Shown here one piece after another: positions 1-52,781 of a stretch of 52,781 nucleotides of DNA (positions are counted from its first letter, which is position 1; every line of letters begins with the position of its first letter). Location of the stretch: positions 1 through 52,781 of the forward strand of contig JAUSFL010000040.1 in assembly GCA_030649735.1 (NCBI GenBank). Direction: 5' to 3'. Below the pieces are notes generated by a model. It ran no database searches. It saw only the letters and a list, made by a program, of their open reading frames with translations, and had not been told where the DNA came from. This DNA is from Candidatus Iainarchaeum sp. Its GTDB lineage: Archaea; Iainarchaeota; Iainarchaeia; Iainarchaeales; UBA10191. A program made the translations under genes and the position numbers.

Positions 1-18
1 AGTATTAAAATGTTGTCT

Positions 19-3000
19 TTATTTAATGCATTCTGATTCTGCGCTTTTTTCATTGCCTTCAATTGATTGGATTATTGGGGTTGGATTCCACCAGAACTTC
101 TGCTCAAGCCCTGTTCCAGAAACGCAAACAGTCCTGTTCCTAACCATGTTTAAAATTTGCCTGACTGATTGAATGCTTTCATTGGATGCATTTCCTGCGC
201 CAGTCAATGGCACGTTTGCAGTGCTTTGAGTGGAGTTTGTTATGAGGCTTGCGCTGTCGTTCGCGACGTCAATGCTCATTGAGCTTGTCCTGCCTTGAGG
301 CGTGTAAAAAATGCTCTTCAAGTAAGTGCTTCCAAAATTCTGCTGAGTGTCAGGCCATTCAAGCCCATAGGCCAGCAAAGAGCTTCTTGCGCAGGCAGTG
401 TCAAACTTGTTGCCTACAGTGCTTTTGTCCGCAAACCCGTCCTTGAATGCCTCTAAAGTGTATCTTCCATAAAAGTCCTTGCAGTTCACTCCAACGCCCC
501 ACCAAGGATTGCTTTCCGGGCCTACGTAAGTGTCTGTTCCGCTGATTGCAAAATTGTAGGTTACGCAGGCTTCTCCAGTATTGTTTGTCATTTTCAAAAT
601 GACTGGAGTTGCATTGCTTGGCGAAAACACGAGCTTGCTCTTGCTGATTGACATTATCATTCCGCGAGTGTCACTGAAATTCAATTTCTTGAAGCTTTGC
701 TCTATTGAAGTCTCCAAGACTCCGCCGTTTTCAGTGAAAGGGCTCCATGAGGCTCCGCCAATTGCCTTGATTGAAGAGCCAACGTCGCTGGTGATTGAAA
801 CAGGATCGCTTGCTGTTGACTTGTAATTCAAGCCGTACATTGTCCTTCCATTCTCCGAATCCACGGTTCCAACAAGCCCGTCAAACGGCAGGTAATAGAA
901 TGGCGAGAGTGCAGGCTGGTTTGGAGTCTTGTTCAACAAAACATGCACTTTTGCGTCAGGCACTCCGTTAATGAACATTTGCCAGTCTTTGTTGTTGAAT
1001 TCAATGTCAATTGTTGTTTCATACAGTCCAGGGCCTGGCAGCATGTAGCCAATGTCTGGAGCTTCGCTGAACTTTGGCCCGAACTTGAATTTGCCGAAGT
1101 CCTTGAAAATTGTTCCTAATCCAGGCTCAGTGCCTGATTTGCCAGTGTACCAGTCCGCAGTGTCCACGAAAGCCACATTGGTGTAATAATCGTCAAAGTC
1201 TTTCTGCAAGTCTGGAGAATACCTGTCTTGAGTCAAGTAAGCGTTGAATTTGATGTTTTGCAAAAAGCTTTCCTTGTTCATTCCATCGCGGTAAATTACT
1301 CCACGGCCTGATTTTTCAGTTGCTTCAATGAATTCCTTCAGTCTTGAAGTCTTGTAAGGAGGGCAGTTAGTCAATAATTGAGACGGCCTTACATCAATTG
1401 CAGTGCTTACTGAATCGTCAGCGGCCATTGAATTGCAGTTTGATATTGTGCAAGACGCGAAAGTAGGCTCAATGACTGCATTGATTGCGAAAGTCGTGCT
1501 TGCCTGCAGGCTCTTGAACTCGCAGCCTATTGTTGTCTCGCTGCTCACGTCAAATGTTTTAATGCAAGGCGGCAGTGCTGCCTGCGTGCTGGAATTCACT
1601 ACAGTGACTGTCAATTTTATGTTAGCCAATGCCGGAGCGTTATTTTTTACAGTGACAATTATGTTTGCGTCAGCGCTTCCGTCGCTTTTGATTTGGTAGT
1701 CAGGGAACAGCCTTGAAATTCCAATGTTGTCTTCGCCAATAGTGTTTGTTTTTTCCTCAACATTTGCTGAAGGGCACACTAATGGATTGTCTGCAAGGAA
1801 GTCCTTGATTACCTTGATTTTCTTCAATGATTCAATGCTGAATTGCACTCCGTCGCAAAAGGCATAATTTGCTGTTCCTTCATCGCAGGCTGTCCTTCCA
1901 ACATCCTGCCAGCTCCAATCAAGCAATACTTTAGGAACTGCCTCTTCCCCGGTGTTTCCAAAAATTCCCGGAGGCATGAATGAAACGCAGGCCTTGTTAG
2001 GGTCGATTACTGTATCCTGCAATAATTGTTCAGGGCTTATTGCATTGAATTGCAGCATGAAGTATTGCGAAGCGTCTTTTGGATAGCCTGTCTTTTCATC
2101 CAATTCAATGTCTGTAGTGTCAATGTCAGCTTCTGTAGGCTGGTCAAAGAATGAAAGCAATCCGCCATCGCTTTCCTCCAATTCAATGTCATCAATGCTG
2201 TAAGTCTTGTCAGCATAATCATGCCTTTCCGCGTTCACTTTCAAAAGCTTGAAGTTTGTTCCAGTGAGCAATGGGTCTTGGTTTGTGAATTTCAATTCCA
2301 TGCTTTGGTCTTTTAGCTTGCTGTCAATCCTGTTGTCAGTCCTTGTCGAGCCAACTTGCTCTACTTTAATTGTAGCGTCAGTTGTGTCACTGCCAGTCAA
2401 TTTTTGAGGATACATTGCAAAACTGCTTATTTCCAAATCACTCATTGTGGTTGTGAATTCTATTGTGTCCTGGTTGTTAATGTTATACATTGTCCTTGCA
2501 ATGAAAACTCCCACTCCTTGGGATAATGGAGTGCTTCCAAGCAATCCGCCCAAAAATCCCGCACTTCCCGGAATCAGAACGCTTCCAAGCCCGCCAAGCA
2601 ATCCTCCAGAACTGCTGCTGCCGCTTCCACTTCCCAATAAGCTGCCGAGAACTCCTCCATTGCCTGCTGAACCGCTATTTTGTCCTCCACTGCCGCCTGT
2701 CTGCATTTGGGCAGCTGTGGCCGCCTTTGCCAATGTGAGCTTTGCGCTTGCGTTAGTAATGTTGTCTTTGGACGTTTCAATCAATCCAGTCACTGTCAGC
2801 GAATCCACTCCGGCAACGCTTGCGGTTGGATTGCTTGCGCCAAGCAGGCTTTTGCCCACGCCATAGCTTGTTGTTGCGGCAGTGAAGCCTGAATAAGTTC
2901 CAAGAGTTTTTTCCTTTGATTCAACAAGGGTTGTTTTTTCAGTTTCAAGAGTAGTTGCAACTTTTTTTAGATTGACGGCTGCTGTGGCATATGTTAATCC

Positions 3001-6000
3001 TGTTCCAACTGCCGCTGCGGTTGCCGCATCTGTTTGCTGCGTTTTTATTTTGCCTTGCTCAGTGCTTAATGATGTTTTGTAAGTTCCTGTTTGCGTGGGA
3101 ATTTTTTCTTCAATTGTCTTTGCTGCAGTGGTTCTGGCCCATGCTTCGCTTACGTTAGGGACTGCCAGTTTTGGACCGTAGGCAGTGACTCCGTCAAGCG
3201 CTGTTTTTTGGAAAACCAATGATGCTGTCTTTGCTGAAACTCCGGAAGTTGAGGCAGTGTCAATTGCGCCAATAGTTCCTGAAGTTGCAGTGAATCCAGT
3301 GTCAGTCAAGCTGAATTTTGTCTGAATTTCTGCTGCCTTTGCTTTAGCGACTGCAGCACAGGTGGCACCCATATATGCTTTTGATGCTGGATTATCGCAA
3401 TAGTTTGATAGAGTCGTGAAACAGTCTGATGTTTCATTAAGTTTTGCAATTGTCTGCTGAAGCAATGACTTGTCCAAAGCAGCCGCATCGCTTTTCGGGA
3501 AGCATGAGCCATTAATTGCAGAAACATTGGTTTTGTAAGTGTCTGTGGTATTTACTGCATCTGTCTGGGGAGTGATTGTTTCATTTCCTATTTTTGATGT
3601 TTTTCCGTCATCTGCAGCGACTATTTGGGTGGTTGTTGCCTTGTCATTGGCGACTGTGCTTCCAGTGCTTGAAGTTGTGACGTCAGTGCAGCCGCCGGTA
3701 AATCCTTCCCCGAATGTTTTTTCAGAATTTGCCAAAGTAAGGCAGGCTGCGGTCTTTTCGCCAGTAATTGCAGTGGAGATTGCAGTCATTGAAGTAATGC
3801 TTTGTTCCAATGCTGCATTGGTTTGCGCATTGCCCGCAATGTTTCCAACCCCGCTTCCGCTAAGCCCGTTTGTCAAAGCGCCCAAGAGCGCTGTCAAAAG
3901 CCCCCATTTCAGCCCGTCTGTTGCGGCATTGGCAAAGCTTGACATGTCTACCTTGAATGGAACGTCCTTGTCTTTGCAGTAATTTGTCAATTCGCTGTTG
4001 TCAAACCCGTCGTCAGGAACTTCAGGATCGTCAAAAACATTGAATTCGTACTTGTCCAATTGAATGCAAATGCTTGCATCCCAAACCCTGACCCTAATGG
4101 TTTTGTCTTGCTCAATCAATGAAGTGATTTCTGAAGGAGTTGGCTGTCCTTCAAGCTGTGCTTTCACTATGATTGCGTACTGTCCCGGGAAAGTGCTTTT
4201 GTTTGCTATCACTTGGATTGCCGGGCTTGTTCCGCCGTCAGCGATTATCAGCCCTGATGTTGGCGCTCCCACAAGGCTTAAAGTATTGTCCGGCAGGACT
4301 GAAAGGAACACTTTCACTTCCCCGCAGTCTTTCTTGTTTGATATTGTAAAGTCTGTCATTGATTCCGCAATTTTTTCGTCTTTTGTGATTGACAATAATT
4401 CTTTGCTGAATGAAATGCATTCTTTCAGGTTTGCAACATGCAGTTCTGTAGTGATTTCCTGGCTCATTGCCTGGTCTTTCTGGCCTTCAGTCTTGTTTTT
4501 TGCCTGAATTATTATTTTCGCGTTTGCGACTCCATCGACTCCGCCGCTTGGCGTGAAAGAAAGGATTGCGTCATAGCTTTTTTCTGCCTCAAACCTTGAA
4601 ACTAATTTCTTGAAATATCCTGCCCTTAATTCTGCTGCAGCGATTGCTCCAGAGCTTTTGCTTTCATAAATTCCCAAAAGGAATGTTCCAATTTCGTTTC
4701 CATTCCATTCGACTTTTGCCTGCAAATCGCTTATTGCAATCGGCTGGCCTTTGCTTGAGCAGTTGTTTTGTATTTTGAACTCAAAGCTTATTGCCTTTCC
4801 TTCAGTGCTGTCAGTCCAGTTTTTTGGCGTGACTTGCAGGCAGTCTTCTGCGTCAAGCTCTGCTCCGAAGCCGATTGTTGCATTGACTGGAACCTTGAAA
4901 ACCCAGGATTGCCCGTAATTGCCAGCGGTTATTGTTAAAGTTCCCTTGACTTGCTGCCTGTCAGTCAATGCCAGCGCTTCTTGGGTCAAGAATCCAGTGA
5001 AAGTGATGTTTGCCGAGCCATTAGGGTTTAGTTCTGCGCCTTGCTGTTCTGCAAGCGCGTTGTTCATTGCAGTATCGTCCAAAAAATTGCCTGAAGTTCC
5101 TTCATTGGAGTACTCTAGTTTTTCAATCTTTAAAGGGAATGATGCGATGTTTTTCACTTGGACTGTAGTGCTTTTTTGGCTTTCAGTGCTTGCGTTGATT
5201 GCAAGAGCGATTGTTGCCGGGCTTATTTCCAAAAGCTGGTCGTTTGCCTTGAGCTTTAATTCTTTATTGTTATAATCCGGCTTTGATATGGTGACTGTGA
5301 TTTCTTCGCCAGGCAGTAGTGATGGAATCCTTACTGTGGCTTTTCCAAGCCTTGTTGTCTTTCCAAGCACTAGAGTGTTTTTGAAGCGGTCTTTGACTGT
5401 AATGATTGCGCCTTCCACTTCCAAATTGGTTTTAGCGTCAGTAACTGAAACTTCAATGTTGCTTTCAATTCCTGCAGGAAGCATTGTTGGCTGAATGTCT
5501 ACCTTGAACTCGTTTTGTGCTGAAACAACAATTGTCAAATCCTTTTGGAATACAATATTGTACAGTCCTGGAGGATTGCTGCTTGACGCTATTTTGAAGC
5601 TGATTATTCCATTGCTGCTTGTTTGCGGCGTAAAGTCTATTTCTCCAGAAATTACAGCGCCTTTTTCAAAGCGGTTTTGGTTTTGCGAATTAGTGATGTC
5701 CTGGTCTGGAAGCTGGCTTTTTCCTGCAGTGCCTGTGATTTCCCTGCCTGAAGGCAATATTATGCTGTAGCTCTTGAACAGCAGTGACTCGTCCTCGTTT
5801 TTAATGCGCAATTGCGCGTCATTGTGCACTGTTGTTTTGGAATTGTTTGAAATATTGAAAATCAACTTGTAATTGTTAAGGATTTTTGCGTTATAGCTTT
5901 CATCAACCGCTTCTCCCAGTCCTCTTCTTCCATTCAAGTCTTCAATGATGTTTGCTGAAAAGCAGAATTCCGAATCGCACAAGGTAGTTATTCCAACCTG

Positions 6001-8394
6001 GTATAATTGCTTTGCTGGAGGCTCGAAGTAAAAGTCTTCTGAAGGCACTTGCTCCATTCTTGGATAATAGATTGTTTCGCCGTCATTTGAAACTCCAGTA
6101 AGCCAGTAGTAGACTCCGGCCTGCTCTCCGACTGCCGCAGTGCTTTTGACAGCGAATGAGACTTCGGCTTCATAAACTCCTTCGCTTAATGAAGCTACTG
6201 GAATGTTTGCCCATTTTGCGTCTCCTTCAGTCACTGTTGCGGCATCGTTTCCAAACCCGTTGGCTTTGTTGATTGAAGTTGCCTTGAGAATGTTATTGCT
6301 TAAAGGCATGTTGACTCTTTTCAAGACCATTGAGTCTTTTTCCATTATTCCATACCCGAACTCGCCTTTTCCAGTGTGAACGTGCATTATGCTTTGAGAG
6401 TAAGTTTTTCCTGCGGGAACCAAAATCCTGAATTTTCCAACATACTCTTGCCCGGGGCTTACTGCAGGAGTTGCCTTGTCTGAATCAGTGAGTCCTGAAA
6501 GCGACTTGTCTTTCTTGAAAAGACCCAAGAATTCCATTTTGAAATCGTTTGCAAGAATTTTCGGCTCTAAAGTGACATTGAATGCTGTGACTTTGTTTGC
6601 GATTATCGGCTTTGAAATTGTAGTGTATGCCGAGTAGTCTTTCTCGCCAGGGTTTAACTGCTGCCTTGAGATTTTCACGAAAACTTCCTTGTCTGCCTTT
6701 GCAAACCTGCTTGTTGCAGGAAGAACCCAGTTTCCGTCACTGTCTGTCAGACTGCTTCCAATTTCAGAATTGTCAAACGCGTCAATTAATGTCACGCGCG
6801 CGTTCGCGACTGCAAAGCCTTCAGTGTCTTTCACGTTCACTTTCACTGAGCCATTAGGCACAATGAGCGAAACATTAAGGTAGAATGCTGAAGCATCCCT
6901 CAGCTCAAACCTTTGGCTTTCGCTTTTTCCAGAAGCGCCTTGCTTTACTGCAACCGCATAATAGTAAGTTGCGGGCTTAACGTTTGGAAAGTGCGCTATT
7001 CCATTAATGTCGCTTAATTGCTCGGCGTATGGAGTGAGGAATCCTTCCTTATCTTCGCCTGTTCCATAATAAAGCGCGACTCTGGCAGCTTTAACCCCTT
7101 TTGCTGTTTCTGCATCAAGCACCTTGACTTTTAATTCTCCAGAATTGCTTGCCGAAAACTTTTCCAAAACCAGGGATTCTGTCCTGTCGCCTTGCTGTTG
7201 AATGTCAATTTCCCTTTCAGAAACCAAGTAGTCCGGATGGTCTGCGCTTATAGTGTATTTTCCAGTCGCGTTAAGATTGAATGAAACCATTCCGTTAGCG
7301 TCTGTTGTTTCATCGTCAATTCTTGCGTTTCCTTTCTTTACTGTGACTTTCGCGTTCGCGATTTTCTTGCCTGTGTTGTCTTTTTCAACAACCTGCACTT
7401 TGAGCCTTACGCTGATGTCTTTTTCCAGAGTGATTGTTTTCTGCACTGTGTCTCCAGGCAGTGTTGCGAACTCGTCAGTTGCCTTAGAGCCGTACTCGTC
7501 TGTAGGGCTTGTCCTTAAAGTGTATTTTGAGGCAGGCTGTTTGAATTCTGCAATTCCTGAAGCATTGGTCACTTGCTCTGCAATCGGACCTAATTCAAAC
7601 TCAAAAAGCTTTACGCTGATTCCTGCAAGTGGCTTGTCGTCAAAGACAACCCTTGCCCTGATTGTTGAAAGCTCTGATTCAAGCTCTTCAAGCTGTACAG
7701 TTTGGGAGTCTGAAGTAAATGCAATGCTTTGCTTTGGGGCAAATCCTTCGACTTCAATGCTTGCGACAAGGCTTCCGCAATTGCTTGGGGCCTTTACTGA
7801 AGCACTTCCATTGCTTGTCGTTATTTGCGCTGGTTCTGGAATTGCTCCAGGGTTAGTGCATGAGAAAGAATAATTCGCGCTTTTCAAAATTGCCCTGTTG
7901 AATGAGTCTTTAATGTAAATTGTTTTTTGCAGGCTGCCTCTTGCAAGCTCAACAAGCACTATTGAAAGCTTTTTTGGCTCATTGGCAGTGAACTTGTCTG
8001 TTTTAGTCTCAAACCCGTTTTTTGTCACAGTATAATTAATTACTGAGTCTTTTTCGAAATCCTGCCTTTCAGTGATTCCCTGGCTGTTTGTTACAATAGT
8101 CAGGTTTGCGGGCATTAGCTTGATGCTTGCGTTTGCAATTGGGTCTCCGTCTACGGTTTCAACCTGCAGCACAACGCCCACAGTGGGCTTTGCGAGCAAT
8201 GGAGTGAGCAAAAACCATCCGCCCAAAATCAATGCCAGGATTATTACTGCCAGGACAATTGCAAAAGTAGGAACGATTTTGTCGATTGGGTCGACAATTT
8301 TATAGATTGGGATTACTTTGTCAACATGGTCAAGGAATGCATAGTATTTTTCTTCCATTCCGAAGTAAAGGTCTTTTAGAAAGTCGCCAGCCAT
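19..8394 (-). CDS. Giant membrane-anchored multidomain surface protein A
   Basis: This 2791-aa protein is predicted to stay in the membrane by one N-terminal helix with nearly everything outside. I see a cytoplasmic segment (residues 1-45, with EEKYYAFLD and IPIYKIVD), a membrane helix (about 46-68), then at least six carboxypeptidase-regulatory-like/Ig-like beta modules to about residue 600 (repeated 'G.V.F....GKY' turns). A CX4C module (CDSEFC, about residue 805) follows, then Cys-Cys Ig-like modules (CLQVTPKNW...NNC; CISFSKELL...KDC). An Ala/Thr/Lys-rich stretch with a Gly/Ser/Leu-rich segment spans about residues 1500-1965, and a C-terminal beta region carries EEAVPKVLLDW (about 2149) and NIKFNAYLTQDRYSP. 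Asn-X-Ser/Thr sequons are abundant, fitting archaeal N-glycosylation. It is a paralogue of the products at 8902-16620 and 18293-26629. It starts at ATG with GGGGTTATT upstream, 12 bases after the preceding gene's stop. It has no C-terminal membrane tail. The exact function is unknown; adhesin or cell-envelope scaffold is inference. Confidence 0.85.
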   Translation of the reverse strand: MAGDFLKDLYFGMEEKYYAFLDHVDKVIPIYKIVDPIDKIVPTFAIVLAVIILALILGGWFLLTPLLAKPTVGVVLQVETVDGDPIANASIKLMPANLTIVTNSQGITERQDFEKDSVINYTVTKNGFETKTDKFTANEPKKLSIVLVELARGSLQKTIYIKDSFNRAILKSANYSFSCTNPGAIPEPAQITTSNGSASVKAPSNCGSLVASIEVEGFAPKQSIAFTSDSQTVQLEELESELSTIRARVVFDDKPLAGISVKLFEFELGPIAEQVTNASGIAEFKQPASKYTLRTSPTDEYGSKATDEFATLPGDTVQKTITLEKDISVRLKVQVVEKDNTGKKIANAKVTVKKGNARIDDETTDANGMVSFNLNATGKYTISADHPDYLVSEREIDIQQQGDRTESLVLEKFSASNSGELKVKVLDAETAKGVKAARVALYYGTGEDKEGFLTPYAEQLSDINGIAHFPNVKPATYYYAVAVKQGASGKSESQRFELRDASAFYLNVSLIVPNGSVKVNVKDTEGFAVANARVTLIDAFDNSEIGSSLTDSDGNWVLPATSRFAKADKEVFVKISRQQLNPGEKDYSAYTTISKPIIANKVTAFNVTLEPKILANDFKMEFLGLFKKDKSLSGLTDSDKATPAVSPGQEYVGKFRILVPAGKTYSQSIMHVHTGKGEFGYGIMEKDSMVLKRVNMPLSNNILKATSINKANGFGNDAATVTEGDAKWANIPVASLSEGVYEAEVSFAVKSTAAVGEQAGVYYWLTGVSNDGETIYYPRMEQVPSEDFYFEPPAKQLYQVGITTLCDSEFCFSANIIEDLNGRRGLGEAVDESYNAKILNNYKLIFNISNNSKTTVHNDAQLRIKNEDESLLFKSYSIILPSGREITGTAGKSQLPDQDITNSQNQNRFEKGAVISGEIDFTPQTSSNGIISFKIASSSNPPGLYNIVFQKDLTIVVSAQNEFKVDIQPTMLPAGIESNIEVSVTDAKTNLEVEGAIITVKDRFKNTLVLGKTTRLGKATVRIPSLLPGEEITVTISKPDYNNKELKLKANDQLLEISPATIALAINASTESQKSTTVQVKNIASFPLKIEKLEYSNEGTSGNFLDDTAMNNALAEQQGAELNPNGSANITFTGFLTQEALALTDRQQVKGTLTITAGNYGQSWVFKVPVNATIGFGAELDAEDCLQVTPKNWTDSTEGKAISFEFKIQNNCSSKGQPIAISDLQAKVEWNGNEIGTFLLGIYESKSSGAIAAAELRAGYFKKLVSRFEAEKSYDAILSFTPSGGVDGVANAKIIIQAKNKTEGQKDQAMSQEITTELHVANLKECISFSKELLSITKDEKIAESMTDFTISNKKDCGEVKVFLSVLPDNTLSLVGAPTSGLIIADGGTSPAIQVIANKSTFPGQYAIIVKAQLEGQPTPSEITSLIEQDKTIRVRVWDASICIQLDKYEFNVFDDPEVPDDGFDNSELTNYCKDKDVPFKVDMSSFANAATDGLKWGLLTALLGALTNGLSGSGVGNIAGNAQTNAALEQSITSMTAISTAITGEKTAACLTLANSEKTFGEGFTGGCTDVTTSSTGSTVANDKATTTQIVAADDGKTSKIGNETITPQTDAVNTTDTYKTNVSAINGSCFPKSDAAALDKSLLQQTIAKLNETSDCFTTLSNYCDNPASKAYMGATCAAVAKAKAAEIQTKFSLTDTGFTATSGTIGAIDTASTSGVSAKTASLVFQKTALDGVTAYGPKLAVPNVSEAWARTTAAKTIEEKIPTQTGTYKTSLSTEQGKIKTQQTDAATAAAVGTGLTYATAAVNLKKVATTLETEKTTLVESKEKTLGTYSGFTAATTSYGVGKSLLGASNPTASVAGVDSLTVTGLIETSKDNITNASAKLTLAKAATAAQMQTGGSGGQNSGSAGNGGVLGSLLGSGSGSSSSGGLLGGLGSVLIPGSAGFLGGLLGSTPLSQGVGVFIARTMYNINNQDTIEFTTTMSDLEISSFAMYPQKLTGSDTTDATIKVEQVGSTRTDNRIDSKLKDQSMELKFTNQDPLLTGTNFKLLKVNAERHDYADKTYSIDDIELEESDGGLLSFFDQPTEADIDTTDIELDEKTGYPKDASQYFMLQFNAISPEQLLQDTVIDPNKACVSFMPPGIFGNTGEEAVPKVLLDWSWQDVGRTACDEGTANYAFCDGVQFSIESLKKIKVIKDFLADNPLVCPSANVEEKTNTIGEDNIGISRLFPDYQIKSDGSADANIIVTVKNNAPALANIKLTVTVVNSSTQAALPPCIKTFDVSSETTIGCEFKSLQASTTFAINAVIEPTFASCTISNCNSMAADDSVSTAIDVRPSQLLTNCPPYKTSRLKEFIEATEKSGRGVIYRDGMNKESFLQNIKFNAYLTQDRYSPDLQKDFDDYYTNVAFVDTADWYTGKSGTEPGLGTIFKDFGKFKFGPKFSEAPDIGYMLPGPGLYETTIDIEFNNKDWQMFINGVPDAKVHVLLNKTPNQPALSPFYYLPFDGLVGTVDSENGRTMYGLNYKSTASDPVSITSDVGSSIKAIGGASWSPFTENGGVLETSIEQSFKKLNFSDTRGMIMSISKSKLVFSPSNATPVILKMTNNTGEACVTYNFAISGTDTYVGPESNPWWGVGVNCKDFYGRYTLEAFKDGFADKSTVGNKFDTACARSSLLAYGLEWPDTQQNFGSTYLKSIFYTPQGRTSSMSIDVANDSASLITNSTQSTANVPLTGAGNASNESIQSVRQILNMVRNRTVCVSGTGLEQKFWWNPTPIIQSIEGNEKSAESECIK
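2505..2705 (-). repeat. Gly/Ser/Leu-rich low-complexity segment in giant protein A
   Basis: About 65 codons encode Gly/Ser/Leu-rich sequence (for example GSLLGSGSGSSSSGGLLGG), around residues 1896-1963. It follows an Ala/Thr/Lys-rich stretch and precedes a conserved beta region. It may be a flexible or weakly hydrophobic linker. It is not homologous to the Tyr/Asn-rich inserts of B and C. Confidence 0.75.
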
Positions 8395-8406
8395 GCAATA
8401 ACCCCA

Positions 8407-8877
8407 TTACCCCATCAACAATCCCGGAATTTCCTTCACTCCAATCACTGGAATGCTTTGCTGGAATAATGCCGGAATGAACGCTAAAAATAATGCTATT
8501 GTCAAATATAAACCCAATTGTTTTAAGTGTTCCTTGGAATAAAAATTGTCGCTTCCATGAAAGTCATCAAACAGCTTGAATCCTGAAAGCGTTCCCCCAA
8601 ATCCAGCAAGCAGGAAAGCAAAAAGGCTTATAATTCCTAACGGAATGTTTTGCATGAAAACCTGGCCTGAAATAAGGCCTGAAAAAAACATTGAGAACGC
8701 GGAAAACCTTCCAAAAAAAAGCAGGCATAAAGTGAAAACAAAAAAGACTGAAGCGAGAATTTCTGCCGGCGTTGAGAATCCCAAGAATTGTATTCCCAAA
8801 AATGCCGAAGTGACTGCGCCGCAAAACCAAGATGCAAAAGCAACTATCAAAAACCCGTTAATTCTGGAGTCTCTCAA
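8407..8877 (-). CDS. Small polytopic membrane protein between two giant surface proteins
   Basis: I do not recognise the family of this 156-aa protein. It has about five hydrophobic helices (around residues 7-28, 36-55, 58-76, 78-98 and 121-141) and a short charged loop (FDDFHGSDNFYSKEHLKQ) before the last helix. The TTG start at 8877 has AGAGGGAT just upstream, a good Shine-Dalgarno match. The gene sits 24 bases after the stop of giant protein B and 12 bases before the start of giant protein A, so it is almost certainly co-transcribed with both. A partner role in export or assembly of the giants is possible from context only. It lacks the HGI.E-type motif that would support a SpoIIM-like assignment. 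Confidence 0.75.
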   Translation of the reverse strand: MRDSRINGFLIVAFASWFCGAVTSAFLGIQFLGFSTPAEILASVFFVFTLCLLFFGRFSAFSMFFSGLISGQVFMQNIPLGIISLFAFLLAGFGGTLSGFKLFDDFHGSDNFYSKEHLKQLGLYLTIALFLAFIPALFQQSIPVIGVKEIPGLLMG

Positions 8878-8901
8878 TAAAATCCCTCTTTTGAGTAAAT
8901 G

Positions 8902-11900
8902 TCATGGCCTTGTTGGCTGTGCCGGCGGCTTTGGTTCTGGCGGCTGGCTTGGAGGCTGTGCTGGCTGGCTAGGCGCTGCCGGAGCCTGTGGAACGCTGCT
9001 TGCAGCCGGCGCGTCCACTTTCCAGTAAATTTCAGACTTGCTTCCATCATCTGATTCTTTAATGCAGTATTTTCCCTTGTTTTTTACTTCCTCAAGCAAT
9101 TTTTGGATTGTCAAAGGATTTGCCTTTGTTGAAAGATTCACGATTCCGCCGCCATTGCTTGTTTGAATGCCTGCGGCGCTTACTGACTGCTTGTCAGGCA
9201 CAGTGATTATTGCGCTGTCTGATCCGCAAACCAGCTGGAACTCGTAAGTTCTAGTGACTGGCAGGAACAAGTTTGCCTTGAAAGTTCCTGCTGCTCCAGT
9301 GATTAAGCTTCTGACATAAGGGGGTATTTGCCCCGGCCTTAAGTAATTGCATAATGCCTGCTGGCTTTCGTTTTTTGAAGAATTCCAGTAAACCAATGTT
9401 GTTGCAGGAACTTCAGTGCTGTCTTCCTTCAGCCTGTATTCTATTCCTTTATTGGTTGCAGCGTTTGTTCCAGTAATTGCTGCGGTGATTTCTCCCTTTT
9501 GTGTTGGATAATAAGTCAAAGAGCCGCTAGTGAGCTCGAAAACCTTTCCAATCTTTTTGTATTCTTCAGTGAATCCTGTTGAATTGTAAAGCAGGCTTGT
9601 TGGATTGAATTCATTGACTGCCGCGACTTGCGCAATGTTTGCCTTTGCTTCTTTTCCAGTCCCTTCATTGTCATTAAGTATTATAGTTTGCGCAATTCCA
9701 GTGTCGTTTGATTTTACTCTTCCATCAAATCCCACGGCATACCATGCGCTTTTCTGCCTTGTTTTGTCAAATTCTTTTGCTTTCGCGAATTTAATGTCGA
9801 CTTTGTCCTTGTTTTCTGTGGTGCTTTCGCTCCAGTCATAATCCAATACTGCATTGTAGTCTCCGGCTTCTGCAATTTCTTCCGTGCTATCAGAATTAAA
9901 AGTCCAGTTTTCGCTGACTTTTGGAATGTCAGAGTAATTGCTTGAGTAAACTTTGTCAAAGCCCGCCTTTACTGTTGAATAATTGTCTTTCACAAGCAAT
10001 GCGTGGAACTTTATGTTCTCATAATAGAATTTTTTGTTCAATGCATTTGCTCCTTCCCCGTCAACTCTTGCTCCATTGTCCAATACTGTGGCAATGTCTT
10101 CCTCGCTCATTACTGCCTGGTTCCTGACTCCAATCCTGACTGTAATGTTTGCGGTCATGTACTTCAAGAATGCAATGTTGATTTCAGTCATTTTGTCAAT
10201 TTTATCATGGTCAGTATCATTTGGGTCTATTGGTTTAATCCAGCATTTTGTGGCTTTTTCCTTGACGTCATTGCATCTTTCAAGCGTGGGAGCGTCTGTG
10301 GTTGGCTTAGTTGTTGTTGATTCAATGGCTTTTTTCAAGGAATCATGCATTATTTTGAACTCTCCCAAAGTCATTAGATAATAGGAATCCTTTCCCGAAA
10401 CTCCGATTTCAGCGCGAGTTCCTGAATATGTTTCAAGTTCTGTAGTGTTTGACTGGTTGAATTGCAGTAATACATTGTCCCCTAAAGTCTTGGTGTCTGC
10501 CATTGCTTTGAGCAATGTTTGCATTGTGCCAAGTGAAGTGAAAAATGCATTGAATTTATCTGCTTCTTTGGGTTCTTTTAGCGCGCTTGCAATGCTTGCC
10601 TCTGCTGCTTTCAAAGAATCGTCCAATTTTGTTATTTCATCATTAGTCAAGCTTCTGGTTAGGATTGTTTTTGAAGAGTCATTGTCAAGGAAGAAAACTA
10701 AGGCAGAGAACTTGTCTTTGCTTGCGGCATCTGGCTTGCTTCCATCGCTGATTTTGACCTGCTTTGTCAAGAACCTGTAAATTTCAGAGGCTTTCCTGAA
10801 ATTATTGTTTGCTTTGAAGGCTTCATCAGTGATTGTATAGTCTTTCTTGTCTATTGTGAACTCTGTGCTGTTCTTTGCCGCGTCAACCAGTGGCTTTACT
10901 TCTTTTGCCTTAAGCAATGATTCAATAGTGAATTGCGCTGCATCACAGTATGTCGCATCGCAAGTGCTTTTGCTAATGCTCTCAAACTTCCAGTCAAGGA
11001 GTATTTTTGGGACTGCTTCTGGGCCTTGCTTGCAGCCTTGCACTGCATAGTTTACTGTCCCAGTGTCCGGAGGCAAAGGCTGGCCTATTCCTTTAGAGAC
11101 ATTAAAATTGTAAGGAATGTTCACTTTTTTCTTTGCAGTAAATTCCAAAGTGCTAGTGCCTGACGGCTTTTTTCCGACAAAGCTTGTGAGCGTTGCAGTA
11201 ATGTTACCTTTTATTTGGACTGACTGGCCAGTGGCCAAATTTGCCCTGTTCACTGTTACTGTGACATTATGGCCATCGCCCGATACTTGCGCGCTGATTA
11301 TCACTCCGTTTCCAAAGTCTGTTTTGTCAAGCTGCAGTTCTGAAAGCTTGTCTAATGTAGAGCATGTTTGGTCGCTGATGCTTAAGACTTTCTGGATTTT
11401 TTCCGTAATTGGGTCGTAAGTTTTTATGTCAGTGCCGCCAAACCACTTGTCATCCAGATTTCCGTTCAAAACATCATTAATGCATTTTTGCAAGTCGTCA
11501 AGCTTCGGGTTTCCGCTGGTCAAAGCGTCAGCCATTTCTCCAATGCGCCACAAGTCTTCCAAGGTCACTTCAAAAGGCTTCATTTGCTGCATTCCAGTGG
11601 TGTCAATGAACCTGACGCTTAGCGTGGCTCTTGTTTGAACCCTGTATTGCCCCATGTTTGACCAATACCTTAATGCGCCGATTTGCTGGAATGTTTTTCC
11701 AGTCTTGTCTATTTCTGGCGCTTGCCTGTACCTGAAGTCTCGTTCCATTTCAAAGTCCAAGACCTGCCTTGTTCCGCCATTCAGTCCAGAGCCTGCCTGT
11801 GTAGTAATGCCCAGAATTCTTGCAGTGCCTGCCATTCCGACTTGAGGGCTTCCGCCGATTCTTTCTTCCAGGCGGTCTGACATTTCGCTTAATGAAATTG

Positions 11901-14900
11901 TGTCTGCGCTTTCATTCAATTTTACTCCAATGTCCCAGCAGTTGTTGTAAATTTTTCCTTTAACAGGCTTTCCTATAAAGTCATTGAATTCAAACTTTGT
12001 CCTGTCAATTCCAATGCAGTCCCTGACCACATCAGCCGCTGATTGTATTGTGAACAAAAAGCTTGACAGTTCTTGCATGCTTTCTTGGCTGCCTTGAATT
12101 CTTCCGCTAAAGGTTGCTGTGTATCTTCCAACCCTATATCCTGCCTGAACTGTTATGTTCTTTTTTTCTCCAGACTTTAATGAAAAGCTTGATTGGTCAA
12201 CCTGCAGTGCTGAATCGGCTTCTGCCTCAAGCTCTATTGATTGCGCGCAAGTGTTTGTTATGCGGACTGTTGCGCTGCTTTGGCCCCATGCCATTTGATT
12301 GTAAGGCGATTGGCCGTAATTGTTCTGGTACTGATTATAGTATGGAGTGCTTGTGCTTCCATAATTCTGCGTATAAGGGTCTAGGTAAGGGCTTCTGTAC
12401 TGCGTGTCTGGATTGTACTGTGAATAGTAAGGGTTTGTGACTGCAGTTCCAGTAGTGTAAGGGCTGTTATTGTTGTATTGGTTGTATCCAGTTCCATAAA
12501 GGTTTGAGCTATTGTTGTATCCTGTTCCATAAGGGTTTGTTGAATCAACCAAGCCCACATTTCCAGTGTTTGGCACAATGTAGCTTGGAGTTGCTGTGCT
12601 GCTTTGGCTTGAAAAGTTTCCAGTGTTTGGCACAATGTATGATGGCTGGTTTCCCATTCCCCAGCTGTTGAATGGAGAATAGCTTGAGTTATAATTTCCA
12701 AGGCCTGTTCCGTAAGGGGTTGTTTGCAGGCTTGTGGTTGAAGCCGCGAATTTCACGCATTTTGTCAAGTCATTGACTGAAGCCGAGATTTTGATTTCTT
12801 GCTGTAATTCCTGGTCGCCATTCTTTGTCTTGTTCACTGCCTTGATTATGATTTTTGGAGTGCTTGCGCCTGCATCAATCTCTAATGGGTTGAATGTCAA
12901 AGTCATTTGGGTTTCTGACTTTTTTGGAATCAATGGCGCGACATCCCTGAACTGGTTTGACAGTTCAGGATCCTTGCTTTCAGGCAGTCCAGTGCTAAGC
13001 TTGAATTTTCCGATTTCTGACTGGTTTGCAAGCACGATTTTTGCCTGCAAATTGCTTAATTCAATGTCTTGCTCGTTGATTTTGCAAGTGTTCTTTAAAG
13101 TCAATTCAATGCTTTTTGCGTCATTGCTCGTGAAAATCTTCCATTCCGCGGGGTCAACTGTCAGGCAGTCTGTTGAATCAACTTCTTCCCCAAAACCCAC
13201 TGTAATAAACACTGGAACTCTTGCAACCCACATGCTGTAGTTCGGGTTTTCCACGGTAATGTCAATTGTTCCCTTGAATGTTGTCGGCTGCTGGATTGTC
13301 TTTCCCTTGTCTGTAATTTTCATTTTCACTAAAAATCCCGCGTTTCCGTCCCTTTCAAGCGTTATTCCTTCCTTTCCAGTCTCTGTCTCAAAACCGTCTG
13401 TTTGCGTGCTGTCAAGCGCAAAGGCAACATGCCCGTCCATTTTCGGGAACTCTATTTTTTTCACCATTAATGCAATTGGCGAAGAATTGATTATTTCCAA
13501 AGTCCTTTGCTTTTCTGAAGCCTCATTAATCACCAAGGTTTCCCTCAATTCTGAAGGATTGAACAATAGAATGTTTTCGCTGATTGTGACTTCTTTTGTG
13601 AAAGCCGCAAAGCCCTGCTTTTTCACTTCAATCAAAAGCTTTGCGTTGTTTGGCGGATTGTTCAGGCTGTACTGCGCAATGCCCTTGCTGTCTGTTATTG
13701 TGCTGTAAATCAAGTTTCCATTAAGCACAAAGTTCACTACTGCCCCTGGAATCGGGTTTGCCGAATTATTGTCCGAAGAAATTTCAGTCGCTTTCACAAG
13801 CAAGTTGTTTATAATGTAAGGAACGACTGTTTTTGGAATCAATTCAGCATTCAATTGCCTTGCAGGCTGAATGTCAAGCACTATTTCCTTTGCCTGAAGT
13901 TTTTCGCTTCCACTAGAAAGCTCTAAAATCAATTTTGTGGCGCCTTCGCCTTGCGTTTGGAATTCAACCCACCCTGAAACAACAGTTCCGCCGCTCAAGT
14001 TTCCCAAATTCACCTGCAGTTCGTTCCCTGAAGCAGTGCCGAAAGTCTTAATGCTGTAGTTTTGCAACGCGATTGCAGAGTCAGGATTTGAAATTTTCAG
14101 CATTGCGTTTGGCTTGTCAGAACTGCCCCTGTATGTTGTGCTGAAGTAAAGCCTGTAAGTTGTCGAAATTTTTGCGGAAAACTCGTCAAACAATGCCGTC
14201 TCTTCGCCTGTCGTCAAGTCTGTTATTTTGAAAATATTGCAGAAATTGTCAGAGCATAAAGTGCTTGGCCCGATGCTGAATTGGATGTTTTTTGTTTCAG
14301 CATACAATGACTGCTTGCCTGAAGAGCTTTCAGCGCTTCCTAAAACATCGTCTTTTGGAGAGCGCAAGTAGCCAGTGCTTTTTCCCCAAGCCCTGTGGCG
14401 CAATTCAACAGTCTTTCCCTTCTCTGAAGTTTCTCGAGTGTAAACTTCTGCCTCAATTTCATAAACTCCTTCCTTTCCGTTAGGTATGATAATGTTTGCC
14501 CATTTTGATTCTGACTGCGTCAAATTCTGCACGTCAGTCGCATAACCGTTTGGCGGATTGTAAGTCTTTCCTTTTACGATTGTTGCCTTTCCGCCCGCCT
14601 TGACTCCTTTAATGTAAATTGGGTCTGCTTCCACTTGCGTTGTTTCAGAACTGTCTGCAATTTCAGGCAGTCCAGTCCTTAAATGCGCTCCGATTTCAGA
14701 ATACTCCGAGCCTTGCGGCACTTTAAGCAAAAACTTTGCAGTGTATTTTTGTCCAGGGTTCAAAGAGTCTTGCAATTTTTCATCGCCCAAAAACAACGCG
14801 CTTCCCCCAACTGGCTCGAGCCTGAATGTTGGAATGTCCTTTGCCAATTGCACTTGCTTTTCAAAAGTAATGTCTTTTGCCATTTGGATTGGAATAGTAT

Positions 14901-16620
14901 AGTATGGCAAAAAATCCTGTCCTGAAGCCTGCAAGTATACTGTCTTGTCAGCTCGGACTTGAATGCTTGCCTTTCCATCAGTTCCCGCAGTCAATTCCTG
15001 GATTTTCTGGCCTGTTGAATTGTCAACAACAGCAATTGCCGCATTAGGCACTGGATTGCTGTCTTCATCAATTGCCGTGAAGTCTATTGTTCCAGAGCCT
15101 ATTGGAATTGTCAAAGTGAGCTGGTTTTCCTGCCTTGCAATGACGCTCACGTTAGGCTGGACTTTCTCGCCAAAGCCAGTCTTTAATGCCTTTATTATAT
15201 AAGTGCCTTCAGTAAGCCTGTCAAAAACAACAATGCCGTTGTTTCCAGTTGTTTTTTCATCAATTGTCGAGGCATCGCTTGACTTCAAAAGCTTTACTTT
15301 CGCTTGCTCTATAGCAAAGCCTTTCTCGTCAATTACTTTTACTGCCAGCGTGTTTGAGTTTTGCGCTGTTGCAGGAGTAAGGCTGACGCGCGTGTCTGCA
15401 GTGCTGATTGAAACCGCAACTCCAGTCATTTTCAAGAATGCCGGGTGGTCAATGCTTGCGGTGAATTGAACGTTTTCCGCAACCTTGAATTCTGCTTTTC
15501 CCTGCGCGTCAGAAAATTTTGAGCTTCCAAAAGCAGTTGTTCCCTTGAACAAGTCAATTTTTGCGTTTTCCACTGGAACTCCAGTGCTTGCGTCAAGAAT
15601 CAAGAAATTAATGCTTCCAATGCTGGTTTTTTGCATTATAATGTTGAAAGTTGTTGTTTCATTCTCTTTCACTTGCTGCGCCGCTGTTGCTTCGGCATAG
15701 TATTCTCCAGAATCGTCAGTCGCCTGCGCCTTGTAGTTTCCGATTGGAATGTTTTCAATCAATACGCTTCCAGTAGTGCCTGTAAAGCTTAAAGCGCTGT
15801 TGAAAGTGTCGCTTGCAGAAGCCGCCAATAACTGCACTTTCTTTCCAGCCAATGCCTTTCCATCAGAGTCTTTGACTGAAACCAATGCCTTTCCAACTCT
15901 TGCATTTGCCGCGCTCAAGTTAATCTGCAGGCTTTCAGTTGCGGGATCCAGTGAAATTTTGTCTCCGGTGATTCCTTGAGGGAATTGCACGTTCAAGTAG
16001 CCGCAGTCTTTTGGGATTGCGTCCAATAAAATTTGGCCATTGCTTGAAGGCTTTGTAACATTGTATTCTGCGCTGGAGCAGGAAAAGCTTAAAGTCAAAG
16101 TCCTGGTCTGGTCATAAAGCTTTCCTTCAGAATCAAAAAGCTTTATTGTACGAGCGTATACTTTGCTTATTTCAGAAAGGGCAAAATCCAGGCTTTCGCT
16201 GGAATTTTTTGGAGTGAATTTTTTTTCTATTGCAGTGTAATTGTCGCTTCTTCCAAGCCGCAATGTTATTTCAATTCCGGTCGGAACATTAATTGTGGTT
16301 CCGCCGCTTGCAGAAGTTTTCACCATGGGCTCGCTCAAGCTTTCATAAGTAATTGTAAAGCTTTCGCCGGAAATCCTTTGCTCGTTTGACGTCAAATAAA
16401 TTGTAACTGCAGACATTGGCTGCAGCAATGGCGCAAGCGCAAAAAACCACAATAATCCAATCGCAACAAGGCACAAGAGCAAGAACAATGGAAAGCTCGG
16501 AATGTTGTTTGCCTCAACAGCGTCAACTACCTTGTATACTGGAATTCCGTGCTTGTCAAGCCAGTCAAGCATTGCGTAGTATTTGTCTTCAATCCCTGTG
16601 TAAAATCCCACCAAAATCAC
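8902..16620 (-). CDS. Giant membrane-anchored multidomain surface protein B with Tyr/Asn/Gly-rich insert
   Basis: This 2572-aa paralogue of A and C has the cytoplasmic signature (residues 1-43, GIEDKYYAMLDWLDKHGIPVY, then IPSF), one membrane helix (about 44-66) and carboxypeptidase-regulatory-like modules to about residue 600. These are followed by the shared region containing SKWANI and the CX4C module (CSDNFC, about 788), and Cys-Cys Ig-like modules (CLTVDPAEW...NTC). The module from CVKFAASTTS to ITNTC is interrupted by a roughly 150-residue Tyr/Asn/Gly/Ser/Pro-rich segment (about 1298-1447). Further on are a CIGIDRTKFEFN...NNC module, AVPKILLDW (about 1866) with CDAAQFTIESL, and NIKFHALLVKDNYS matching protein A. 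The C-terminus is Pro/Gln/Ala-rich (PPSQPPEPKPPAQP), like a wall-spanning or flexible tail. The start is GTG at 16620; no strong Shine-Dalgarno is visible. A 156-base gap upstream contains TATA-like elements, so B may have its own promoter. Function is unknown; surface adhesin or scaffold is inference. Confidence 0.85.
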   Translation of the reverse strand: MILVGFYTGIEDKYYAMLDWLDKHGIPVYKVVDAVEANNIPSFPLFLLLCLVAIGLLWFFALAPLLQPMSAVTIYLTSNEQRISGESFTITYESLSEPMVKTSASGGTTINVPTGIEITLRLGRSDNYTAIEKKFTPKNSSESLDFALSEISKVYARTIKLFDSEGKLYDQTRTLTLSFSCSSAEYNVTKPSSNGQILLDAIPKDCGYLNVQFPQGITGDKISLDPATESLQINLSAANARVGKALVSVKDSDGKALAGKKVQLLAASASDTFNSALSFTGTTGSVLIENIPIGNYKAQATDDSGEYYAEATAAQQVKENETTTFNIIMQKTSIGSINFLILDASTGVPVENAKIDLFKGTTAFGSSKFSDAQGKAEFKVAENVQFTASIDHPAFLKMTGVAVSISTADTRVSLTPATAQNSNTLAVKVIDEKGFAIEQAKVKLLKSSDASTIDEKTTGNNGIVVFDRLTEGTYIIKALKTGFGEKVQPNVSVIARQENQLTLTIPIGSGTIDFTAIDEDSNPVPNAAIAVVDNSTGQKIQELTAGTDGKASIQVRADKTVYLQASGQDFLPYYTIPIQMAKDITFEKQVQLAKDIPTFRLEPVGGSALFLGDEKLQDSLNPGQKYTAKFLLKVPQGSEYSEIGAHLRTGLPEIADSSETTQVEADPIYIKGVKAGGKATIVKGKTYNPPNGYATDVQNLTQSESKWANIIIPNGKEGVYEIEAEVYTRETSEKGKTVELRHRAWGKSTGYLRSPKDDVLGSAESSSGKQSLYAETKNIQFSIGPSTLCSDNFCNIFKITDLTTGEETALFDEFSAKISTTYRLYFSTTYRGSSDKPNAMLKISNPDSAIALQNYSIKTFGTASGNELQVNLGNLSGGTVVSGWVEFQTQGEGATKLILELSSGSEKLQAKEIVLDIQPARQLNAELIPKTVVPYIINNLLVKATEISSDNNSANPIPGAVVNFVLNGNLIYSTITDSKGIAQYSLNNPPNNAKLLIEVKKQGFAAFTKEVTISENILLFNPSELRETLVINEASEKQRTLEIINSSPIALMVKKIEFPKMDGHVAFALDSTQTDGFETETGKEGITLERDGNAGFLVKMKITDKGKTIQQPTTFKGTIDITVENPNYSMWVARVPVFITVGFGEEVDSTDCLTVDPAEWKIFTSNDAKSIELTLKNTCKINEQDIELSNLQAKIVLANQSEIGKFKLSTGLPESKDPELSNQFRDVAPLIPKKSETQMTLTFNPLEIDAGASTPKIIIKAVNKTKNGDQELQQEIKISASVNDLTKCVKFAASTTSLQTTPYGTGLGNYNSSYSPFNSWGMGNQPSYIVPNTGNFSSQSSTATPSYIVPNTGNVGLVDSTNPYGTGYNNSSNLYGTGYNQYNNNSPYTTGTAVTNPYYSQYNPDTQYRSPYLDPYTQNYGSTSTPYYNQYQNNYGQSPYNQMAWGQSSATVRITNTCAQSIELEAEADSALQVDQSSFSLKSGEKKNITVQAGYRVGRYTATFSGRIQGSQESMQELSSFLFTIQSAADVVRDCIGIDRTKFEFNDFIGKPVKGKIYNNCWDIGVKLNESADTISLSEMSDRLEERIGGSPQVGMAGTARILGITTQAGSGLNGGTRQVLDFEMERDFRYRQAPEIDKTGKTFQQIGALRYWSNMGQYRVQTRATLSVRFIDTTGMQQMKPFEVTLEDLWRIGEMADALTSGNPKLDDLQKCINDVLNGNLDDKWFGGTDIKTYDPITEKIQKVLSISDQTCSTLDKLSELQLDKTDFGNGVIISAQVSGDGHNVTVTVNRANLATGQSVQIKGNITATLTSFVGKKPSGTSTLEFTAKKKVNIPYNFNVSKGIGQPLPPDTGTVNYAVQGCKQGPEAVPKILLDWKFESISKSTCDATYCDAAQFTIESLLKAKEVKPLVDAAKNSTEFTIDKKDYTITDEAFKANNNFRKASEIYRFLTKQVKISDGSKPDAASKDKFSALVFFLDNDSSKTILTRSLTNDEITKLDDSLKAAEASIASALKEPKEADKFNAFFTSLGTMQTLLKAMADTKTLGDNVLLQFNQSNTTELETYSGTRAEIGVSGKDSYYLMTLGEFKIMHDSLKKAIESTTTKPTTDAPTLERCNDVKEKATKCWIKPIDPNDTDHDKIDKMTEINIAFLKYMTANITVRIGVRNQAVMSEEDIATVLDNGARVDGEGANALNKKFYYENIKFHALLVKDNYSTVKAGFDKVYSSNYSDIPKVSENWTFNSDSTEEIAEAGDYNAVLDYDWSESTTENKDKVDIKFAKAKEFDKTRQKSAWYAVGFDGRVKSNDTGIAQTIILNDNEGTGKEAKANIAQVAAVNEFNPTSLLYNSTGFTEEYKKIGKVFELTSGSLTYYPTQKGEITAAITGTNAATNKGIEYRLKEDSTEVPATTLVYWNSSKNESQQALCNYLRPGQIPPYVRSLITGAAGTFKANLFLPVTRTYEFQLVCGSDSAIITVPDKQSVSAAGIQTSNGGGIVNLSTKANPLTIQKLLEEVKNKGKYCIKESDDGSKSEIYWKVDAPAASSVPQAPAAPSQPAQPPSQPPEPKPPAQPTRP
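12280..12725 (-). repeat. Tyr/Asn/Gly/Ser-rich low-complexity insert in giant protein B
   Basis: This is an in-frame segment of about 150 codons inside protein B, rich in Tyr, Asn, Gly, Ser, Gln and Pro, with repeated YGTGYN and SYIVPNTGN units. It interrupts a Cys-Cys beta module whose two halves (CVKFAASTTSLQ and ATVRITNTC) still fit together. The composition resembles prion-like, phase-separating or amyloid-like linkers. A comparable insert lies at the same place in paralogue C. Confidence 0.8.
12560..12639 (-). repeat. 23-bp direct repeat within the low-complexity insert
   Basis: An identical 23-base word beginning TTTCCAGTGTTTGGCACA occurs at 12560-12582 and again at 12617-12639, 57 bases (19 codons) apart and in frame. 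It encodes the repeated SYIVPNTGN unit. Loss or gain of one unit by slippage would keep the reading frame. Confidence 0.85.
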
Positions 16621-16776
16621 TTCTTAATCTAACTCAATTAACACTTACTTTTTTGTTGCATTCAGTATAAAAAACAATTTTTCCCATTTAAAAAACCAGA
16701 TGCCGGCTTTCTTGCTAATAGAAACTATTCCATTCTTTAAAAATGTTAGCATCTTTTATAAAAATTCATGAAGACT
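16621..16776 (-). promoter_or_regulatory. AT-rich intergenic region with candidate promoters for giant protein B
   Basis: This 156-base gap is the longest in the minus-strand cassette. Read on the minus strand it holds TATA-like elements: TTTTTATAAAAG (about 16752-16764), GGTTTTTTAAATG (16685-16697) and TTTTTTATAC (16664-16675). The second would place transcription start near 16660, giving a leader of about 40 bases before the GTG at 16620. T-rich runs could also end transcripts of the upstream gene. I see no hairpin or riboswitch-like structure and no convincing ORF. Confidence 0.45.
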
Positions 16777-18252
16777 TCAGCCGTTCTCGCAAGAGTAAGT
16801 TTCATCACCGGGCATTGGGAGAACGCCTCCAGAGGAAGCGATAACTGAATTGCATTTTGCAAGCGTTGCCTGGCTTGCTGTCGAGTAACTGTCGCTGATT
16901 TTTATTTTGTAAACTTTGTCGCTTCCCCTTGCCTGGTTTACCTTGAATTGCGACAAGGTTTCGTTAAATATTAAAATCACTTCAATTCCTGAAGACCGGA
17001 CGCAAATTCCCTTGCCAGTGTCCTGGCTGTTTGCGATGAAAATTTCCTTTGTTTCAATTGTTTTGGTTCCGCCTTTGACAATGCTTCCTGCGGGAATTCC
17101 ATCAGGCCATAACTTCAGGCCGTCGGTTGGGGTTGGATCTATTGAATCGCTGTTTTCAACATGGAATGTTGTTGCCCCAGTCGCTGTTATGTACTGCCTT
17201 AACGCGTTTGCCATTTCATTAGAGCTTCCAGTATTGTATGTTGCAGGGCACGCGCTTGCCGGACTGCAATTTAATGCCACTTCTTCAAGCGAGTGGCTTG
17301 CTGCTGCCGCTCCTTTGGTGTTGGGGCATAAGTATCCTTTTCCATCAGGGCCTGGAAAATTGCTTTGGTTGATTGCAATTCCTTGGCTGTTTGGGCTTTG
17401 CCTGATTGAGCAGTCTGAATCGCACATTCCAAGCCCGATTTCGTTGAATTGGTTTGAGCTTGCAAAAACGTTTTCGTTCGCGATTTTTTTCGCTTTCCAA
17501 AGCGCCTTGAAAATCCTTAAAGGCGCGTAAATCCTGAGGTTTCCTTTTGGAAGGATTGGCTGTTTTATCACGCGGCCTGTTGCCTGGCTTTTCACGACAA
17601 TTTGCGGAAGCTGATTGTATTGCTGTGGAGTAAGGCTAGTCAAATTCAAGTTTATGTAGAACGTTCCTATGTCGCAGCTTGAATCACTGCATTTGATTGG
17701 CTCAAGCAAAGTGTTGTTTGCAATTCCAGCATCAGCCATTACTTTTATTGCTGTCTTGAATTTTGAAGTGTCGTTTGGATTGTCTTCATTAATGACCAAT
17801 TGAACGTCATATCCCTTGAAAGCGTAAGTTCCAGAGCCCCTGGAGATTATTCCAACCAAGTAATCAGACATTGCATTGGCAAACTGTTCTGTGGAAGTTG
17901 TTGTCGCGCCATCAGCGCTTTGAATTTCCTTGCCCCCAAGCTCTGCTTTTGCAAAGTCCGAGACCATTTGGTTCCAGTTTGATGCGGAAGTCCTGTCCAT
18001 TACGTAAAATTCGTTGGTTGGGTCTGTAATCCATTTTTCAAACTGGTACCTGACTCCAATATTGAATAACTGCAATGCGTCAGCGCGCGCCAAGTCCGCA
18101 ATGTTTTGCATTTCAGTCTGCTCGTCAATTGTTTCAATTGTCTGTGAGGAATTCCTTTCAGACTCAATCATGCTTTGAACAAGCACGAAAGCCAAAGTAA
18201 TAAGCACAAAGCTGACTAAAGCAGTGAATAAAGTGAAGCCTTTGGAATCCAT
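16777..18252 (-). CDS. Large prepilin-like secreted protein (class III signal peptide)
   Basis: With the ATG at 18252 the protein has 491 aa and begins MDSKGFTLFTALVSF. This is a five-residue leader, a Gly processing site and a hydrophobic helix of about 20 residues, as in type IV prepilins; the GFTL form is closest to the bacterial pilin signature. The conserved Glu at position +5 of bacterial pilins is Thr here. After the helix come a charged helix (ESERNSSQTIETIDEQ) and a large globular part with cysteines (CDSDCS; CSPASACP). At about 490 aa it is far larger than a typical major pilin, so it may be a minor or tip pilin. A TTG nine bases upstream (18261) is an alternative start, but the ATG gives the usual short leader. 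It lies 31-40 bases after giant C and before giant B. Processing by a prepilin peptidase is inferred. Confidence 0.75.
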   Translation of the reverse strand: MDSKGFTLFTALVSFVLITLAFVLVQSMIESERNSSQTIETIDEQTEMQNIADLARADALQLFNIGVRYQFEKWITDPTNEFYVMDRTSASNWNQMVSDFAKAELGGKEIQSADGATTTSTEQFANAMSDYLVGIISRGSGTYAFKGYDVQLVINEDNPNDTSKFKTAIKVMADAGIANNTLLEPIKCSDSSCDIGTFYINLNLTSLTPQQYNQLPQIVVKSQATGRVIKQPILPKGNLRIYAPLRIFKALWKAKKIANENVFASSNQFNEIGLGMCDSDCSIRQSPNSQGIAINQSNFPGPDGKGYLCPNTKGAAAASHSLEEVALNCSPASACPATYNTGSSNEMANALRQYITATGATTFHVENSDSIDPTPTDGLKLWPDGIPAGSIVKGGTKTIETKEIFIANSQDTGKGICVRSSGIEVILIFNETLSQFKVNQARGSDKVYKIKISDSYSTASQATLAKCNSVIASSGGVLPMPGDETYSCENG

Positions 18253-18292
18253 TAAACTCAAGAATTAGTGAAGGCAAAACAACTATTTAATC

Positions 18293-21200
18293 TTACGCCG
18301 CCCTGATTTCGCTGACAAAGCCCTTAATGTCTGAAGCATATTTGGAATTGTCTTTGTCAACATAGTTTGTCGCAATTTTTTCCACAGTGTCATTTCCGCC
18401 AGCAACGTAATTCGAGCTGTTTTTTATGAGCTTAAACCAGTCTTCAATTCCTTGCTCCCAAGAATTATATTTGCAAAACTTTGCATTATCGCTTGCCCTG
18501 GTTTCAAACTTTCCAGTAGGGCAAGCGCTTGAAAACTTGATGTTCCCAATTGCTTTTGTTTTGACAGCCATTCCATCAAGCCCGTACTGGGATTCTGCCT
18601 TGAAAAACGCAAGCGCAATTGCTGGGTCTATTCCATTCCTTAATCCTGCCGCGTAAAATGTTTTTCCAGTCCCTTTTGCCGGAGAATTCGCCCGCGCCAG
18701 GATTTTGTCAATTTTTTCTGCAGTTATTGAAGGCTGGCCTGTCACTTTGAGTTCTGTTCCCGGCGTTACTGCGGCAGGGCTTGCTGCTGTTCCAGTCGGA
18801 GAATACAATTTCAATTCAGTCTCATTATAGCTTCCATCACAGTTCTGCAGCCATTCTGCATTCGCAGGAGCTTTTGAAGGCTCGATTATTGAAAAGTCCC
18901 AAGCTTCGCTCTTTCCCTTGCTTTTTGAAACAACTACTTTGTACGCTTGGTTTTTGACAAGCTGGAAATCCCAGCTTTTGTTTCCCTTTTCGTCAACAGT
19001 CACTAAATTTTTTAGTTGCATGTTTTGGACTGTTTTAGTGTATACCAAATACCCTGCAGCGTTAGCTAACACGCCATTCAAGATGCTTCCGCCAAACCTG
19101 AGCGTTTTTCCAGTCTTGCTTGCTTTCCAAAATGAAGCCCATTGCCCAAACTTTGACTGGCTTACTGTTTTAATTGTTGCAGCGCCTACTTTTGTATTGC
19201 TGCTTTCAGTGATTAGCTTTGAAAGATTTGTTCTTGAAGAAGCTCCCGCAACCCCTTTTCCTTCAATCTTGGTTATTGTCCCAAGCCGTGATTTTAGCGT
19301 CTTTTTCTCTGCTTCCAATGCAGTCCTTGCAGAACCTGCAGGCATTGTAGCGAGCTTTGAATCAATTTCAGCAATTCTTGAGCTTATTGTTCCAGAATCC
19401 AATAATTTTAATTGCTGCAACATTTCTTCTCTTGCAGTCTCTAAAGCTGTTGTTTCCTTTGCTGAAAGCCCGCCTTTCTTCAGCAATTCATCAATTTTTT
19501 TGATTTCCTCGCCCGCGCTATTGGCAAAAGCATCAACATTGCCGCTTGCTTTTCTTGCGGCTTCTTGAAGTTTGGTTTCGGCTTCTGCTATTTTTGGCGC
19601 GAACTGGTCGCTTTCAGTTATTGCATTATTTAATTGGTCAATGTATGTTCTGTCCCAGTTAAGTGTCGGATCGTTTGAGATTCTCGAAAGCTCTGTTTTT
19701 AATTCTGAAACTGACTTAAATGACCTTGTAGGCCTTGTGCCAACTCCTTGGATGGTCAATGGCGCTGCTTTTTTCAGTTTTGCAAGGCTTGCTTCTGCAG
19801 CCTGGTATTCTTTAAGGCCTGAAATTGCATTATCCGGAGCAACCGGATTTATAGGCGGGTTTTCCACTGTCTCTCCAATCCAGCTTTTTATTAATGGAAT
19901 AATGCCTCTCATTGTTTGCTCGCCGACAGTCGCGCTGACTCCTGCCCCGAACAATCCTGCTTTTTGCTGGTCGCCTTCTTTTGCAATTCCTAAAGCCTTC
20001 AGTCCTGAATAGCTCAAGTTCTTGAATCCTTGCAGTATAGAATCCAGTGCTGAAAGAATTGGGTTTTTAGTGTCAGAAAATCTTTTCATTCCCAAATCAA
20101 TCATTCCAAAAACAAGAGGCACTCCGCAGTCAATTCCTGTTGAAACCCCACTGGCAACAATGCTTCCGCCCAAGGTCACTAAAGCGCCAAGCAAGTCAAG
20201 CGAAACGTGAGTTGCAATGCAGGCTACAGTATAGCCTGCAAGGCCTGTTCCTTCAATTCGTCCAATTTCCTTATTGCCTGCAGTAGAGTCTTCAGAGTTT
20301 ATTCCAGTAGCAGGGTCATAAAAGTGCTTTCCATTAAGGAATGGCCTTAATTTTTCATCAATTTCCATTCCTTGGATAATGTCTCCAACTTTGGCTCCTT
20401 CCGGAGGGTTCGGAGGGTTTTTCCAGGATGGAACAAAGTAGAATTCTTTCTTTTCCCCGTCTTTTAGATTTAGCGCAGTGAGTTTGGCAAACAATCCGTC
20501 CTGTGTTTGAGGATGAATTGCGCAAGCGCTGAGCTTTACTTCGCTTGTTGTGGAAAATTGCTTGACTCCTAGATTGGTTGTGTCAAATGCCTTTATGGTT
20601 ATTGAATTGTTTCCTGCATTTGCAAACGACTTTGTTCCTTTAGTGCAGAGCATTAATTCTGTAATGTTTGCTTTTTCTTTTTTTCCAGCAATTGTTTTTG
20701 AAACAAGGAAAACTCTGTCTTCTGGCGCTAAAGGCTTTTTGTTGGTCTTATCTGCTGTGATGAAAGTTTGCTGCCAGTCAATATAGTCAGGCAAGTCTTG
20801 CGGTTTTTCAACGTTCACTCCAATTCTCTGGTTTGCCAAGTTTCCTGAAATCGTGAATGCACAGCATGACGGCGTGTTTGCGAAGATTTTCAGCAAATTG
20901 TCCGAAGCAACAACCTGCGGCTTTACTGCAGTTGAGTTTGTGGTTTGCTTTTCAAATTCTTGAATACAGGAGCTTATTTGCAGCTCGCCAAAGCTTTCAG
21001 AGGCTGAAGTGATCCTTAAGGTTTTTTCGTCTGCTGTAATGCAGCTTCCTTTTGCCGGAGCATTGCTTTTCAATCCATTGATTGCGCGAACCGCTTCTTT
21101 CAAGAATTCTTTCTTTTTCGCTTCCGAAGCCAATGCGTTTTCATTAATGAAAGCGTCCACTGTGACCGGCGCTGTTGGAATTCCGTTAAAGCCAAGGCTT

Positions 21201-24200
21201 ATTTCAACAATTCCTTGAGTGATGCTTTTCTTGCCAAGCAAGAGCTTGTTTGTCGAGCTGTTTTGCACAAAGCGGTCTGGCTTTCCAAACAATCCTTGCG
21301 CTATTTCTTTTGCCGAGTCTTCAAGGCCTGCTTCTGTTGAATCGACTGTTCCAAGCCAGCTTGACTTGTTGCTTGCGTAAGACAGTGTTGAATCTGCCGG
21401 CAAAAAATTCTGGAAATTCTGGATTTTTGCGTCGCATTCCGCAGTGTCTTTTTTCCCTAAAAGAATGACTCCGACTTTTTCTCTACCGCTTTGAATCTGG
21501 CCTGCAATGACATCGACTGCCCCGTCAATCCTGATGCTGTATTTTCCGCAGCTCCTGAATTGCGGTATTCTGATTTGCCCTGCAAATCCAGTTCCTGCTC
21601 CGACTGCCTCGATTATTGGCTCGCCTTCTTTAATGTCGCGGTAAATGACTTGCGAGATTTTTACTGAAGCGAAAGCGTCATTGCTTAATTTTGCCTGCAA
21701 TAATTCAGGGCTAAGCAAGTCGTTCTGGAAGTAAATCGTGTAAGTTTCCGGCTTTACTCCAAGCTCTGAAAAACTGCACGCCCGCGGGTTTGAAGTGCAG
21801 TATTGCGTGCTTTTTCCTTTCGCTAGAGTTGCCTGCTGGGCTTCAGAGACTTTTTTAGCGATTTTTTCAGCCAAAAAGTCTGCCAATTGGTCTGCGTCAC
21901 AGTAGCCGTTCGAGCAGTCTTTTCCAGAAGCTATTTTCGGGAACTTTACTGTTTTCTTTTTTGTCGCGTCTTCGCATGTTGGAATTTCAGCCTGCGCGCT
22001 TGTAACTCCTTCTGCAGAGTCTGCCGCTGTTTTTCCAAGCTTTACTGTCAAATTGATTGGCTCTGTCTGGATGCGCTTTCCGCTCCGGATTAAAGCGCCG
22101 TAAAATATTAGCGGCGAAGTAGTGTCGATTTCGTCCTTTTTCAAAAGCCTTAATTGTATTTTTGCTTTTCCATTCACTGGAATTGCCGCCGGGCCTGCAA
22201 TCAATGCAAGCTGGTTTGTTCCAATAGTTTTGGGCTCAATGTCTGTAATGCGCACTTCTTCAAGGCAAAAGTTTGAAATCGTGATTTCTGTTGTTTTCGC
22301 GCCTTGGCCTGTCATTTCCTCAATCATGTCCACTTCTTTTGGGGAAACCTGCAGGCAGCTTGGCGCGCTTGCGTGAATGAAAACATTCACTGTTTTCAGC
22401 GTGTATTCTTTGCCGTCAATTGTTCCCTTAATGTCAATTATTTGCCTTAGCACTTTGCTTTTGTCAACGTCTGCCTTTACAACAACCAATGCTGGGGGAT
22501 AAACTGACTGGCCTGGAGGCAGTGTAAGATAGCTTCTTTCAGGAACCAGCCTTAATTCAATTCCTTCGCCATACCCGCTTCCAATCTGGAAACTCAAATT
22601 TTGGATTGCCGTGTTTCCAATATTGCTCACGAACAATGGGGTTGAAGTTTCAATTCCGCTGGACGCGTAAATGTTCAAGGTGTCCGGCGCTTGGATTGCG
22701 AACTGGATGCTTTGCAAATTAACAGTCAATGGAATTGACTTTGACAATTGGTCCGCGTTGAATTCAATGTCAAACCCGCTGCTGCTCCTGCTGTAAAACG
22801 CCTGGCCTATTGTGTTTTCAATGTCAACAATTATTGTCTTTGACTCTCCTTTCTGCAAGTCAGTGTCAGGAACTGTAACCCTGATTCCAGAGTTTTCAAC
22901 CTGGCTTTTGACTTTGGCGATTAAGTTCAGCTCTTCTTCGCAATTGTTTGTCAATTGGACCTGGATTTGCCTTGCGCTTCCAGAAAAGCCCGAATTGTAA
23001 TTGTTTTGCTGTTGTGGGTAATAGCTTTGATTGTATCCTGAGTAATAGTTTGAATTGTACTGGCCGCTTGACTGCGGGTAATAGTTTGAATACCTTGAGC
23101 CAGTGCTTGTTGGAAGCGAGTAGCCTTGATTGTAGTTTAAATTGGAATACTGTGAATTGGAGTAATTGTTTTGCGAAGAATCCATTGGATTGTAGTAAAG
23201 CGTTGCCTGCAAAGAAGCTGGGTTTATTGTAAGGCAGCTTGAGTCAAGTTTTTGATTGTAAGAAATATTAACTTTGGTTGTTGCAGTTACTGGAATGCTG
23301 TCTCCTTGAATGCCTGAAGCCTGCAGTTGAACTGTAGTGTGCGCTGTTGTTGCAGTTCCATTGTATGATGCAGTCAACTGCATTGTTTCTGTCGAGTTTG
23401 CCATCATTGAGCTTATTGCAGTATAGTCCAAAACGAAAGTTCCGTCAAATCCTTTGGGCTTTATTGCCTCAATGATCAAGTTGCTTATTTCTTTGCTTGA
23501 ATTGTTTTTTATCACAAGCTCTGCTGTCGCTGTTTTTGCAGCGCTTGGAATCCTGATTTCCAATTCTGCAGGCAATTCCAGGACTCCCGGGCTTGCAATA
23601 GTGTATGAAGCGCTTAAAGGCCTGAAGCCTGGCGCAGTGATTTCAGCAGTGTACAAGCCTGCCTTGAAGACTCCCTTCACCAGGTATTTTCCGTACTTTC
23701 CCTTGTTCAGCCAGGCGCTTCCCAAAATCCTGAAAACTTCATTGCCTGAAACTGAATCCTTGAAAATTATTGTCGCGTTCTCGACTGGCTCTCCGTCTGC
23801 AGAATTCAGGATTACGCTGAAATTCTTTCCTGCCTCGCCCTGCAGTGGATTGAATGAGGCTTTCATTATTTTTTCTTCAAAAATGTTGAATGCAAAATTT
23901 TCTGTCTTTGAGCTTTTGCCAGTGACTTGCAATGCAATTGAAGAGTTTCCAACCGCAAGGGCCTTGAAGTAAATCCTTGCCTTTGTTTCCTTTCCTTTCT
24001 CTACAGTAATGTCCTTTACCTGGATTCCAGTGTCTTGCGAGTTAGTGTCTGGAATTTCAGTGAAAACTTCAATGTCGCTTCCTTGAAAGCCTATTTTTGG
24101 GCTTTCCCTGTTTGTTGACGCGTTAAGCACTGCGTTCAAAGTGTCTTTTCCTGAAAGCGCTACTTCCAAGGCGTAAACATTCCCTTTCACTGCCTTGAAG

Positions 24201-26629
24201 TCTTTTGCTTCAAAGCTGTTGAATCCTGCATCCAAGAACTTGAAGCTTGCGCATAATTCCTTGCTGCAGCTTGACTGCTCTGCATTGAAGACTGTTATTT
24301 CTTCATTGCTTGTTTCAGCATACAATCCGAGCTTTTGATTGTTGAATTCGGCAAGCGCCAATGTGGAGTCTGTCGGAGTCCTGTAAAACTGGCTGCTTAT
24401 CAAAGACCATGCCCTAAAATGCACTTCTTGCTTGAGCGCTGCGGCGTCTGAAAGCCTTGCTTGAATTTTGATTATTTTTGTGCCTTTAGGCTTGTCAAAA
24501 TACAATTCCACAAACTTGTTTGCCTTTCCTTCGCTTCCTTTGTTCAAGAAGTCTATTGTTTCATTGCCCGGCTTTGGAGATGCATTGTAAGTTCTTCCAT
24601 AAAAGTGATTTTGCACTTCGGCGTTGAATCCAGTGATTGCAATCTCTTGGCTTTCGGCATTTTTTATTCCATCGCTTCCCACTCTGACATGAATTCCGCC
24701 CTTGTATTCCCCTTCAGGCCACACTGTCTCAAAAACCAAAAATCCTTCCTGCCCTTTGACAAGCCCTTCAACTGTCTCTCCGTTCAGGCTTTCCAGGCGC
24801 AAGAGCCTGATTTCCGGAGCAAGGCCGTTGTTTTCTTTCTGGCCAATGCGCAATTCTTGCATTGCGGCTCCAGTCAAGGCCAGTGATTCGTCAAAAGTCT
24901 TTCCATCAGGCAATTCAACATGCACTTTAACGCTCTTGTTTCCCAAAGAGTCAAAAACAACTTTTGCATTGCTGATGTTTCCGTCAAATAGCACTGTTCC
25001 AGAGTCAGTCGTGATTTTCACATTGCCTTCATTTATTGGATTGCCGTTCTCGTCAAGGATTGTCAATTCTATAATTTCTGAAGGCGCTGCAATTTGTATT
25101 TCAATCCTGTTCAATGAGCCGGCGTCCAAGATTGCGTTTCCATCGCCTGTTGCAGTGTCTTTAGAGGCTTTCACGTAAAGGTTTGTTCCGGCCTTGAAAG
25201 CAGACCCGTAATATCCTGCGACATCAGTGAACGAGTCAGGCATTCCGAAAGGCAATAGGTCGCTTGTTGTCTGCTCGAAAAAAGTCAAGGCAGCGTTTGC
25301 CACCGGGCTTTCTTTTGAGTCAATTGTGAAAACTGCAGCGTTTGCCGCATTGCCTGCAATGCTTCTTTCCATTTCAAGCCTGAATGTTGGCGAAGTTTTC
25401 GGGAAAATTTTTTGGCTGACAGGCAAGTACCCGTCCTTGAATGCACTAATATAATAGCCGCTTTCTGAATTCAAGTCCTTGAATTCCACAAAGCCTCCAA
25501 AGCCAGTCATGTTCGCGTCCACTTTTTCAGCGCGCGCATTGAACAAAGTGATTAATGCTTCGCTCAAAACATTTGATGATTCCTTGTCAATTGCAGTAAC
25601 GCTTATTGTTTTTCCGCCCGCTTCCAAGAAAACATTCACTGTCTCGGCATCATTCCTTAATGTCAGGAAATCAGCTTCTCCGGCAGTCGAGTCAAAAGTC
25701 GCATAGCCTTCCTTGCTTGCAACCCACTTGATGCTTTTTCCCTTTCCAATTTGCTCCAAAAGCTCGCCTTGCACTGCAATGTCAGAGCTTAATTCTGCAG
25801 TCGAGTCTTTCTCGAACACTTTAATCAAAACTCCGTCAATCAATTGCCTTGTTTCATTGTCAAAAACCCTGAAAGTTATTGAAGCCAGTCCATTCGCGCC
25901 AGTGCTTGAAGCAACAAGCTTTACAGTACTTGCGTTTTCTGAATCAAAATTAAGGCTTTGCGCAGAATCCAAATACCCGTCTGCCTTGACTGTAATCCTG
26001 ATTGGCTTTCCTTCAGGCACTCCAATGAAGCTCCAGCTTCCGTCATTGTTCAAAGTGCCGGCGATTTTCTTGTCTTCGACTTCAGCAAAGACAGCCGCAT
26101 TCTTGATTGTGTCGCCAGTGACAGAGTCAACAAGCCTGATTTTTGCGGTCAATAATCCCGCAATCCTGTTTAATGTAAAGCTTTTCTGCAACGCGCTTTC
26201 ATTGATTGTAAGGTCCAAAGGGGCATTTTCAAAGCCTTCCTTTTGCGCCATCAACGAAAGCTTTGTTCCAAAATCAACTCCCTTCAATTCGATTTTAGTG
26301 TCAGAGTTTGTGGGCTTGTAGTACAATTGCATTCCGCTTTTCGCGTTGGTTATCGAGAATGATACATCATTCAATGAATTCCTTGCGTCGTCCTGAAAAT
26401 TCACTGTCAAAAAAACGCTTGCAGGGCTTGAAAAAAACAATAGCCAGGCGCCCATTATCAGAAAGACCAGGGCGCCGACAGTGAATGGAAACGCCGGAAT
26501 TCCCTTGCCTTCCAAAAATTCAGTGTAATTGTAGACTGGAATTCCTTTTTTTTCGAAAAAATCCATTATTCCGAAAAAGCCGTCTTCAAGCTTGGTGTAA
26601 ATTCCAGAAAATAAGTTTCCGATTCCCAT
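18293..26629 (-). CDS. Giant membrane-anchored surface protein C with C-terminal lysozyme/glucosaminidase-like domain
   Basis: This 2778-aa paralogue of A and B starts with the shared cytoplasmic signature (TKLEDGFFGIMDFFEKKGIP, then IPAF) and one membrane helix (about 50-70). Carboxypeptidase-regulatory-like modules run to about residue 600, the CX4C module (CSKELC) lies at about 787, and Cys-Cys Ig-like modules follow. One of these (CLTINPASLQ...QLTNNC) carries a Tyr/Asn/Gln-rich insert at about 1141-1220. Further on are CSNGYCDADQL, a hydrophobic stretch (ATHVSLDLLGALVTLGG), a Lys/Glu/Ala-rich coiled-coil-like part, and a final lysozyme-like domain (about residues 2635-2778). The chosen ATG (26629) has GGTG upstream; an in-frame TTG at 26635 would add two residues. 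The gene follows the archaeosortase by about 70 bases. Known family: terminal domains of this kind cleave glycan backbones of cell walls. The idea that C acts on another cell's envelope is inference. Confidence 0.85.
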   Translation of the reverse strand: MGIGNLFSGIYTKLEDGFFGIMDFFEKKGIPVYNYTEFLEGKGIPAFPFTVGALVFLIMGAWLLFFSSPASVFLTVNFQDDARNSLNDVSFSITNAKSGMQLYYKPTNSDTKIELKGVDFGTKLSLMAQKEGFENAPLDLTINESALQKSFTLNRIAGLLTAKIRLVDSVTGDTIKNAAVFAEVEDKKIAGTLNNDGSWSFIGVPEGKPIRITVKADGYLDSAQSLNFDSENASTVKLVASSTGANGLASITFRVFDNETRQLIDGVLIKVFEKDSTAELSSDIAVQGELLEQIGKGKSIKWVASKEGYATFDSTAGEADFLTLRNDAETVNVFLEAGGKTISVTAIDKESSNVLSEALITLFNARAEKVDANMTGFGGFVEFKDLNSESGYYISAFKDGYLPVSQKIFPKTSPTFRLEMERSIAGNAANAAVFTIDSKESPVANAALTFFEQTTSDLLPFGMPDSFTDVAGYYGSAFKAGTNLYVKASKDTATGDGNAILDAGSLNRIEIQIAAPSEIIELTILDENGNPINEGNVKITTDSGTVLFDGNISNAKVVFDSLGNKSVKVHVELPDGKTFDESLALTGAAMQELRIGQKENNGLAPEIRLLRLESLNGETVEGLVKGQEGFLVFETVWPEGEYKGGIHVRVGSDGIKNAESQEIAITGFNAEVQNHFYGRTYNASPKPGNETIDFLNKGSEGKANKFVELYFDKPKGTKIIKIQARLSDAAALKQEVHFRAWSLISSQFYRTPTDSTLALAEFNNQKLGLYAETSNEEITVFNAEQSSCSKELCASFKFLDAGFNSFEAKDFKAVKGNVYALEVALSGKDTLNAVLNASTNRESPKIGFQGSDIEVFTEIPDTNSQDTGIQVKDITVEKGKETKARIYFKALAVGNSSIALQVTGKSSKTENFAFNIFEEKIMKASFNPLQGEAGKNFSVILNSADGEPVENATIIFKDSVSGNEVFRILGSAWLNKGKYGKYLVKGVFKAGLYTAEITAPGFRPLSASYTIASPGVLELPAELEIRIPSAAKTATAELVIKNNSSKEISNLIIEAIKPKGFDGTFVLDYTAISSMMANSTETMQLTASYNGTATTAHTTVQLQASGIQGDSIPVTATTKVNISYNQKLDSSCLTINPASLQATLYYNPMDSSQNNYSNSQYSNLNYNQGYSLPTSTGSRYSNYYPQSSGQYNSNYYSGYNQSYYPQQQNNYNSGFSGSARQIQVQLTNNCEEELNLIAKVKSQVENSGIRVTVPDTDLQKGESKTIIVDIENTIGQAFYSRSSSGFDIEFNADQLSKSIPLTVNLQSIQFAIQAPDTLNIYASSGIETSTPLFVSNIGNTAIQNLSFQIGSGYGEGIELRLVPERSYLTLPPGQSVYPPALVVVKADVDKSKVLRQIIDIKGTIDGKEYTLKTVNVFIHASAPSCLQVSPKEVDMIEEMTGQGAKTTEITISNFCLEEVRITDIEPKTIGTNQLALIAGPAAIPVNGKAKIQLRLLKKDEIDTTSPLIFYGALIRSGKRIQTEPINLTVKLGKTAADSAEGVTSAQAEIPTCEDATKKKTVKFPKIASGKDCSNGYCDADQLADFLAEKIAKKVSEAQQATLAKGKSTQYCTSNPRACSFSELGVKPETYTIYFQNDLLSPELLQAKLSNDAFASVKISQVIYRDIKEGEPIIEAVGAGTGFAGQIRIPQFRSCGKYSIRIDGAVDVIAGQIQSGREKVGVILLGKKDTAECDAKIQNFQNFLPADSTLSYASNKSSWLGTVDSTEAGLEDSAKEIAQGLFGKPDRFVQNSSTNKLLLGKKSITQGIVEISLGFNGIPTAPVTVDAFINENALASEAKKKEFLKEAVRAINGLKSNAPAKGSCITADEKTLRITSASESFGELQISSCIQEFEKQTTNSTAVKPQVVASDNLLKIFANTPSCCAFTISGNLANQRIGVNVEKPQDLPDYIDWQQTFITADKTNKKPLAPEDRVFLVSKTIAGKKEKANITELMLCTKGTKSFANAGNNSITIKAFDTTNLGVKQFSTTSEVKLSACAIHPQTQDGLFAKLTALNLKDGEKKEFYFVPSWKNPPNPPEGAKVGDIIQGMEIDEKLRPFLNGKHFYDPATGINSEDSTAGNKEIGRIEGTGLAGYTVACIATHVSLDLLGALVTLGGSIVASGVSTGIDCGVPLVFGMIDLGMKRFSDTKNPILSALDSILQGFKNLSYSGLKALGIAKEGDQQKAGLFGAGVSATVGEQTMRGIIPLIKSWIGETVENPPINPVAPDNAISGLKEYQAAEASLAKLKKAAPLTIQGVGTRPTRSFKSVSELKTELSRISNDPTLNWDRTYIDQLNNAITESDQFAPKIAEAETKLQEAARKASGNVDAFANSAGEEIKKIDELLKKGGLSAKETTALETAREEMLQQLKLLDSGTISSRIAEIDSKLATMPAGSARTALEAEKKTLKSRLGTITKIEGKGVAGASSRTNLSKLITESSNTKVGAATIKTVSQSKFGQWASFWKASKTGKTLRFGGSILNGVLANAAGYLVYTKTVQNMQLKNLVTVDEKGNKSWDFQLVKNQAYKVVVSKSKGKSEAWDFSIIEPSKAPANAEWLQNCDGSYNETELKLYSPTGTAASPAAVTPGTELKVTGQPSITAEKIDKILARANSPAKGTGKTFYAAGLRNGIDPAIALAFFKAESQYGLDGMAVKTKAIGNIKFSSACPTGKFETRASDNAKFCKYNSWEQGIEDWFKLIKNSSNYVAGGNDTVEKIATNYVDKDNSKYASDIKGFVSEIRAA
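18296..18731 (-). other. Lysozyme/glucosaminidase-like domain at the C-terminus of giant protein C
   Basis: The last 140 or so residues run ITAEKIDKILAR, GTGKTFYAAGLRNGIDPAIA, FFKAESQYGLDG, AIGNIKFSS, NSWEQGIEDWFKLI, VEKIATNYVDKDNSKYASDI. This order (helix with 'G.DPA.A', catalytic-type Glu in 'KAESQYG', 'GNI', 'W..GI.DW..LI', and a late Tyr followed by Asn/Asp) is that of bacterial lysozyme-fold glucosaminidases and lytic transglycosylase relatives. The candidate catalytic Glu codon is at 18593-18595. Two Cys (ACPTG, FCKYN) could form a disulfide typical of secreted versions. Confidence 0.72.
22970..23205 (-). repeat. Tyr/Asn/Gln-rich low-complexity insert in giant protein C
   Basis: About 80 codons rich in Tyr, Asn, Ser and Gln (YSNYYPQSSGQYNSNYY; YYPQQQNNYNSG) interrupt the Cys-Cys module between CLTINPASLQATL and RQIQVQLTNNC. 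The location matches the insert in paralogue B, though the two inserts do not align residue by residue. Confidence 0.8.
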
Positions 26630-26700
26630 TCGCAAGCACCAATCAACTATAAGCTAAGTATATAGTGTTCAATAAGTTAAAATAAAGCAGCCCGAGATAT

Positions 26701-27261
26701 TTAAAGCTTCTTTTCAATTCTGGCTTTGGTGGCTTTCCTGAACCACACGAAATAAAACCCGGCAATCACTATCAGCAGGCTCAGCCTGAAGAAAACATCA
26801 TGCGTCAATTCCGCGGTTTGGACATTGGTCCCGAACAATTGCATTATTGTAACAAAAATTCTCAATTGGTTGAATGCAAACCCAAAAATTAGCGCCCCGA
26901 TTGCCCCGTAAATTCTTTTCTTCCACGCAATTCCAAGGCTTGCGAGAATTGCGCTTGCAAGAAGCGCGGTTTCAAGCCAGCCAGTGCACAAGTCTGAAAT
27001 TTGGATTTGGATTCCATGCACTTTCAAAAACACGCCGTCAGTGTTTTCAAGGACTGTTACTTTTGCGCTGTCAAAGCTTTGCAAGACTTTCGCGCTCGAG
27101 CCCGCAGTGAAAAGCTCTATGTTCTGCCAGCCAATCGCAAAGACCGCACCGTAATATATCAGCAAGAACGCCAAAATCCATGCGATGAGGAATTTTCCGG
27201 TTTTTGCAATTTCTTTCCTGTCAAAACCCAGTCCCTTGCCTTTTTGCTTTCTTGATTTCAT
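26701..27261 (-). CDS. Archaeosortase/exosortase-family transpeptidase
   Basis: This 186-aa integral membrane protein has an exosortase-type active-site layout: Cys92 in SDLCTGWLETALL, Arg134 in FNQLRIFVTI and His154 in ELTHDVFFRL, spread over the last helices as in archaeosortases. Hydrophobic helices lie near residues 22-46, 96-112, 116-131, 133-145 and 158-172, after a very basic N-terminus (KSRKQKGKG). Family members cut C-terminal sorting signals (motif, membrane helix, basic tail) and transfer the protein to a lipid or other envelope acceptor. It starts the minus-strand surface cassette, so giants, pilin or other secreted proteins here may be clients. The giants lack C-terminal tails, whereas the product of 43085-47623 has one. 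The ATG start appears leaderless, with a TATA element 27-30 bases upstream shared with the divergent gene. Exact archaeosortase subfamily is not assigned. Confidence 0.85.
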   Translation of the reverse strand: MKSRKQKGKGLGFDRKEIAKTGKFLIAWILAFLLIYYGAVFAIGWQNIELFTAGSSAKVLQSFDSAKVTVLENTDGVFLKVHGIQIQISDLCTGWLETALLASAILASLGIAWKKRIYGAIGALIFGFAFNQLRIFVTIMQLFGTNVQTAELTHDVFFRLSLLIVIAGFYFVWFRKATKARIEKKL

Positions 27262-27282
27262 TCTTTCAATTAAGGGATTGCA

Positions 27283-27298
27283 TAATTTAATATATTTG
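27283..27298. promoter_or_regulatory. Shared bidirectional TATA element for two divergent genes
   Basis: The sequence AATTTAATATATTTG sits almost midway between the divergent ATG codons at 27261 (minus) and 27316 (plus). Read either way it resembles an archaeal TATA box, centred about 26-29 bases from each start codon. Both messages would therefore start at or next to the ATG (leaderless). No Shine-Dalgarno motif is visible before either ATG. Confidence 0.55.
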
Positions 27299-27315
27299 CT
27301 TTGCTTAATTTCACC

Positions 27316-28245
27316 ATGAATCGCTCGCTTGAAGAATTGCTGAAGCAGACTTTCACAAGGCTTTTCTCAAAAAAATTCGTTTTGTCCGCGCTCGTGCTTT
27401 TCATAATAAGTTCCTTGATTACTTTTGTTTTCAGCGCATTGATTGCGGGAGTCTTTTCTTTCGCTTTCCTGCCTGACTCTTCGGCATTGCTTTTCCTTGC
27501 GGCTTTCTTGCTTGTTGTTGCCTGGTCGGCAATTGACACTTTAATTAAGGGAATCGGGCTTTTTCTTGCGAAAGACCACTGTGAAGGAAAGGCATTCTCG
27601 CTTTCCACAGCTTTCAAGGGCGCGAAAGCCCGCTTTAAGGACGCGTTCTTGCTTGAAATCCTGTTTGCCTTGATTGTGATTGCTTTTTTGGCATTGGTTT
27701 TTTCCCCAGTAATTCTTTCAGGCCTGCATTATTTCAGCGATCCAGTAAATGCCAGCGACTTTCAGTATGCCATTGAAAACATTGCGGCCCCTGAAGGCAT
27801 GGAAATGCTTGGGGCTTTAATGGCTGACTTGGTTTCAGCCAATGCATTGTTCATTGCAATTGCTGTCTTGATTTGCGCGATTGTGGCATTGGCTTTCATT
27901 CCTGCAATTCTGGTCTTGCAGCAGGCAGTGTTTTTTGAAAAGCTTTCAGCAATTGATGCCTTGAAGAAAGCAATCCATTACGGGTTCAGGAATTTTTTCA
28001 GGAATTACGCTTTTGCGCTGGCTTTTGGAATTCCAGTATTCATTGCATACTTCATTGTAACTGTAATCATTGAATACATTGCGCCTTCGCAAGACATTGG
28101 ATTTTCACTGCTTGCCATTGCGTTCATAATCCAGGCAATTGCCTCGCTGGCCTTGTACCTGCTGGTTTTGCTTTTTTCCGCGAACATTTACAGGCTTGAC
28201 TTTTTTTCGGCAAGGCCTTCTTCTAATGCAAAAAAAAGCAAGTGA
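27316..28245 (+). CDS. Polytopic membrane protein of unknown function
   Basis: This 309-aa protein starts MNRSLEELLKQTFTRLF, an amphipathic helix, followed by about six membrane helices with a longer extracytoplasmic or loop part (ILSGLHYFSDPVNASDFQYA). It ends in a basic tail (RPSSNAKKSK). The pattern of paired long hydrophobic helices and a central AIDALKKAIHYGFRNFFRNY helix recalls archaeal membrane proteins of the DUF4013/glycerophosphodiesterase-membrane-domain type, but I cannot fix the family. The ATG at 27316 is preferred over a TTG at 27301 because a TATA box at 27286-27295 places transcription start at this ATG. It is divergent from the archaeosortase and followed by T-rich sequence. 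Confidence 0.7.
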   Translation: MNRSLEELLKQTFTRLFSKKFVLSALVLFIISSLITFVFSALIAGVFSFAFLPDSSALLFLAAFLLVVAWSAIDTLIKGIGLFLAKDHCEGKAFSLSTAFKGAKARFKDAFLLEILFALIVIAFLALVFSPVILSGLHYFSDPVNASDFQYAIENIAAPEGMEMLGALMADLVSANALFIAIAVLICAIVALAFIPAILVLQQAVFFEKLSAIDALKKAIHYGFRNFFRNYAFALAFGIPVFIAYFIVTVIIEYIAPSQDIGFSLLAIAFIIQAIASLALYLLVLLFSANIYRLDFFSARPSSNAKKSK

Positions 28246-28275
28246 TTTTTTTCACCCTCTTTTTCAGGGGTTTTT
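28246..28275 (+). terminator. T-rich transcription stop after the membrane protein gene
   Basis: Directly after the TGA stop the plus strand has three T-runs (GATTTTTTTCACC, CTCTTTTTC, GGGGTTTTTTC) within 30 bases. Oligo-T runs of this kind terminate archaeal RNA polymerase without needing a hairpin. No stable stem is evident. Confidence 0.45.
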
Positions 28276-28329
28276 TCAGCAATTCTTTTAAAACCCAATT
28301 TCCTAAACTGTAAAGGCAGTTGATGTTTC

Positions 28330-30606
28330 TTGAAGATTAAGGGATTGCAGGTCGGAGAGTATGCGGTAAAGACTGTTTCCGGAAAGCGCGATTTGGTTTT
28401 TGACTGCAAGCACTGCCCTTACGGGGCCTCAATTTCTGACGATTACCGCTGCCGCTTTCACGTCTTTTCCGGATTGGGCGAACTTGATGCCGACTTGATT
28501 GTTTTTGCCGAAGTTTATGAAAGAGTCTATGAGGAAAAGCAGGTTGGAATGCTTACTGAAATTGCCCGGCTTGGAAAAAAATTCGAGAACGAGGCAATTT
28601 GGTCTTCTGGAAACTTGGGCTTGCCTGAGTTTGAAAAGAATTTTGGCGAAAGGCATGACGCTTTAGTGACTATCACTCACGAATTGATTTCTTACGATCC
28701 AATAAGCGCTTACCTGCAGTGCCTTCAGGAATTAAAGCGCGTTGCAGACTTGGCAAAGTCTTCCGATGAAAACGCGCGAAAGGACTGGCTGTTTTACCTT
28801 AAGACTCTGAATTATGTCAAGGAACAGTTTGAAAAGACTGTCTTGATTGACGAGGCAAAAAAAGTCCTGATTCGATTGAAGGAAATTCCTGACTCGCGGG
28901 ACTTTTACAGGATGTTTTTTGACGCGCAAATAAAGCCAGCTTTCATTGGCTCAAGGCTTGCCTTTGAGCAGAAGGAAGACTTTGAATTATTGGACGATTA
29001 CGTTGTCGCGAAAAGCTCTGTGCAAATTTTCAAGCACCCGAACAAGCCGCAGAAAATGTATTTCATAAACCCTCCGGAGTATTCCCTGCCTCCGGAAAAG
29101 TACGGGATTTGGTCAGAGGTTAAGGGAATTGTCCATTCGCTCAAGCCTGGGAAAATAAACATTTCAGCAATTTCAAAGTCCAGAAAGTACTTCGAGAGAA
29201 TTTACGAAGGCACTATAATGGACACTGCAAAAAAATACAATATCAAATTGACTGCAGAGGAAATCAGCGAGCTTGCGGAAATTGTCGCGCGCTACACTGT
29301 AGGCTATGGAATCCTGGAAATCTTGCTTTCAGACAGGCACATTACTGACATTTATTTGGACGCCCCGATTGGCGCAAAGCCAATTTATATAGTGCATTCT
29401 GAATTCGGCCAGTGCGTTACAAACATTTCCTACAGTGAAGAGGAAGCCAGCGCTTTGATTTCAAAATTGCGCGCAATGTCCGGAAGGCCTTTTGATGAAA
29501 GCCATCCAGTGCTGGATTTTGACTTGGAAGAATTGCAGACAAGGGTTGCTGTCATTGGCCCGCCTTTATCTCCTGATGGCGCTGCCTTTGCTTTCAGGTT
29601 GCACAAGACAACTCCTTGGACTTTATGCCAGTTTGTCGACAACAAGATGATTACTCCGTTAGGCGCCGGCCTGCTTTCTTTTTTCGTTGACAACCAGGCG
29701 ACAATGCTTGTGACTGGCTCGCGCGGTTCTGGAAAAACCAGTTTAATGCAGGCTTTAATGCTTGAAATTCCGCAAAACTCCAGAATTTTAGTTCAGGAAG
29801 ACACTTTGGAAATTCCAGTGCCTTACATGAAAGAGATTGGATTCAACATTCAGCGCTTGAAAACCCGCTCTCCGATTTCAGTCTCAAGGACTGAAACTGA
29901 AGTCGCGCCTGAAGAGTCCTTGAGGACTGCCTTGCGCTTGGGAGATTCCGCGCTTATTTTGGGAGAAGTCCGCTCTTTAGAGGCAAAAGTATTGTACGAG
30001 GCAATGCGTGTTGGCGCCGCAGGAAACATTGTAATGGGCACAATTCACGGCGATTCAGCATACAGTGTTTGGGACCGCGTTGTCAACGACCTTGGAGTGC
30101 CTAACACTTCCTTTAAGGCAACTGACCTTGTGGTTGTTGCAAGGCCCATAAGGTTTTCTGGTTCTTTGGAGAGAGTGCGTAGGGTTTCCCAAGTGACTGA
30201 AGTGAAAAAGCACTGGATTTCAGACCCGGAACGCGAGGGCGGATTATTGGATTTGATGCTTTATGACACCAAGAAAGACAATCTTGACTTGCTGGAAGAC
30301 AATTTGAAGGAAAGTGACTTGTTTTCCAAGCTTTCAAAAATTTCCGGCCTTACAATGCAGGAAATGTGGCAGAGCATTAGAATGAACGCGTCTTCCAAGG
30401 AATTCCTTGTGAAATTAAGGCAGGACTTGAATCTTCCGGAAATTCTGGAGGCCGAGAACACTGTGATTGCAAACAACAAGCTATTGCTCTTAAAGCAGGA
30501 CCAAATTGAAAAGTTTGGCAGCGTGGATTATGACGCTGTATTAGGCGAGTGGAAAAACTGGACGCGTGAAGTCTTCGCAAAACGCCTTTCAGTGAAGAAA
30601 AAATAG
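28330..30606 (+). CDS. Type II/IV secretion-system ATPase (FlaI/PilB/TadA superfamily)
   Basis: This 758-aa motor ATPase would power assembly of a pilus-like fibre at the cytoplasmic face. The catalytic core has a Walker A (GSRGSGKTS, about residue 462), acidic residues in VQEDTLEIP, a Walker B-like LILGEVRS (about 541) and the His box GTIHGDSAYS (about 571). The N-terminal half is long and carries a Cys cluster near the start (CKHC at 26-29, Cys41), which is unusual for FlaI and could bind a metal. A C-terminal extension of about 130 residues after the core has helices. The start is TTG at 28330; a TTTTAAAAC element (about 28285-28294) fits a promoter. An out-of-frame ATG at 28323 opens only five codons. 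Its natural partner is the platform gene at 34783, with the protease gene on the other strand between them. Family is sure; which pilus it drives is inferred. Confidence 0.9.
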   Translation: MKIKGLQVGEYAVKTVSGKRDLVFDCKHCPYGASISDDYRCRFHVFSGLGELDADLIVFAEVYERVYEEKQVGMLTEIARLGKKFENEAIWSSGNLGLPEFEKNFGERHDALVTITHELISYDPISAYLQCLQELKRVADLAKSSDENARKDWLFYLKTLNYVKEQFEKTVLIDEAKKVLIRLKEIPDSRDFYRMFFDAQIKPAFIGSRLAFEQKEDFELLDDYVVAKSSVQIFKHPNKPQKMYFINPPEYSLPPEKYGIWSEVKGIVHSLKPGKINISAISKSRKYFERIYEGTIMDTAKKYNIKLTAEEISELAEIVARYTVGYGILEILLSDRHITDIYLDAPIGAKPIYIVHSEFGQCVTNISYSEEEASALISKLRAMSGRPFDESHPVLDFDLEELQTRVAVIGPPLSPDGAAFAFRLHKTTPWTLCQFVDNKMITPLGAGLLSFFVDNQATMLVTGSRGSGKTSLMQALMLEIPQNSRILVQEDTLEIPVPYMKEIGFNIQRLKTRSPISVSRTETEVAPEESLRTALRLGDSALILGEVRSLEAKVLYEAMRVGAAGNIVMGTIHGDSAYSVWDRVVNDLGVPNTSFKATDLVVVARPIRFSGSLERVRRVSQVTEVKKHWISDPEREGGLLDLMLYDTKKDNLDLLEDNLKESDLFSKLSKISGLTMQEMWQSIRMNASSKEFLVKLRQDLNLPEILEAENTVIANNKLLLLKQDQIEKFGSVDYDAVLGEWKNWTREVFAKRLSVKKK

Positions 30607-30640
30607 GGTTTTTTTCCAAAATTTTTTATTGGCAGTTTGC
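30607..30640 (+). terminator. T-tract after the ATPase gene
   Basis: Immediately after the TAG stop are GGGTTTTTTTCC and AATTTTTTATTGG on the plus strand, in the 56-base space between two convergent genes. This fits an archaeal oligo-T terminator. Confidence 0.45.
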
Positions 30641-30662
30641 GCGATAAATGCAACTGCTTCCT

Positions 30663-33600
30663 TCATTGAGCACAAAGCTGGTTTGTTTTTCCATAATCTC
30701 CACTTTGGTTCACAAAGTTTTGCACTAGCGTAATGTCATTTTGTGTGAATATTCCGTCGCCGTCTGCGTCAATGCAGCAAATGTTTTCCGGCATTGGGGA
30801 ATTGCCAGCAAGTATTTGCTCCATTAATGTGACATCGCTCCAATCAATATAGCCACGCCACCCATTTGTTACAATCCAGTTTTCATCCCTGTACAGGCTG
30901 TAATATCCTTTAATGCTTCCAACTACTGAGCCTGGACCGCAATAATTTTGTTGAGATGTTTGAGGAATAGTCCATTTATTCTCTGAATTGTTCCAGCTTG
31001 CAGTTAAAGTCTTTGAAAAGCTTGGCTGGCTTCTAAAACTATTATCAAGATTCCACTCGAAGGCATAAACTCCGTCAATGCACTGTTCTAGCTCAGCATC
31101 TGAAAGCCACTGTGGATAACTACCCAAGCCGCAGCTTATCTGCCACCCCACATAATTTGCCAATAACCCATTTTGCTGTACCACTGTTCCATCAGGCTTT
31201 GTTATTTTCAAATAGCCTTTTGCGGAATCATACAATGAGATTTCAAAATAGTCTGAAGCGTCAAAGACCTCGCCGTAAATCACGCTTGAATAATAAGGGT
31301 TTTTAATTTCTGCCCTAAGTGGGTTGCTCCAGAATTGCAAAATTCTTGGCAATGCTCCAGTTCGCATGAAATTATTTGTTCCATCCCACGAAGTAATTGA
31401 ATAATGATTGTCGCTTGGAGTGCCGCTCCATCCTGGCGCATAATTCCAAGTCCAAGAGCCAGCCGCTGCCATTACTCCTTTTCCCTGCGATTCTTCAGAC
31501 AATAGCTGTATTGTCCTTGGCAAGTCTATTCTAGGCAACGTTGTGACCATGAAGCCCATGCCTGCCGGCGGGTTTACCCAGGCTTGGCCGTAAGTGTTGA
31601 CTCCAAAATTATTGTTGTTTACGTTTATTATTTCATTAGGGATTTGAATCGTTGACTGCCTTAATGAACTTTGAGGAACGCTGTTCAATTCTCCATTGAA
31701 CGGGAGCAAGTAAAAATAATTCAAAGTTGCAATCTTTCTGGTGAATTCGAAATTCCTGAATTTCTCCTTTGCGTTTATTTTTTTGTCAAAATAATAGTTT
31801 GTGAAATTTGGGCTTGCTGAATAATACCTGGTTTTAAAGTTATTCAGCATTTGAGAGCAAGCTCCAGAATCGCTGATTGACCACCCAAAGGTTATTGTGC
31901 TCAGGCTTGTGTCGTAGGCATCAAGACTGTTTGCTGAAATAATTTCCGAGCCGTTGTCTTTTGTTTCTATTGTGCTGGCTTCATCAAGCGAAATGCTTCC
32001 CGAAGTTCCAGCAATTGTCGTGCCGGCAACCATGTAATAATATGTCAGGCTTTTATCCAGCCAAATGCCATCATTGTTTTCTATTCCCTTAAAGCTCATG
32101 TTTGAAACAATCAAGTCAAATTTGTCCAAGTCTGAAAAAACTTGGAAATCAGTGCTTAATAAGGCGTGGTCTTGAAGGTTTTGGACTACAAAGCTTTGGA
32201 AAGGCGCAACGCCAACAAGATCTCCGTTAGAGTCGACGCCAACAACTTGAAGGTCAACAAATGCAAAATTTTGGTCTTGCGATTCTTGCCTTAATGACAA
32301 GTCAACATGCAGTCTTTTTCCCCGGGCGAAAGAGAAAGGCACTGAATACTGCTTTTCTCCAGTTGGGCTTGTGCAATTGTTTGAGGAGGAAATGCTAATG
32401 CTTCCGGCAAACATTCCTGCCTTTTGGCTTAAATTGTTAACGTCGCCGGCAATCGAAAAATTTACTGTTTTTTCTTCACCAGGTTGAATGCACAATTCTT
32501 TACTTGAGCTTCCATCAAAGGTAGTGAAAAAAGGTCCTTCCGGCCTGACAATTATTCTTTGCTCTACCGGGCTTATGTTTTTCATTTTAAAGTTTCCTGA
32601 AGGCCTTGCGCTGTTTATTTCATAAATTCCCAAGTCTATTGGCATTGGGGAAACAAAAATCCTCGCATTGATTGCTTCAAGAGGCTGTATTCTTCCGCCA
32701 CCAGCCTGCATTTCAGTGGAATATGGAATTAGATTCCAAGTTCCGGGAGTTGTTATTGCGCTTTTTCCGCTTAATATAAGCGAATTTTTTATCATCTCAG
32801 CATTCCAATCCGGATGCGCTTGCTTTATCAAAGCAACGCTGCCTGCAGTGACAGGAGTTGCCATTGAAGTTCCCGCAAGCAAAACATGCTTGTTGTCAAG
32901 GCAGGTCGTATAGATTGGGTTGTGTGTTGTGAAATCAACTGAGTCATATCTTGTGGCGCAAATCAATGCGCCTGGAGCGACAACATCTGGCTTTAGAATC
33001 ATTTTGTCTTTCCAAATCACTGGCCCTTTAGAGCTGAATGGGGTTATTTCATCAACTTGCGGGTTTGAATCACTCCATAATTCTTCACTATAATCTTTCT
33101 TGAATGTTGCTCCGACAGTAATGGCTTTCCTTGCTGTTCCAGGGCTTCCAATTGAAAGGAATCCTCCGTCATTTCCGGCTGCGATTACTGAAACAATGCC
33201 GGCGTTTGCTGCATTGTCTATTGCCTGGCTTATTGGATCGTCAGGATCTCCCGAGCCTCCAAGGCTCAAGTTTATCACATCCAAATGGTCTGAAGGGTTT
33301 CCGTCATTATTTGGGTCAATTGCCCAGTCAATGGCTAATATTATTCCAGAATAGCTTCCATACCCTGCTGAATTCAAAACTTTTAAAGCATACAATTTTG
33401 ACTCTGGCGCCACTCCCTTGAATGGCGTGCCATTGGCAATTCCATTAGCTCCGATTATTCCTGCAACGTGGGTTCCGTGGCCCATGTCATCCATTGGGTC
33501 ATTGTCATTGTTTACAAAATCATAGCCGCCGGCAATCCTGCAGCTTCCCCCAATGCTTGAGCAGCTTCCAAAGTCTGAGTGCGTGTAGTCTATTCCAGTA

Positions 33601-34682
33601 TCTATTATTCCAACCTTAATGTCTTTGCCCGTCAGGTTTCCGCCATTTGGCGCAGGCAATTGCCAAACAGTGTCAGCGCCAATTAATGGAACAGTGTAGT
33701 CCAAGAGCGCTTCTACTTTTTCATCAGTATAGACTGCTTTCACTCCAGGAATGTTTTTTATTCTTGCAATTGATTGCCCGTTTGGTAATTTTACTGCAAA
33801 TCCGTTAAAGCTCCATGAAAAATCTGAAATTTTTCTTGCGCCTGGAAAAATTGCGCTTATTTGCGAGAGCACGCTTTGCTTTTGTACAAGGATTAATTGT
33901 TTTTGGACACCCAGCTGGCTTGCCAATTCAGCAAAATTTTTGCCTGAAAATCCCTTGCTGTTAATGAATTTTTCCAAAGGATCCAAATCAAGCTCTATTA
34001 TGTAATTGCTTTGGGAAGCATCAATGACTCTTGCGTTCTTTGCTTTTTCTGCTAGGGTTTCAATTTTGCCGGTTTCCTGGCTGAAAATTACTGGCTGGGC
34101 ATTTTTTACTTTAATTGTTTGTTTTTCCACTCCAGAATTTGGAAGCAAAGTATTTGCACTGGTTCTTTTGAACACTGTTAAAACATTCTCGGCTTCCAAG
34201 CTGCTTGAGTTTGAGCCTGAATTGCTGCATGCGCTATAGCAGTCTCCAGAACAGCAGGATTGCGTGTCCCTTGCATTCAACCAGCTTCCATCGCATAATT
34301 CGCCATTATCGTAAGAATTGCAGTAATTTCCATTTTGGTCTCCGCAAATGCTTAATGAACTGCAGTCATTGTCATTGCCGCATTGGTTTTGCCCGCTGCC
34401 TTCTACTTGCACGCATTGCTGGCTTTGGCATTCTGAATGGTATTGTGTTGTTGGGCAGTCTTGCGGGCAGGATTCTGGCGTTTCGCCATTATTGCAGGTT
34501 CCGTCACCGCAGTATTTTGTTTGCTGGCAGTCTTGCGGGCAGTATGTTGGAAGGCTGGGGTTGTCTTCGATTCCTTGCTCGCAGACATTGTCTCCGCATT
34601 GTGGCGGTTGGATTATGCAGCCTGAGAATGCAATTAATGCCGCGATTAGCAATAGAAAGGCAGTGGCTGTTTTGCAGTTCAT
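30663..34682 (-). CDS. Lipoprotein-type subtilisin-like (S8) protease with Cys-rich N-terminus and dockerin-like C-terminus
   Basis: With the ATG at 34682 the protein has 1339 aa. The signal peptide ends in a lipobox-like IAFSGC, suggesting a lipid-anchored surface enzyme. Next come Cys-rich repeats (CGDNVCEQGIED...CPQDC; CGDGTCNNGETPESCPQDC; CGNDNDC), then an I9-like propeptide region. The S8 catalytic domain has all three residues: Asp in VGIIDTGIDYTHSDFG (about 361), His in GHGTHVAGIIG (about 402) and Ser in LLAGTSMATPVTAG (about 604). Long beta-rich C-terminal domains follow, ending in two dockerin-type calcium-loop repeats (YIDWSDVTLMEQIL; DADGDGIFTQNDITLVQNF). A TTG at 34694 is an alternative start, but a TATA element at 34704-34714 and the signal peptide favour the ATG. 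The enzyme could process pilins, giant proteins or foreign proteins; substrates are unknown. Confidence 0.9.
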   Translation of the reverse strand: MNCKTATAFLLLIAALIAFSGCIIQPPQCGDNVCEQGIEDNPSLPTYCPQDCQQTKYCGDGTCNNGETPESCPQDCPTTQYHSECQSQQCVQVEGSGQNQCGNDNDCSSLSICGDQNGNYCNSYDNGELCDGSWLNARDTQSCCSGDCYSACSNSGSNSSSLEAENVLTVFKRTSANTLLPNSGVEKQTIKVKNAQPVIFSQETGKIETLAEKAKNARVIDASQSNYIIELDLDPLEKFINSKGFSGKNFAELASQLGVQKQLILVQKQSVLSQISAIFPGARKISDFSWSFNGFAVKLPNGQSIARIKNIPGVKAVYTDEKVEALLDYTVPLIGADTVWQLPAPNGGNLTGKDIKVGIIDTGIDYTHSDFGSCSSIGGSCRIAGGYDFVNNDNDPMDDMGHGTHVAGIIGANGIANGTPFKGVAPESKLYALKVLNSAGYGSYSGIILAIDWAIDPNNDGNPSDHLDVINLSLGGSGDPDDPISQAIDNAANAGIVSVIAAGNDGGFLSIGSPGTARKAITVGATFKKDYSEELWSDSNPQVDEITPFSSKGPVIWKDKMILKPDVVAPGALICATRYDSVDFTTHNPIYTTCLDNKHVLLAGTSMATPVTAGSVALIKQAHPDWNAEMIKNSLILSGKSAITTPGTWNLIPYSTEMQAGGGRIQPLEAINARIFVSPMPIDLGIYEINSARPSGNFKMKNISPVEQRIIVRPEGPFFTTFDGSSSKELCIQPGEEKTVNFSIAGDVNNLSQKAGMFAGSISISSSNNCTSPTGEKQYSVPFSFARGKRLHVDLSLRQESQDQNFAFVDLQVVGVDSNGDLVGVAPFQSFVVQNLQDHALLSTDFQVFSDLDKFDLIVSNMSFKGIENNDGIWLDKSLTYYYMVAGTTIAGTSGSISLDEASTIETKDNGSEIISANSLDAYDTSLSTITFGWSISDSGACSQMLNNFKTRYYSASPNFTNYYFDKKINAKEKFRNFEFTRKIATLNYFYLLPFNGELNSVPQSSLRQSTIQIPNEIINVNNNNFGVNTYGQAWVNPPAGMGFMVTTLPRIDLPRTIQLLSEESQGKGVMAAAGSWTWNYAPGWSGTPSDNHYSITSWDGTNNFMRTGALPRILQFWSNPLRAEIKNPYYSSVIYGEVFDASDYFEISLYDSAKGYLKITKPDGTVVQQNGLLANYVGWQISCGLGSYPQWLSDAELEQCIDGVYAFEWNLDNSFRSQPSFSKTLTASWNNSENKWTIPQTSQQNYCGPGSVVGSIKGYYSLYRDENWIVTNGWRGYIDWSDVTLMEQILAGNSPMPENICCIDADGDGIFTQNDITLVQNFVNQSGDYGKTNQLCAQ

Positions 34683-34703
34683 TGTTATGTTCAAATCCTT
34701 TGA

Positions 34704-34714
34704 GTTATTTATGC
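34704..34714 (-). promoter_or_regulatory. TATA box of the protease gene (leaderless)
   Basis: On the minus strand GCATAAATAAC is centred about 27 bases before the ATG at 34682. Transcription would start at the ATG itself. No Shine-Dalgarno is visible in the space between. Confidence 0.55.
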
Positions 34715-34782
34715 CTTTCGTGCTTTAAATTCCAGCATTATTTTAAAACCCGGCTTCCTTTAATTTTAAGGTTTTTTCGAAA

Positions 34783-37155
34783 ATGCCAAGCAAGCAGAAT
34801 GCCAAGTCTCAAGAGCATAACATTGGACAGCTTTACAGCCAGATTACTGTAGACTCTGACTTGTTTTCAAACCCTGCTGAAAAAAAGCTTGAAAAGCGAA
34901 AGTTTCACCCATTTGTCGCGTTCTGCAAGAAAATTTACAAAATGTCCCCTGGCTTGGGGGGCAAGGGCGCAAAGTTTAATGAAGAGTTTGGGGAAGCAGT
35001 TGATTTTTTGGGCTGGCGCCTGCAGCCTGAAGACATGAATGCTGACTGGAATTTGAGGCCCGAGGAATTGAATGCCGCAGCGACTTTTTCAATGATTGTT
35101 GCGGGAATTGTTTTTGTAGGCCTTGGCTTTTTGACAATGTTTTTGATTGGCGATTATTTAAACAATGTTCTCGGGCCATTGTCTTACCTTTACATTTTTG
35201 CGCCCGCAATTTTGGCTGCCTTATTGATCACTTATTTCGTGCAGAATTTTCCTTTGGAAGAGGCAAAGACAGAGCAGGTAAAGGCATTGACTTTCGTGCC
35301 TGAAATAATGGGCTACTTGATAATGAGCATGAAGCTCGTTCCGAACCTGGAAAAGGCAGTCGAGTTTGCGGCAGAGCACGGGCATGGAAAAATTTGCGAC
35401 GACTTCAAGGTTCTTTTATGGGATTTGGAATTAGGGAATTTCAACACGCTTTCTGAAGGATTGGATGAACTGGCATTGCGTTGGGGAAAGTACAGCACTG
35501 AATTCAAGGAAAGCCTCATGATGGTTAGGGCTTCGGTTTTGGAAGACACCGAGGCAAAACGTTACGCAATGCTTGACAAGACAATGACAAATCTTTTGGA
35601 GTCAGTGAAAACAAAAATGGAGCAGTACGCGCGCGATCTCTCCCAGCCTTCAATCTCGCTTTTCTACTTGGGTGTTTTGCTGCCTTTGATTTTGATTATC
35701 ATTTTGCCTGTTGGCAGTGCTTTTTCAGGCCAGCCTTTGGCAAGGACAGAGCTTTTGATTTTTGTGTACAACATTGTGATTCCAATAATGGCATTGGTTT
35801 TTGCATTGAACGTCATTAAAAAAAGGCCTCCGACTTACGAGCCCCCAAAAATTCCTGACAATCATCCATTGCTTCCGCCAAAATGGCAAATGGAATTTGG
35901 CGGCTTGAAGGCAGACTTGAGGGCAGTCATTGCATTGGTTTTGATTGTTGGATTCGGGCTTTCATTATTCCTGCATTTTTTTGGCCTAGGAATTCCATCA
36001 ATTGACGGGACTGCAGCATCATTGTGCATTATGCCCGGGCTTGAAAAATCAGGGCCTTGCTTTTTGGCTGACAAGACTCCGGAATTTGCATTGAAAAAGT
36101 CTGGAAACAAGCCAGCTAATTATTTTTCAGTTGAAGAGCCGGCTGTTGAAGGCACGCTTTACGCAAAGTATCGGCAGACAAGCGAAGACACTGAACTTGC
36201 GCGCGCCTTGGTTTTGAAAGAGCAGTTCAAGTTTTTCTCGCAGCCAAGCAATGACACTTCCCCCCAAACCTTGGTTTTTGGAATTCTTTTAACGCTTTCA
36301 TTATGCCTGTTCATTTTCTTTTACTACAGCAACATTTACAAGAGAAAAATCCAGCTTGACGCAATCCGCATTGAGTCAGAATTCAAGGAAGCATTGTACA
36401 TTCTTGCCTCAAGAATGGGCGAGAACAAGCCGATTGAGGACGCAATGAAGCACGTAAGGGATTTTTTGCCAAAGTATAAGGTAAGCACTGAAGTTTTTGG
36501 CAGGACAGTCCACAACATTGAAGTGATGGGAATGCCCTTGAATGAGGCCTTTTTTGACCAGACTTACGGTTCCTTGAAAGACAATCCATCAAGCATGGTA
36601 AAGTCCGCAATCAGGCTGGTTGTAGACTCTGTCCAATTGGGGGTTGAAGTCGCTTCAAGAACAATTGCATCGCTCTCAATGCAGCTTGCAAACCAGGACA
36701 AGGTCAACCAAAACCTGAAGGTCTTGGTTTCTGATGTTTCGCAAATGATGCGCTTAATGTCCACAATGGTCGGCCCGGCAATTTTGGGAGTGACTGTTTC
36801 ATTGCAGAAAATCGTAATGAGCACTTTGGCGAACGTTGTCAGCGTCAATCCGACAACAAACACTCCGGACATTCTTAACAGCGATTTAGGCAGCCTGGCA
36901 AACATTAGCCAGTCTTTTGCAATAAGCCCTGACACAATGCAGGCGCTAGTCACTCCAACAATGTTTTTGCTGATTGTCGCAGTTTACGTGATTGAAATCG
37001 TGATTGTTTTAATGTACTTCACTTCAAAAATAGAGGAAGACAATGATGTTGCCGCGCAAATAATCATTGCAAAGTCCCTTCCAGTCGCAGTAGTGGTGTT
37101 TCTGATTTCAGCAATTGTTTCAAGCATGGTAGTTGGCAACATGAGCTTTGGGTGA
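34783..37155 (+). CDS. FlaJ/TadC-like platform protein with two T2SF domains
   Basis: This 790-aa membrane protein is the inner platform of an archaeal type IV pilus-like machine, on which the ATPase acts and pilins are inserted. It has a cytoplasmic N-terminus (about 100 aa), a helix pair (about 104-156), and a first T2SF domain (FVPEIMGYLIMSMKLVPNLE onward). A second set of membrane helices is followed by an extracytoplasmic loop with two Cys (LCIMPGLEKSGPC), a second T2SF domain (EALYILASRMGENKPIEDAM ... EVMGMPLNEAFF) and terminal helices. This double-domain layout is that of FlaJ/PilC relatives. It starts at ATG after TTTTAAAAC (34741-34749) and AAGGTT. The stop is six bases before the first pilin-like gene, so they share an operon. 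Family assignment is firm; whether the fibre is for motility, adhesion or secretion cannot be told. Confidence 0.9.
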   Translation: MPSKQNAKSQEHNIGQLYSQITVDSDLFSNPAEKKLEKRKFHPFVAFCKKIYKMSPGLGGKGAKFNEEFGEAVDFLGWRLQPEDMNADWNLRPEELNAAATFSMIVAGIVFVGLGFLTMFLIGDYLNNVLGPLSYLYIFAPAILAALLITYFVQNFPLEEAKTEQVKALTFVPEIMGYLIMSMKLVPNLEKAVEFAAEHGHGKICDDFKVLLWDLELGNFNTLSEGLDELALRWGKYSTEFKESLMMVRASVLEDTEAKRYAMLDKTMTNLLESVKTKMEQYARDLSQPSISLFYLGVLLPLILIIILPVGSAFSGQPLARTELLIFVYNIVIPIMALVFALNVIKKRPPTYEPPKIPDNHPLLPPKWQMEFGGLKADLRAVIALVLIVGFGLSLFLHFFGLGIPSIDGTAASLCIMPGLEKSGPCFLADKTPEFALKKSGNKPANYFSVEEPAVEGTLYAKYRQTSEDTELARALVLKEQFKFFSQPSNDTSPQTLVFGILLTLSLCLFIFFYYSNIYKRKIQLDAIRIESEFKEALYILASRMGENKPIEDAMKHVRDFLPKYKVSTEVFGRTVHNIEVMGMPLNEAFFDQTYGSLKDNPSSMVKSAIRLVVDSVQLGVEVASRTIASLSMQLANQDKVNQNLKVLVSDVSQMMRLMSTMVGPAILGVTVSLQKIVMSTLANVVSVNPTTNTPDILNSDLGSLANISQSFAISPDTMQALVTPTMFLLIVAVYVIEIVIVLMYFTSKIEEDNDVAAQIIIAKSLPVAVVVFLISAIVSSMVVGNMSFG

Positions 37156-37161
37156 TTTTTC

Positions 37162-37617
37162 TTGAATGTTAAAGGCCAGGAATCAGCGACTTTCGAGCTT
37201 TTGGTTGTTGCAGTGATGGGCTTGGCAATACTGGTGATTGTTTTGGGAATCTCCAATTATTTTTCAAGCAGGACAATGGAGGCCAGTGAAAGAAACTTCA
37301 ATGACGCCTTGAAAAGCGCGGTGAATTCGCCGAACGGGGCTGTCATTGTCGCGGAAGACATTATTCTTTCAGGCGGAAGCAAGACTTCAAGCTCGCTTTC
37401 AAAGCAAGTGAGCATTCCAGAAAATTGCATTAGAATTCAAGGCAGTGCTTCAGACTCTTGGTCAGTGAATGCGGGCGGAACAGCGATTTCAATCTCCCGG
37501 GCAATCCAGACCAATGTTTACTTCAGCTGTGCTTTGGGAGACGGGCATATTTCAGGCAGCGGCGAGGCTTGCGAAATAAGCTGCCTTGCGAGCTTTGGAG
37601 AAGAAATCACTCCTTGA
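37162..37617 (+). CDS. Pilin-like protein (class III signal peptide)
   Basis: This 151-aa protein begins MNVKGQESATFELLVVAVMG. A KG/Q processing site is followed by a hydrophobic helix, the archaeal prepilin pattern with Glu in the early helix. The globular part has four Cys (ENCIRI; SCALG; CEISC), probably in two disulfides. The TTG start has GGGTGAT ideally spaced upstream. That Shine-Dalgarno overlaps the stop of the platform gene, so translation is probably coupled. It is likely a fibre subunit or minor pilin of the system encoded around it. Confidence 0.8.
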   Translation: MNVKGQESATFELLVVAVMGLAILVIVLGISNYFSSRTMEASERNFNDALKSAVNSPNGAVIVAEDIILSGGSKTSSSLSKQVSIPENCIRIQGSASDSWSVNAGGTAISISRAIQTNVYFSCALGDGHISGSGEACEISCLASFGEEITP

Positions 37618-37666
37618 ATGCAAAGCTATTTAAATGTCGAAGAATTAATTTTATTGGTGAATTATA

Positions 37667-38200
37667 ATGCGTTTTAATTCTAAAGGACAGGCTTTTGATG
37701 TTTTCAAACTATTGATTGCCGCAGTCATTGCGTTGGCAATGCTTGCGATTTTAATCCCAATACTGAAAATTAACATTACAGCGAACGATCCTGGAAAGGC
37801 GGCTTCAGACCTGGTGAAAAGCAATTACGACAAGTACTCTGAATACAGCACCAGTCAGGAAGTATTGTTCAATTCAAGCGCCAGTTCATTGAACTTGAAG
37901 TCCATTGCAACTCAGTCAAAGAACATTTCTGCGACGCAGCTTTGCATTGGAATGGGAGATTTTGAAGGCTCTGAAGAGTTTTCTCTTGATGGAACCAGCG
38001 GAAATGTTGTCTTGAAGTATACTGGAACTTCCCAAAAGAGGGCAACCATTGGAATAATTTGCGATGACGCAAAAAGCCTTGAAGGCGACTTGACAAACCA
38101 GAGCATTACTCCGGGAACAATGAAGTGCGGCAATGGAGACAGCGAGCCTCCTTCAGAAAGCAGTGAAACTTACTGCATTTTGATCATGAAAGCAGCTTAA
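37667..38200 (+). CDS. Pilin-like protein (class III signal peptide)
   Basis: This 177-aa protein begins MRFNSKGQAFDVFKLLIAAV: a short basic leader, a KG/Q processing site and a hydrophobic helix. The rest is a small secreted domain with Cys (QLCIGMGD; IICDDAK; MKCGNG; YCILIM). The ATG has GGTGA six bases upstream, a strong archaeal Shine-Dalgarno. A TATA-like TATTTAAATG at 37627-37636 could add an internal promoter. It is followed by a hairpin terminator, so transcripts from the motor genes may end here, making it the last gene of that transcript and possibly the more expressed pilin. Confidence 0.8.
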   Translation: MRFNSKGQAFDVFKLLIAAVIALAMLAILIPILKINITANDPGKAASDLVKSNYDKYSEYSTSQEVLFNSSASSLNLKSIATQSKNISATQLCIGMGDFEGSEEFSLDGTSGNVVLKYTGTSQKRATIGIICDDAKSLEGDLTNQSITPGTMKCGNGDSEPPSESSETYCILIMKAA

Positions 38201-38210
38201 TTGATTACGC

Positions 38211-38254
38211 GCTTTTTTGGCATTTTGCCAAAAAGGCTTTTTTTTCCTTTTTTT
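38211..38254 (+). terminator. Hairpin plus T-tract terminator
   Basis: GCTTTTTTGGC (38211-38221), a five-base loop ATTTT and GCCAAAAAGGC (38227-38237) form an 11-bp stem with one G-U pair. The stem is followed at once by nine T, CC and seven more T. It begins ten bases after the TAA of the preceding pilin gene. The form is that of a bacterial intrinsic terminator; archaeal polymerase would also stop at the T-tract. Confidence 0.75.
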
Positions 38255-38260
38255 CAAAGA

Positions 38261-38273
38261 TATTTTTTTATAC
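38261..38273 (+). promoter_or_regulatory. TATA box for the 64-aa protein gene (leaderless)
   Basis: TATTTTTTTATAC is placed so that transcription would begin close to the ATG at 38297, about 27 bases from the centre of the box. Together with the terminator just before it, this marks a transcription boundary within the pilin cluster. Confidence 0.5.
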
Positions 38274-38296
38274 TACTTTCTGCCTGTTTCTTGCTT

Positions 38297-38491
38297 ATGG
38301 GCTCTTTTGGAAAGTTCTTGAATGAGGAAAGCGCTGAAAGCGAGTGGAGTTCCTTGTACATGCTTTTGGTTTTCATTATTGCCGCCTTGCTTTTGATAGC
38401 TTTAATCAAGCCGATGTTTCGAAAATCGCAGGAAGTGGTTACAAAAACCCCGAATTCCCAGACAGCAACTGCGACTGCAGCGGTGAAGTGA
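38297..38491 (+). CDS. Small single-helix membrane protein
   Basis: This 64-aa protein (MGSFGKFLNEESAESEWSSL onward) has one membrane helix (about residues 20-42: YMLLVFIIAALLLIALI), then a basic Pro/Thr/Ala-rich tail (MFRKSQEVV...TATATAAVK). The reading frame is open back to a TTG at 38201, but that longer form would read through a terminator hairpin and a TATA box, so I start at the ATG. Its stop is five bases before the next pilin gene. It could be a small accessory subunit of the pilus; I do not recognise a family. Confidence 0.55.
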   Translation: MGSFGKFLNEESAESEWSSLYMLLVFIIAALLLIALIKPMFRKSQEVVTKTPNSQTATATAAVK

Positions 38492-38495
38492 TTTA

Positions 38496-39083
38496 ATGCT
38501 GAATTCCAGGGGCCAAGAGTCAGGGCCTTTTGAGCTTTTGATTGCAGTCATAATGATGTCTTTCGTGCTCATTGTGGGCTATCAGGCAATTGAGATTGTG
38601 AAATTCAATGACTGCCAGCAGCAAAATGACAAAATGCTTGAAGACTTTCGGGCAAAGCTTGAAGACATCACTAAAGCAAGCATTCAGAATAAAATTCTCC
38701 TGAACCTTGAGGCCTGCGCCCCAAAAAAAGAGCAAAGGCTCACTTTGACAATGGAGCAGGATCCGGCGCGCTGTTCGCAATTTTGCTCCACTCCAAGGCC
38801 TTCCTGCATTTTATTAAGGCTTTACAACCCAAAATTTTCCAAAGTGAAGTGCGTTAACATCAAACCGCAGACAAACTTTTCCAAAGACAATTCAACTTGC
38901 GGGGCAATTGAAGGCTATACGCCAGTGGACTTGCGCGAAGAAAGCGACAATCCTCCGGCAGACAACAATCCGGGCGGAATTTCTGAAGGATTCTGGATTT
39001 TCAAGAACGTCACTCCCACAAACAATTTGAGCAGTCCGATAATCTGCGCTTTCAAGCAGTGCTTGGGATCCAATTGCGGCTGA
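38496..39083 (+). CDS. Pilin-like protein (class III signal peptide)
   Basis: This 195-aa protein begins MLNSRGQESGPFELLIAVIM. An RG/Q site and a hydrophobic helix closely resemble the start of the 37162 product (GQES..FELL). The mature part is Cys-rich (about eleven Cys, e.g. CSQFCSTPRPSC and CAFKQCLGSNCG at the end), suggesting several disulfides and a stable exposed domain. GGTGA and AGTGAT lie shortly before the ATG. Likely a minor pilin. Confidence 0.78.
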   Translation: MLNSRGQESGPFELLIAVIMMSFVLIVGYQAIEIVKFNDCQQQNDKMLEDFRAKLEDITKASIQNKILLNLEACAPKKEQRLTLTMEQDPARCSQFCSTPRPSCILLRLYNPKFSKVKCVNIKPQTNFSKDNSTCGAIEGYTPVDLREESDNPPADNNPGGISEGFWIFKNVTPTNNLSSPIICAFKQCLGSNCG

Positions 39084-39133
39084 AAAAAAGCATTAATAAC
39101 CAGTACTGCATTATTTTGAAAAGGCGTTTTTGA

Positions 39134-39781
39134 ATGCTTGGCTTCACTTTAAGCAAGTTCAGCTTGCTGATTTTGGTTATTTCAATTTTTGGAATAGTGA
39201 GCTTTTTCACTTTGCACTTGACTGACAGCCTTAAAGTCAAGGCATTGAATGACCTTTTGTCGCACAATTCATCCATTGCCTCGGAAATGATGTCTTCCCC
39301 GTCATACTGCGACATTTTGCTTGTCAAAATTCCCGAAACAGTAACTCTTTCAGCGAGCGAAATGTATTATATAATGCGCATTTCCTCAATTTCAGCTCCG
39401 CCAATTGGCGAAAAGCCGGCAAAAAATTACCTGATTTTTTCAGCGGCCGACAGGAAAAACACTGACGCAGTCATTGCCTCAAGCAGTTCTCCCACAACTG
39501 CTGAAATCATTTTTTACAAGCGAAATTCCGAAGGCCCTTTGGAAGGGACTTACTCAAGAGTAACTGGCGATAATGCAGGAATACTGCTTGACCCTTCAGC
39601 GCGTTCCACAGAGCTTTCCGACGCATTTTATTTAGTGAAGGAAATCAACAATGATGGAAAAACCCAACTTTATGTTTTTCCATGCGCCATTTCTGGCGGG
39701 CTGCAAAGCATTTGCGATAACGTGAAAACCGCTGTTGGCGCCGCAGTTCACGGGCAGGGAAAAAAATTCAAGTGTGGTTGA
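39134..39781 (+). CDS. Pilus-associated single-helix protein, probably pseudopilin-like
   Basis: This 215-aa protein begins MLGFTLSKFSLLILVISIFG, a hydrophobic N-terminal helix without a clear basic-Gly processing site. It reads like a shortened pilin N-terminus (GFTL), but cleavage is doubtful. The rest is a soluble domain with Cys near residues 59, 183, 194 and 214. Its TGA stop abuts the next ATG, and it lies within the pilin run, so an accessory role in the fibre is likely. No named family recognised. Confidence 0.65.
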   Translation: MLGFTLSKFSLLILVISIFGIVSFFTLHLTDSLKVKALNDLLSHNSSIASEMMSSPSYCDILLVKIPETVTLSASEMYYIMRISSISAPPIGEKPAKNYLIFSAADRKNTDAVIASSSSPTTAEIIFYKRNSEGPLEGTYSRVTGDNAGILLDPSARSTELSDAFYLVKEINNDGKTQLYVFPCAISGGLQSICDNVKTAVGAAVHGQGKKFKCG

Positions 39782-40351
39782 ATGAGGAATAAAGCATTCA
39801 TTGGGCCAATTGGCGACGATCTTCCGTCATTGATTCCAATAGTTTTTGCATTGACGATTTTTTTCGCGTCATTCAATGCCGCGCTCTCAACTTTTGACAG
39901 CAAGAACAATTCTTTCGCTGACGACTTGGATGCCTTAAAGGTTGCCCGAATAATGCGCTCCAATGGCTACATTGTCAACAAGGAAAATTTTGACCAATTA
40001 TGCGGCCTGGTTGAGGTAAGGTCTTTGAAGTTTGTTGCAGGCCTTGCAGAATTCAACACCACTCCAGAAGACAGCCTTGACCCTTTAAAGCCTTACAATT
40101 TCACTTTCTTTGAGCCTTCAGGATTGATGAAGCCAATTGACCAATTGTTTTACGGCAATGCTTCAGGAAATTTTTACTGCACTAATCTGAAAGACCCTTC
40201 AACATTTGATTCCGGCGTGCTTCAATACAAGAACGCAATAGTCCGGACTTATCCGGTAATTTTGGAGAAAGACCGCGGCACTGACGCGCAAGGCGGCAAA
40301 TTAGGGATTATTGCTGCCCCGATGCAATTGGTGGTGGTTGCTTGGCGTTGA
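39782..40351 (+). CDS. Pilus-cluster secreted protein with DDLPSLIPI N-terminus
   Basis: This 189-aa protein starts MRNKAFIGPIGDDLPSLIPI followed by a hydrophobic helix (VFALTIFFASFNAAL) and a soluble domain with a Cys pair (QLCGL; FYCTNL). Two Asp just before the membrane helix are unusual; the pattern recalls pilus-neighbourhood proteins of other archaea, though I cannot name the family. The start ATG directly follows the TGA of the previous gene, and the stop overlaps the start of the next, so all three are translationally linked. Confidence 0.65.
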   Translation: MRNKAFIGPIGDDLPSLIPIVFALTIFFASFNAALSTFDSKNNSFADDLDALKVARIMRSNGYIVNKENFDQLCGLVEVRSLKFVAGLAEFNTTPEDSLDPLKPYNFTFFEPSGLMKPIDQLFYGNASGNFYCTNLKDPSTFDSGVLQYKNAIVRTYPVILEKDRGTDAQGGKLGIIAAPMQLVVVAWR

Positions 40352-41154
40352 ATTCTAAAGCGCAGGCTGCCGTGACTGACGCCTTGCTTTTGCTCTTGGT
40401 TGTCGGGATTTTGAGCACTTCCCTGGTTTTGTTTTCAATAAATTATGGAAAGACAGTCCAAAAGTACATTACAGACCAGTATGCCGTTGATTTTGAGACA
40501 ACAGCCTTGAAGACAATGCTTTACAGCAGCATTCCGCGAGACATGCCTTCAGCATTAAGCCCAAACCCGACTGTTTACAATTCAGACCAGGTTGATTACT
40601 TGCTTGCCGTAGTCAAAGAAGACTACTTGGATGATGCTGCATTGAATGACAATACAAAGAATGTTTTGAAGAATGCGTCAAAGATTGCGTTCAAGCCATT
40701 GAACCGCTCTTACGATTACATGTTCTTGATTCAGACAATGGAAACTCCAACCAGGTTTGTTTTCCTTTACATCAACGCGTCAAATCCTGACGGGACAGGA
40801 AGGGAAGAGTATTACTGCAATGCAAAGTCTGTTGAAAACGTCCAGTCTTTCTTGGAAAGCGTTGGCGCCTTCAATCCGGTTGTTTCAGGAATAAAGCTTT
40901 CCAAAATAAACCCTTCAACAAAAGATGCTGACACAGTATCCGCGGTTGCAGAGCTTGCAATGTGGACTGGCGCTTCCTTCAAGAATAATTCTGGAAACTT
41001 GGTTCTTGAAAGCGTGAAAATTTTGCCGGCAAGCATTGACCTTAACACTGTGAAATTTGATGCTTCAAATATTTGGGGATGCGCGCCTGAAAACTTTCCA
41101 GCCGAAGCCGGCTGCCCCGGGGTTTTAGTCTGCAAGCAAATAACGACTAATTAG
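40348..41154 (+). CDS. Pilin-like protein (class III signal peptide)
   Basis: The protein (268 aa from TTG at 40348) begins MNSKAQAAVTDALLLLLVVG: KA/Q processing site, then a hydrophobic helix. Its start codon overlaps the TGA of the previous gene (TTGA), and GGTGGTGG lies upstream; a TTG at 40342 is the alternative. The mature domain is larger than in the neighbouring pilins and has Cys at YYCNAK, WGCAPEN, AGCPG and LVCKQ. It is the last gene of the run, facing a convergent gene. Confidence 0.75.
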   Translation: MNSKAQAAVTDALLLLLVVGILSTSLVLFSINYGKTVQKYITDQYAVDFETTALKTMLYSSIPRDMPSALSPNPTVYNSDQVDYLLAVVKEDYLDDAALNDNTKNVLKNASKIAFKPLNRSYDYMFLIQTMETPTRFVFLYINASNPDGTGREEYYCNAKSVENVQSFLESVGAFNPVVSGIKLSKINPSTKDADTVSAVAELAMWTGASFKNNSGNLVLESVKILPASIDLNTVKFDASNIWGCAPENFPAEAGCPGVLVCKQITTN

Positions 41155-41183
41155 AAAAAATTGCATTCAAGTTTTTTTTGAAT
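41155..41183. terminator. Short convergent terminator region
   Basis: Between two convergent stops lies ATTCAAGTTTTTTTTGAAT: a 6-bp inverted repeat (ATTCAA/TTGAAT) around eight T. The plus-strand T-run would stop the pilin transcript. On the other strand the run is A, so any minus-strand stop would be elsewhere. Confidence 0.45.
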
Positions 41184-41900
41184 TCACGTTTTCTTGGCTT
41201 TAAATTCGGTGTTGCATTTTGGGCATGTGTAATTTATTTTGTCCCCTGCGTCTTTGGCCTGCTTTGCGCAGTGATTGCAGAATGCTGTTCCGCAATTGGG
41301 GCAGAAAATCAAATGGTCTGTTTTTGCCTTGCAGTTCGAGCAAGTGTTCTTGTCAGTTTCAACATCCTTGATGATGTTTTCTGAATTGTCGTTTTCAGGA
41401 AGACTGTCCAGCGAGTTTTTCAAGTCGTCTCCTTGAAGGTTCAAGTCTTCAAGCGAAAGCAGGCCATTTTTGTCATTCTCTTTTTCAAGGTCGAAGTCTT
41501 CAGTGTTCAATAATTCTGCAACGCTGGCTTTTTTCGCTTCTTCGCTTTTTTTCCCGGGCTCTGCAATTGCTGTTTTGCCTTGCTGCGGGCCTGTTTTTGA
41601 AGGCCTGAAGCGCCCGTGCTGCGGGCTTTCGGCAATTGTTTCCTTTTTGACTTGCGTGTAAATTTTTTCTGCAACTTCGTCAAATTCTTCATTTCTTGGA
41701 AAGCGCCTGAATTTTTCCCTGAATTTCTGCAATTCCTTGCTTGCAACTTCCTGGTTTTTTCTCTTCATCAATGCCTGCTCCCTATCAAGCATTCTGCCCT
41801 CGCTTTCAGGCTGGCCTTGATCTTGCGGAACGCCCTGCCCGTTCCTGTAAAACCTGCGCAGCCTTCGCGGAACTTCTTCAGGGCTTTCTTCATCACTCAA
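41184..41900 (-). CDS. C-terminal zinc-ribbon protein
   Basis: This 238-aa soluble, charged protein has Arg/Lys/Glu-rich helices in the first half, an acidic middle and a C-terminal double zinc-ribbon: CSNC, CPNCG, CNHC and CPKC between about residues 186 and 233, enough for two metal sites. Such ribbons serve protein or nucleic-acid binding; the target is unknown. Its ATG overlaps the stop of the preceding membrane protein gene by four bases (ATGA), so the two are translated together and may act together at the membrane. Confidence 0.75.
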   Translation of the reverse strand: MSDEESPEEVPRRLRRFYRNGQGVPQDQGQPESEGRMLDREQALMKRKNQEVASKELQKFREKFRRFPRNEEFDEVAEKIYTQVKKETIAESPQHGRFRPSKTGPQQGKTAIAEPGKKSEEAKKASVAELLNTEDFDLEKENDKNGLLSLEDLNLQGDDLKNSLDSLPENDNSENIIKDVETDKNTCSNCKAKTDHLIFCPNCGTAFCNHCAKQAKDAGDKINYTCPKCNTEFKAKKT

Positions 41901-42367
41901 GGATTTGCACTTCCTTTCTTCAGGAGAGTTTCGCGGATTCTTTCAACCTGCTCTGGAGTCAGGTTTTTGTTAAGTATGAATTGCTTGTCTGAAAGCAATT
42001 GCCGCATGCTTTTTTCAGCTACAATTTGCTCTGCGGCTTTTTCTTTAGGGATTGCCACAGTGCCTATTTTTGCGGAAAAGAAGTCTCTCCTTGCTGAAAG
42101 CATGATTAATGTTATGACCAGCGTTATTGTGAGAATTATCGGGAAAAGGCTTTGGAACCCGAAAATCACTGCAAGCACTGCCCAAAGCACTGAAAACACC
42201 CCGCCAAAAATAATGCTCCATCCAATGCGGTAGTTTTCGTCAAGAATCCTGATTTTTGGCCAGCCAGTGCGCAAAAGCAGATACCCAAGGCTGTAAGAGC
42301 CGATGATGAAGTAAAATACAACAAGCAGTTCCACGCCGCTAAAGCCTAAAAAATCGAAGCCTTGCAT
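41897..42367 (-). CDS. Small membrane protein with cytoplasmic tail
   Basis: This 156-aa protein has about three membrane helices (residues 13-32, 48-66 and 68-90), followed by a soluble helical tail that ends LTPEQVERIRETLLKKGSANP. The tail resembles short helix-turn-helix segments found in many proteins and is not diagnostic. It is co-translated with the zinc-ribbon protein. An AT-rich element at 42381-42394 supplies its TATA box, shared with the divergent gene. Function unknown. Confidence 0.7.
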   Translation of the reverse strand: MQGFDFLGFSGVELLVVFYFIIGSYSLGYLLLRTGWPKIRILDENYRIGWSIIFGGVFSVLWAVLAVIFGFQSLFPIILTITLVITLIMLSARRDFFSAKIGTVAIPKEKAAEQIVAEKSMRQLLSDKQFILNKNLTPEQVERIRETLLKKGSANP

Positions 42368-42380
42368 TACATCTAGTACT

Positions 42381-42394
42381 TAAATATTTATACC
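42381..42394. promoter_or_regulatory. Bidirectional TATA-like element
   Basis: TAAATATTTATACC lies between divergent ATG codons at 42367 (minus) and 42416 (plus). Plus-strand TTTATACC is about 25 bases before its ATG, and minus-strand TATAAATA about 22 bases before the other. Both genes would be nearly leaderless. Confidence 0.45.
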
Positions 42395-42415
42395 AGTTAA
42401 TAAATTATTCTCTAT

Positions 42416-42991
42416 ATGGTTGATTTTGCACAGACGCTTGTTGAATTTTTTGTTTTGCTGATAAATTTGCTTTTGCTCGCAATTCCCTTGGCTGCGATTG
42501 TTTTCGCTTTCGGCAGGCTTGAAGGCAGGCTTGAGAAAAAATTCAAGCTCTCTTGGATCAAGGCTTCAGCGCTTTCAGCTTTTGCTGCAGTATTCCTTGC
42601 AATCCTGATTGTTTACCTCTTGCCTTTTTCAGGGGCAATGCAGTTCTCATCCAATGACAATCTTCCGACAGGGATTACAACGCAAGTTGTTGAAGACGCT
42701 AGCGGGCAATTGGTTGAACAGCAAATTCCCGGCAGTTCATTGCTTGATTCTTTGGGAGTTATGCTCGTTACTTTCTTGAGGCTTGTTTTCATAAGCGCTG
42801 TATTGACAGTGCTTTTGCTTCCGTTGATTTTGCTGGCGTCAGGGGTTTTCTCAAAATTTGCGAAAAAAAAGTCGGCAAACATTCCGGCATTCTATCTTTC
42901 TTCTTTTGCGGGGCTTTTCATGATTGCGGTAATAATTCTTGCATTGCCTTGGATTCCTGCAGGAATCGCTTACTTCATTTTCTTTTCGTAA
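42416..42991 (+). CDS. Four-helix membrane protein of unknown function
   Basis: This 191-aa protein has four long hydrophobic stretches (about residues 5-30, 44-66, 115-145 and 160-190) and one polar loop (SSNDNLPTGITTQVVEDASG) predicted outside. A short basic loop (RLEGRLEKKFKLSW) lies between helices 1 and 2. I do not recognise the family. It is probably leaderless and stands alone between divergent and downstream genes. Confidence 0.65.
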   Translation: MVDFAQTLVEFFVLLINLLLLAIPLAAIVFAFGRLEGRLEKKFKLSWIKASALSAFAAVFLAILIVYLLPFSGAMQFSSNDNLPTGITTQVVEDASGQLVEQQIPGSSLLDSLGVMLVTFLRLVFISAVLTVLLLPLILLASGVFSKFAKKKSANIPAFYLSSFAGLFMIAVIILALPWIPAGIAYFIFFS

Positions 42992-43084
42992 AAAGCCCTT
43001 GGCTTTAAATGCGCTTTTGGCTTTTTAAGGAAAGGATTAAAAAAGAACAAAGCATTATTCTTACTCTAATATTAGGTGTTTTTT

Positions 43085-46000
43085 TTGCTTGAAAAGCTCA
43101 ACGCAGTTCTCTTGATTTTAATCCTTTTTGCCCCGCAATTAAGCCTTGCGGCAACAGACGCTTCAGGCAATTCAGGCCCTAACGCAAATGCCGGAACTCC
43201 AGACATTACGCTTCCTTCAAATGCTGCCAATTACCAGCCGACAATTCCGGACAATTCACTGAATTCCAATCCCTCATCCTGCCGCTTGACTGCATTGACT
43301 GACTCTGAAGCCCAGAAATTATTGGACCTTAGAAAAAAAGTCAACACTTTTGACGAATTAAATTCCGGAACTCCTGCAAACACTCAAAGAAAAACATTGG
43401 AAAACAACAAGGCATTGATTCCAGACGCTCAAGGCGATTTGGCCTTAAAGCAGGAATTCCCGAACAAGGAAATAAAGCTTGACGAAATCGCTTTCATCCT
43501 TAACTTGAAAGGAAAAGGCGCTTTTGCCTTCGGCGTTGTCTTGAATGACACTTTAAGGGTTGGAACTTGCAAGGGAGACAAAACAAATCCTGGCGCCTGT
43601 CCTGTCCGCGACAAGGGCTTGACTTTCAAGAATGACGGCACTGGAATTGTCACGGACTTCAAAAGCGCGTTTGATTTCTCCAGCGCTTTTGGAGACACAA
43701 AGCAAAAGCCAATCAGCCAAAGCGCTTTGGACACAATGGCAATTGAGGCTGAATTGCAAAACCCAAATCCTGTTGAAGCAAAGGAAGGGGACTTGAGCGC
43801 TTTAAAGGATTCCAGCATTCAAGTCAAGACTGCAAGCAGGATTCCTGGAAATGTCTTGAACAACAGGGTTGAAGCCCAAAACTTCACTGCCTCAATGGGA
43901 ACAACCTGCCAGAATGGCGCTTGCGTAATCAACATTTACTCATTGTTTGACAAGTACTTTAACTCAATGTTTTCGGCAAACCTTGTGATTTCAAACCTTG
44001 CTCCGACCTTGATTGGAAAAACAGCTTACTTGTTCGGCACTGCAGAAAGCAGGGGCTGGCAGTTTCCATTCCAGCAAAAAATTTCAAGCTGGACAAAGGG
44101 AAATGTAAGCACTTATCTAAAGCCGACTGAAGTGAGAAAGGGAACAATGCAAAGGTTTGATTTCATCCAAAACAAGTATGATTTTGGCGGTTTAGGGACC
44201 ATTGACTTGTACATTGACCAGAAAAAAGGCACTTTGCTTTCTGACGGCGCTTTTGCTGGATGGAAGGAAAAGTTTTTCCAGGAAGGCGCGCAAAAAATCA
44301 CGACTTATGAAGCGCGGAGAAAATTTGTCGACCAAGCAATGGATGTTTACAAGTATTCCCAAGTCAACCAGCAAATGAAACAGTTTGTAATGGATGAGCT
44401 TGCTGCTGGAAGGCTGACTAAGATTGAAGCCGGCAGGAAAATGGCGGAAATTGCGGCAGACTGGGATAGTGCAACGCACTTGAACCTTAAGGACTGGTTC
44501 ATGCAGAATGACAGGCATGGGCTGGTTGACGCTTATGTGAAGCCAATGGTTGGCGGCGCAGCAGTTGACAATCCAATCAAAATAAGCGCTTTTAACACGC
44601 CAACGTATGTTTTTGACGACTTCATTACTAATGGAAGATTTGGGGCAAAAGTTGAAGCAGATGCAGCCGGAGCTTTAAAACTTTATAAAATAAATCCTGT
44701 CGGAAACCCAATTGCCACAGGAGTTCCTTTCGACACTTTGGAAGCAAGCGTTCGCGCAGGCCAGTACGCCAACCAATTGGCCGCAGTGCGCTTGAATAAC
44801 GGAAGCTTTGTTTCAGCCACGGCAGACAATCTGGAATACATCAGAACCAATACTGCAGGAACAGTTGACGTTTTTGCGGCAAAAATCACTGATGCAGGCA
44901 TTTTGACTCCTGATGAAATGGCCGGCAGAGTAATGGACTTGCTGCCTTCAAGGCTTGAGTCAGCAAACAGGAACATGGGAAAATTAAAGGACATTTTAAG
45001 AGAGCACGGATGGGCTTCAAGAAAGTATTTTTCATTATTGGACAAGCAAATGCTTGAAGAGCAGCAATTGCTGAAAAGCTATTTGGGCTCGATTAAGGGC
45101 GCTGCAAAATGGACTGCCTATCCTTTCATGTACTCTTGGGCGAAGAAGGGAGTGAACTTTCAGGATGTTTCAATCTACCGCTTGCCCCAAACATGGAGTG
45201 AAATCACTTTCACTCAAGGAACAGACAAGCTTTACAATGACGCTTTCATTGATTTCTTCTCAAATGCGGGAAGCGACCAAGGCGACATTTTCACACAAAT
45301 GCTTAACGTGCTTCCTTGGAAAAGCCTTGTGCTTGATCCCCTTGCTGAAAAAACCCCTTACGCTAATATTTGGAACACTATTTCAGGGAAAGGATTTCGG
45401 TCAAAGTCTGAAAATCTTGCGTTCTTTGTTTACGGCGCGCAGAAAAAATGCTCGACTTGCACTGCAGGAATCCAGTCCAAGGATGGAAAGGAAGGCTCTT
45501 TGACTTTTACAACAAACGAAAACTTGAATTCTTTCCTTTTTGAATATCCGTCTTCAACTGCCGCGAAAAAATCAGGCCAGACATTGATTGCTTATGCGCA
45601 TCACACAAACATGCAGGGAAAAGACTCTTCAGGAAAAGGGAATGAAATCAACCCTGTCAATGCAATTGCAGACAAGAAAACCTGCACTGACGCAGTGAAA
45701 GAATCAGGGCTTGGCTTTGGGTATGACATTGGCGCGCAAGGCGCTGCCGCAGTGCTTGGGGCCGGAGAATCACTTGGCTATTACTTGTTCGGGCCTGTTG
45801 GAATGATTGGTTCTGCAATACAGCAGGTTTACTTTGCCCCGCAATTCAACGGCTGCATTGACGACAGGGAAGGATATTTCATCCATTATTTTGTTCCTGC
45901 TGATTCTTCAAAAAAAGCGGCAAGCAGTTCTGCAATTGCCGGGGCTGAAAAGGCGTCAAGCATTATTGAGTCAGGCCAAAAGACAGTGACTGACTTGCTC

Positions 46001-47623
46001 ACTAATGTTGCGGGGCAATCGACTGCAAAAGCCGCTGATGCAAAAGCGCAAGGCCTTTCGCCTGAAGAATTGCAGCAAAAGCAAGGCGGCCAAGGCGTTG
46101 TAAAGAATGCCGCGGACCAAATTCAGGCAAGCACTGACAAAATAGTGAATCAAATCCAAGACAAGGATATTTTAGAGGCTTTGTTCACGACTCAAGGCAG
46201 TGCTTCAGGCCAGGCTTTCTTTAACGCGCTCTTTTGGTTCTGGATTGAAGGAACAGACTTGTCGCCTACAAAATACAGGACTGACGGCGTGACAAACTAT
46301 GTTGACTCTAAAGGAAACACTTTGAAATCCGACTATAAGGAAGGCAAGATTTCATTGAATGGAGAAGTCTTGGTGAACGAGGACGGCTCAAGGCCTGAAT
46401 TGCAAAGAATGGAAGGATTGAATTTGGCAATTCCTGCAAAGGAAGTTCCGCAAAGGCTTACTTCAATGAGAATGTCAGGCGACAGGACTTTAATGTTTGA
46501 AATGCTAGCAAATGGAGAAATGTACATTAGCGATCCGCAAGTTCGGGGCTGCATTGAAACTGCGGTCATGGAGCAGACTGGAGTAAGGCTTTACTCTGAC
46601 AATTTGGCCCAAACTTTCGGGTTTGTGACTTCAATAGAAACTGAAAACTCGACAGTAACCCCAAAAGCCACTGGCATTATTGTTGAAGGCCCATTAAGGT
46701 TTATTGCCGAAGGCGCTGGCTCTAAAGCGCAAATTTTTGGGAACAGGGACGTTAATGTAATTGACGAGCGTGGATTAATTGTCCGGGCCGGATTGCTCAG
46801 CAGCATTGTGTTCGAGAATGGAGTAATGGTTTACAATACTCAAACAAAAGAGCTTATCATTTGGCTAAAGCATCATAAAATGGCAACTCCGTCATTCAGT
46901 GACGTGAAAGGATTGAAGGCTACTTTGACAACAGACAAGAATCCATTAACTAATTGCGACGAGCCTGCAATCGACCTGTCTTTGATGGCTAATAAAGAGT
47001 CAGGCCTAAGCACTGAAAAAGTGGAGAACTTCAATGCTGGCACGAAATTGAACGGCCCTTTCAAGGTTTTTGAAACAGACAAGGCAATTTTCACGTTTTA
47101 TGCAGAGCCTCCTGACTGCCAGCCGCGCTTTAGAATGGTTGATAAGGCAACAGGCAATGTTACTGACGAGGCAATAGTGCCTGGAAGCTTGAAGCAAACT
47201 CCCACTGGAATACAATTCCAGACAATTGACAAGGCAGGGAACATAAAAAACCAGACAATGGATTTTTCAGCGCCTGACGGAAAGCCAATCCTAACATATA
47301 ATGGAGTTCCTCAAAACTTGCTTTCAGCGCAGGGAAAGAACGGCTCTTTCTACTTTAATCCAGACACTGGACAGTATTATTCAGAAAACGGCCAGTTCAT
47401 TCCATTAAACAACCAATTCAAGCAGGGAATTTCCCCACGCGTCAATCCTGACGGAACAGTCTCTGGAGTTCCGGGACAAAACATTTTCGCCCCGCAAATT
47501 GGCAGCGGAAGCAATAGTAACGGATTATTGAACCTGCCTTCAATGCCTCAAGAACTCTTGATTTTTTTGCTGTTTGTTTCAGCAATCACTGCCTCAATAG
47601 TCTTGATTAGAATTAGGAAATAA
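43085..47623 (+). CDS. Large secreted protein with signal peptide and C-terminal membrane tail
   Basis: From TTG at 43085 the protein has 1512 aa. It has a signal peptide (MLEKLNAVLLILILFAPQLS, then LAA), a Cys-poor exposed body and a C-terminal tail of short linker (NLPSMPQEL), membrane helix (LIFLLFVSAITASIVLI) and basic end (RIRK). The start is chosen because AGGTG lies six bases before this TTG; GTG at 43076 would use part of that ribosome site. The body has a Cys pair (CSTCTAG), a Ser/Ala/Lys/Gln-rich helical stretch (about 945-1020), and a late beta-rich region. The three-part tail is the general layout of sortase and archaeosortase substrates, though I see no known PGF/PEF-type motif. 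It is not a paralogue of giants A-C. It ends one base from a convergent stop. Function unknown. Confidence 0.8.
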   Translation: MLEKLNAVLLILILFAPQLSLAATDASGNSGPNANAGTPDITLPSNAANYQPTIPDNSLNSNPSSCRLTALTDSEAQKLLDLRKKVNTFDELNSGTPANTQRKTLENNKALIPDAQGDLALKQEFPNKEIKLDEIAFILNLKGKGAFAFGVVLNDTLRVGTCKGDKTNPGACPVRDKGLTFKNDGTGIVTDFKSAFDFSSAFGDTKQKPISQSALDTMAIEAELQNPNPVEAKEGDLSALKDSSIQVKTASRIPGNVLNNRVEAQNFTASMGTTCQNGACVINIYSLFDKYFNSMFSANLVISNLAPTLIGKTAYLFGTAESRGWQFPFQQKISSWTKGNVSTYLKPTEVRKGTMQRFDFIQNKYDFGGLGTIDLYIDQKKGTLLSDGAFAGWKEKFFQEGAQKITTYEARRKFVDQAMDVYKYSQVNQQMKQFVMDELAAGRLTKIEAGRKMAEIAADWDSATHLNLKDWFMQNDRHGLVDAYVKPMVGGAAVDNPIKISAFNTPTYVFDDFITNGRFGAKVEADAAGALKLYKINPVGNPIATGVPFDTLEASVRAGQYANQLAAVRLNNGSFVSATADNLEYIRTNTAGTVDVFAAKITDAGILTPDEMAGRVMDLLPSRLESANRNMGKLKDILREHGWASRKYFSLLDKQMLEEQQLLKSYLGSIKGAAKWTAYPFMYSWAKKGVNFQDVSIYRLPQTWSEITFTQGTDKLYNDAFIDFFSNAGSDQGDIFTQMLNVLPWKSLVLDPLAEKTPYANIWNTISGKGFRSKSENLAFFVYGAQKKCSTCTAGIQSKDGKEGSLTFTTNENLNSFLFEYPSSTAAKKSGQTLIAYAHHTNMQGKDSSGKGNEINPVNAIADKKTCTDAVKESGLGFGYDIGAQGAAAVLGAGESLGYYLFGPVGMIGSAIQQVYFAPQFNGCIDDREGYFIHYFVPADSSKKAASSSAIAGAEKASSIIESGQKTVTDLLTNVAGQSTAKAADAKAQGLSPEELQQKQGGQGVVKNAADQIQASTDKIVNQIQDKDILEALFTTQGSASGQAFFNALFWFWIEGTDLSPTKYRTDGVTNYVDSKGNTLKSDYKEGKISLNGEVLVNEDGSRPELQRMEGLNLAIPAKEVPQRLTSMRMSGDRTLMFEMLANGEMYISDPQVRGCIETAVMEQTGVRLYSDNLAQTFGFVTSIETENSTVTPKATGIIVEGPLRFIAEGAGSKAQIFGNRDVNVIDERGLIVRAGLLSSIVFENGVMVYNTQTKELIIWLKHHKMATPSFSDVKGLKATLTTDKNPLTNCDEPAIDLSLMANKESGLSTEKVENFNAGTKLNGPFKVFETDKAIFTFYAEPPDCQPRFRMVDKATGNVTDEAIVPGSLKQTPTGIQFQTIDKAGNIKNQTMDFSAPDGKPILTYNGVPQNLLSAQGKNGSFYFNPDTGQYYSENGQFIPLNNQFKQGISPRVNPDGTVSGVPGQNIFAPQIGSGSNSNGLLNLPSMPQELLIFLLFVSAITASIVLIRIRK

Positions 47624-47624
47624 T

Positions 47625-48449
47625 TCAAAGAGAATCTAGCAATTCTTCAAAACCATTTTTTTTGTTTTTTACTGCCTCAAGCTGTTCAATGATTTCTGCA
47701 GGTCTTTCCTGGAATTCATTGAAAAGCCTTGAAAGTTTTGCAACCCGGGATTCTGCCTTTTTAAGATCCTTTTCAAGCTCGCCTTTCTTGTAAATATAGG
47801 CTTCTTGGCGTTCATTCTTCCAGCTTCGTCTTGGAGGCGAAGGAGGGCCGTTAAGATATGCGTACTTTTTAAGATAAACTCCAGTCAATGGAGATATCAT
47901 AAAACCGGATTTTACCCAGTTTTTCAGAACCCTGAGCTTTCTCCAAATGTTCGCAAGCCTTACTCTTGTTTTCATAAAACGCTTTTTGCCTGCTTTTTCA
48001 AGGCTTTCCAAAGTTTTCGCGTCACGCACTTCTGGGTTCCTGTTTCCCATTACCCTAACTTGCCCTTCAGCATCTCTTAATGCAGCCTGAAGGCTTTTCA
48101 AATAGTCTCGCGCGATCACTCGCTGCCTTTCAGGATTCATTCCCTTAATGTTTTGCTCGCTGACCAATCTCTTGACAAAGCCAGAAAGGCTTTCTTCAGC
48201 AACAGCTTGCGCTGCTTGACTGTCGGCTTTTTCTTGCGCTTGCCTTGCGTGAATTGTTGCCTCGCTTTCCCTATTGCCGTTAAATTTTTCTCTAATTTTG
48301 GCTTCTGCCCCGTGAACTTGCAAATCCACTTCAAAAGGCCTTTCATGATAGTGGACTATTTGCTTTCTTTTAGGCCCATAAATGTGGGTTTGCTCCACAA
48401 TTTTCGGAACGCGCTGCCTTTTCCTTGCGACTGGGGCTCTTGGCGGAAT
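47625..48449 (-). CDS. Basic coiled-coil protein of unknown function, possible ATT start
   Basis: No family recognised. The clear part starts at GTG 48398 (257 aa), but the frame is open 17 codons further to ATT at 48449, which has a perfect GGTGA (48455-48459) five bases upstream. No Shine-Dalgarno precedes the GTG. The extra segment reads PPRAPVARKRQRVPKI, as basic as the neighbouring 72-aa protein. The body has Gln/Ala/Glu-rich helices, a basic central part (KKRFMKTRVRLANIWRKLR), YLNGPPSPPRR and a C-terminal coiled coil (KKGELEKDLKKAESRVAKLS). It has no membrane segment or signal peptide, so it is cytoplasmic and may bind nucleic acid. It follows the 72-aa gene in one operon. Confidence 0.6.
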   Translation of the reverse strand: MPPRAPVARKRQRVPKIVEQTHIYGPKRKQIVHYHERPFEVDLQVHGAEAKIREKFNGNRESEATIHARQAQEKADSQAAQAVAEESLSGFVKRLVSEQNIKGMNPERQRVIARDYLKSLQAALRDAEGQVRVMGNRNPEVRDAKTLESLEKAGKKRFMKTRVRLANIWRKLRVLKNWVKSGFMISPLTGVYLKKYAYLNGPPSPPRRSWKNERQEAYIYKKGELEKDLKKAESRVAKLSRLFNEFQERPAEIIEQLEAVKNKKNGFEELLDSL

Positions 48450-48454
48450 TCAAT

Positions 48455-48459
48455 TCACC
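48455..48459 (-). promoter_or_regulatory. Shine-Dalgarno site supporting an ATT start
   Basis: GGTGA on the minus strand matches the archaeal 16S tail complement. The in-frame codon at the right distance (five-base spacing) is ATT at 48449-48447. The nearby TTG at 48453 is too close and opens only a short ORF in another frame. Confidence 0.5.
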
Positions 48460-48463
48460 TTTT

Positions 48464-48682
48464 TTACCTTAATTTAATCTTTCTTTTGCCTAGCAGGTAA
48501 GTTCCGCTCACTTTTGTCGGAGCGCCTTTCACGCGAAAGTCCAAAATGTTTTTTCCTTCAACATAGTTCACTTTGTTGATTCTGTCAGGCCCCCTGAACT
48601 TTGTGTTTGTTGTTAGGGCAAATGGCTTTTTCTTTGCTGGCGCAGCCCTTGCTGCCGGTCTTCTTGCTGGTCTTGCTGGCAT
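48464..48682 (-). CDS. Small Ala/Pro/Arg-rich basic protein
   Basis: This 72-aa protein has a tail of repeated Ala/Pro/Arg/Lys (MPARPARRPAARAAPAKKK) followed by a compact basic part (NKVNYVEGKNILDFRVKG ... LLGKRKIKLR), likely beta-rich. The tail resembles those of histone H1-like and other nucleoid proteins, so nucleic-acid binding is plausible but unproven. GGAGGGAT upstream of the ATG is one of the strongest ribosome sites in the window, suggesting high expression. It lies 28 bases after the PAC2-family gene. Confidence 0.65.
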   Translation of the reverse strand: MPARPARRPAARAAPAKKKPFALTTNTKFRGPDRINKVNYVEGKNILDFRVKGAPTKVSGTYLLGKRKIKLR

Positions 48683-48710
48683 ATTCTAAATCCCTCCTTA
48701 ATGGATTTTT

Positions 48711-49463
48711 TTAAGCGTACATTGGCGCTTGGTCCTCGAACTTTTGAACGTCATCATGGGTTTCTTTCAACTTGTCCAATTGCTTAATGAGCTCTTTTTC
48801 TGTTTCCTTGGCTTCTTTCATCAAAGGCTCGACGTTAATGTTCCAACTCATCACTTCATTAAGTTTTTTCAATAATTCAGCAGCTGCCTTGTAGTCTGCG
48901 CCGATTTTAATGCTGCCTAAAAGGCTAATTGCCTCAATGTTCTTGTCGTCCTTTAATTCAAGCATCATCAGTGCAGTGACTCCAGTCGTGATTCCTTCCT
49001 TAATCAATTGGATTTTATGGTCTTGCAATAGCTTTTTTGAGGCTTCATTGCTTGCAATGCCGTAAATCTTGAATTCCTTGCTGTCGGGTTCGCTTCCAAT
49101 CCCGCTTAAGGAAATTATTCTTTTGATTCTTCTATCTCTCACCCAGTCAACAATCTTTTCAGCAACCACTTGCGTGTGCTGTTTTTGGATTATTTGCTCG
49201 GAAATCAAGACAACGAGCTTTGCGCTTTCGTTAACGTAAATTCTTGAAGGCCTTACTGGCAGCCCGTCATGAATCCTGATTATTGGCATGAAAGAGTCCG
49301 CGTGAATGTAGCCGATTTCCTTAAAATCCATTTTTTCAACCAGGTATTTTGCGGCAATCGTGCCAACTAATCCCATTCCTGGAAATCCTTCAATCAAAGT
49401 GAAATCTTCCATTTTCACTGAAGGGCCTGTTTCAACAATGCTTACTTCAACTTTACTGCTCAT
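48711..49463 (-). CDS. PAC2-family protein (proteasome assembly chaperone homologue)
   Basis: This 250-aa protein has the PAC2 family pattern: LIEGFPGMGLVGTIAAKYLV near the start, IHADSFMPIIRIHDGLPVRP, LVVLISEQIIQ, ISLSGIGSEPDS, GITTGVTALMMLEL, and a C-terminal helical region (EKELIKQLDKLKETHDDV). In archaea and eukaryotes this family helps assemble or binds the 20S proteasome. The last three residues, Met-Tyr-Ala, form an HbYX motif (hydrophobic, Tyr, any), which in proteasome activators docks into the alpha-ring pockets. No proteasome gene is in the window. A minus-strand TATA element (CTTTTTAAATC, about 49521-49531) and GAGAGGT precede the ATG. Confidence 0.88.
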   Translation of the reverse strand: MSSKVEVSIVETGPSVKMEDFTLIEGFPGMGLVGTIAAKYLVEKMDFKEIGYIHADSFMPIIRIHDGLPVRPSRIYVNESAKLVVLISEQIIQKQHTQVVAEKIVDWVRDRRIKRIISLSGIGSEPDSKEFKIYGIASNEASKKLLQDHKIQLIKEGITTGVTALMMLELKDDKNIEAISLLGSIKIGADYKAAAELLKKLNEVMSWNINVEPLMKEAKETEKELIKQLDKLKETHDDVQKFEDQAPMYA

Positions 49464-49541
49464 TAGAAAAACCTCTCAACTGCTATCTCAAAAGCGCATT
49501 AAAAGAAACGCTTTCGAGATTTAAAAAGGAAACTGTGAGCT
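49464..49541 (-). promoter_or_regulatory. Promoter and leader of the PAC2-family gene
   Basis: In this 78-base gap, minus-strand CTTTTTAAATC predicts transcription start near 49499, giving a leader of about 35 bases. GAGAGGT is placed as ribosome site before the ATG at 49463. This separates the PAC2 gene from the Tad-like genes upstream. Confidence 0.5.
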
Positions 49542-50459
49542 TTAAAGCGCTCCTGCAATATAGAATGCGGCAAGGCCTGCTGGAATCAAAAGCGCTGCGT
49601 AAATCACGCTTTTTTTCAGGTTGCTGTCAATGAATGCGGCAAAAATACTTGCAAGAATCGCAAACTCTATTATGTAGAGTTGGGATGTTGTCAGCGCTGT
49701 TTGAATCAATTCTTTCCTTTGCGCTTCCGCAAGCCCGATGCCTAGTTCTGAAACTTGCGCGAAATCAAATCCTTTAATCAATCCGGAAATCAAGCCCAAA
49801 ACCAAAGGCACTATTAATGCTCCGGCAAACAGCAAGGTCATTTTTTGCAGAGCAAGCGCAGCGCTTCTTTCCTTCAAAATCGTGCGCGTTTCAATAATGT
49901 CTTCCGCGGTTTCGCGAAACACTGAACTCAAGTCATTTCCTGACTCAAATCCTTGCTTCAAAAGCAATGCCATTCTCTCTACAATTGGGGAATTGCATCT
50001 TTTTGAAATATTGCCCAATGCTTCCTGCACTGCCGCGCCTTTTTCAACTTCCAATTTTGCTTTCTCGAATTCCTTGCTCAATGAGCCAAAATCCTGCCTT
50101 GAAAGGTATTCTGCAATGTTTGAAAAGCTCGAGTTTGAAGGCATTGAAGCAGCCTGCAAAAGCACGTCCGGAACTGCCTCTTCAATTTCGCGCTTGCGCT
50201 TTTCAAAAACAAGGCTTTGAAAAAAATAATTTGCAAATAATGGGACAATGAATGCAATTATTGGAAGCGCGAAAAGGAATTCTTCTCCCAATTGCAGTTC
50301 AAAAGCAAGCGCAAGCCCAAGCAAGAGAATCAGCGCGCCTTCAGCAAGCGAGCTTTCAAAAAACTTTTTCAGGCTATTGCGCGGATTGTTTTGCAAAAGC
50401 ATTGCCTCAAAGTCTTCTGCCTTTTCCTTTCCAAAAAATTTTTCAATCATTTTTCTCAC
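49542..50459 (-). CDS. TadC-like single T2SF-domain membrane protein
   Basis: This 305-aa protein has an N-terminal cytoplasmic helix, a membrane helix pair (about residues 40-85), one T2SF domain (EEAVPDVLLQAASMPSNSSF ... RMALLLKQGFESGNDLSSVF) and two to three C-terminal helices. It has a single T2SF unit, unlike the two-unit platform at 34783. Its start overlaps the stop of the preceding T2SF gene by four bases. Together they form a TadB/TadC-type pair on which a pilus fibre would be built. It differs from the first system, so the window encodes two pilus-type platforms. Confidence 0.85.
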   Translation of the reverse strand: MRKMIEKFFGKEKAEDFEAMLLQNNPRNSLKKFFESSLAEGALILLLGLALAFELQLGEEFLFALPIIAFIVPLFANYFFQSLVFEKRKREIEEAVPDVLLQAASMPSNSSFSNIAEYLSRQDFGSLSKEFEKAKLEVEKGAAVQEALGNISKRCNSPIVERMALLLKQGFESGNDLSSVFRETAEDIIETRTILKERSAALALQKMTLLFAGALIVPLVLGLISGLIKGFDFAQVSELGIGLAEAQRKELIQTALTTSQLYIIEFAILASIFAAFIDSNLKKSVIYAALLIPAGLAAFYIAGAL

Positions 50460-51199
50460 TTTCCCTTCAAAAACTCCGGAGTTTTTTCAAGCACCAATAG
50501 TATCACAAAAGCGTCCAAGACTGGAAATGCAACTGCGCCAATGAGCAAGACTTGAAGCGGAGAGAACTCCAAGTCCAAAAAAGCGCTTCCAACAATCACG
50601 AAAGACTGGAAGAGCGCCGGAATTACAGCGCTTATTGTAATGAAAAGCAGCGAAAACAGCGCGAGCTTTGAGTTGAATTCCTTGCTTTCAATCCTTTGCC
50701 TTGCCAAAAGCTCCGAGGCAAGCTTTTTCAAGTTTTCAGCAGAGGCCTTCCTGCTTCCCTGCTCGAATGCTGCAATCAACTGGCTGATCGCGCGCTTTAA
50801 TTGCGTTGAACTGTAGCTTTCTGAAAAATGCAGCAATGCTTCCTGCACGCTTGCCCCGGACTGTTTCACTTCAGCCAATGCTTTTTTGAGGCCGTCAGAG
50901 AACAGCCCGTGATTTTGCCGTGCTGCATTCTCCAAGACTTTCTCAAAGTCTGAATTATAGCCAAGTTCAGAGCTTATTGAAAGCAATGCGAAAGGCAGGC
51001 TTTTTTCCAAAACTCTCGCTTTTTTTGCGGCCTTTCTTTTTCCTGAAGTCAAAAGCCAGAATGCAAAAGCCCCTGAAGCAAAGACTGCAAGCCCTGCCGC
51101 GAGCAAAAAATCATTCAGTACTGCGCTTGCAGCAAACCAAACTCCAAAAAAGCAAACCAGGATTTTTGGCAGTTCTTTCTGCTTGAGCAAGGAATTCAT
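50456..51199 (-). CDS. TadB-like single T2SF-domain membrane protein
   Basis: This 247-aa protein has two membrane helices in the first 55 residues, a T2SF domain (KSLPFALLSISSELGYNSDF ... QLIAAFEQGSRKASAENLKK) and two C-terminal helices (FSLLFITISAVIPALFQSF; VLLIGAVAFPVLDAFVILLV). It begins three bases after the stop of the ATPase remnant and overlaps the following gene, the normal tadA-tadB-tadC order. Function depends on an ATPase; the one next to it is truncated. Confidence 0.82.
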   Translation of the reverse strand: MNSLLKQKELPKILVCFFGVWFAASAVLNDFLLAAGLAVFASGAFAFWLLTSGKRKAAKKARVLEKSLPFALLSISSELGYNSDFEKVLENAARQNHGLFSDGLKKALAEVKQSGASVQEALLHFSESYSSTQLKRAISQLIAAFEQGSRKASAENLKKLASELLARQRIESKEFNSKLALFSLLFITISAVIPALFQSFVIVGSAFLDLEFSPLQVLLIGAVAFPVLDAFVILLVLEKTPEFLKGK

Positions 51200-51202
51200 G
51201 GT

Positions 51203-51658
51203 TCACGCCTGCCTGTTGAGCGCTTTGAAAAACTCCTCAAAGCCCATTCCTTTCTTTGAAAGCCTTTCAATCAATTGCGTTCTTTCAGAAAGCGCTTTGG
51301 AAAAAAGTTCTTCTTCGTCAGGCCGTCCGGCTGTTTTCAAGAATTTGTCCAGAATCCTTTGGCTTTTGTTCTTTCTTTCAAGGCAGTCTTTTGAAAAATT
51401 GAATTCAAACAGAACATTCAGCACTGGCTTTCCTTCTTTTTCCAGGACTTCAGCAATTTCAGTGATTCTTCTTTTCTCAATTCGCGAGCTTTCAAGCATT
51501 GAAGTCCAGCGCCTTTGAACTATGATTAAATCCAATGCCAAAAGGTCGATTTCCAAAACCCCGAGCTTTTTCAAGCGAGTGATTGCATCGCGCGTGCTTT
51601 GCGCGTGAAAAGTGCAGTAGCTTCCCTTATCTTCCTTTTCAAGTCGTTTTATAAGCAT
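51203..51658 (-). pseudogene. C-terminal remnant of a TadA/FlaI-like secretion ATPase
   Basis: The 151-aa ORF begins MLIKRLEKEDKGSYCTFHAQ. SYCTFHAQSTRDAITRLKKL is the His-box and following helix of TadA/FlaI-family ATPases, and LLALDLIIVQRRW ... KRRITEIAEVLEKEGKPVLN matches the family's C-terminal subdomain. Walker A, Asp box and Walker B, which should precede it, are absent. The frame is open only to about 51694, where TAA TAA occurs. Immediately upstream is the divergent recombinase gene. The gene is therefore truncated at its 5' side, and the product cannot hydrolyse ATP by itself. It remains in frame and tightly followed by tadB/tadC-like genes. Alternatives: the N-terminal part lies elsewhere (split by an element or inversion), or the fragment keeps a non-catalytic role. 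Confidence 0.78.
51647..51655 (+). promoter_or_regulatory. TATA box of the recombinase gene inside the ATPase remnant
   Basis: TTTTATAAG is centred 27 bases before the ATG at 51678, so the message would be leaderless. The same bases read on the other strand encode the Leu-Ile-Lys of the ATPase remnant's first codons. Confidence 0.55.
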
Positions 51659-51677
51659 TTCTGTTATTCTTTCTCTT

Positions 51678-52781
51678 ATGCTTGAGGGAATGGATTATTA
51701 CGCGAAATCTAGCAAGCGTGCTGATGTTTTGCTAGCGAGATTATTGCATACTCCGCACCCTGCTTGGGCTAAGGAAAAATCTCGTTATTATTTGGACTTG
51801 CCGGAAGAAAACTGCAAGGCAGTTTTGGCTTTCAATAACGAGTACATTAGTCGCGGCGTTACTGCTGGCGCGAGAATTCATTACTTGCGTTTTTTTGAAG
51901 CGTTTTGTTCTTTCTGCAAGAAGCCTTTCAGTCAAGTTTCAAAGCAGGATATCTTGGATTTCGTGCGCTATGTTGTTGAAGAGGGAAAGTCAAAGAATTC
52001 CGGAAAGCCATTATCCAAGTCTACAATTAGGCATTACAAGACTGCAATGAAATACTTTTTTGTAAAATTTTATGAAAACAACAAGACTGTTGAGAGAGAT
52101 GCTAGGGGAATTCCATTAATGGTTTCTTGGATAAAGCGCGAGAAAAGAGACGAAGTCCTCAAAAGGCCCGAAGACATGCTGACTCAAGCTCAAGTAAAAT
52201 CACTAATTGAAGCTTGCGATAACCCTCGCGATAAAGCAATGATTTCAGTCCTTTATGAAGGCGCGTTAAGAGCCAGTGAATTACTGGACATGACTAATGA
52301 CTCAGTAAAACTAGACAAGTATGGCGCGATAATTTCAGTCAAAGGAAAAACAGGCCAGAGAACAATTCGCTTGATAAATTCAGTTCCAGACCTGACAATT
52401 TGGCTAAACTGTCACCCACTAAAGAATGAAGAAAGTTTTTACTTGTGGACTGCCATTAGGAAAAGAGTTCCCAGAGACTTTGAAAGCTCTAAAGTCAAAA
52501 CCCAATTTCACTATTATGGAGAAAGACTCCGCATTAAAGGCTTAGAAAACTTGGTTTGGAAATTAAAAAAAAGAGTTGGCTTGAAGAAAAGAGTTCACCC
52601 GCACTTGCTCAGGCACATTCGTTTGACTGAATTGGCTAAAAAGCTCACTGAACAAGAACTCAAAATGTTTGCTGGCTGGACTCCAGAAAGCAGAATGGCA
52701 AGTCAATACGTTCACTTGTCAGGTAGAGACATTGACAACTCAATACTCCGCATCAACGGCATTTCAGACATTGCCCAACAG
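51678..52781 (+). CDS. Tyrosine recombinase/integrase (Xer-like), 3' end beyond window
   Basis: The frame is open for 368 codons to the window end without a stop. The N-terminal half has a SAM-like core-binding domain (FNNEYISRGVTAGARIHYLR ... LSKSTIRHYKTAMKYFFVKF). The catalytic domain has Arg198 (EGALRASELL), Lys224 (VKGKTGQRTI), His309-x-x-Arg312 (HPHLLRH), Trp334 in the His/Trp position (FAGWTPESRMAS) and the nucleophile Tyr344 (QYVHLSG). All residues for strand cleavage and exchange are present. ATG at 51678 is preferred because a TATA box lies 27 bases upstream; an ATG at 51690 is an alternative. A 300-400 aa size is normal for archaeal integrases. It is divergent from, and only 19 bases away from, a truncated ATPase gene, pointing to an insertion or rearrangement. 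It may belong to an integrated element extending to the right, or be a stand-alone invertase. Confidence 0.88.
   Translation, partial: MLEGMDYYAKSSKRADVLLARLLHTPHPAWAKEKSRYYLDLPEENCKAVLAFNNEYISRGVTAGARIHYLRFFEAFCSFCKKPFSQVSKQDILDFVRYVVEEGKSKNSGKPLSKSTIRHYKTAMKYFFVKFYENNKTVERDARGIPLMVSWIKREKRDEVLKRPEDMLTQAQVKSLIEACDNPRDKAMISVLYEGALRASELLDMTNDSVKLDKYGAIISVKGKTGQRTIRLINSVPDLTIWLNCHPLKNEESFYLWTAIRKRVPRDFESSKVKTQFHYYGERLRIKGLENLVWKLKKRVGLKKRVHPHLLRHIRLTELAKKLTEQELKMFAGWTPESRMASQYVHLSGRDIDNSILRINGISDIAQQ

Follow-up and report, generated by a model that had tools for sequence, protein, structure and literature searches.

Judged by sequence comparison, the segment of about 45 residues that precedes the membrane helix in three giant proteins of this archaeal genome forms the N-terminus of a single giant-protein family found in two phyla, and it is under a constraint that is common to the paralogues and exceeds that of a mere membrane anchor. 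At about even confidence, we propose that it acts as a cytoplasmic, membrane-proximal docking element of giant type II surface proteins, which would bind one partner common to the paralogues. All coordinates refer to the window, the whole 52,781-nucleotide stretch of DNA analyzed here. The three ORFs and the motifs quoted for them by the earlier sequence-only reading were all located at the positions and lengths it gave.

19..8394, minus strand: giant protein A, 2791 aa, complete ORF as first read
8206..8262, minus strand: signal-anchor membrane helix of A (hydropathy)
8263..8394, minus strand: pre-membrane segment of A, residues 1-44, with EEKYYAFLD, IPIY and VPTF (shuffle test and profile)
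8902..16620, minus strand: giant protein B, 2572 aa, complete ORF as first read
16423..16491, minus strand: signal-anchor membrane helix of B (hydropathy and AlphaFold2 model)
16492..16620, minus strand: pre-membrane segment of B, residues 1-43, with EDKYYAMLD, IPVY and IPSF (profile and AlphaFold2 model, mean pLDDT 92)
18293..26629, minus strand: giant protein C, 2778 aa counted from ATG, complete ORF as first read
26420..26488, minus strand: signal-anchor membrane helix of C (hydropathy)
26489..26629, minus strand: pre-membrane segment of C, with EDGFFGIMD, IPVY and IPAF (shuffle test and profile)

In each protein the pattern at the start (43-47 residues) was followed by the signal-anchor helix and then by an extended outer part made up of carboxypeptidase-regulatory-like domains and beta domains related to them. 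A single membrane helix per giant, as had been proposed, was found in A and B but not in C, in which a further hydrophobic stretch was seen at residue 2137. Low-complexity stretches rich in Tyr, Asn, Ser, Gln and Gly were seen within the ectodomains of B (residues about 1310-1445) and C (about 1150-1215). Two further paralogues are encoded in the genome, D (1604 aa, contig C31) and E (2376 aa, contig C35). As E directly follows A in relatives and lies at a contig end here, the assembly is probably broken between the two, contig C35 (E; L010 right edge) continuing the left side of the window.

The first 75 residues of A, B and C were compared pairwise, and none of 10,000 shuffles reached the observed score for any pair (z = 17 for A-B, 12 for A-C and 20 for B-C), which bears out the claim that these N-termini are alike beyond random sequence. 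For the pre-membrane part alone, shuffle z was 15, 7 and 20, respectively. Between paralogues, 40 pre-membrane residues were 48% identical vs. 23-27% in bins of the ectodomain, and between orthologues 55% vs. 25-36%; the membrane helix (35%) fell below the pre-membrane part. The inner part is thus the best conserved, as first read, and it is these differences that point to a constraint beyond membrane anchoring. Invariant or nearly invariant positions, polar ones included, were Y7, E11, D19, P27, Y29, P41 and F43. Y7, E11, Y15 and D19, which vary little or not at all, are spaced by four and lie on one helical face. For helix 1 the conservation moment was marginal only (P = 0.07). The segment is acidic, with a mean net charge of -2.7.

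The segment was found to consist of two copies of one 14-residue unit, and both proline motifs belong to the copies. In B these were placed by an internal-repeat test and alignment columns:

16534..16575, minus strand: unit copy 1 of B, AMLDWLDKHGIPVY
16492..16533, minus strand: unit copy 2 of B, KVVDAVEANNIPSF

At this period of 14, D19/D33, D22/E36, I26/I40, P27/P41 and Y29/F43 are equivalent. With the Pro-x-aromatic part left out, in-register similarity over 71 sequences was +7.8, all other shifts gave at most -2.9 and shuffles gave -10.1 ± 0.9; as the 71 sequences are interrelated, these scores do not amount to a true z-score. E of the window genome has one unit only (YYGIIDWLDDRGIPHF, then the membrane helix; L010:17440-17627, minus strand), and its counterpart in relatives has two.

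AlphaFold2 (B numbering) gave a helix at 4-23, a second at 28-37 and the membrane helix at 42-65 (pLDDT 93-97), followed by a TTR/CnaB-like beta domain. The predicted segment begins with an amphipathic helix, which a GIP turn joins to a short second helix; an IPSF turn then runs straight into the signal-anchor helix. Hydrophobic moments were significant for both helices (P = 0.01 and 0.007). Lysine plus arginine came to 4.6 ahead of the membrane helix and 1.0 in the 20 residues after it. This excess, together with the peptidoglycan-hydrolase and TTR-like domains beyond the helix, suggests from composition and model that the N-terminus lies inside (N-in, C-out; type II). No conserved cleavage site was seen after the membrane helix in the alignment columns, and by this measure the signal-anchor is apparently uncleaved and the giants seem to stay anchored.

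The outer parts of A, B and C had been described as diverging. In degree they do, at 23-27% identity against 48% for the inner part, but they are not unrelated: over about 1,200-1,500 residues the ectodomains align colinearly as homologues (blastp E = 3e-81 for A-B and 1e-20 for B-C). Among 91 carriers of the segment, all 87 with enough downstream sequence matched the ectodomain profile at E < 1e-3 (86 at E < 1e-6), and D and the long carriers in the fetched micrarchaeal loci matched at E ≤ 1e-26. A portable sorting tag on unrelated proteins was rejected, since every testable carrier has the family ectodomain; the segment belongs to one family, and the sorting or assembly tag on otherwise diverging proteins that the sequence-only reading suggested is to this extent not supported. 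Apparent small proteins bearing it were discarded as a contig-end fragment (L172) or chance matches (L006 and L173). One micrarchaeal protein of 1636 aa, encoded between two segment-bearing giants (L209/L210 joined, position 19434-24341, plus strand), has the family ectodomain without the segment.

With the N-termini of the window, all Pfam and NCBIfam models stayed below their cut-offs, and among 34 members only weak Pfam matches were found, in keeping with the claim that no named domain has this form. Solved structures held no sequence relative of the segment, the only match of a fold search with the model was to the TTR/CnaB-like ectodomain, and viral contigs gave no match. No description of the giants or of their N-terminus was found in the open-access literature.

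A profile built from five N-termini matched in 49 of the 53 nearest-relative genomes, nearly all of the same order. With 34 N-termini, matches were obtained in 81/87 genomes of the Iainarchaeota/Diapherotrites phylum, including all 25 that were at least 90% complete. In a sample of 295 Micrarchaeota, 30 genomes matched, or 29 once one chance-level match was dropped, and these 29 make up exactly one order (29/29 of its genomes); outside that order there were 0/266 Micrarchaeota (one marginal match judged to be chance) and none elsewhere in the class sample. Carriers with a name were Candidatus Diapherotrites (Iainarchaeota), AR10 among them, and records bearing the label Micrarchaeota. When 84,980 species were scanned with a pattern, which is less sensitive than the profile and may have passed over weaker relatives elsewhere, the only matches were in records labelled Diapherotrites ('Ca. 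ainarchaeum' among them) or Micrarchaeota, in one labelled Marsarchaeota and in a few from unclassified archaea. As the sequence-only reading expected of a profile search, matches lay nowhere but at the N-terminus of giant proteins, of which a genome usually had several.

Across the order the genes run C, pilin-like protein, B, small membrane protein, A, E, and orthologues of A were present in 9/9 same-order Iainarchaeota genomes with compared loci. The adjacency of the giants to archaeosortase and pilus-type genes, noted at first reading, was seen here and in many relatives, where an archaeosortase, a T2SSE ATPase, a double T2SSF platform, pilin-like proteins and a 1515-aa secreted protein lie beside them.

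8410..8877, minus strand: small 4-TM protein between B and A (homologues at the equivalent place in other genomes)
16777..18252, minus strand: pilin-like protein encoded between C and B (motif KGFTLFTAL, which lacks Glu5, ahead of a helix predicted to span 70 residues)
26701..27261, minus strand: archaeosortase (TIGR04178, E = 2e-7, 31.2 vs. cut-off 23 bits; conserved Cys, Arg and His)
28330..30606, plus strand: T2SSE/PilB-type ATPase (PF00437, E = 5e-19)
34783..37155, plus strand: double T2SSF (TadC-like) platform, candidate docking partner (PF00482, weak)
37162..41154, plus strand: cluster of pilin-like membrane proteins (class III-type N-termini, e.g. SKGQ/SRGQ)
43076..47623, plus strand: 1515-aa secreted protein (family co-distributed with the segment in Micrarchaeota)

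The pilin-like protein between C and B (494 aa) was found at that place in the compared loci and in 66/87 genomes of the phylum, with a strongly conserved start, [KR][GA]F[NT]LFTAL. It had no Pfam match and, in a fold search, no PDB match at E ≤ 0.001; a GspK-like tip pilin was considered as a candidate identity. The double platform was present in 71/87 phylum genomes, mostly as a single copy. Between the T2SSE and T2SSF genes lies a subtilase (30663-34694, minus strand) that matches dockerin weakly and is rich in Cys at its N-terminus, and a second, single-domain T2SSF pair (49542-51199, minus strand) is set apart from the double-domain platform. Action of the archaeosortase on the giants was considered and found unsupported, the C-termini of A and B having no hydrophobic anchor.

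Among the 29 micrarchaeal carriers (of 295 genomes), the platform was found in 28, the archaeosortase in 27 and the 1515-aa protein in 26, and strong matches among non-carriers were limited to one genome, with the platform. This co-occurrence was rejected as proof of partnership because it is confounded by clade. As carriers form one order, the comparison shows a co-inherited system rather than independent gains.

In the docking role proposed above, the giants would be inserted by Sec through their signal-anchor, both segment helices would remain at the inner face of the membrane, the Tyr/Glu/Tyr/Asp stripe and the Pro-x-aromatic turns would bind the single partner of all paralogues, and the several giants of a cell would thereby come together as a single complex where the type IV pilus-type machine of the locus has its base. 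For the partner we infer, purely by conjecture, the T2SSF/T2SSE platform as a tentative and rather doubtful candidate; the giants' own segments, which would then form a hetero-oligomer, are an equally conjectural and slightly less probable one. A protein contact is favored over mere lipid anchoring because some invariant residues are polar and the constraint is common to the paralogues. Docking is also favored by the conserved gene order, which includes a pilin-like gene, by the mostly single-copy platform of the phylum and, within the limit set by common descent, by the joint occurrence in Micrarchaeota. Against docking, the carriers compared never show the segment without the family ectodomain, as expected for a plain part of the protein. 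The segment is also not strictly required, since E has lost one unit and the 1636-aa paralogue does without it, and the marginal conservation moment of helix 1 counts against docking as well.

That paralogue also weighs against a targeting or export element that SRP, SecY or a site such as a pole or septum would recognize while the protein is being inserted, in the manner of an extended signal peptide and with no lasting partner. In its favor, the segment stands directly ahead of the signal-anchor in exported proteins of very large size, a position like that of ESPR, YSIRK and KxYKxGKxW signals, but the n-regions of those signals are basic and the segment is acidic, and the giants seem to stay anchored; we think this explanation improbable. 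Two amphipathic inner-leaflet helices could instead clamp a very heavy ectodomain as a passive anchor at the membrane interface, for which the significant moments of both helices and the Tyr/Trp and Pro residues near the interface can be cited. Yet charged residues are among the most conserved (E11 and D19, also D33/E36), the segment is net negative, and lipid binding alone is not expected to fix single residues across two phyla, which makes a passive anchor quite improbable. Least credit is due to the view that the segment is simply the slowest-evolving part of a fast-evolving family, its likeness being ordinary paralogy with no specific common function: common descent does explain its presence, as every carrier has the ectodomain, but identity about twice that of other regions, in paralogues and orthologues of two phyla, renders this view very improbable.

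A C-terminal domain bears on what the giants, docked or not, may contact.

18320..18664, minus strand: glucosaminidase domain of C (PF01832, E = 9e-8, above cut-off)

The tails of two C orthologues (loci L178/L179 and L202/L203) had a weak glucosaminidase match with Amidase_2 (G012) and NlpC/P60 with Amidase_3 and glucosaminidase (G014), and the remaining C orthologue tails tested had no recognized domain. From these sequences the tip of C looks exchangeable among orthologues. For peptidoglycan hydrolases of other archaea, killing of bacteria has been reported (PMC12352652). That a surface protein of an archaeon bears such exchangeable modules for peptidoglycan hydrolysis suggests that it meets bacteria, and the neighbors addressed by C may include them. 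On the most extended form of the docking proposal, which we consider unlikely to hold in full, the segments of the giants would come together as a ring or bundle where the pilus-type platform faces the cytoplasm; Iainarchaeota and one micrarchaeal order would then possess a contact machine that spans the envelope and has not been described before, with C presenting exchangeable glucosaminidase, amidase and NlpC/P60 tips toward bacterial neighbors.

The five giants take up about 3% of a 1.3-Mb genome and have one conserved N-terminal element in common. The segment offers a precise handle on how DPANN archaea with tiny genomes touch and exploit other cells, as a short soluble bait for partners, a metagenome marker and a set of targets for point mutation.

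Loci of archaeal type IV pili (PMC4858521) likewise encode large surface proteins beside an ATPase, pilins and a platform of the TadC type; the main text of that 2016 census uses none of the terms DPANN, AR10, Iainarchaeum and Micrarchaeum. A 2019 paper (PMC6393860) speaks in general terms only of pilus islands in DPANN that contain TadC and surface proteins, and these passages do not describe the giants or their N-terminus. The SPEARE proteins of Nanohaloarchaeota (PMC6642349) are also very large DPANN surface proteins with the intracellular portion best conserved, but most of them are anchored close to the C-terminus and have a restriction-enzyme-like inner part, whereas here the inner part is a 45-residue N-terminal segment; Pfam found no restriction-enzyme-like domain in A, B or C. 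The Ish1 helix-extended loop-helix motif (PF10281), which like the segment is predicted as helix-loop-helix, matched weakly around WLxxHGIP in 5/34 members (best E = 0.007; B 16.1 bits vs. cut-off 26.6, 12 residues aligned), a lead that falls short of membership.

In bacteria, ESPR, YSIRK and KxYKxGKxW regions stand directly ahead of the export signal of very large proteins. Like the segment, YSIRK/GXXS, KxYKxGKxW and the ESPR of autotransporters are short conserved N-terminal regions in or before the signal of large surface proteins, whose export they are thought to steer; for YSIRK/GXXS, direction of septal secretion has been reported (PMC5962339). No Pfam or NCBIfam match to YSIRK, KxYKxGKxW or ESPR was obtained, and their motifs are absent from the segment alignment. 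The segment differs from them in being acidic and archaeal, in its duplicated helix-Pro unit and apparently uncleaved anchor, and in its restriction to one ectodomain family. Targeting signals of the YSIRK/ESPR type are its nearest functional analogues.

Follow-up and report, generated by a model that had tools for sequence, protein, structure and literature searches.

Introduction

What would a tiny archaeon that itself lacks a wall of the bacterial type gain from a wall-cutting enzyme at the far end of a giant surface protein? This question is raised by the window analysed here, a stretch of 52,781 nucleotides from Candidatus Iainarchaeum sp. with three giant genes (A, B and C; Table 1). According to the initial annotation, the C-terminus of giant C resembles glucosaminidases and lytic transglycosylases, has a candidate catalytic Glu in the motif KAESQYG, and might act on the envelope of a neighbour or on a pseudomurein-like polymer. 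The window was compared with a phylum set of 87 genomes, covering one main order and some twenty families. All of the genomes compared are metagenome-assembled, and the domain structures are predicted.

Table 1. Features of the giant C locus, in window positions
Feature	Position	Strand	Basis
Giant A, 2,791 aa, same anchor as giant C, without hydrolase tip	19..8394	-	anchor search, Pfam
Giant B, 2,572 aa, same anchor as giant C, without hydrolase tip	8902..16620	-	anchor search, Pfam
Pilin-like protein, 494 aa, hydrophobic class III-type N-terminus, between giants C and B	16777..18261	-	homologs in same slot, E 1e-24 to 1e-140
Giant C, 2,780 aa, start codon TTG in the ORF list	18293..26635	-	ORF list; orthologous position in relatives
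Predicted GH73-like glucosaminidase domain, giant C residues 2631-2780	18296..18745	-	Pfam PF01832, AF2 model, LytB superposition
Codon of predicted catalytic Glu2681 (KAESQYG)	18593..18595	-	12/12 homologs; aligned to LytB Glu585
Short module immediately preceding the tip, ~residues 2559-2605	18821..18961	-	common to other giant C tails, comparison by eye
Second hydrophobic stretch, Cys-containing, residues 2135-2177	20105..20233	-	hydropathy scan
Beta-sandwich arm, best CarboxypepD_reg repeat (residues 167-239)	25919..26137	-	Pfam PF13620 1.7e-16
N-terminal anchor: ~50-aa leader and one transmembrane segment (hydrophobic, residues 43-78)	26411..26635	-	alignment A2, hydropathy
Exosortase/archaeosortase-like membrane protein adjoining giant C	26701..27261	-	Pfam PF09721 1.2e-5, just under cut-off
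Type II/IV secretion (pilus) ATPase, T2SSE	28330..30606	+	Pfam PF00437 5.5e-19; kept in locus of relatives
Pilus platform protein, T2SSF-like	34783..37155	+	Pfam PF00482 0.0033, below cut-off

The tip domain of giant C

The Pfam family PF01832 (Glucosaminidase) matches the last ~115 residues of giant C with 40.4 bits against a curated cut-off of 30.2 (E 5e-10 for the C-terminal piece), and the whole-protein score is also above the cut-off. This tip is the single match to the family in the window's genome (1.28 Mb, 92.7% completeness; 40.9 bits), and a score of only 40 bits is modest. Next to the window sequence, related genomes provided homologs for an alignment of twelve (A1), in which eleven columns are invariant, including the Glu of KAESQYG (residue 2681, 12/12), the GN of a GNI motif, a Trp and a Tyr. 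Paired cysteines are present in the domain as well.

AlphaFold2 modelled the domain with a pLDDT of 87 and a pTM of 0.83, using an alignment of the window and related-genome loci only. Searching the PDB with this model using Foldseek gave five matches with E < 0.001, all of them LytB-, Auto- or FlgJ-type peptidoglycan hydrolases (E 2e-4 to 8e-4). In VIA-align, the model superposes on the GH73 enzyme LytB of Streptococcus pneumoniae with Z 17.4 (2.1 Å over 136 residues), followed by AtlE (Z 13-14) and FlgJ-type enzymes (Z 11-12), and a Ralstonia chitinase is also among the fold matches. A phmmer search of the PDB sequences with the single window sequence found no match, and the homolog profile was needed for matches. 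In the profile alignment, Glu2681 stands opposite LytB Glu585 (numbering from the title of PDB entry 7pj4), the letter being Q in that E585Q mutant entry. By this equivalence, Glu2681 would lie in the active site.

These comparisons support a lysozyme-superfamily, GH73-like glucosaminidase domain with the predicted catalytic Glu in place, so both the domain and the candidate residue of the initial annotation held up on comparison with solved structures. Its domain boundary needs a small correction: the span 18296-18731 covers a real domain but misses the first few residues, and 18296-18745 is the better choice. A chance occurrence of KAESQYG was rejected, as profile, fold and Glu all agree. 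The tip shares its fold, catalytic Glu position and profile with the GH73/PF01832 glucosaminidases LytB, FlgJ and AtlE. It differs from them in ending a 2,780-aa anchored archaeal protein in which no wall-binding repeats were found, and in having only ~20% identity to the solved members.

Anchor, arm and topology

Giants A, B and C can be aligned to one another over their N-terminal 75 residues (alignment A2), and this anchor occurs in 81/87 genomes of the phylum, including 25/25 high-quality ones, mostly in several copies per genome. Given long enough contigs, the anchor-bearing frames are typically ~2,300-3,400 residues long. The anchor signature agrees with the initial reading of a membrane-tethered enzyme on a giant archaeal protein, and the genome is placed in the Iainarchaeota (= Diapherotrites, DPANN), in line with the DPANN affiliation that the initial annotation considered. 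Near the N-terminus of giant C, three stretches in all match CarboxypepD_reg. A search for cell-wall-binding domains in giant C found none among the Pfam families at E up to 1. Long low-complexity stretches rich in Tyr, Asn, Gln and Ser were also seen in the arms of giant C (~residues 1200-1290) and giant B (~residues 1330-1450).

The second hydrophobic stretch (residues 2135-2177) has counterparts in giant C of two relatives (G012 and G014). A single membrane crossing at this point would place the last 600 residues of giant C in the cytoplasm, and because of this stretch the topology is the weakest step of the mechanism proposed below. Stand-alone homologs of the tip have hydrophobic, signal-peptide-like N-termini (by eye), which together with the paired cysteines favours a tip that would lie outside the cell. 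Residues 2135-2177 may also form a membrane hairpin or membrane-insertion element.

A conserved pilus locus

The gene order T2SSF, T2SSE, exosortase-like, giant C, pilin, giant B, giant A is found whole or nearly so in the compared stretches of six relatives (G002, G010, G012, G013, G016 and G029), and partly in other genomes, where shorter stretches were compared. In these six, a homolog of the exosortase-like protein lies in the same neighbourhood. T2SSF-like homologs adjoin T2SSE in the relatives (E 1e-212 to 1e-251). This recurrent order makes giant C part of a conserved locus linked to type IV pili, in which it is syntenic throughout the phylum, and it may also be physically coupled to the pilus. 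Neither this locus nor the prevalence of the lysozyme fold among giant C tips (see below) had been part of the first reading of the window.

Bacterial contamination was rejected as the source of the tip domain: the anchor and the locus are phylum-specific, and the near-complete one- or two-contig genomes G013 and G012 also contain this domain at the corresponding locus. In a tree, archaeal homologs and those of Chloroflexota are separated (99/99), with the bacteria sampled via one peptide pattern.

Some further genes of the window were noted. Between the pilus genes lies a 1,343-aa subtilase (Peptidase_S8; 30663-34694, minus strand) with a weak dockerin-like C-terminus below the cut-off. At 49542-51199 (minus strand), two further membrane proteins resemble T2SSF/TadB-TadC halves by eye. 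Despite the exosortase-like gene nearby, no obvious C-terminal sorting tail was seen in giants A-C.

The usual giant C tip and the enzyme-bearing tips

The ends of 81 other giants were compared, 67 of which reach a stop codon within the compared stretch, and no glucosaminidase was found on these 67 complete tails. Instead of it, giant C ends in many genomes with a helical domain of ~130 residues, for which a profile of its own matches 32/87 genomes. Ten of the usual tails were searched with Pfam, none of which matched a wall-hydrolase family, and a profile-profile comparison gave no significant match to the glucosaminidases (probability 3.5%). The AlphaFold model of this usual tip is confident (pLDDT 90, pTM 0.86, five models alike). 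Of its VIA-align matches in the PDB, the fifty entries listed are all lysozyme-superfamily or cell-wall hydrolases (best Z 11.2), led by goose-type lysozymes and MltF (Z 11), where it should be considered that middling Z values are common for helical folds. Foldseek retrieved the same families with a probability near 1 at the top ranks, yet with E values of 0.1 or worse. The usual tip is thus probably homologous to the lysozyme superfamily, the predicted fold being the sole link to the glucosaminidases.

At the catalytic position of the usual tip, 27/30 homologs have no Glu (Lys in 9, Gln in 8, others) and 3/30 keep it. Set against the Glu in 12/12 glucosaminidases, this loss makes the usual tip look like a pseudoenzyme, whose role is probably limited to recognising or binding a wall polymer. 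Judged from sequence, G002 may have a Glu-bearing, SLT-like variant, for which Pfam gave no match.

Three families have intact wall-cutting modules on giant C, either replacing the usual domain or behind it. In the window's genome (G000), the glucosaminidase occupies the place of the usual tip. G012 and G014 retain the usual domain (profile 2e-10 and 1e-7, respectively), with hydrolases behind it. In G012 these are a glucosaminidase region, which scores strongly with the A1 profile but stays below the Pfam cut-off, and Amidase_2 (3.5e-29); in G014 they are NlpC/P60, Amidase_3 (2.8e-20) and Glucosaminidase (2e-10). Between the T2SSE gene and giant C, the same locus of G012 and G013 also contains a stand-alone glucosaminidase gene, whose product in G013 additionally has Amidase_3 and a PKD domain. 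The tip and the stand-alone domain of G012 are nearest neighbours in the tree (96/89). This pattern suggests that enzyme tips were recruited repeatedly and locally, in the family of the window's genome and in at least two others, apparently independently. Because giant C of a genome from the same genus (G001) ends just before the tip, the tip enzyme is dispensable. A single origin of the enzyme tips was also considered and rejected (AU p 0.025 for G000 and G012, 0.036 with G014 included), a result that is only suggestive given the short alignment and long branches.

Substrate and proposed role

Amidase_2, Amidase_3 and NlpC/P60 act on bacterial murein by family definition. Amidase_3 was found in 4/87 and Amidase_2 in 2/87 genomes, and 4/6 of the amidase genomes also have a glucosaminidase (hypergeometric p 0.007). 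A second candidate wall-cutting gene of the window's genome encodes a 486-aa protein with Amidase_3 (contig C46:54446-54991, plus strand; locus L223 1033-2490). Murein is favoured over pseudomurein by the partner domains in homologous tips and neighbouring genes (N-acetylmuramoyl-L-alanine amidases and NlpC/P60) and, for other DPANN, by VanY and M15. The proposal of the initial annotation is thereby narrowed: action on the envelope of a neighbour is kept as a proposal, with bacterial murein favoured as the substrate, and its pseudomurein-like polymer is disfavoured. A role as host-interaction weapon or penetration tool, which the annotation put forward for the case of a DPANN symbiont, is at most a possibility.

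Giant C is therefore best described, with some confidence, as a probable membrane-anchored murein hydrolase aimed at bacterial neighbours, which would belong to a contact apparatus linked to type IV pili and present throughout the Iainarchaeota. The anchor would sit in the archaeal membrane and the long beta-sandwich arm would extend outward, so that the C-terminal tip could meet a neighbour. There, the GH73-like tip would cleave the murein glycan strands of a touching bacterium, with Glu2681 as the acid catalyst, and so open or weaken the wall at the contact site, whether this bacterium is a host, prey or a competitor. Such thinning of the wall might serve attachment, nutrient access or killing. 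Export with an outward topology, catalysis, murein as the substrate and a benefit to the archaeon are all presumed in this scheme. Several of the results above count against it: no wall-binding domain was found in giant C, the tip might be cytoplasmic, giant C of G001 does without the enzyme, none of the 67 other complete tails has it, and the Pfam score is modest.

A rather unlikely alternative is that the enzymes serve scavenging instead of attack, the tip and secreted hydrolases digesting murein debris or dead cells and so feeding amino sugars and peptides to an archaeon with a reduced genome. Relatives do have multi-enzyme murein-degrading proteins that would suit such a diet: one archaeal protein combines GH3 with Amidase_3 (L225 1021-3591, G015), and two frames of Nanoarchaeota/Woesearchaeota, 1,770 and 2,477 aa long (L029 1-5310 and L037 3-7433), stack Amidase_3, C39, VanY, Glucosaminidase and NlpC/P60. 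Both of these frames end at contig edges, at least N-terminally. No Iainarchaeota anchor was found in the contigs of these giant wall-degrading proteins, where the reading frames are broken by the contig ends. The stand-alone glucosaminidase with its signal peptide would fit scavenging too, but this form already serves that role, and feeding would not call for an enzyme tethered to a 2,600-residue arm that is encoded in a pilus locus.

Less probable still is a housekeeping role, in which the lysozyme fold would be a building block of the pilus complex, with the enzyme acting on the archaeon's own surface glycans. The prevalence of the Glu-less fold as the usual tip and its conserved position in the pilus locus favour such a role, but the intact Glu of 12/12 GH73 homologs counts against it, and the co-occurring muramoyl amidases would have no substrate in an archaeal surface. 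Furthermore, no peptidoglycan transpeptidase was found in 6/6 carrier genomes tested, including that of the window. Mur ligase-like proteins gave one match each in G012, G013 and G014, which is a small doubt, and none in G000. Given the absent transpeptidases in the six carriers and the lack of a Mur ligase in G000, remodelling of an own wall is unlikely.

A substrate other than bacterial murein, such as methanogen pseudomurein or chitin-like polymers, is very improbable. The lysozyme superfamily includes chitinases, one of which (from Ralstonia) is among the fold matches, but the closest solved matches are murein glucosaminidases, and the partners Amidase_2, Amidase_3, NlpC/P60, VanY and M15 are murein-cutting families. 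Pseudomurein is without the muramic-acid beta-1,4 strands that are cut by the glucosaminidase family, which counts against it. In its favour, cultivated DPANN all depend on archaeal hosts in the account given by PMC11291902; for the Iainarchaeota, no report of a host was found in the open-licence literature. A tip that only recognises its target without catalysis, comparable to the ordinary giant C tip that has lost its Glu, is hardly credible, since this tip and 11 homologs retain every motif that is invariant in the active family, the Glu among them.

Returning to a murein hydrolase aimed at bacterial neighbours, a broader version of this reading is possible but doubtful: a phylum-wide pilus-linked contact apparatus aimed at bacteria, not archaea, whose lysozyme-fold tip would in most species be a murein sensor derived from a dead enzyme, re-armed several times with one, two or three live enzymes in a row. 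If true, the Iainarchaeota with such an apparatus would live as episymbionts of bacteria or prey on them. The predicted tethering of a murein hydrolase to a conserved surface apparatus is a concrete hint that some Iainarchaeota act on bacteria, and the live tips illustrate a possible route for re-arming a dead lysozyme-fold tip.

Comparison with known systems

Secreted archaeal peptidoglycan hydrolases are already known. Woldo and Danwoldo of Halogranum salarium kill bacteria (PMC12352652), and Danwoldo has PF01832 as does the giant C tip, both being archaeal proteins with a proposed use against bacteria. However, Woldo and Danwoldo are freely secreted (Tat signal) and have PG-binding domains (PMC12352652), whereas the predicted enzyme of giant C is tethered and encoded in a pilus locus. 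According to the survey rule of that study, the catalytic and the cell-wall-binding domain must be in the same protein; giant C, in which no cell-wall-binding domain was found, falls outside this definition of a modular hydrolase. The membrane-anchored giants would thus join the known secreted enzymes as a group missed by such a survey. The architecture of a giant in a pilus locus seems to be a new arrangement among such enzymes, and no description of one with a lysozyme-fold tip was found in the open-licence literature.

In Myxococcus xanthus, the Kil/Tad pilus with exchangeable tips kills prey (PMC8460266, PMC12075869). Both systems link pilus machinery genes to exchangeable tip proteins for contact with bacteria, a use that is proposed for the giants, and pilus ATPase and platform genes are present in the giant C locus as in Kil/Tad (T2SSF being supported by its conserved neighbours). 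The Kil tips differ in being minor pilin complexes, whereas the giants have an anchor of their own. In the giant C locus, the gene separating giants C and B encodes a pilin-like protein. The text of the Kil paper does not mention peptidoglycan. For DPANN, 'vampiristic' gene sets have been described in which murein transglycosylase genes are read as a sign of attack on bacteria (PMC9723730). Those enzymes are GH23 in Woesearchaeota, some accompanied by a pore-forming toxin gene, and no giant tethered tip is described in the portion of PMC9723730 considered here.

Several other arrangements of wall-cutting genes were observed. In the 486-aa Amidase_3 protein on contig C46, the segment that follows resembles RlpA by eye. 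In family f17 (L007-L010), fusion proteins of ~1,000 aa carry a glucosaminidase upstream of a segment containing the metalloprotease motif HELGH; of two HELGH-region proteins scanned, only L010 gave weak Reprolysin matches. In G021, an SLT transglycosylase protein directly adjoins a 339-aa glucosaminidase protein (L018 285-3206 and 3226-4242).
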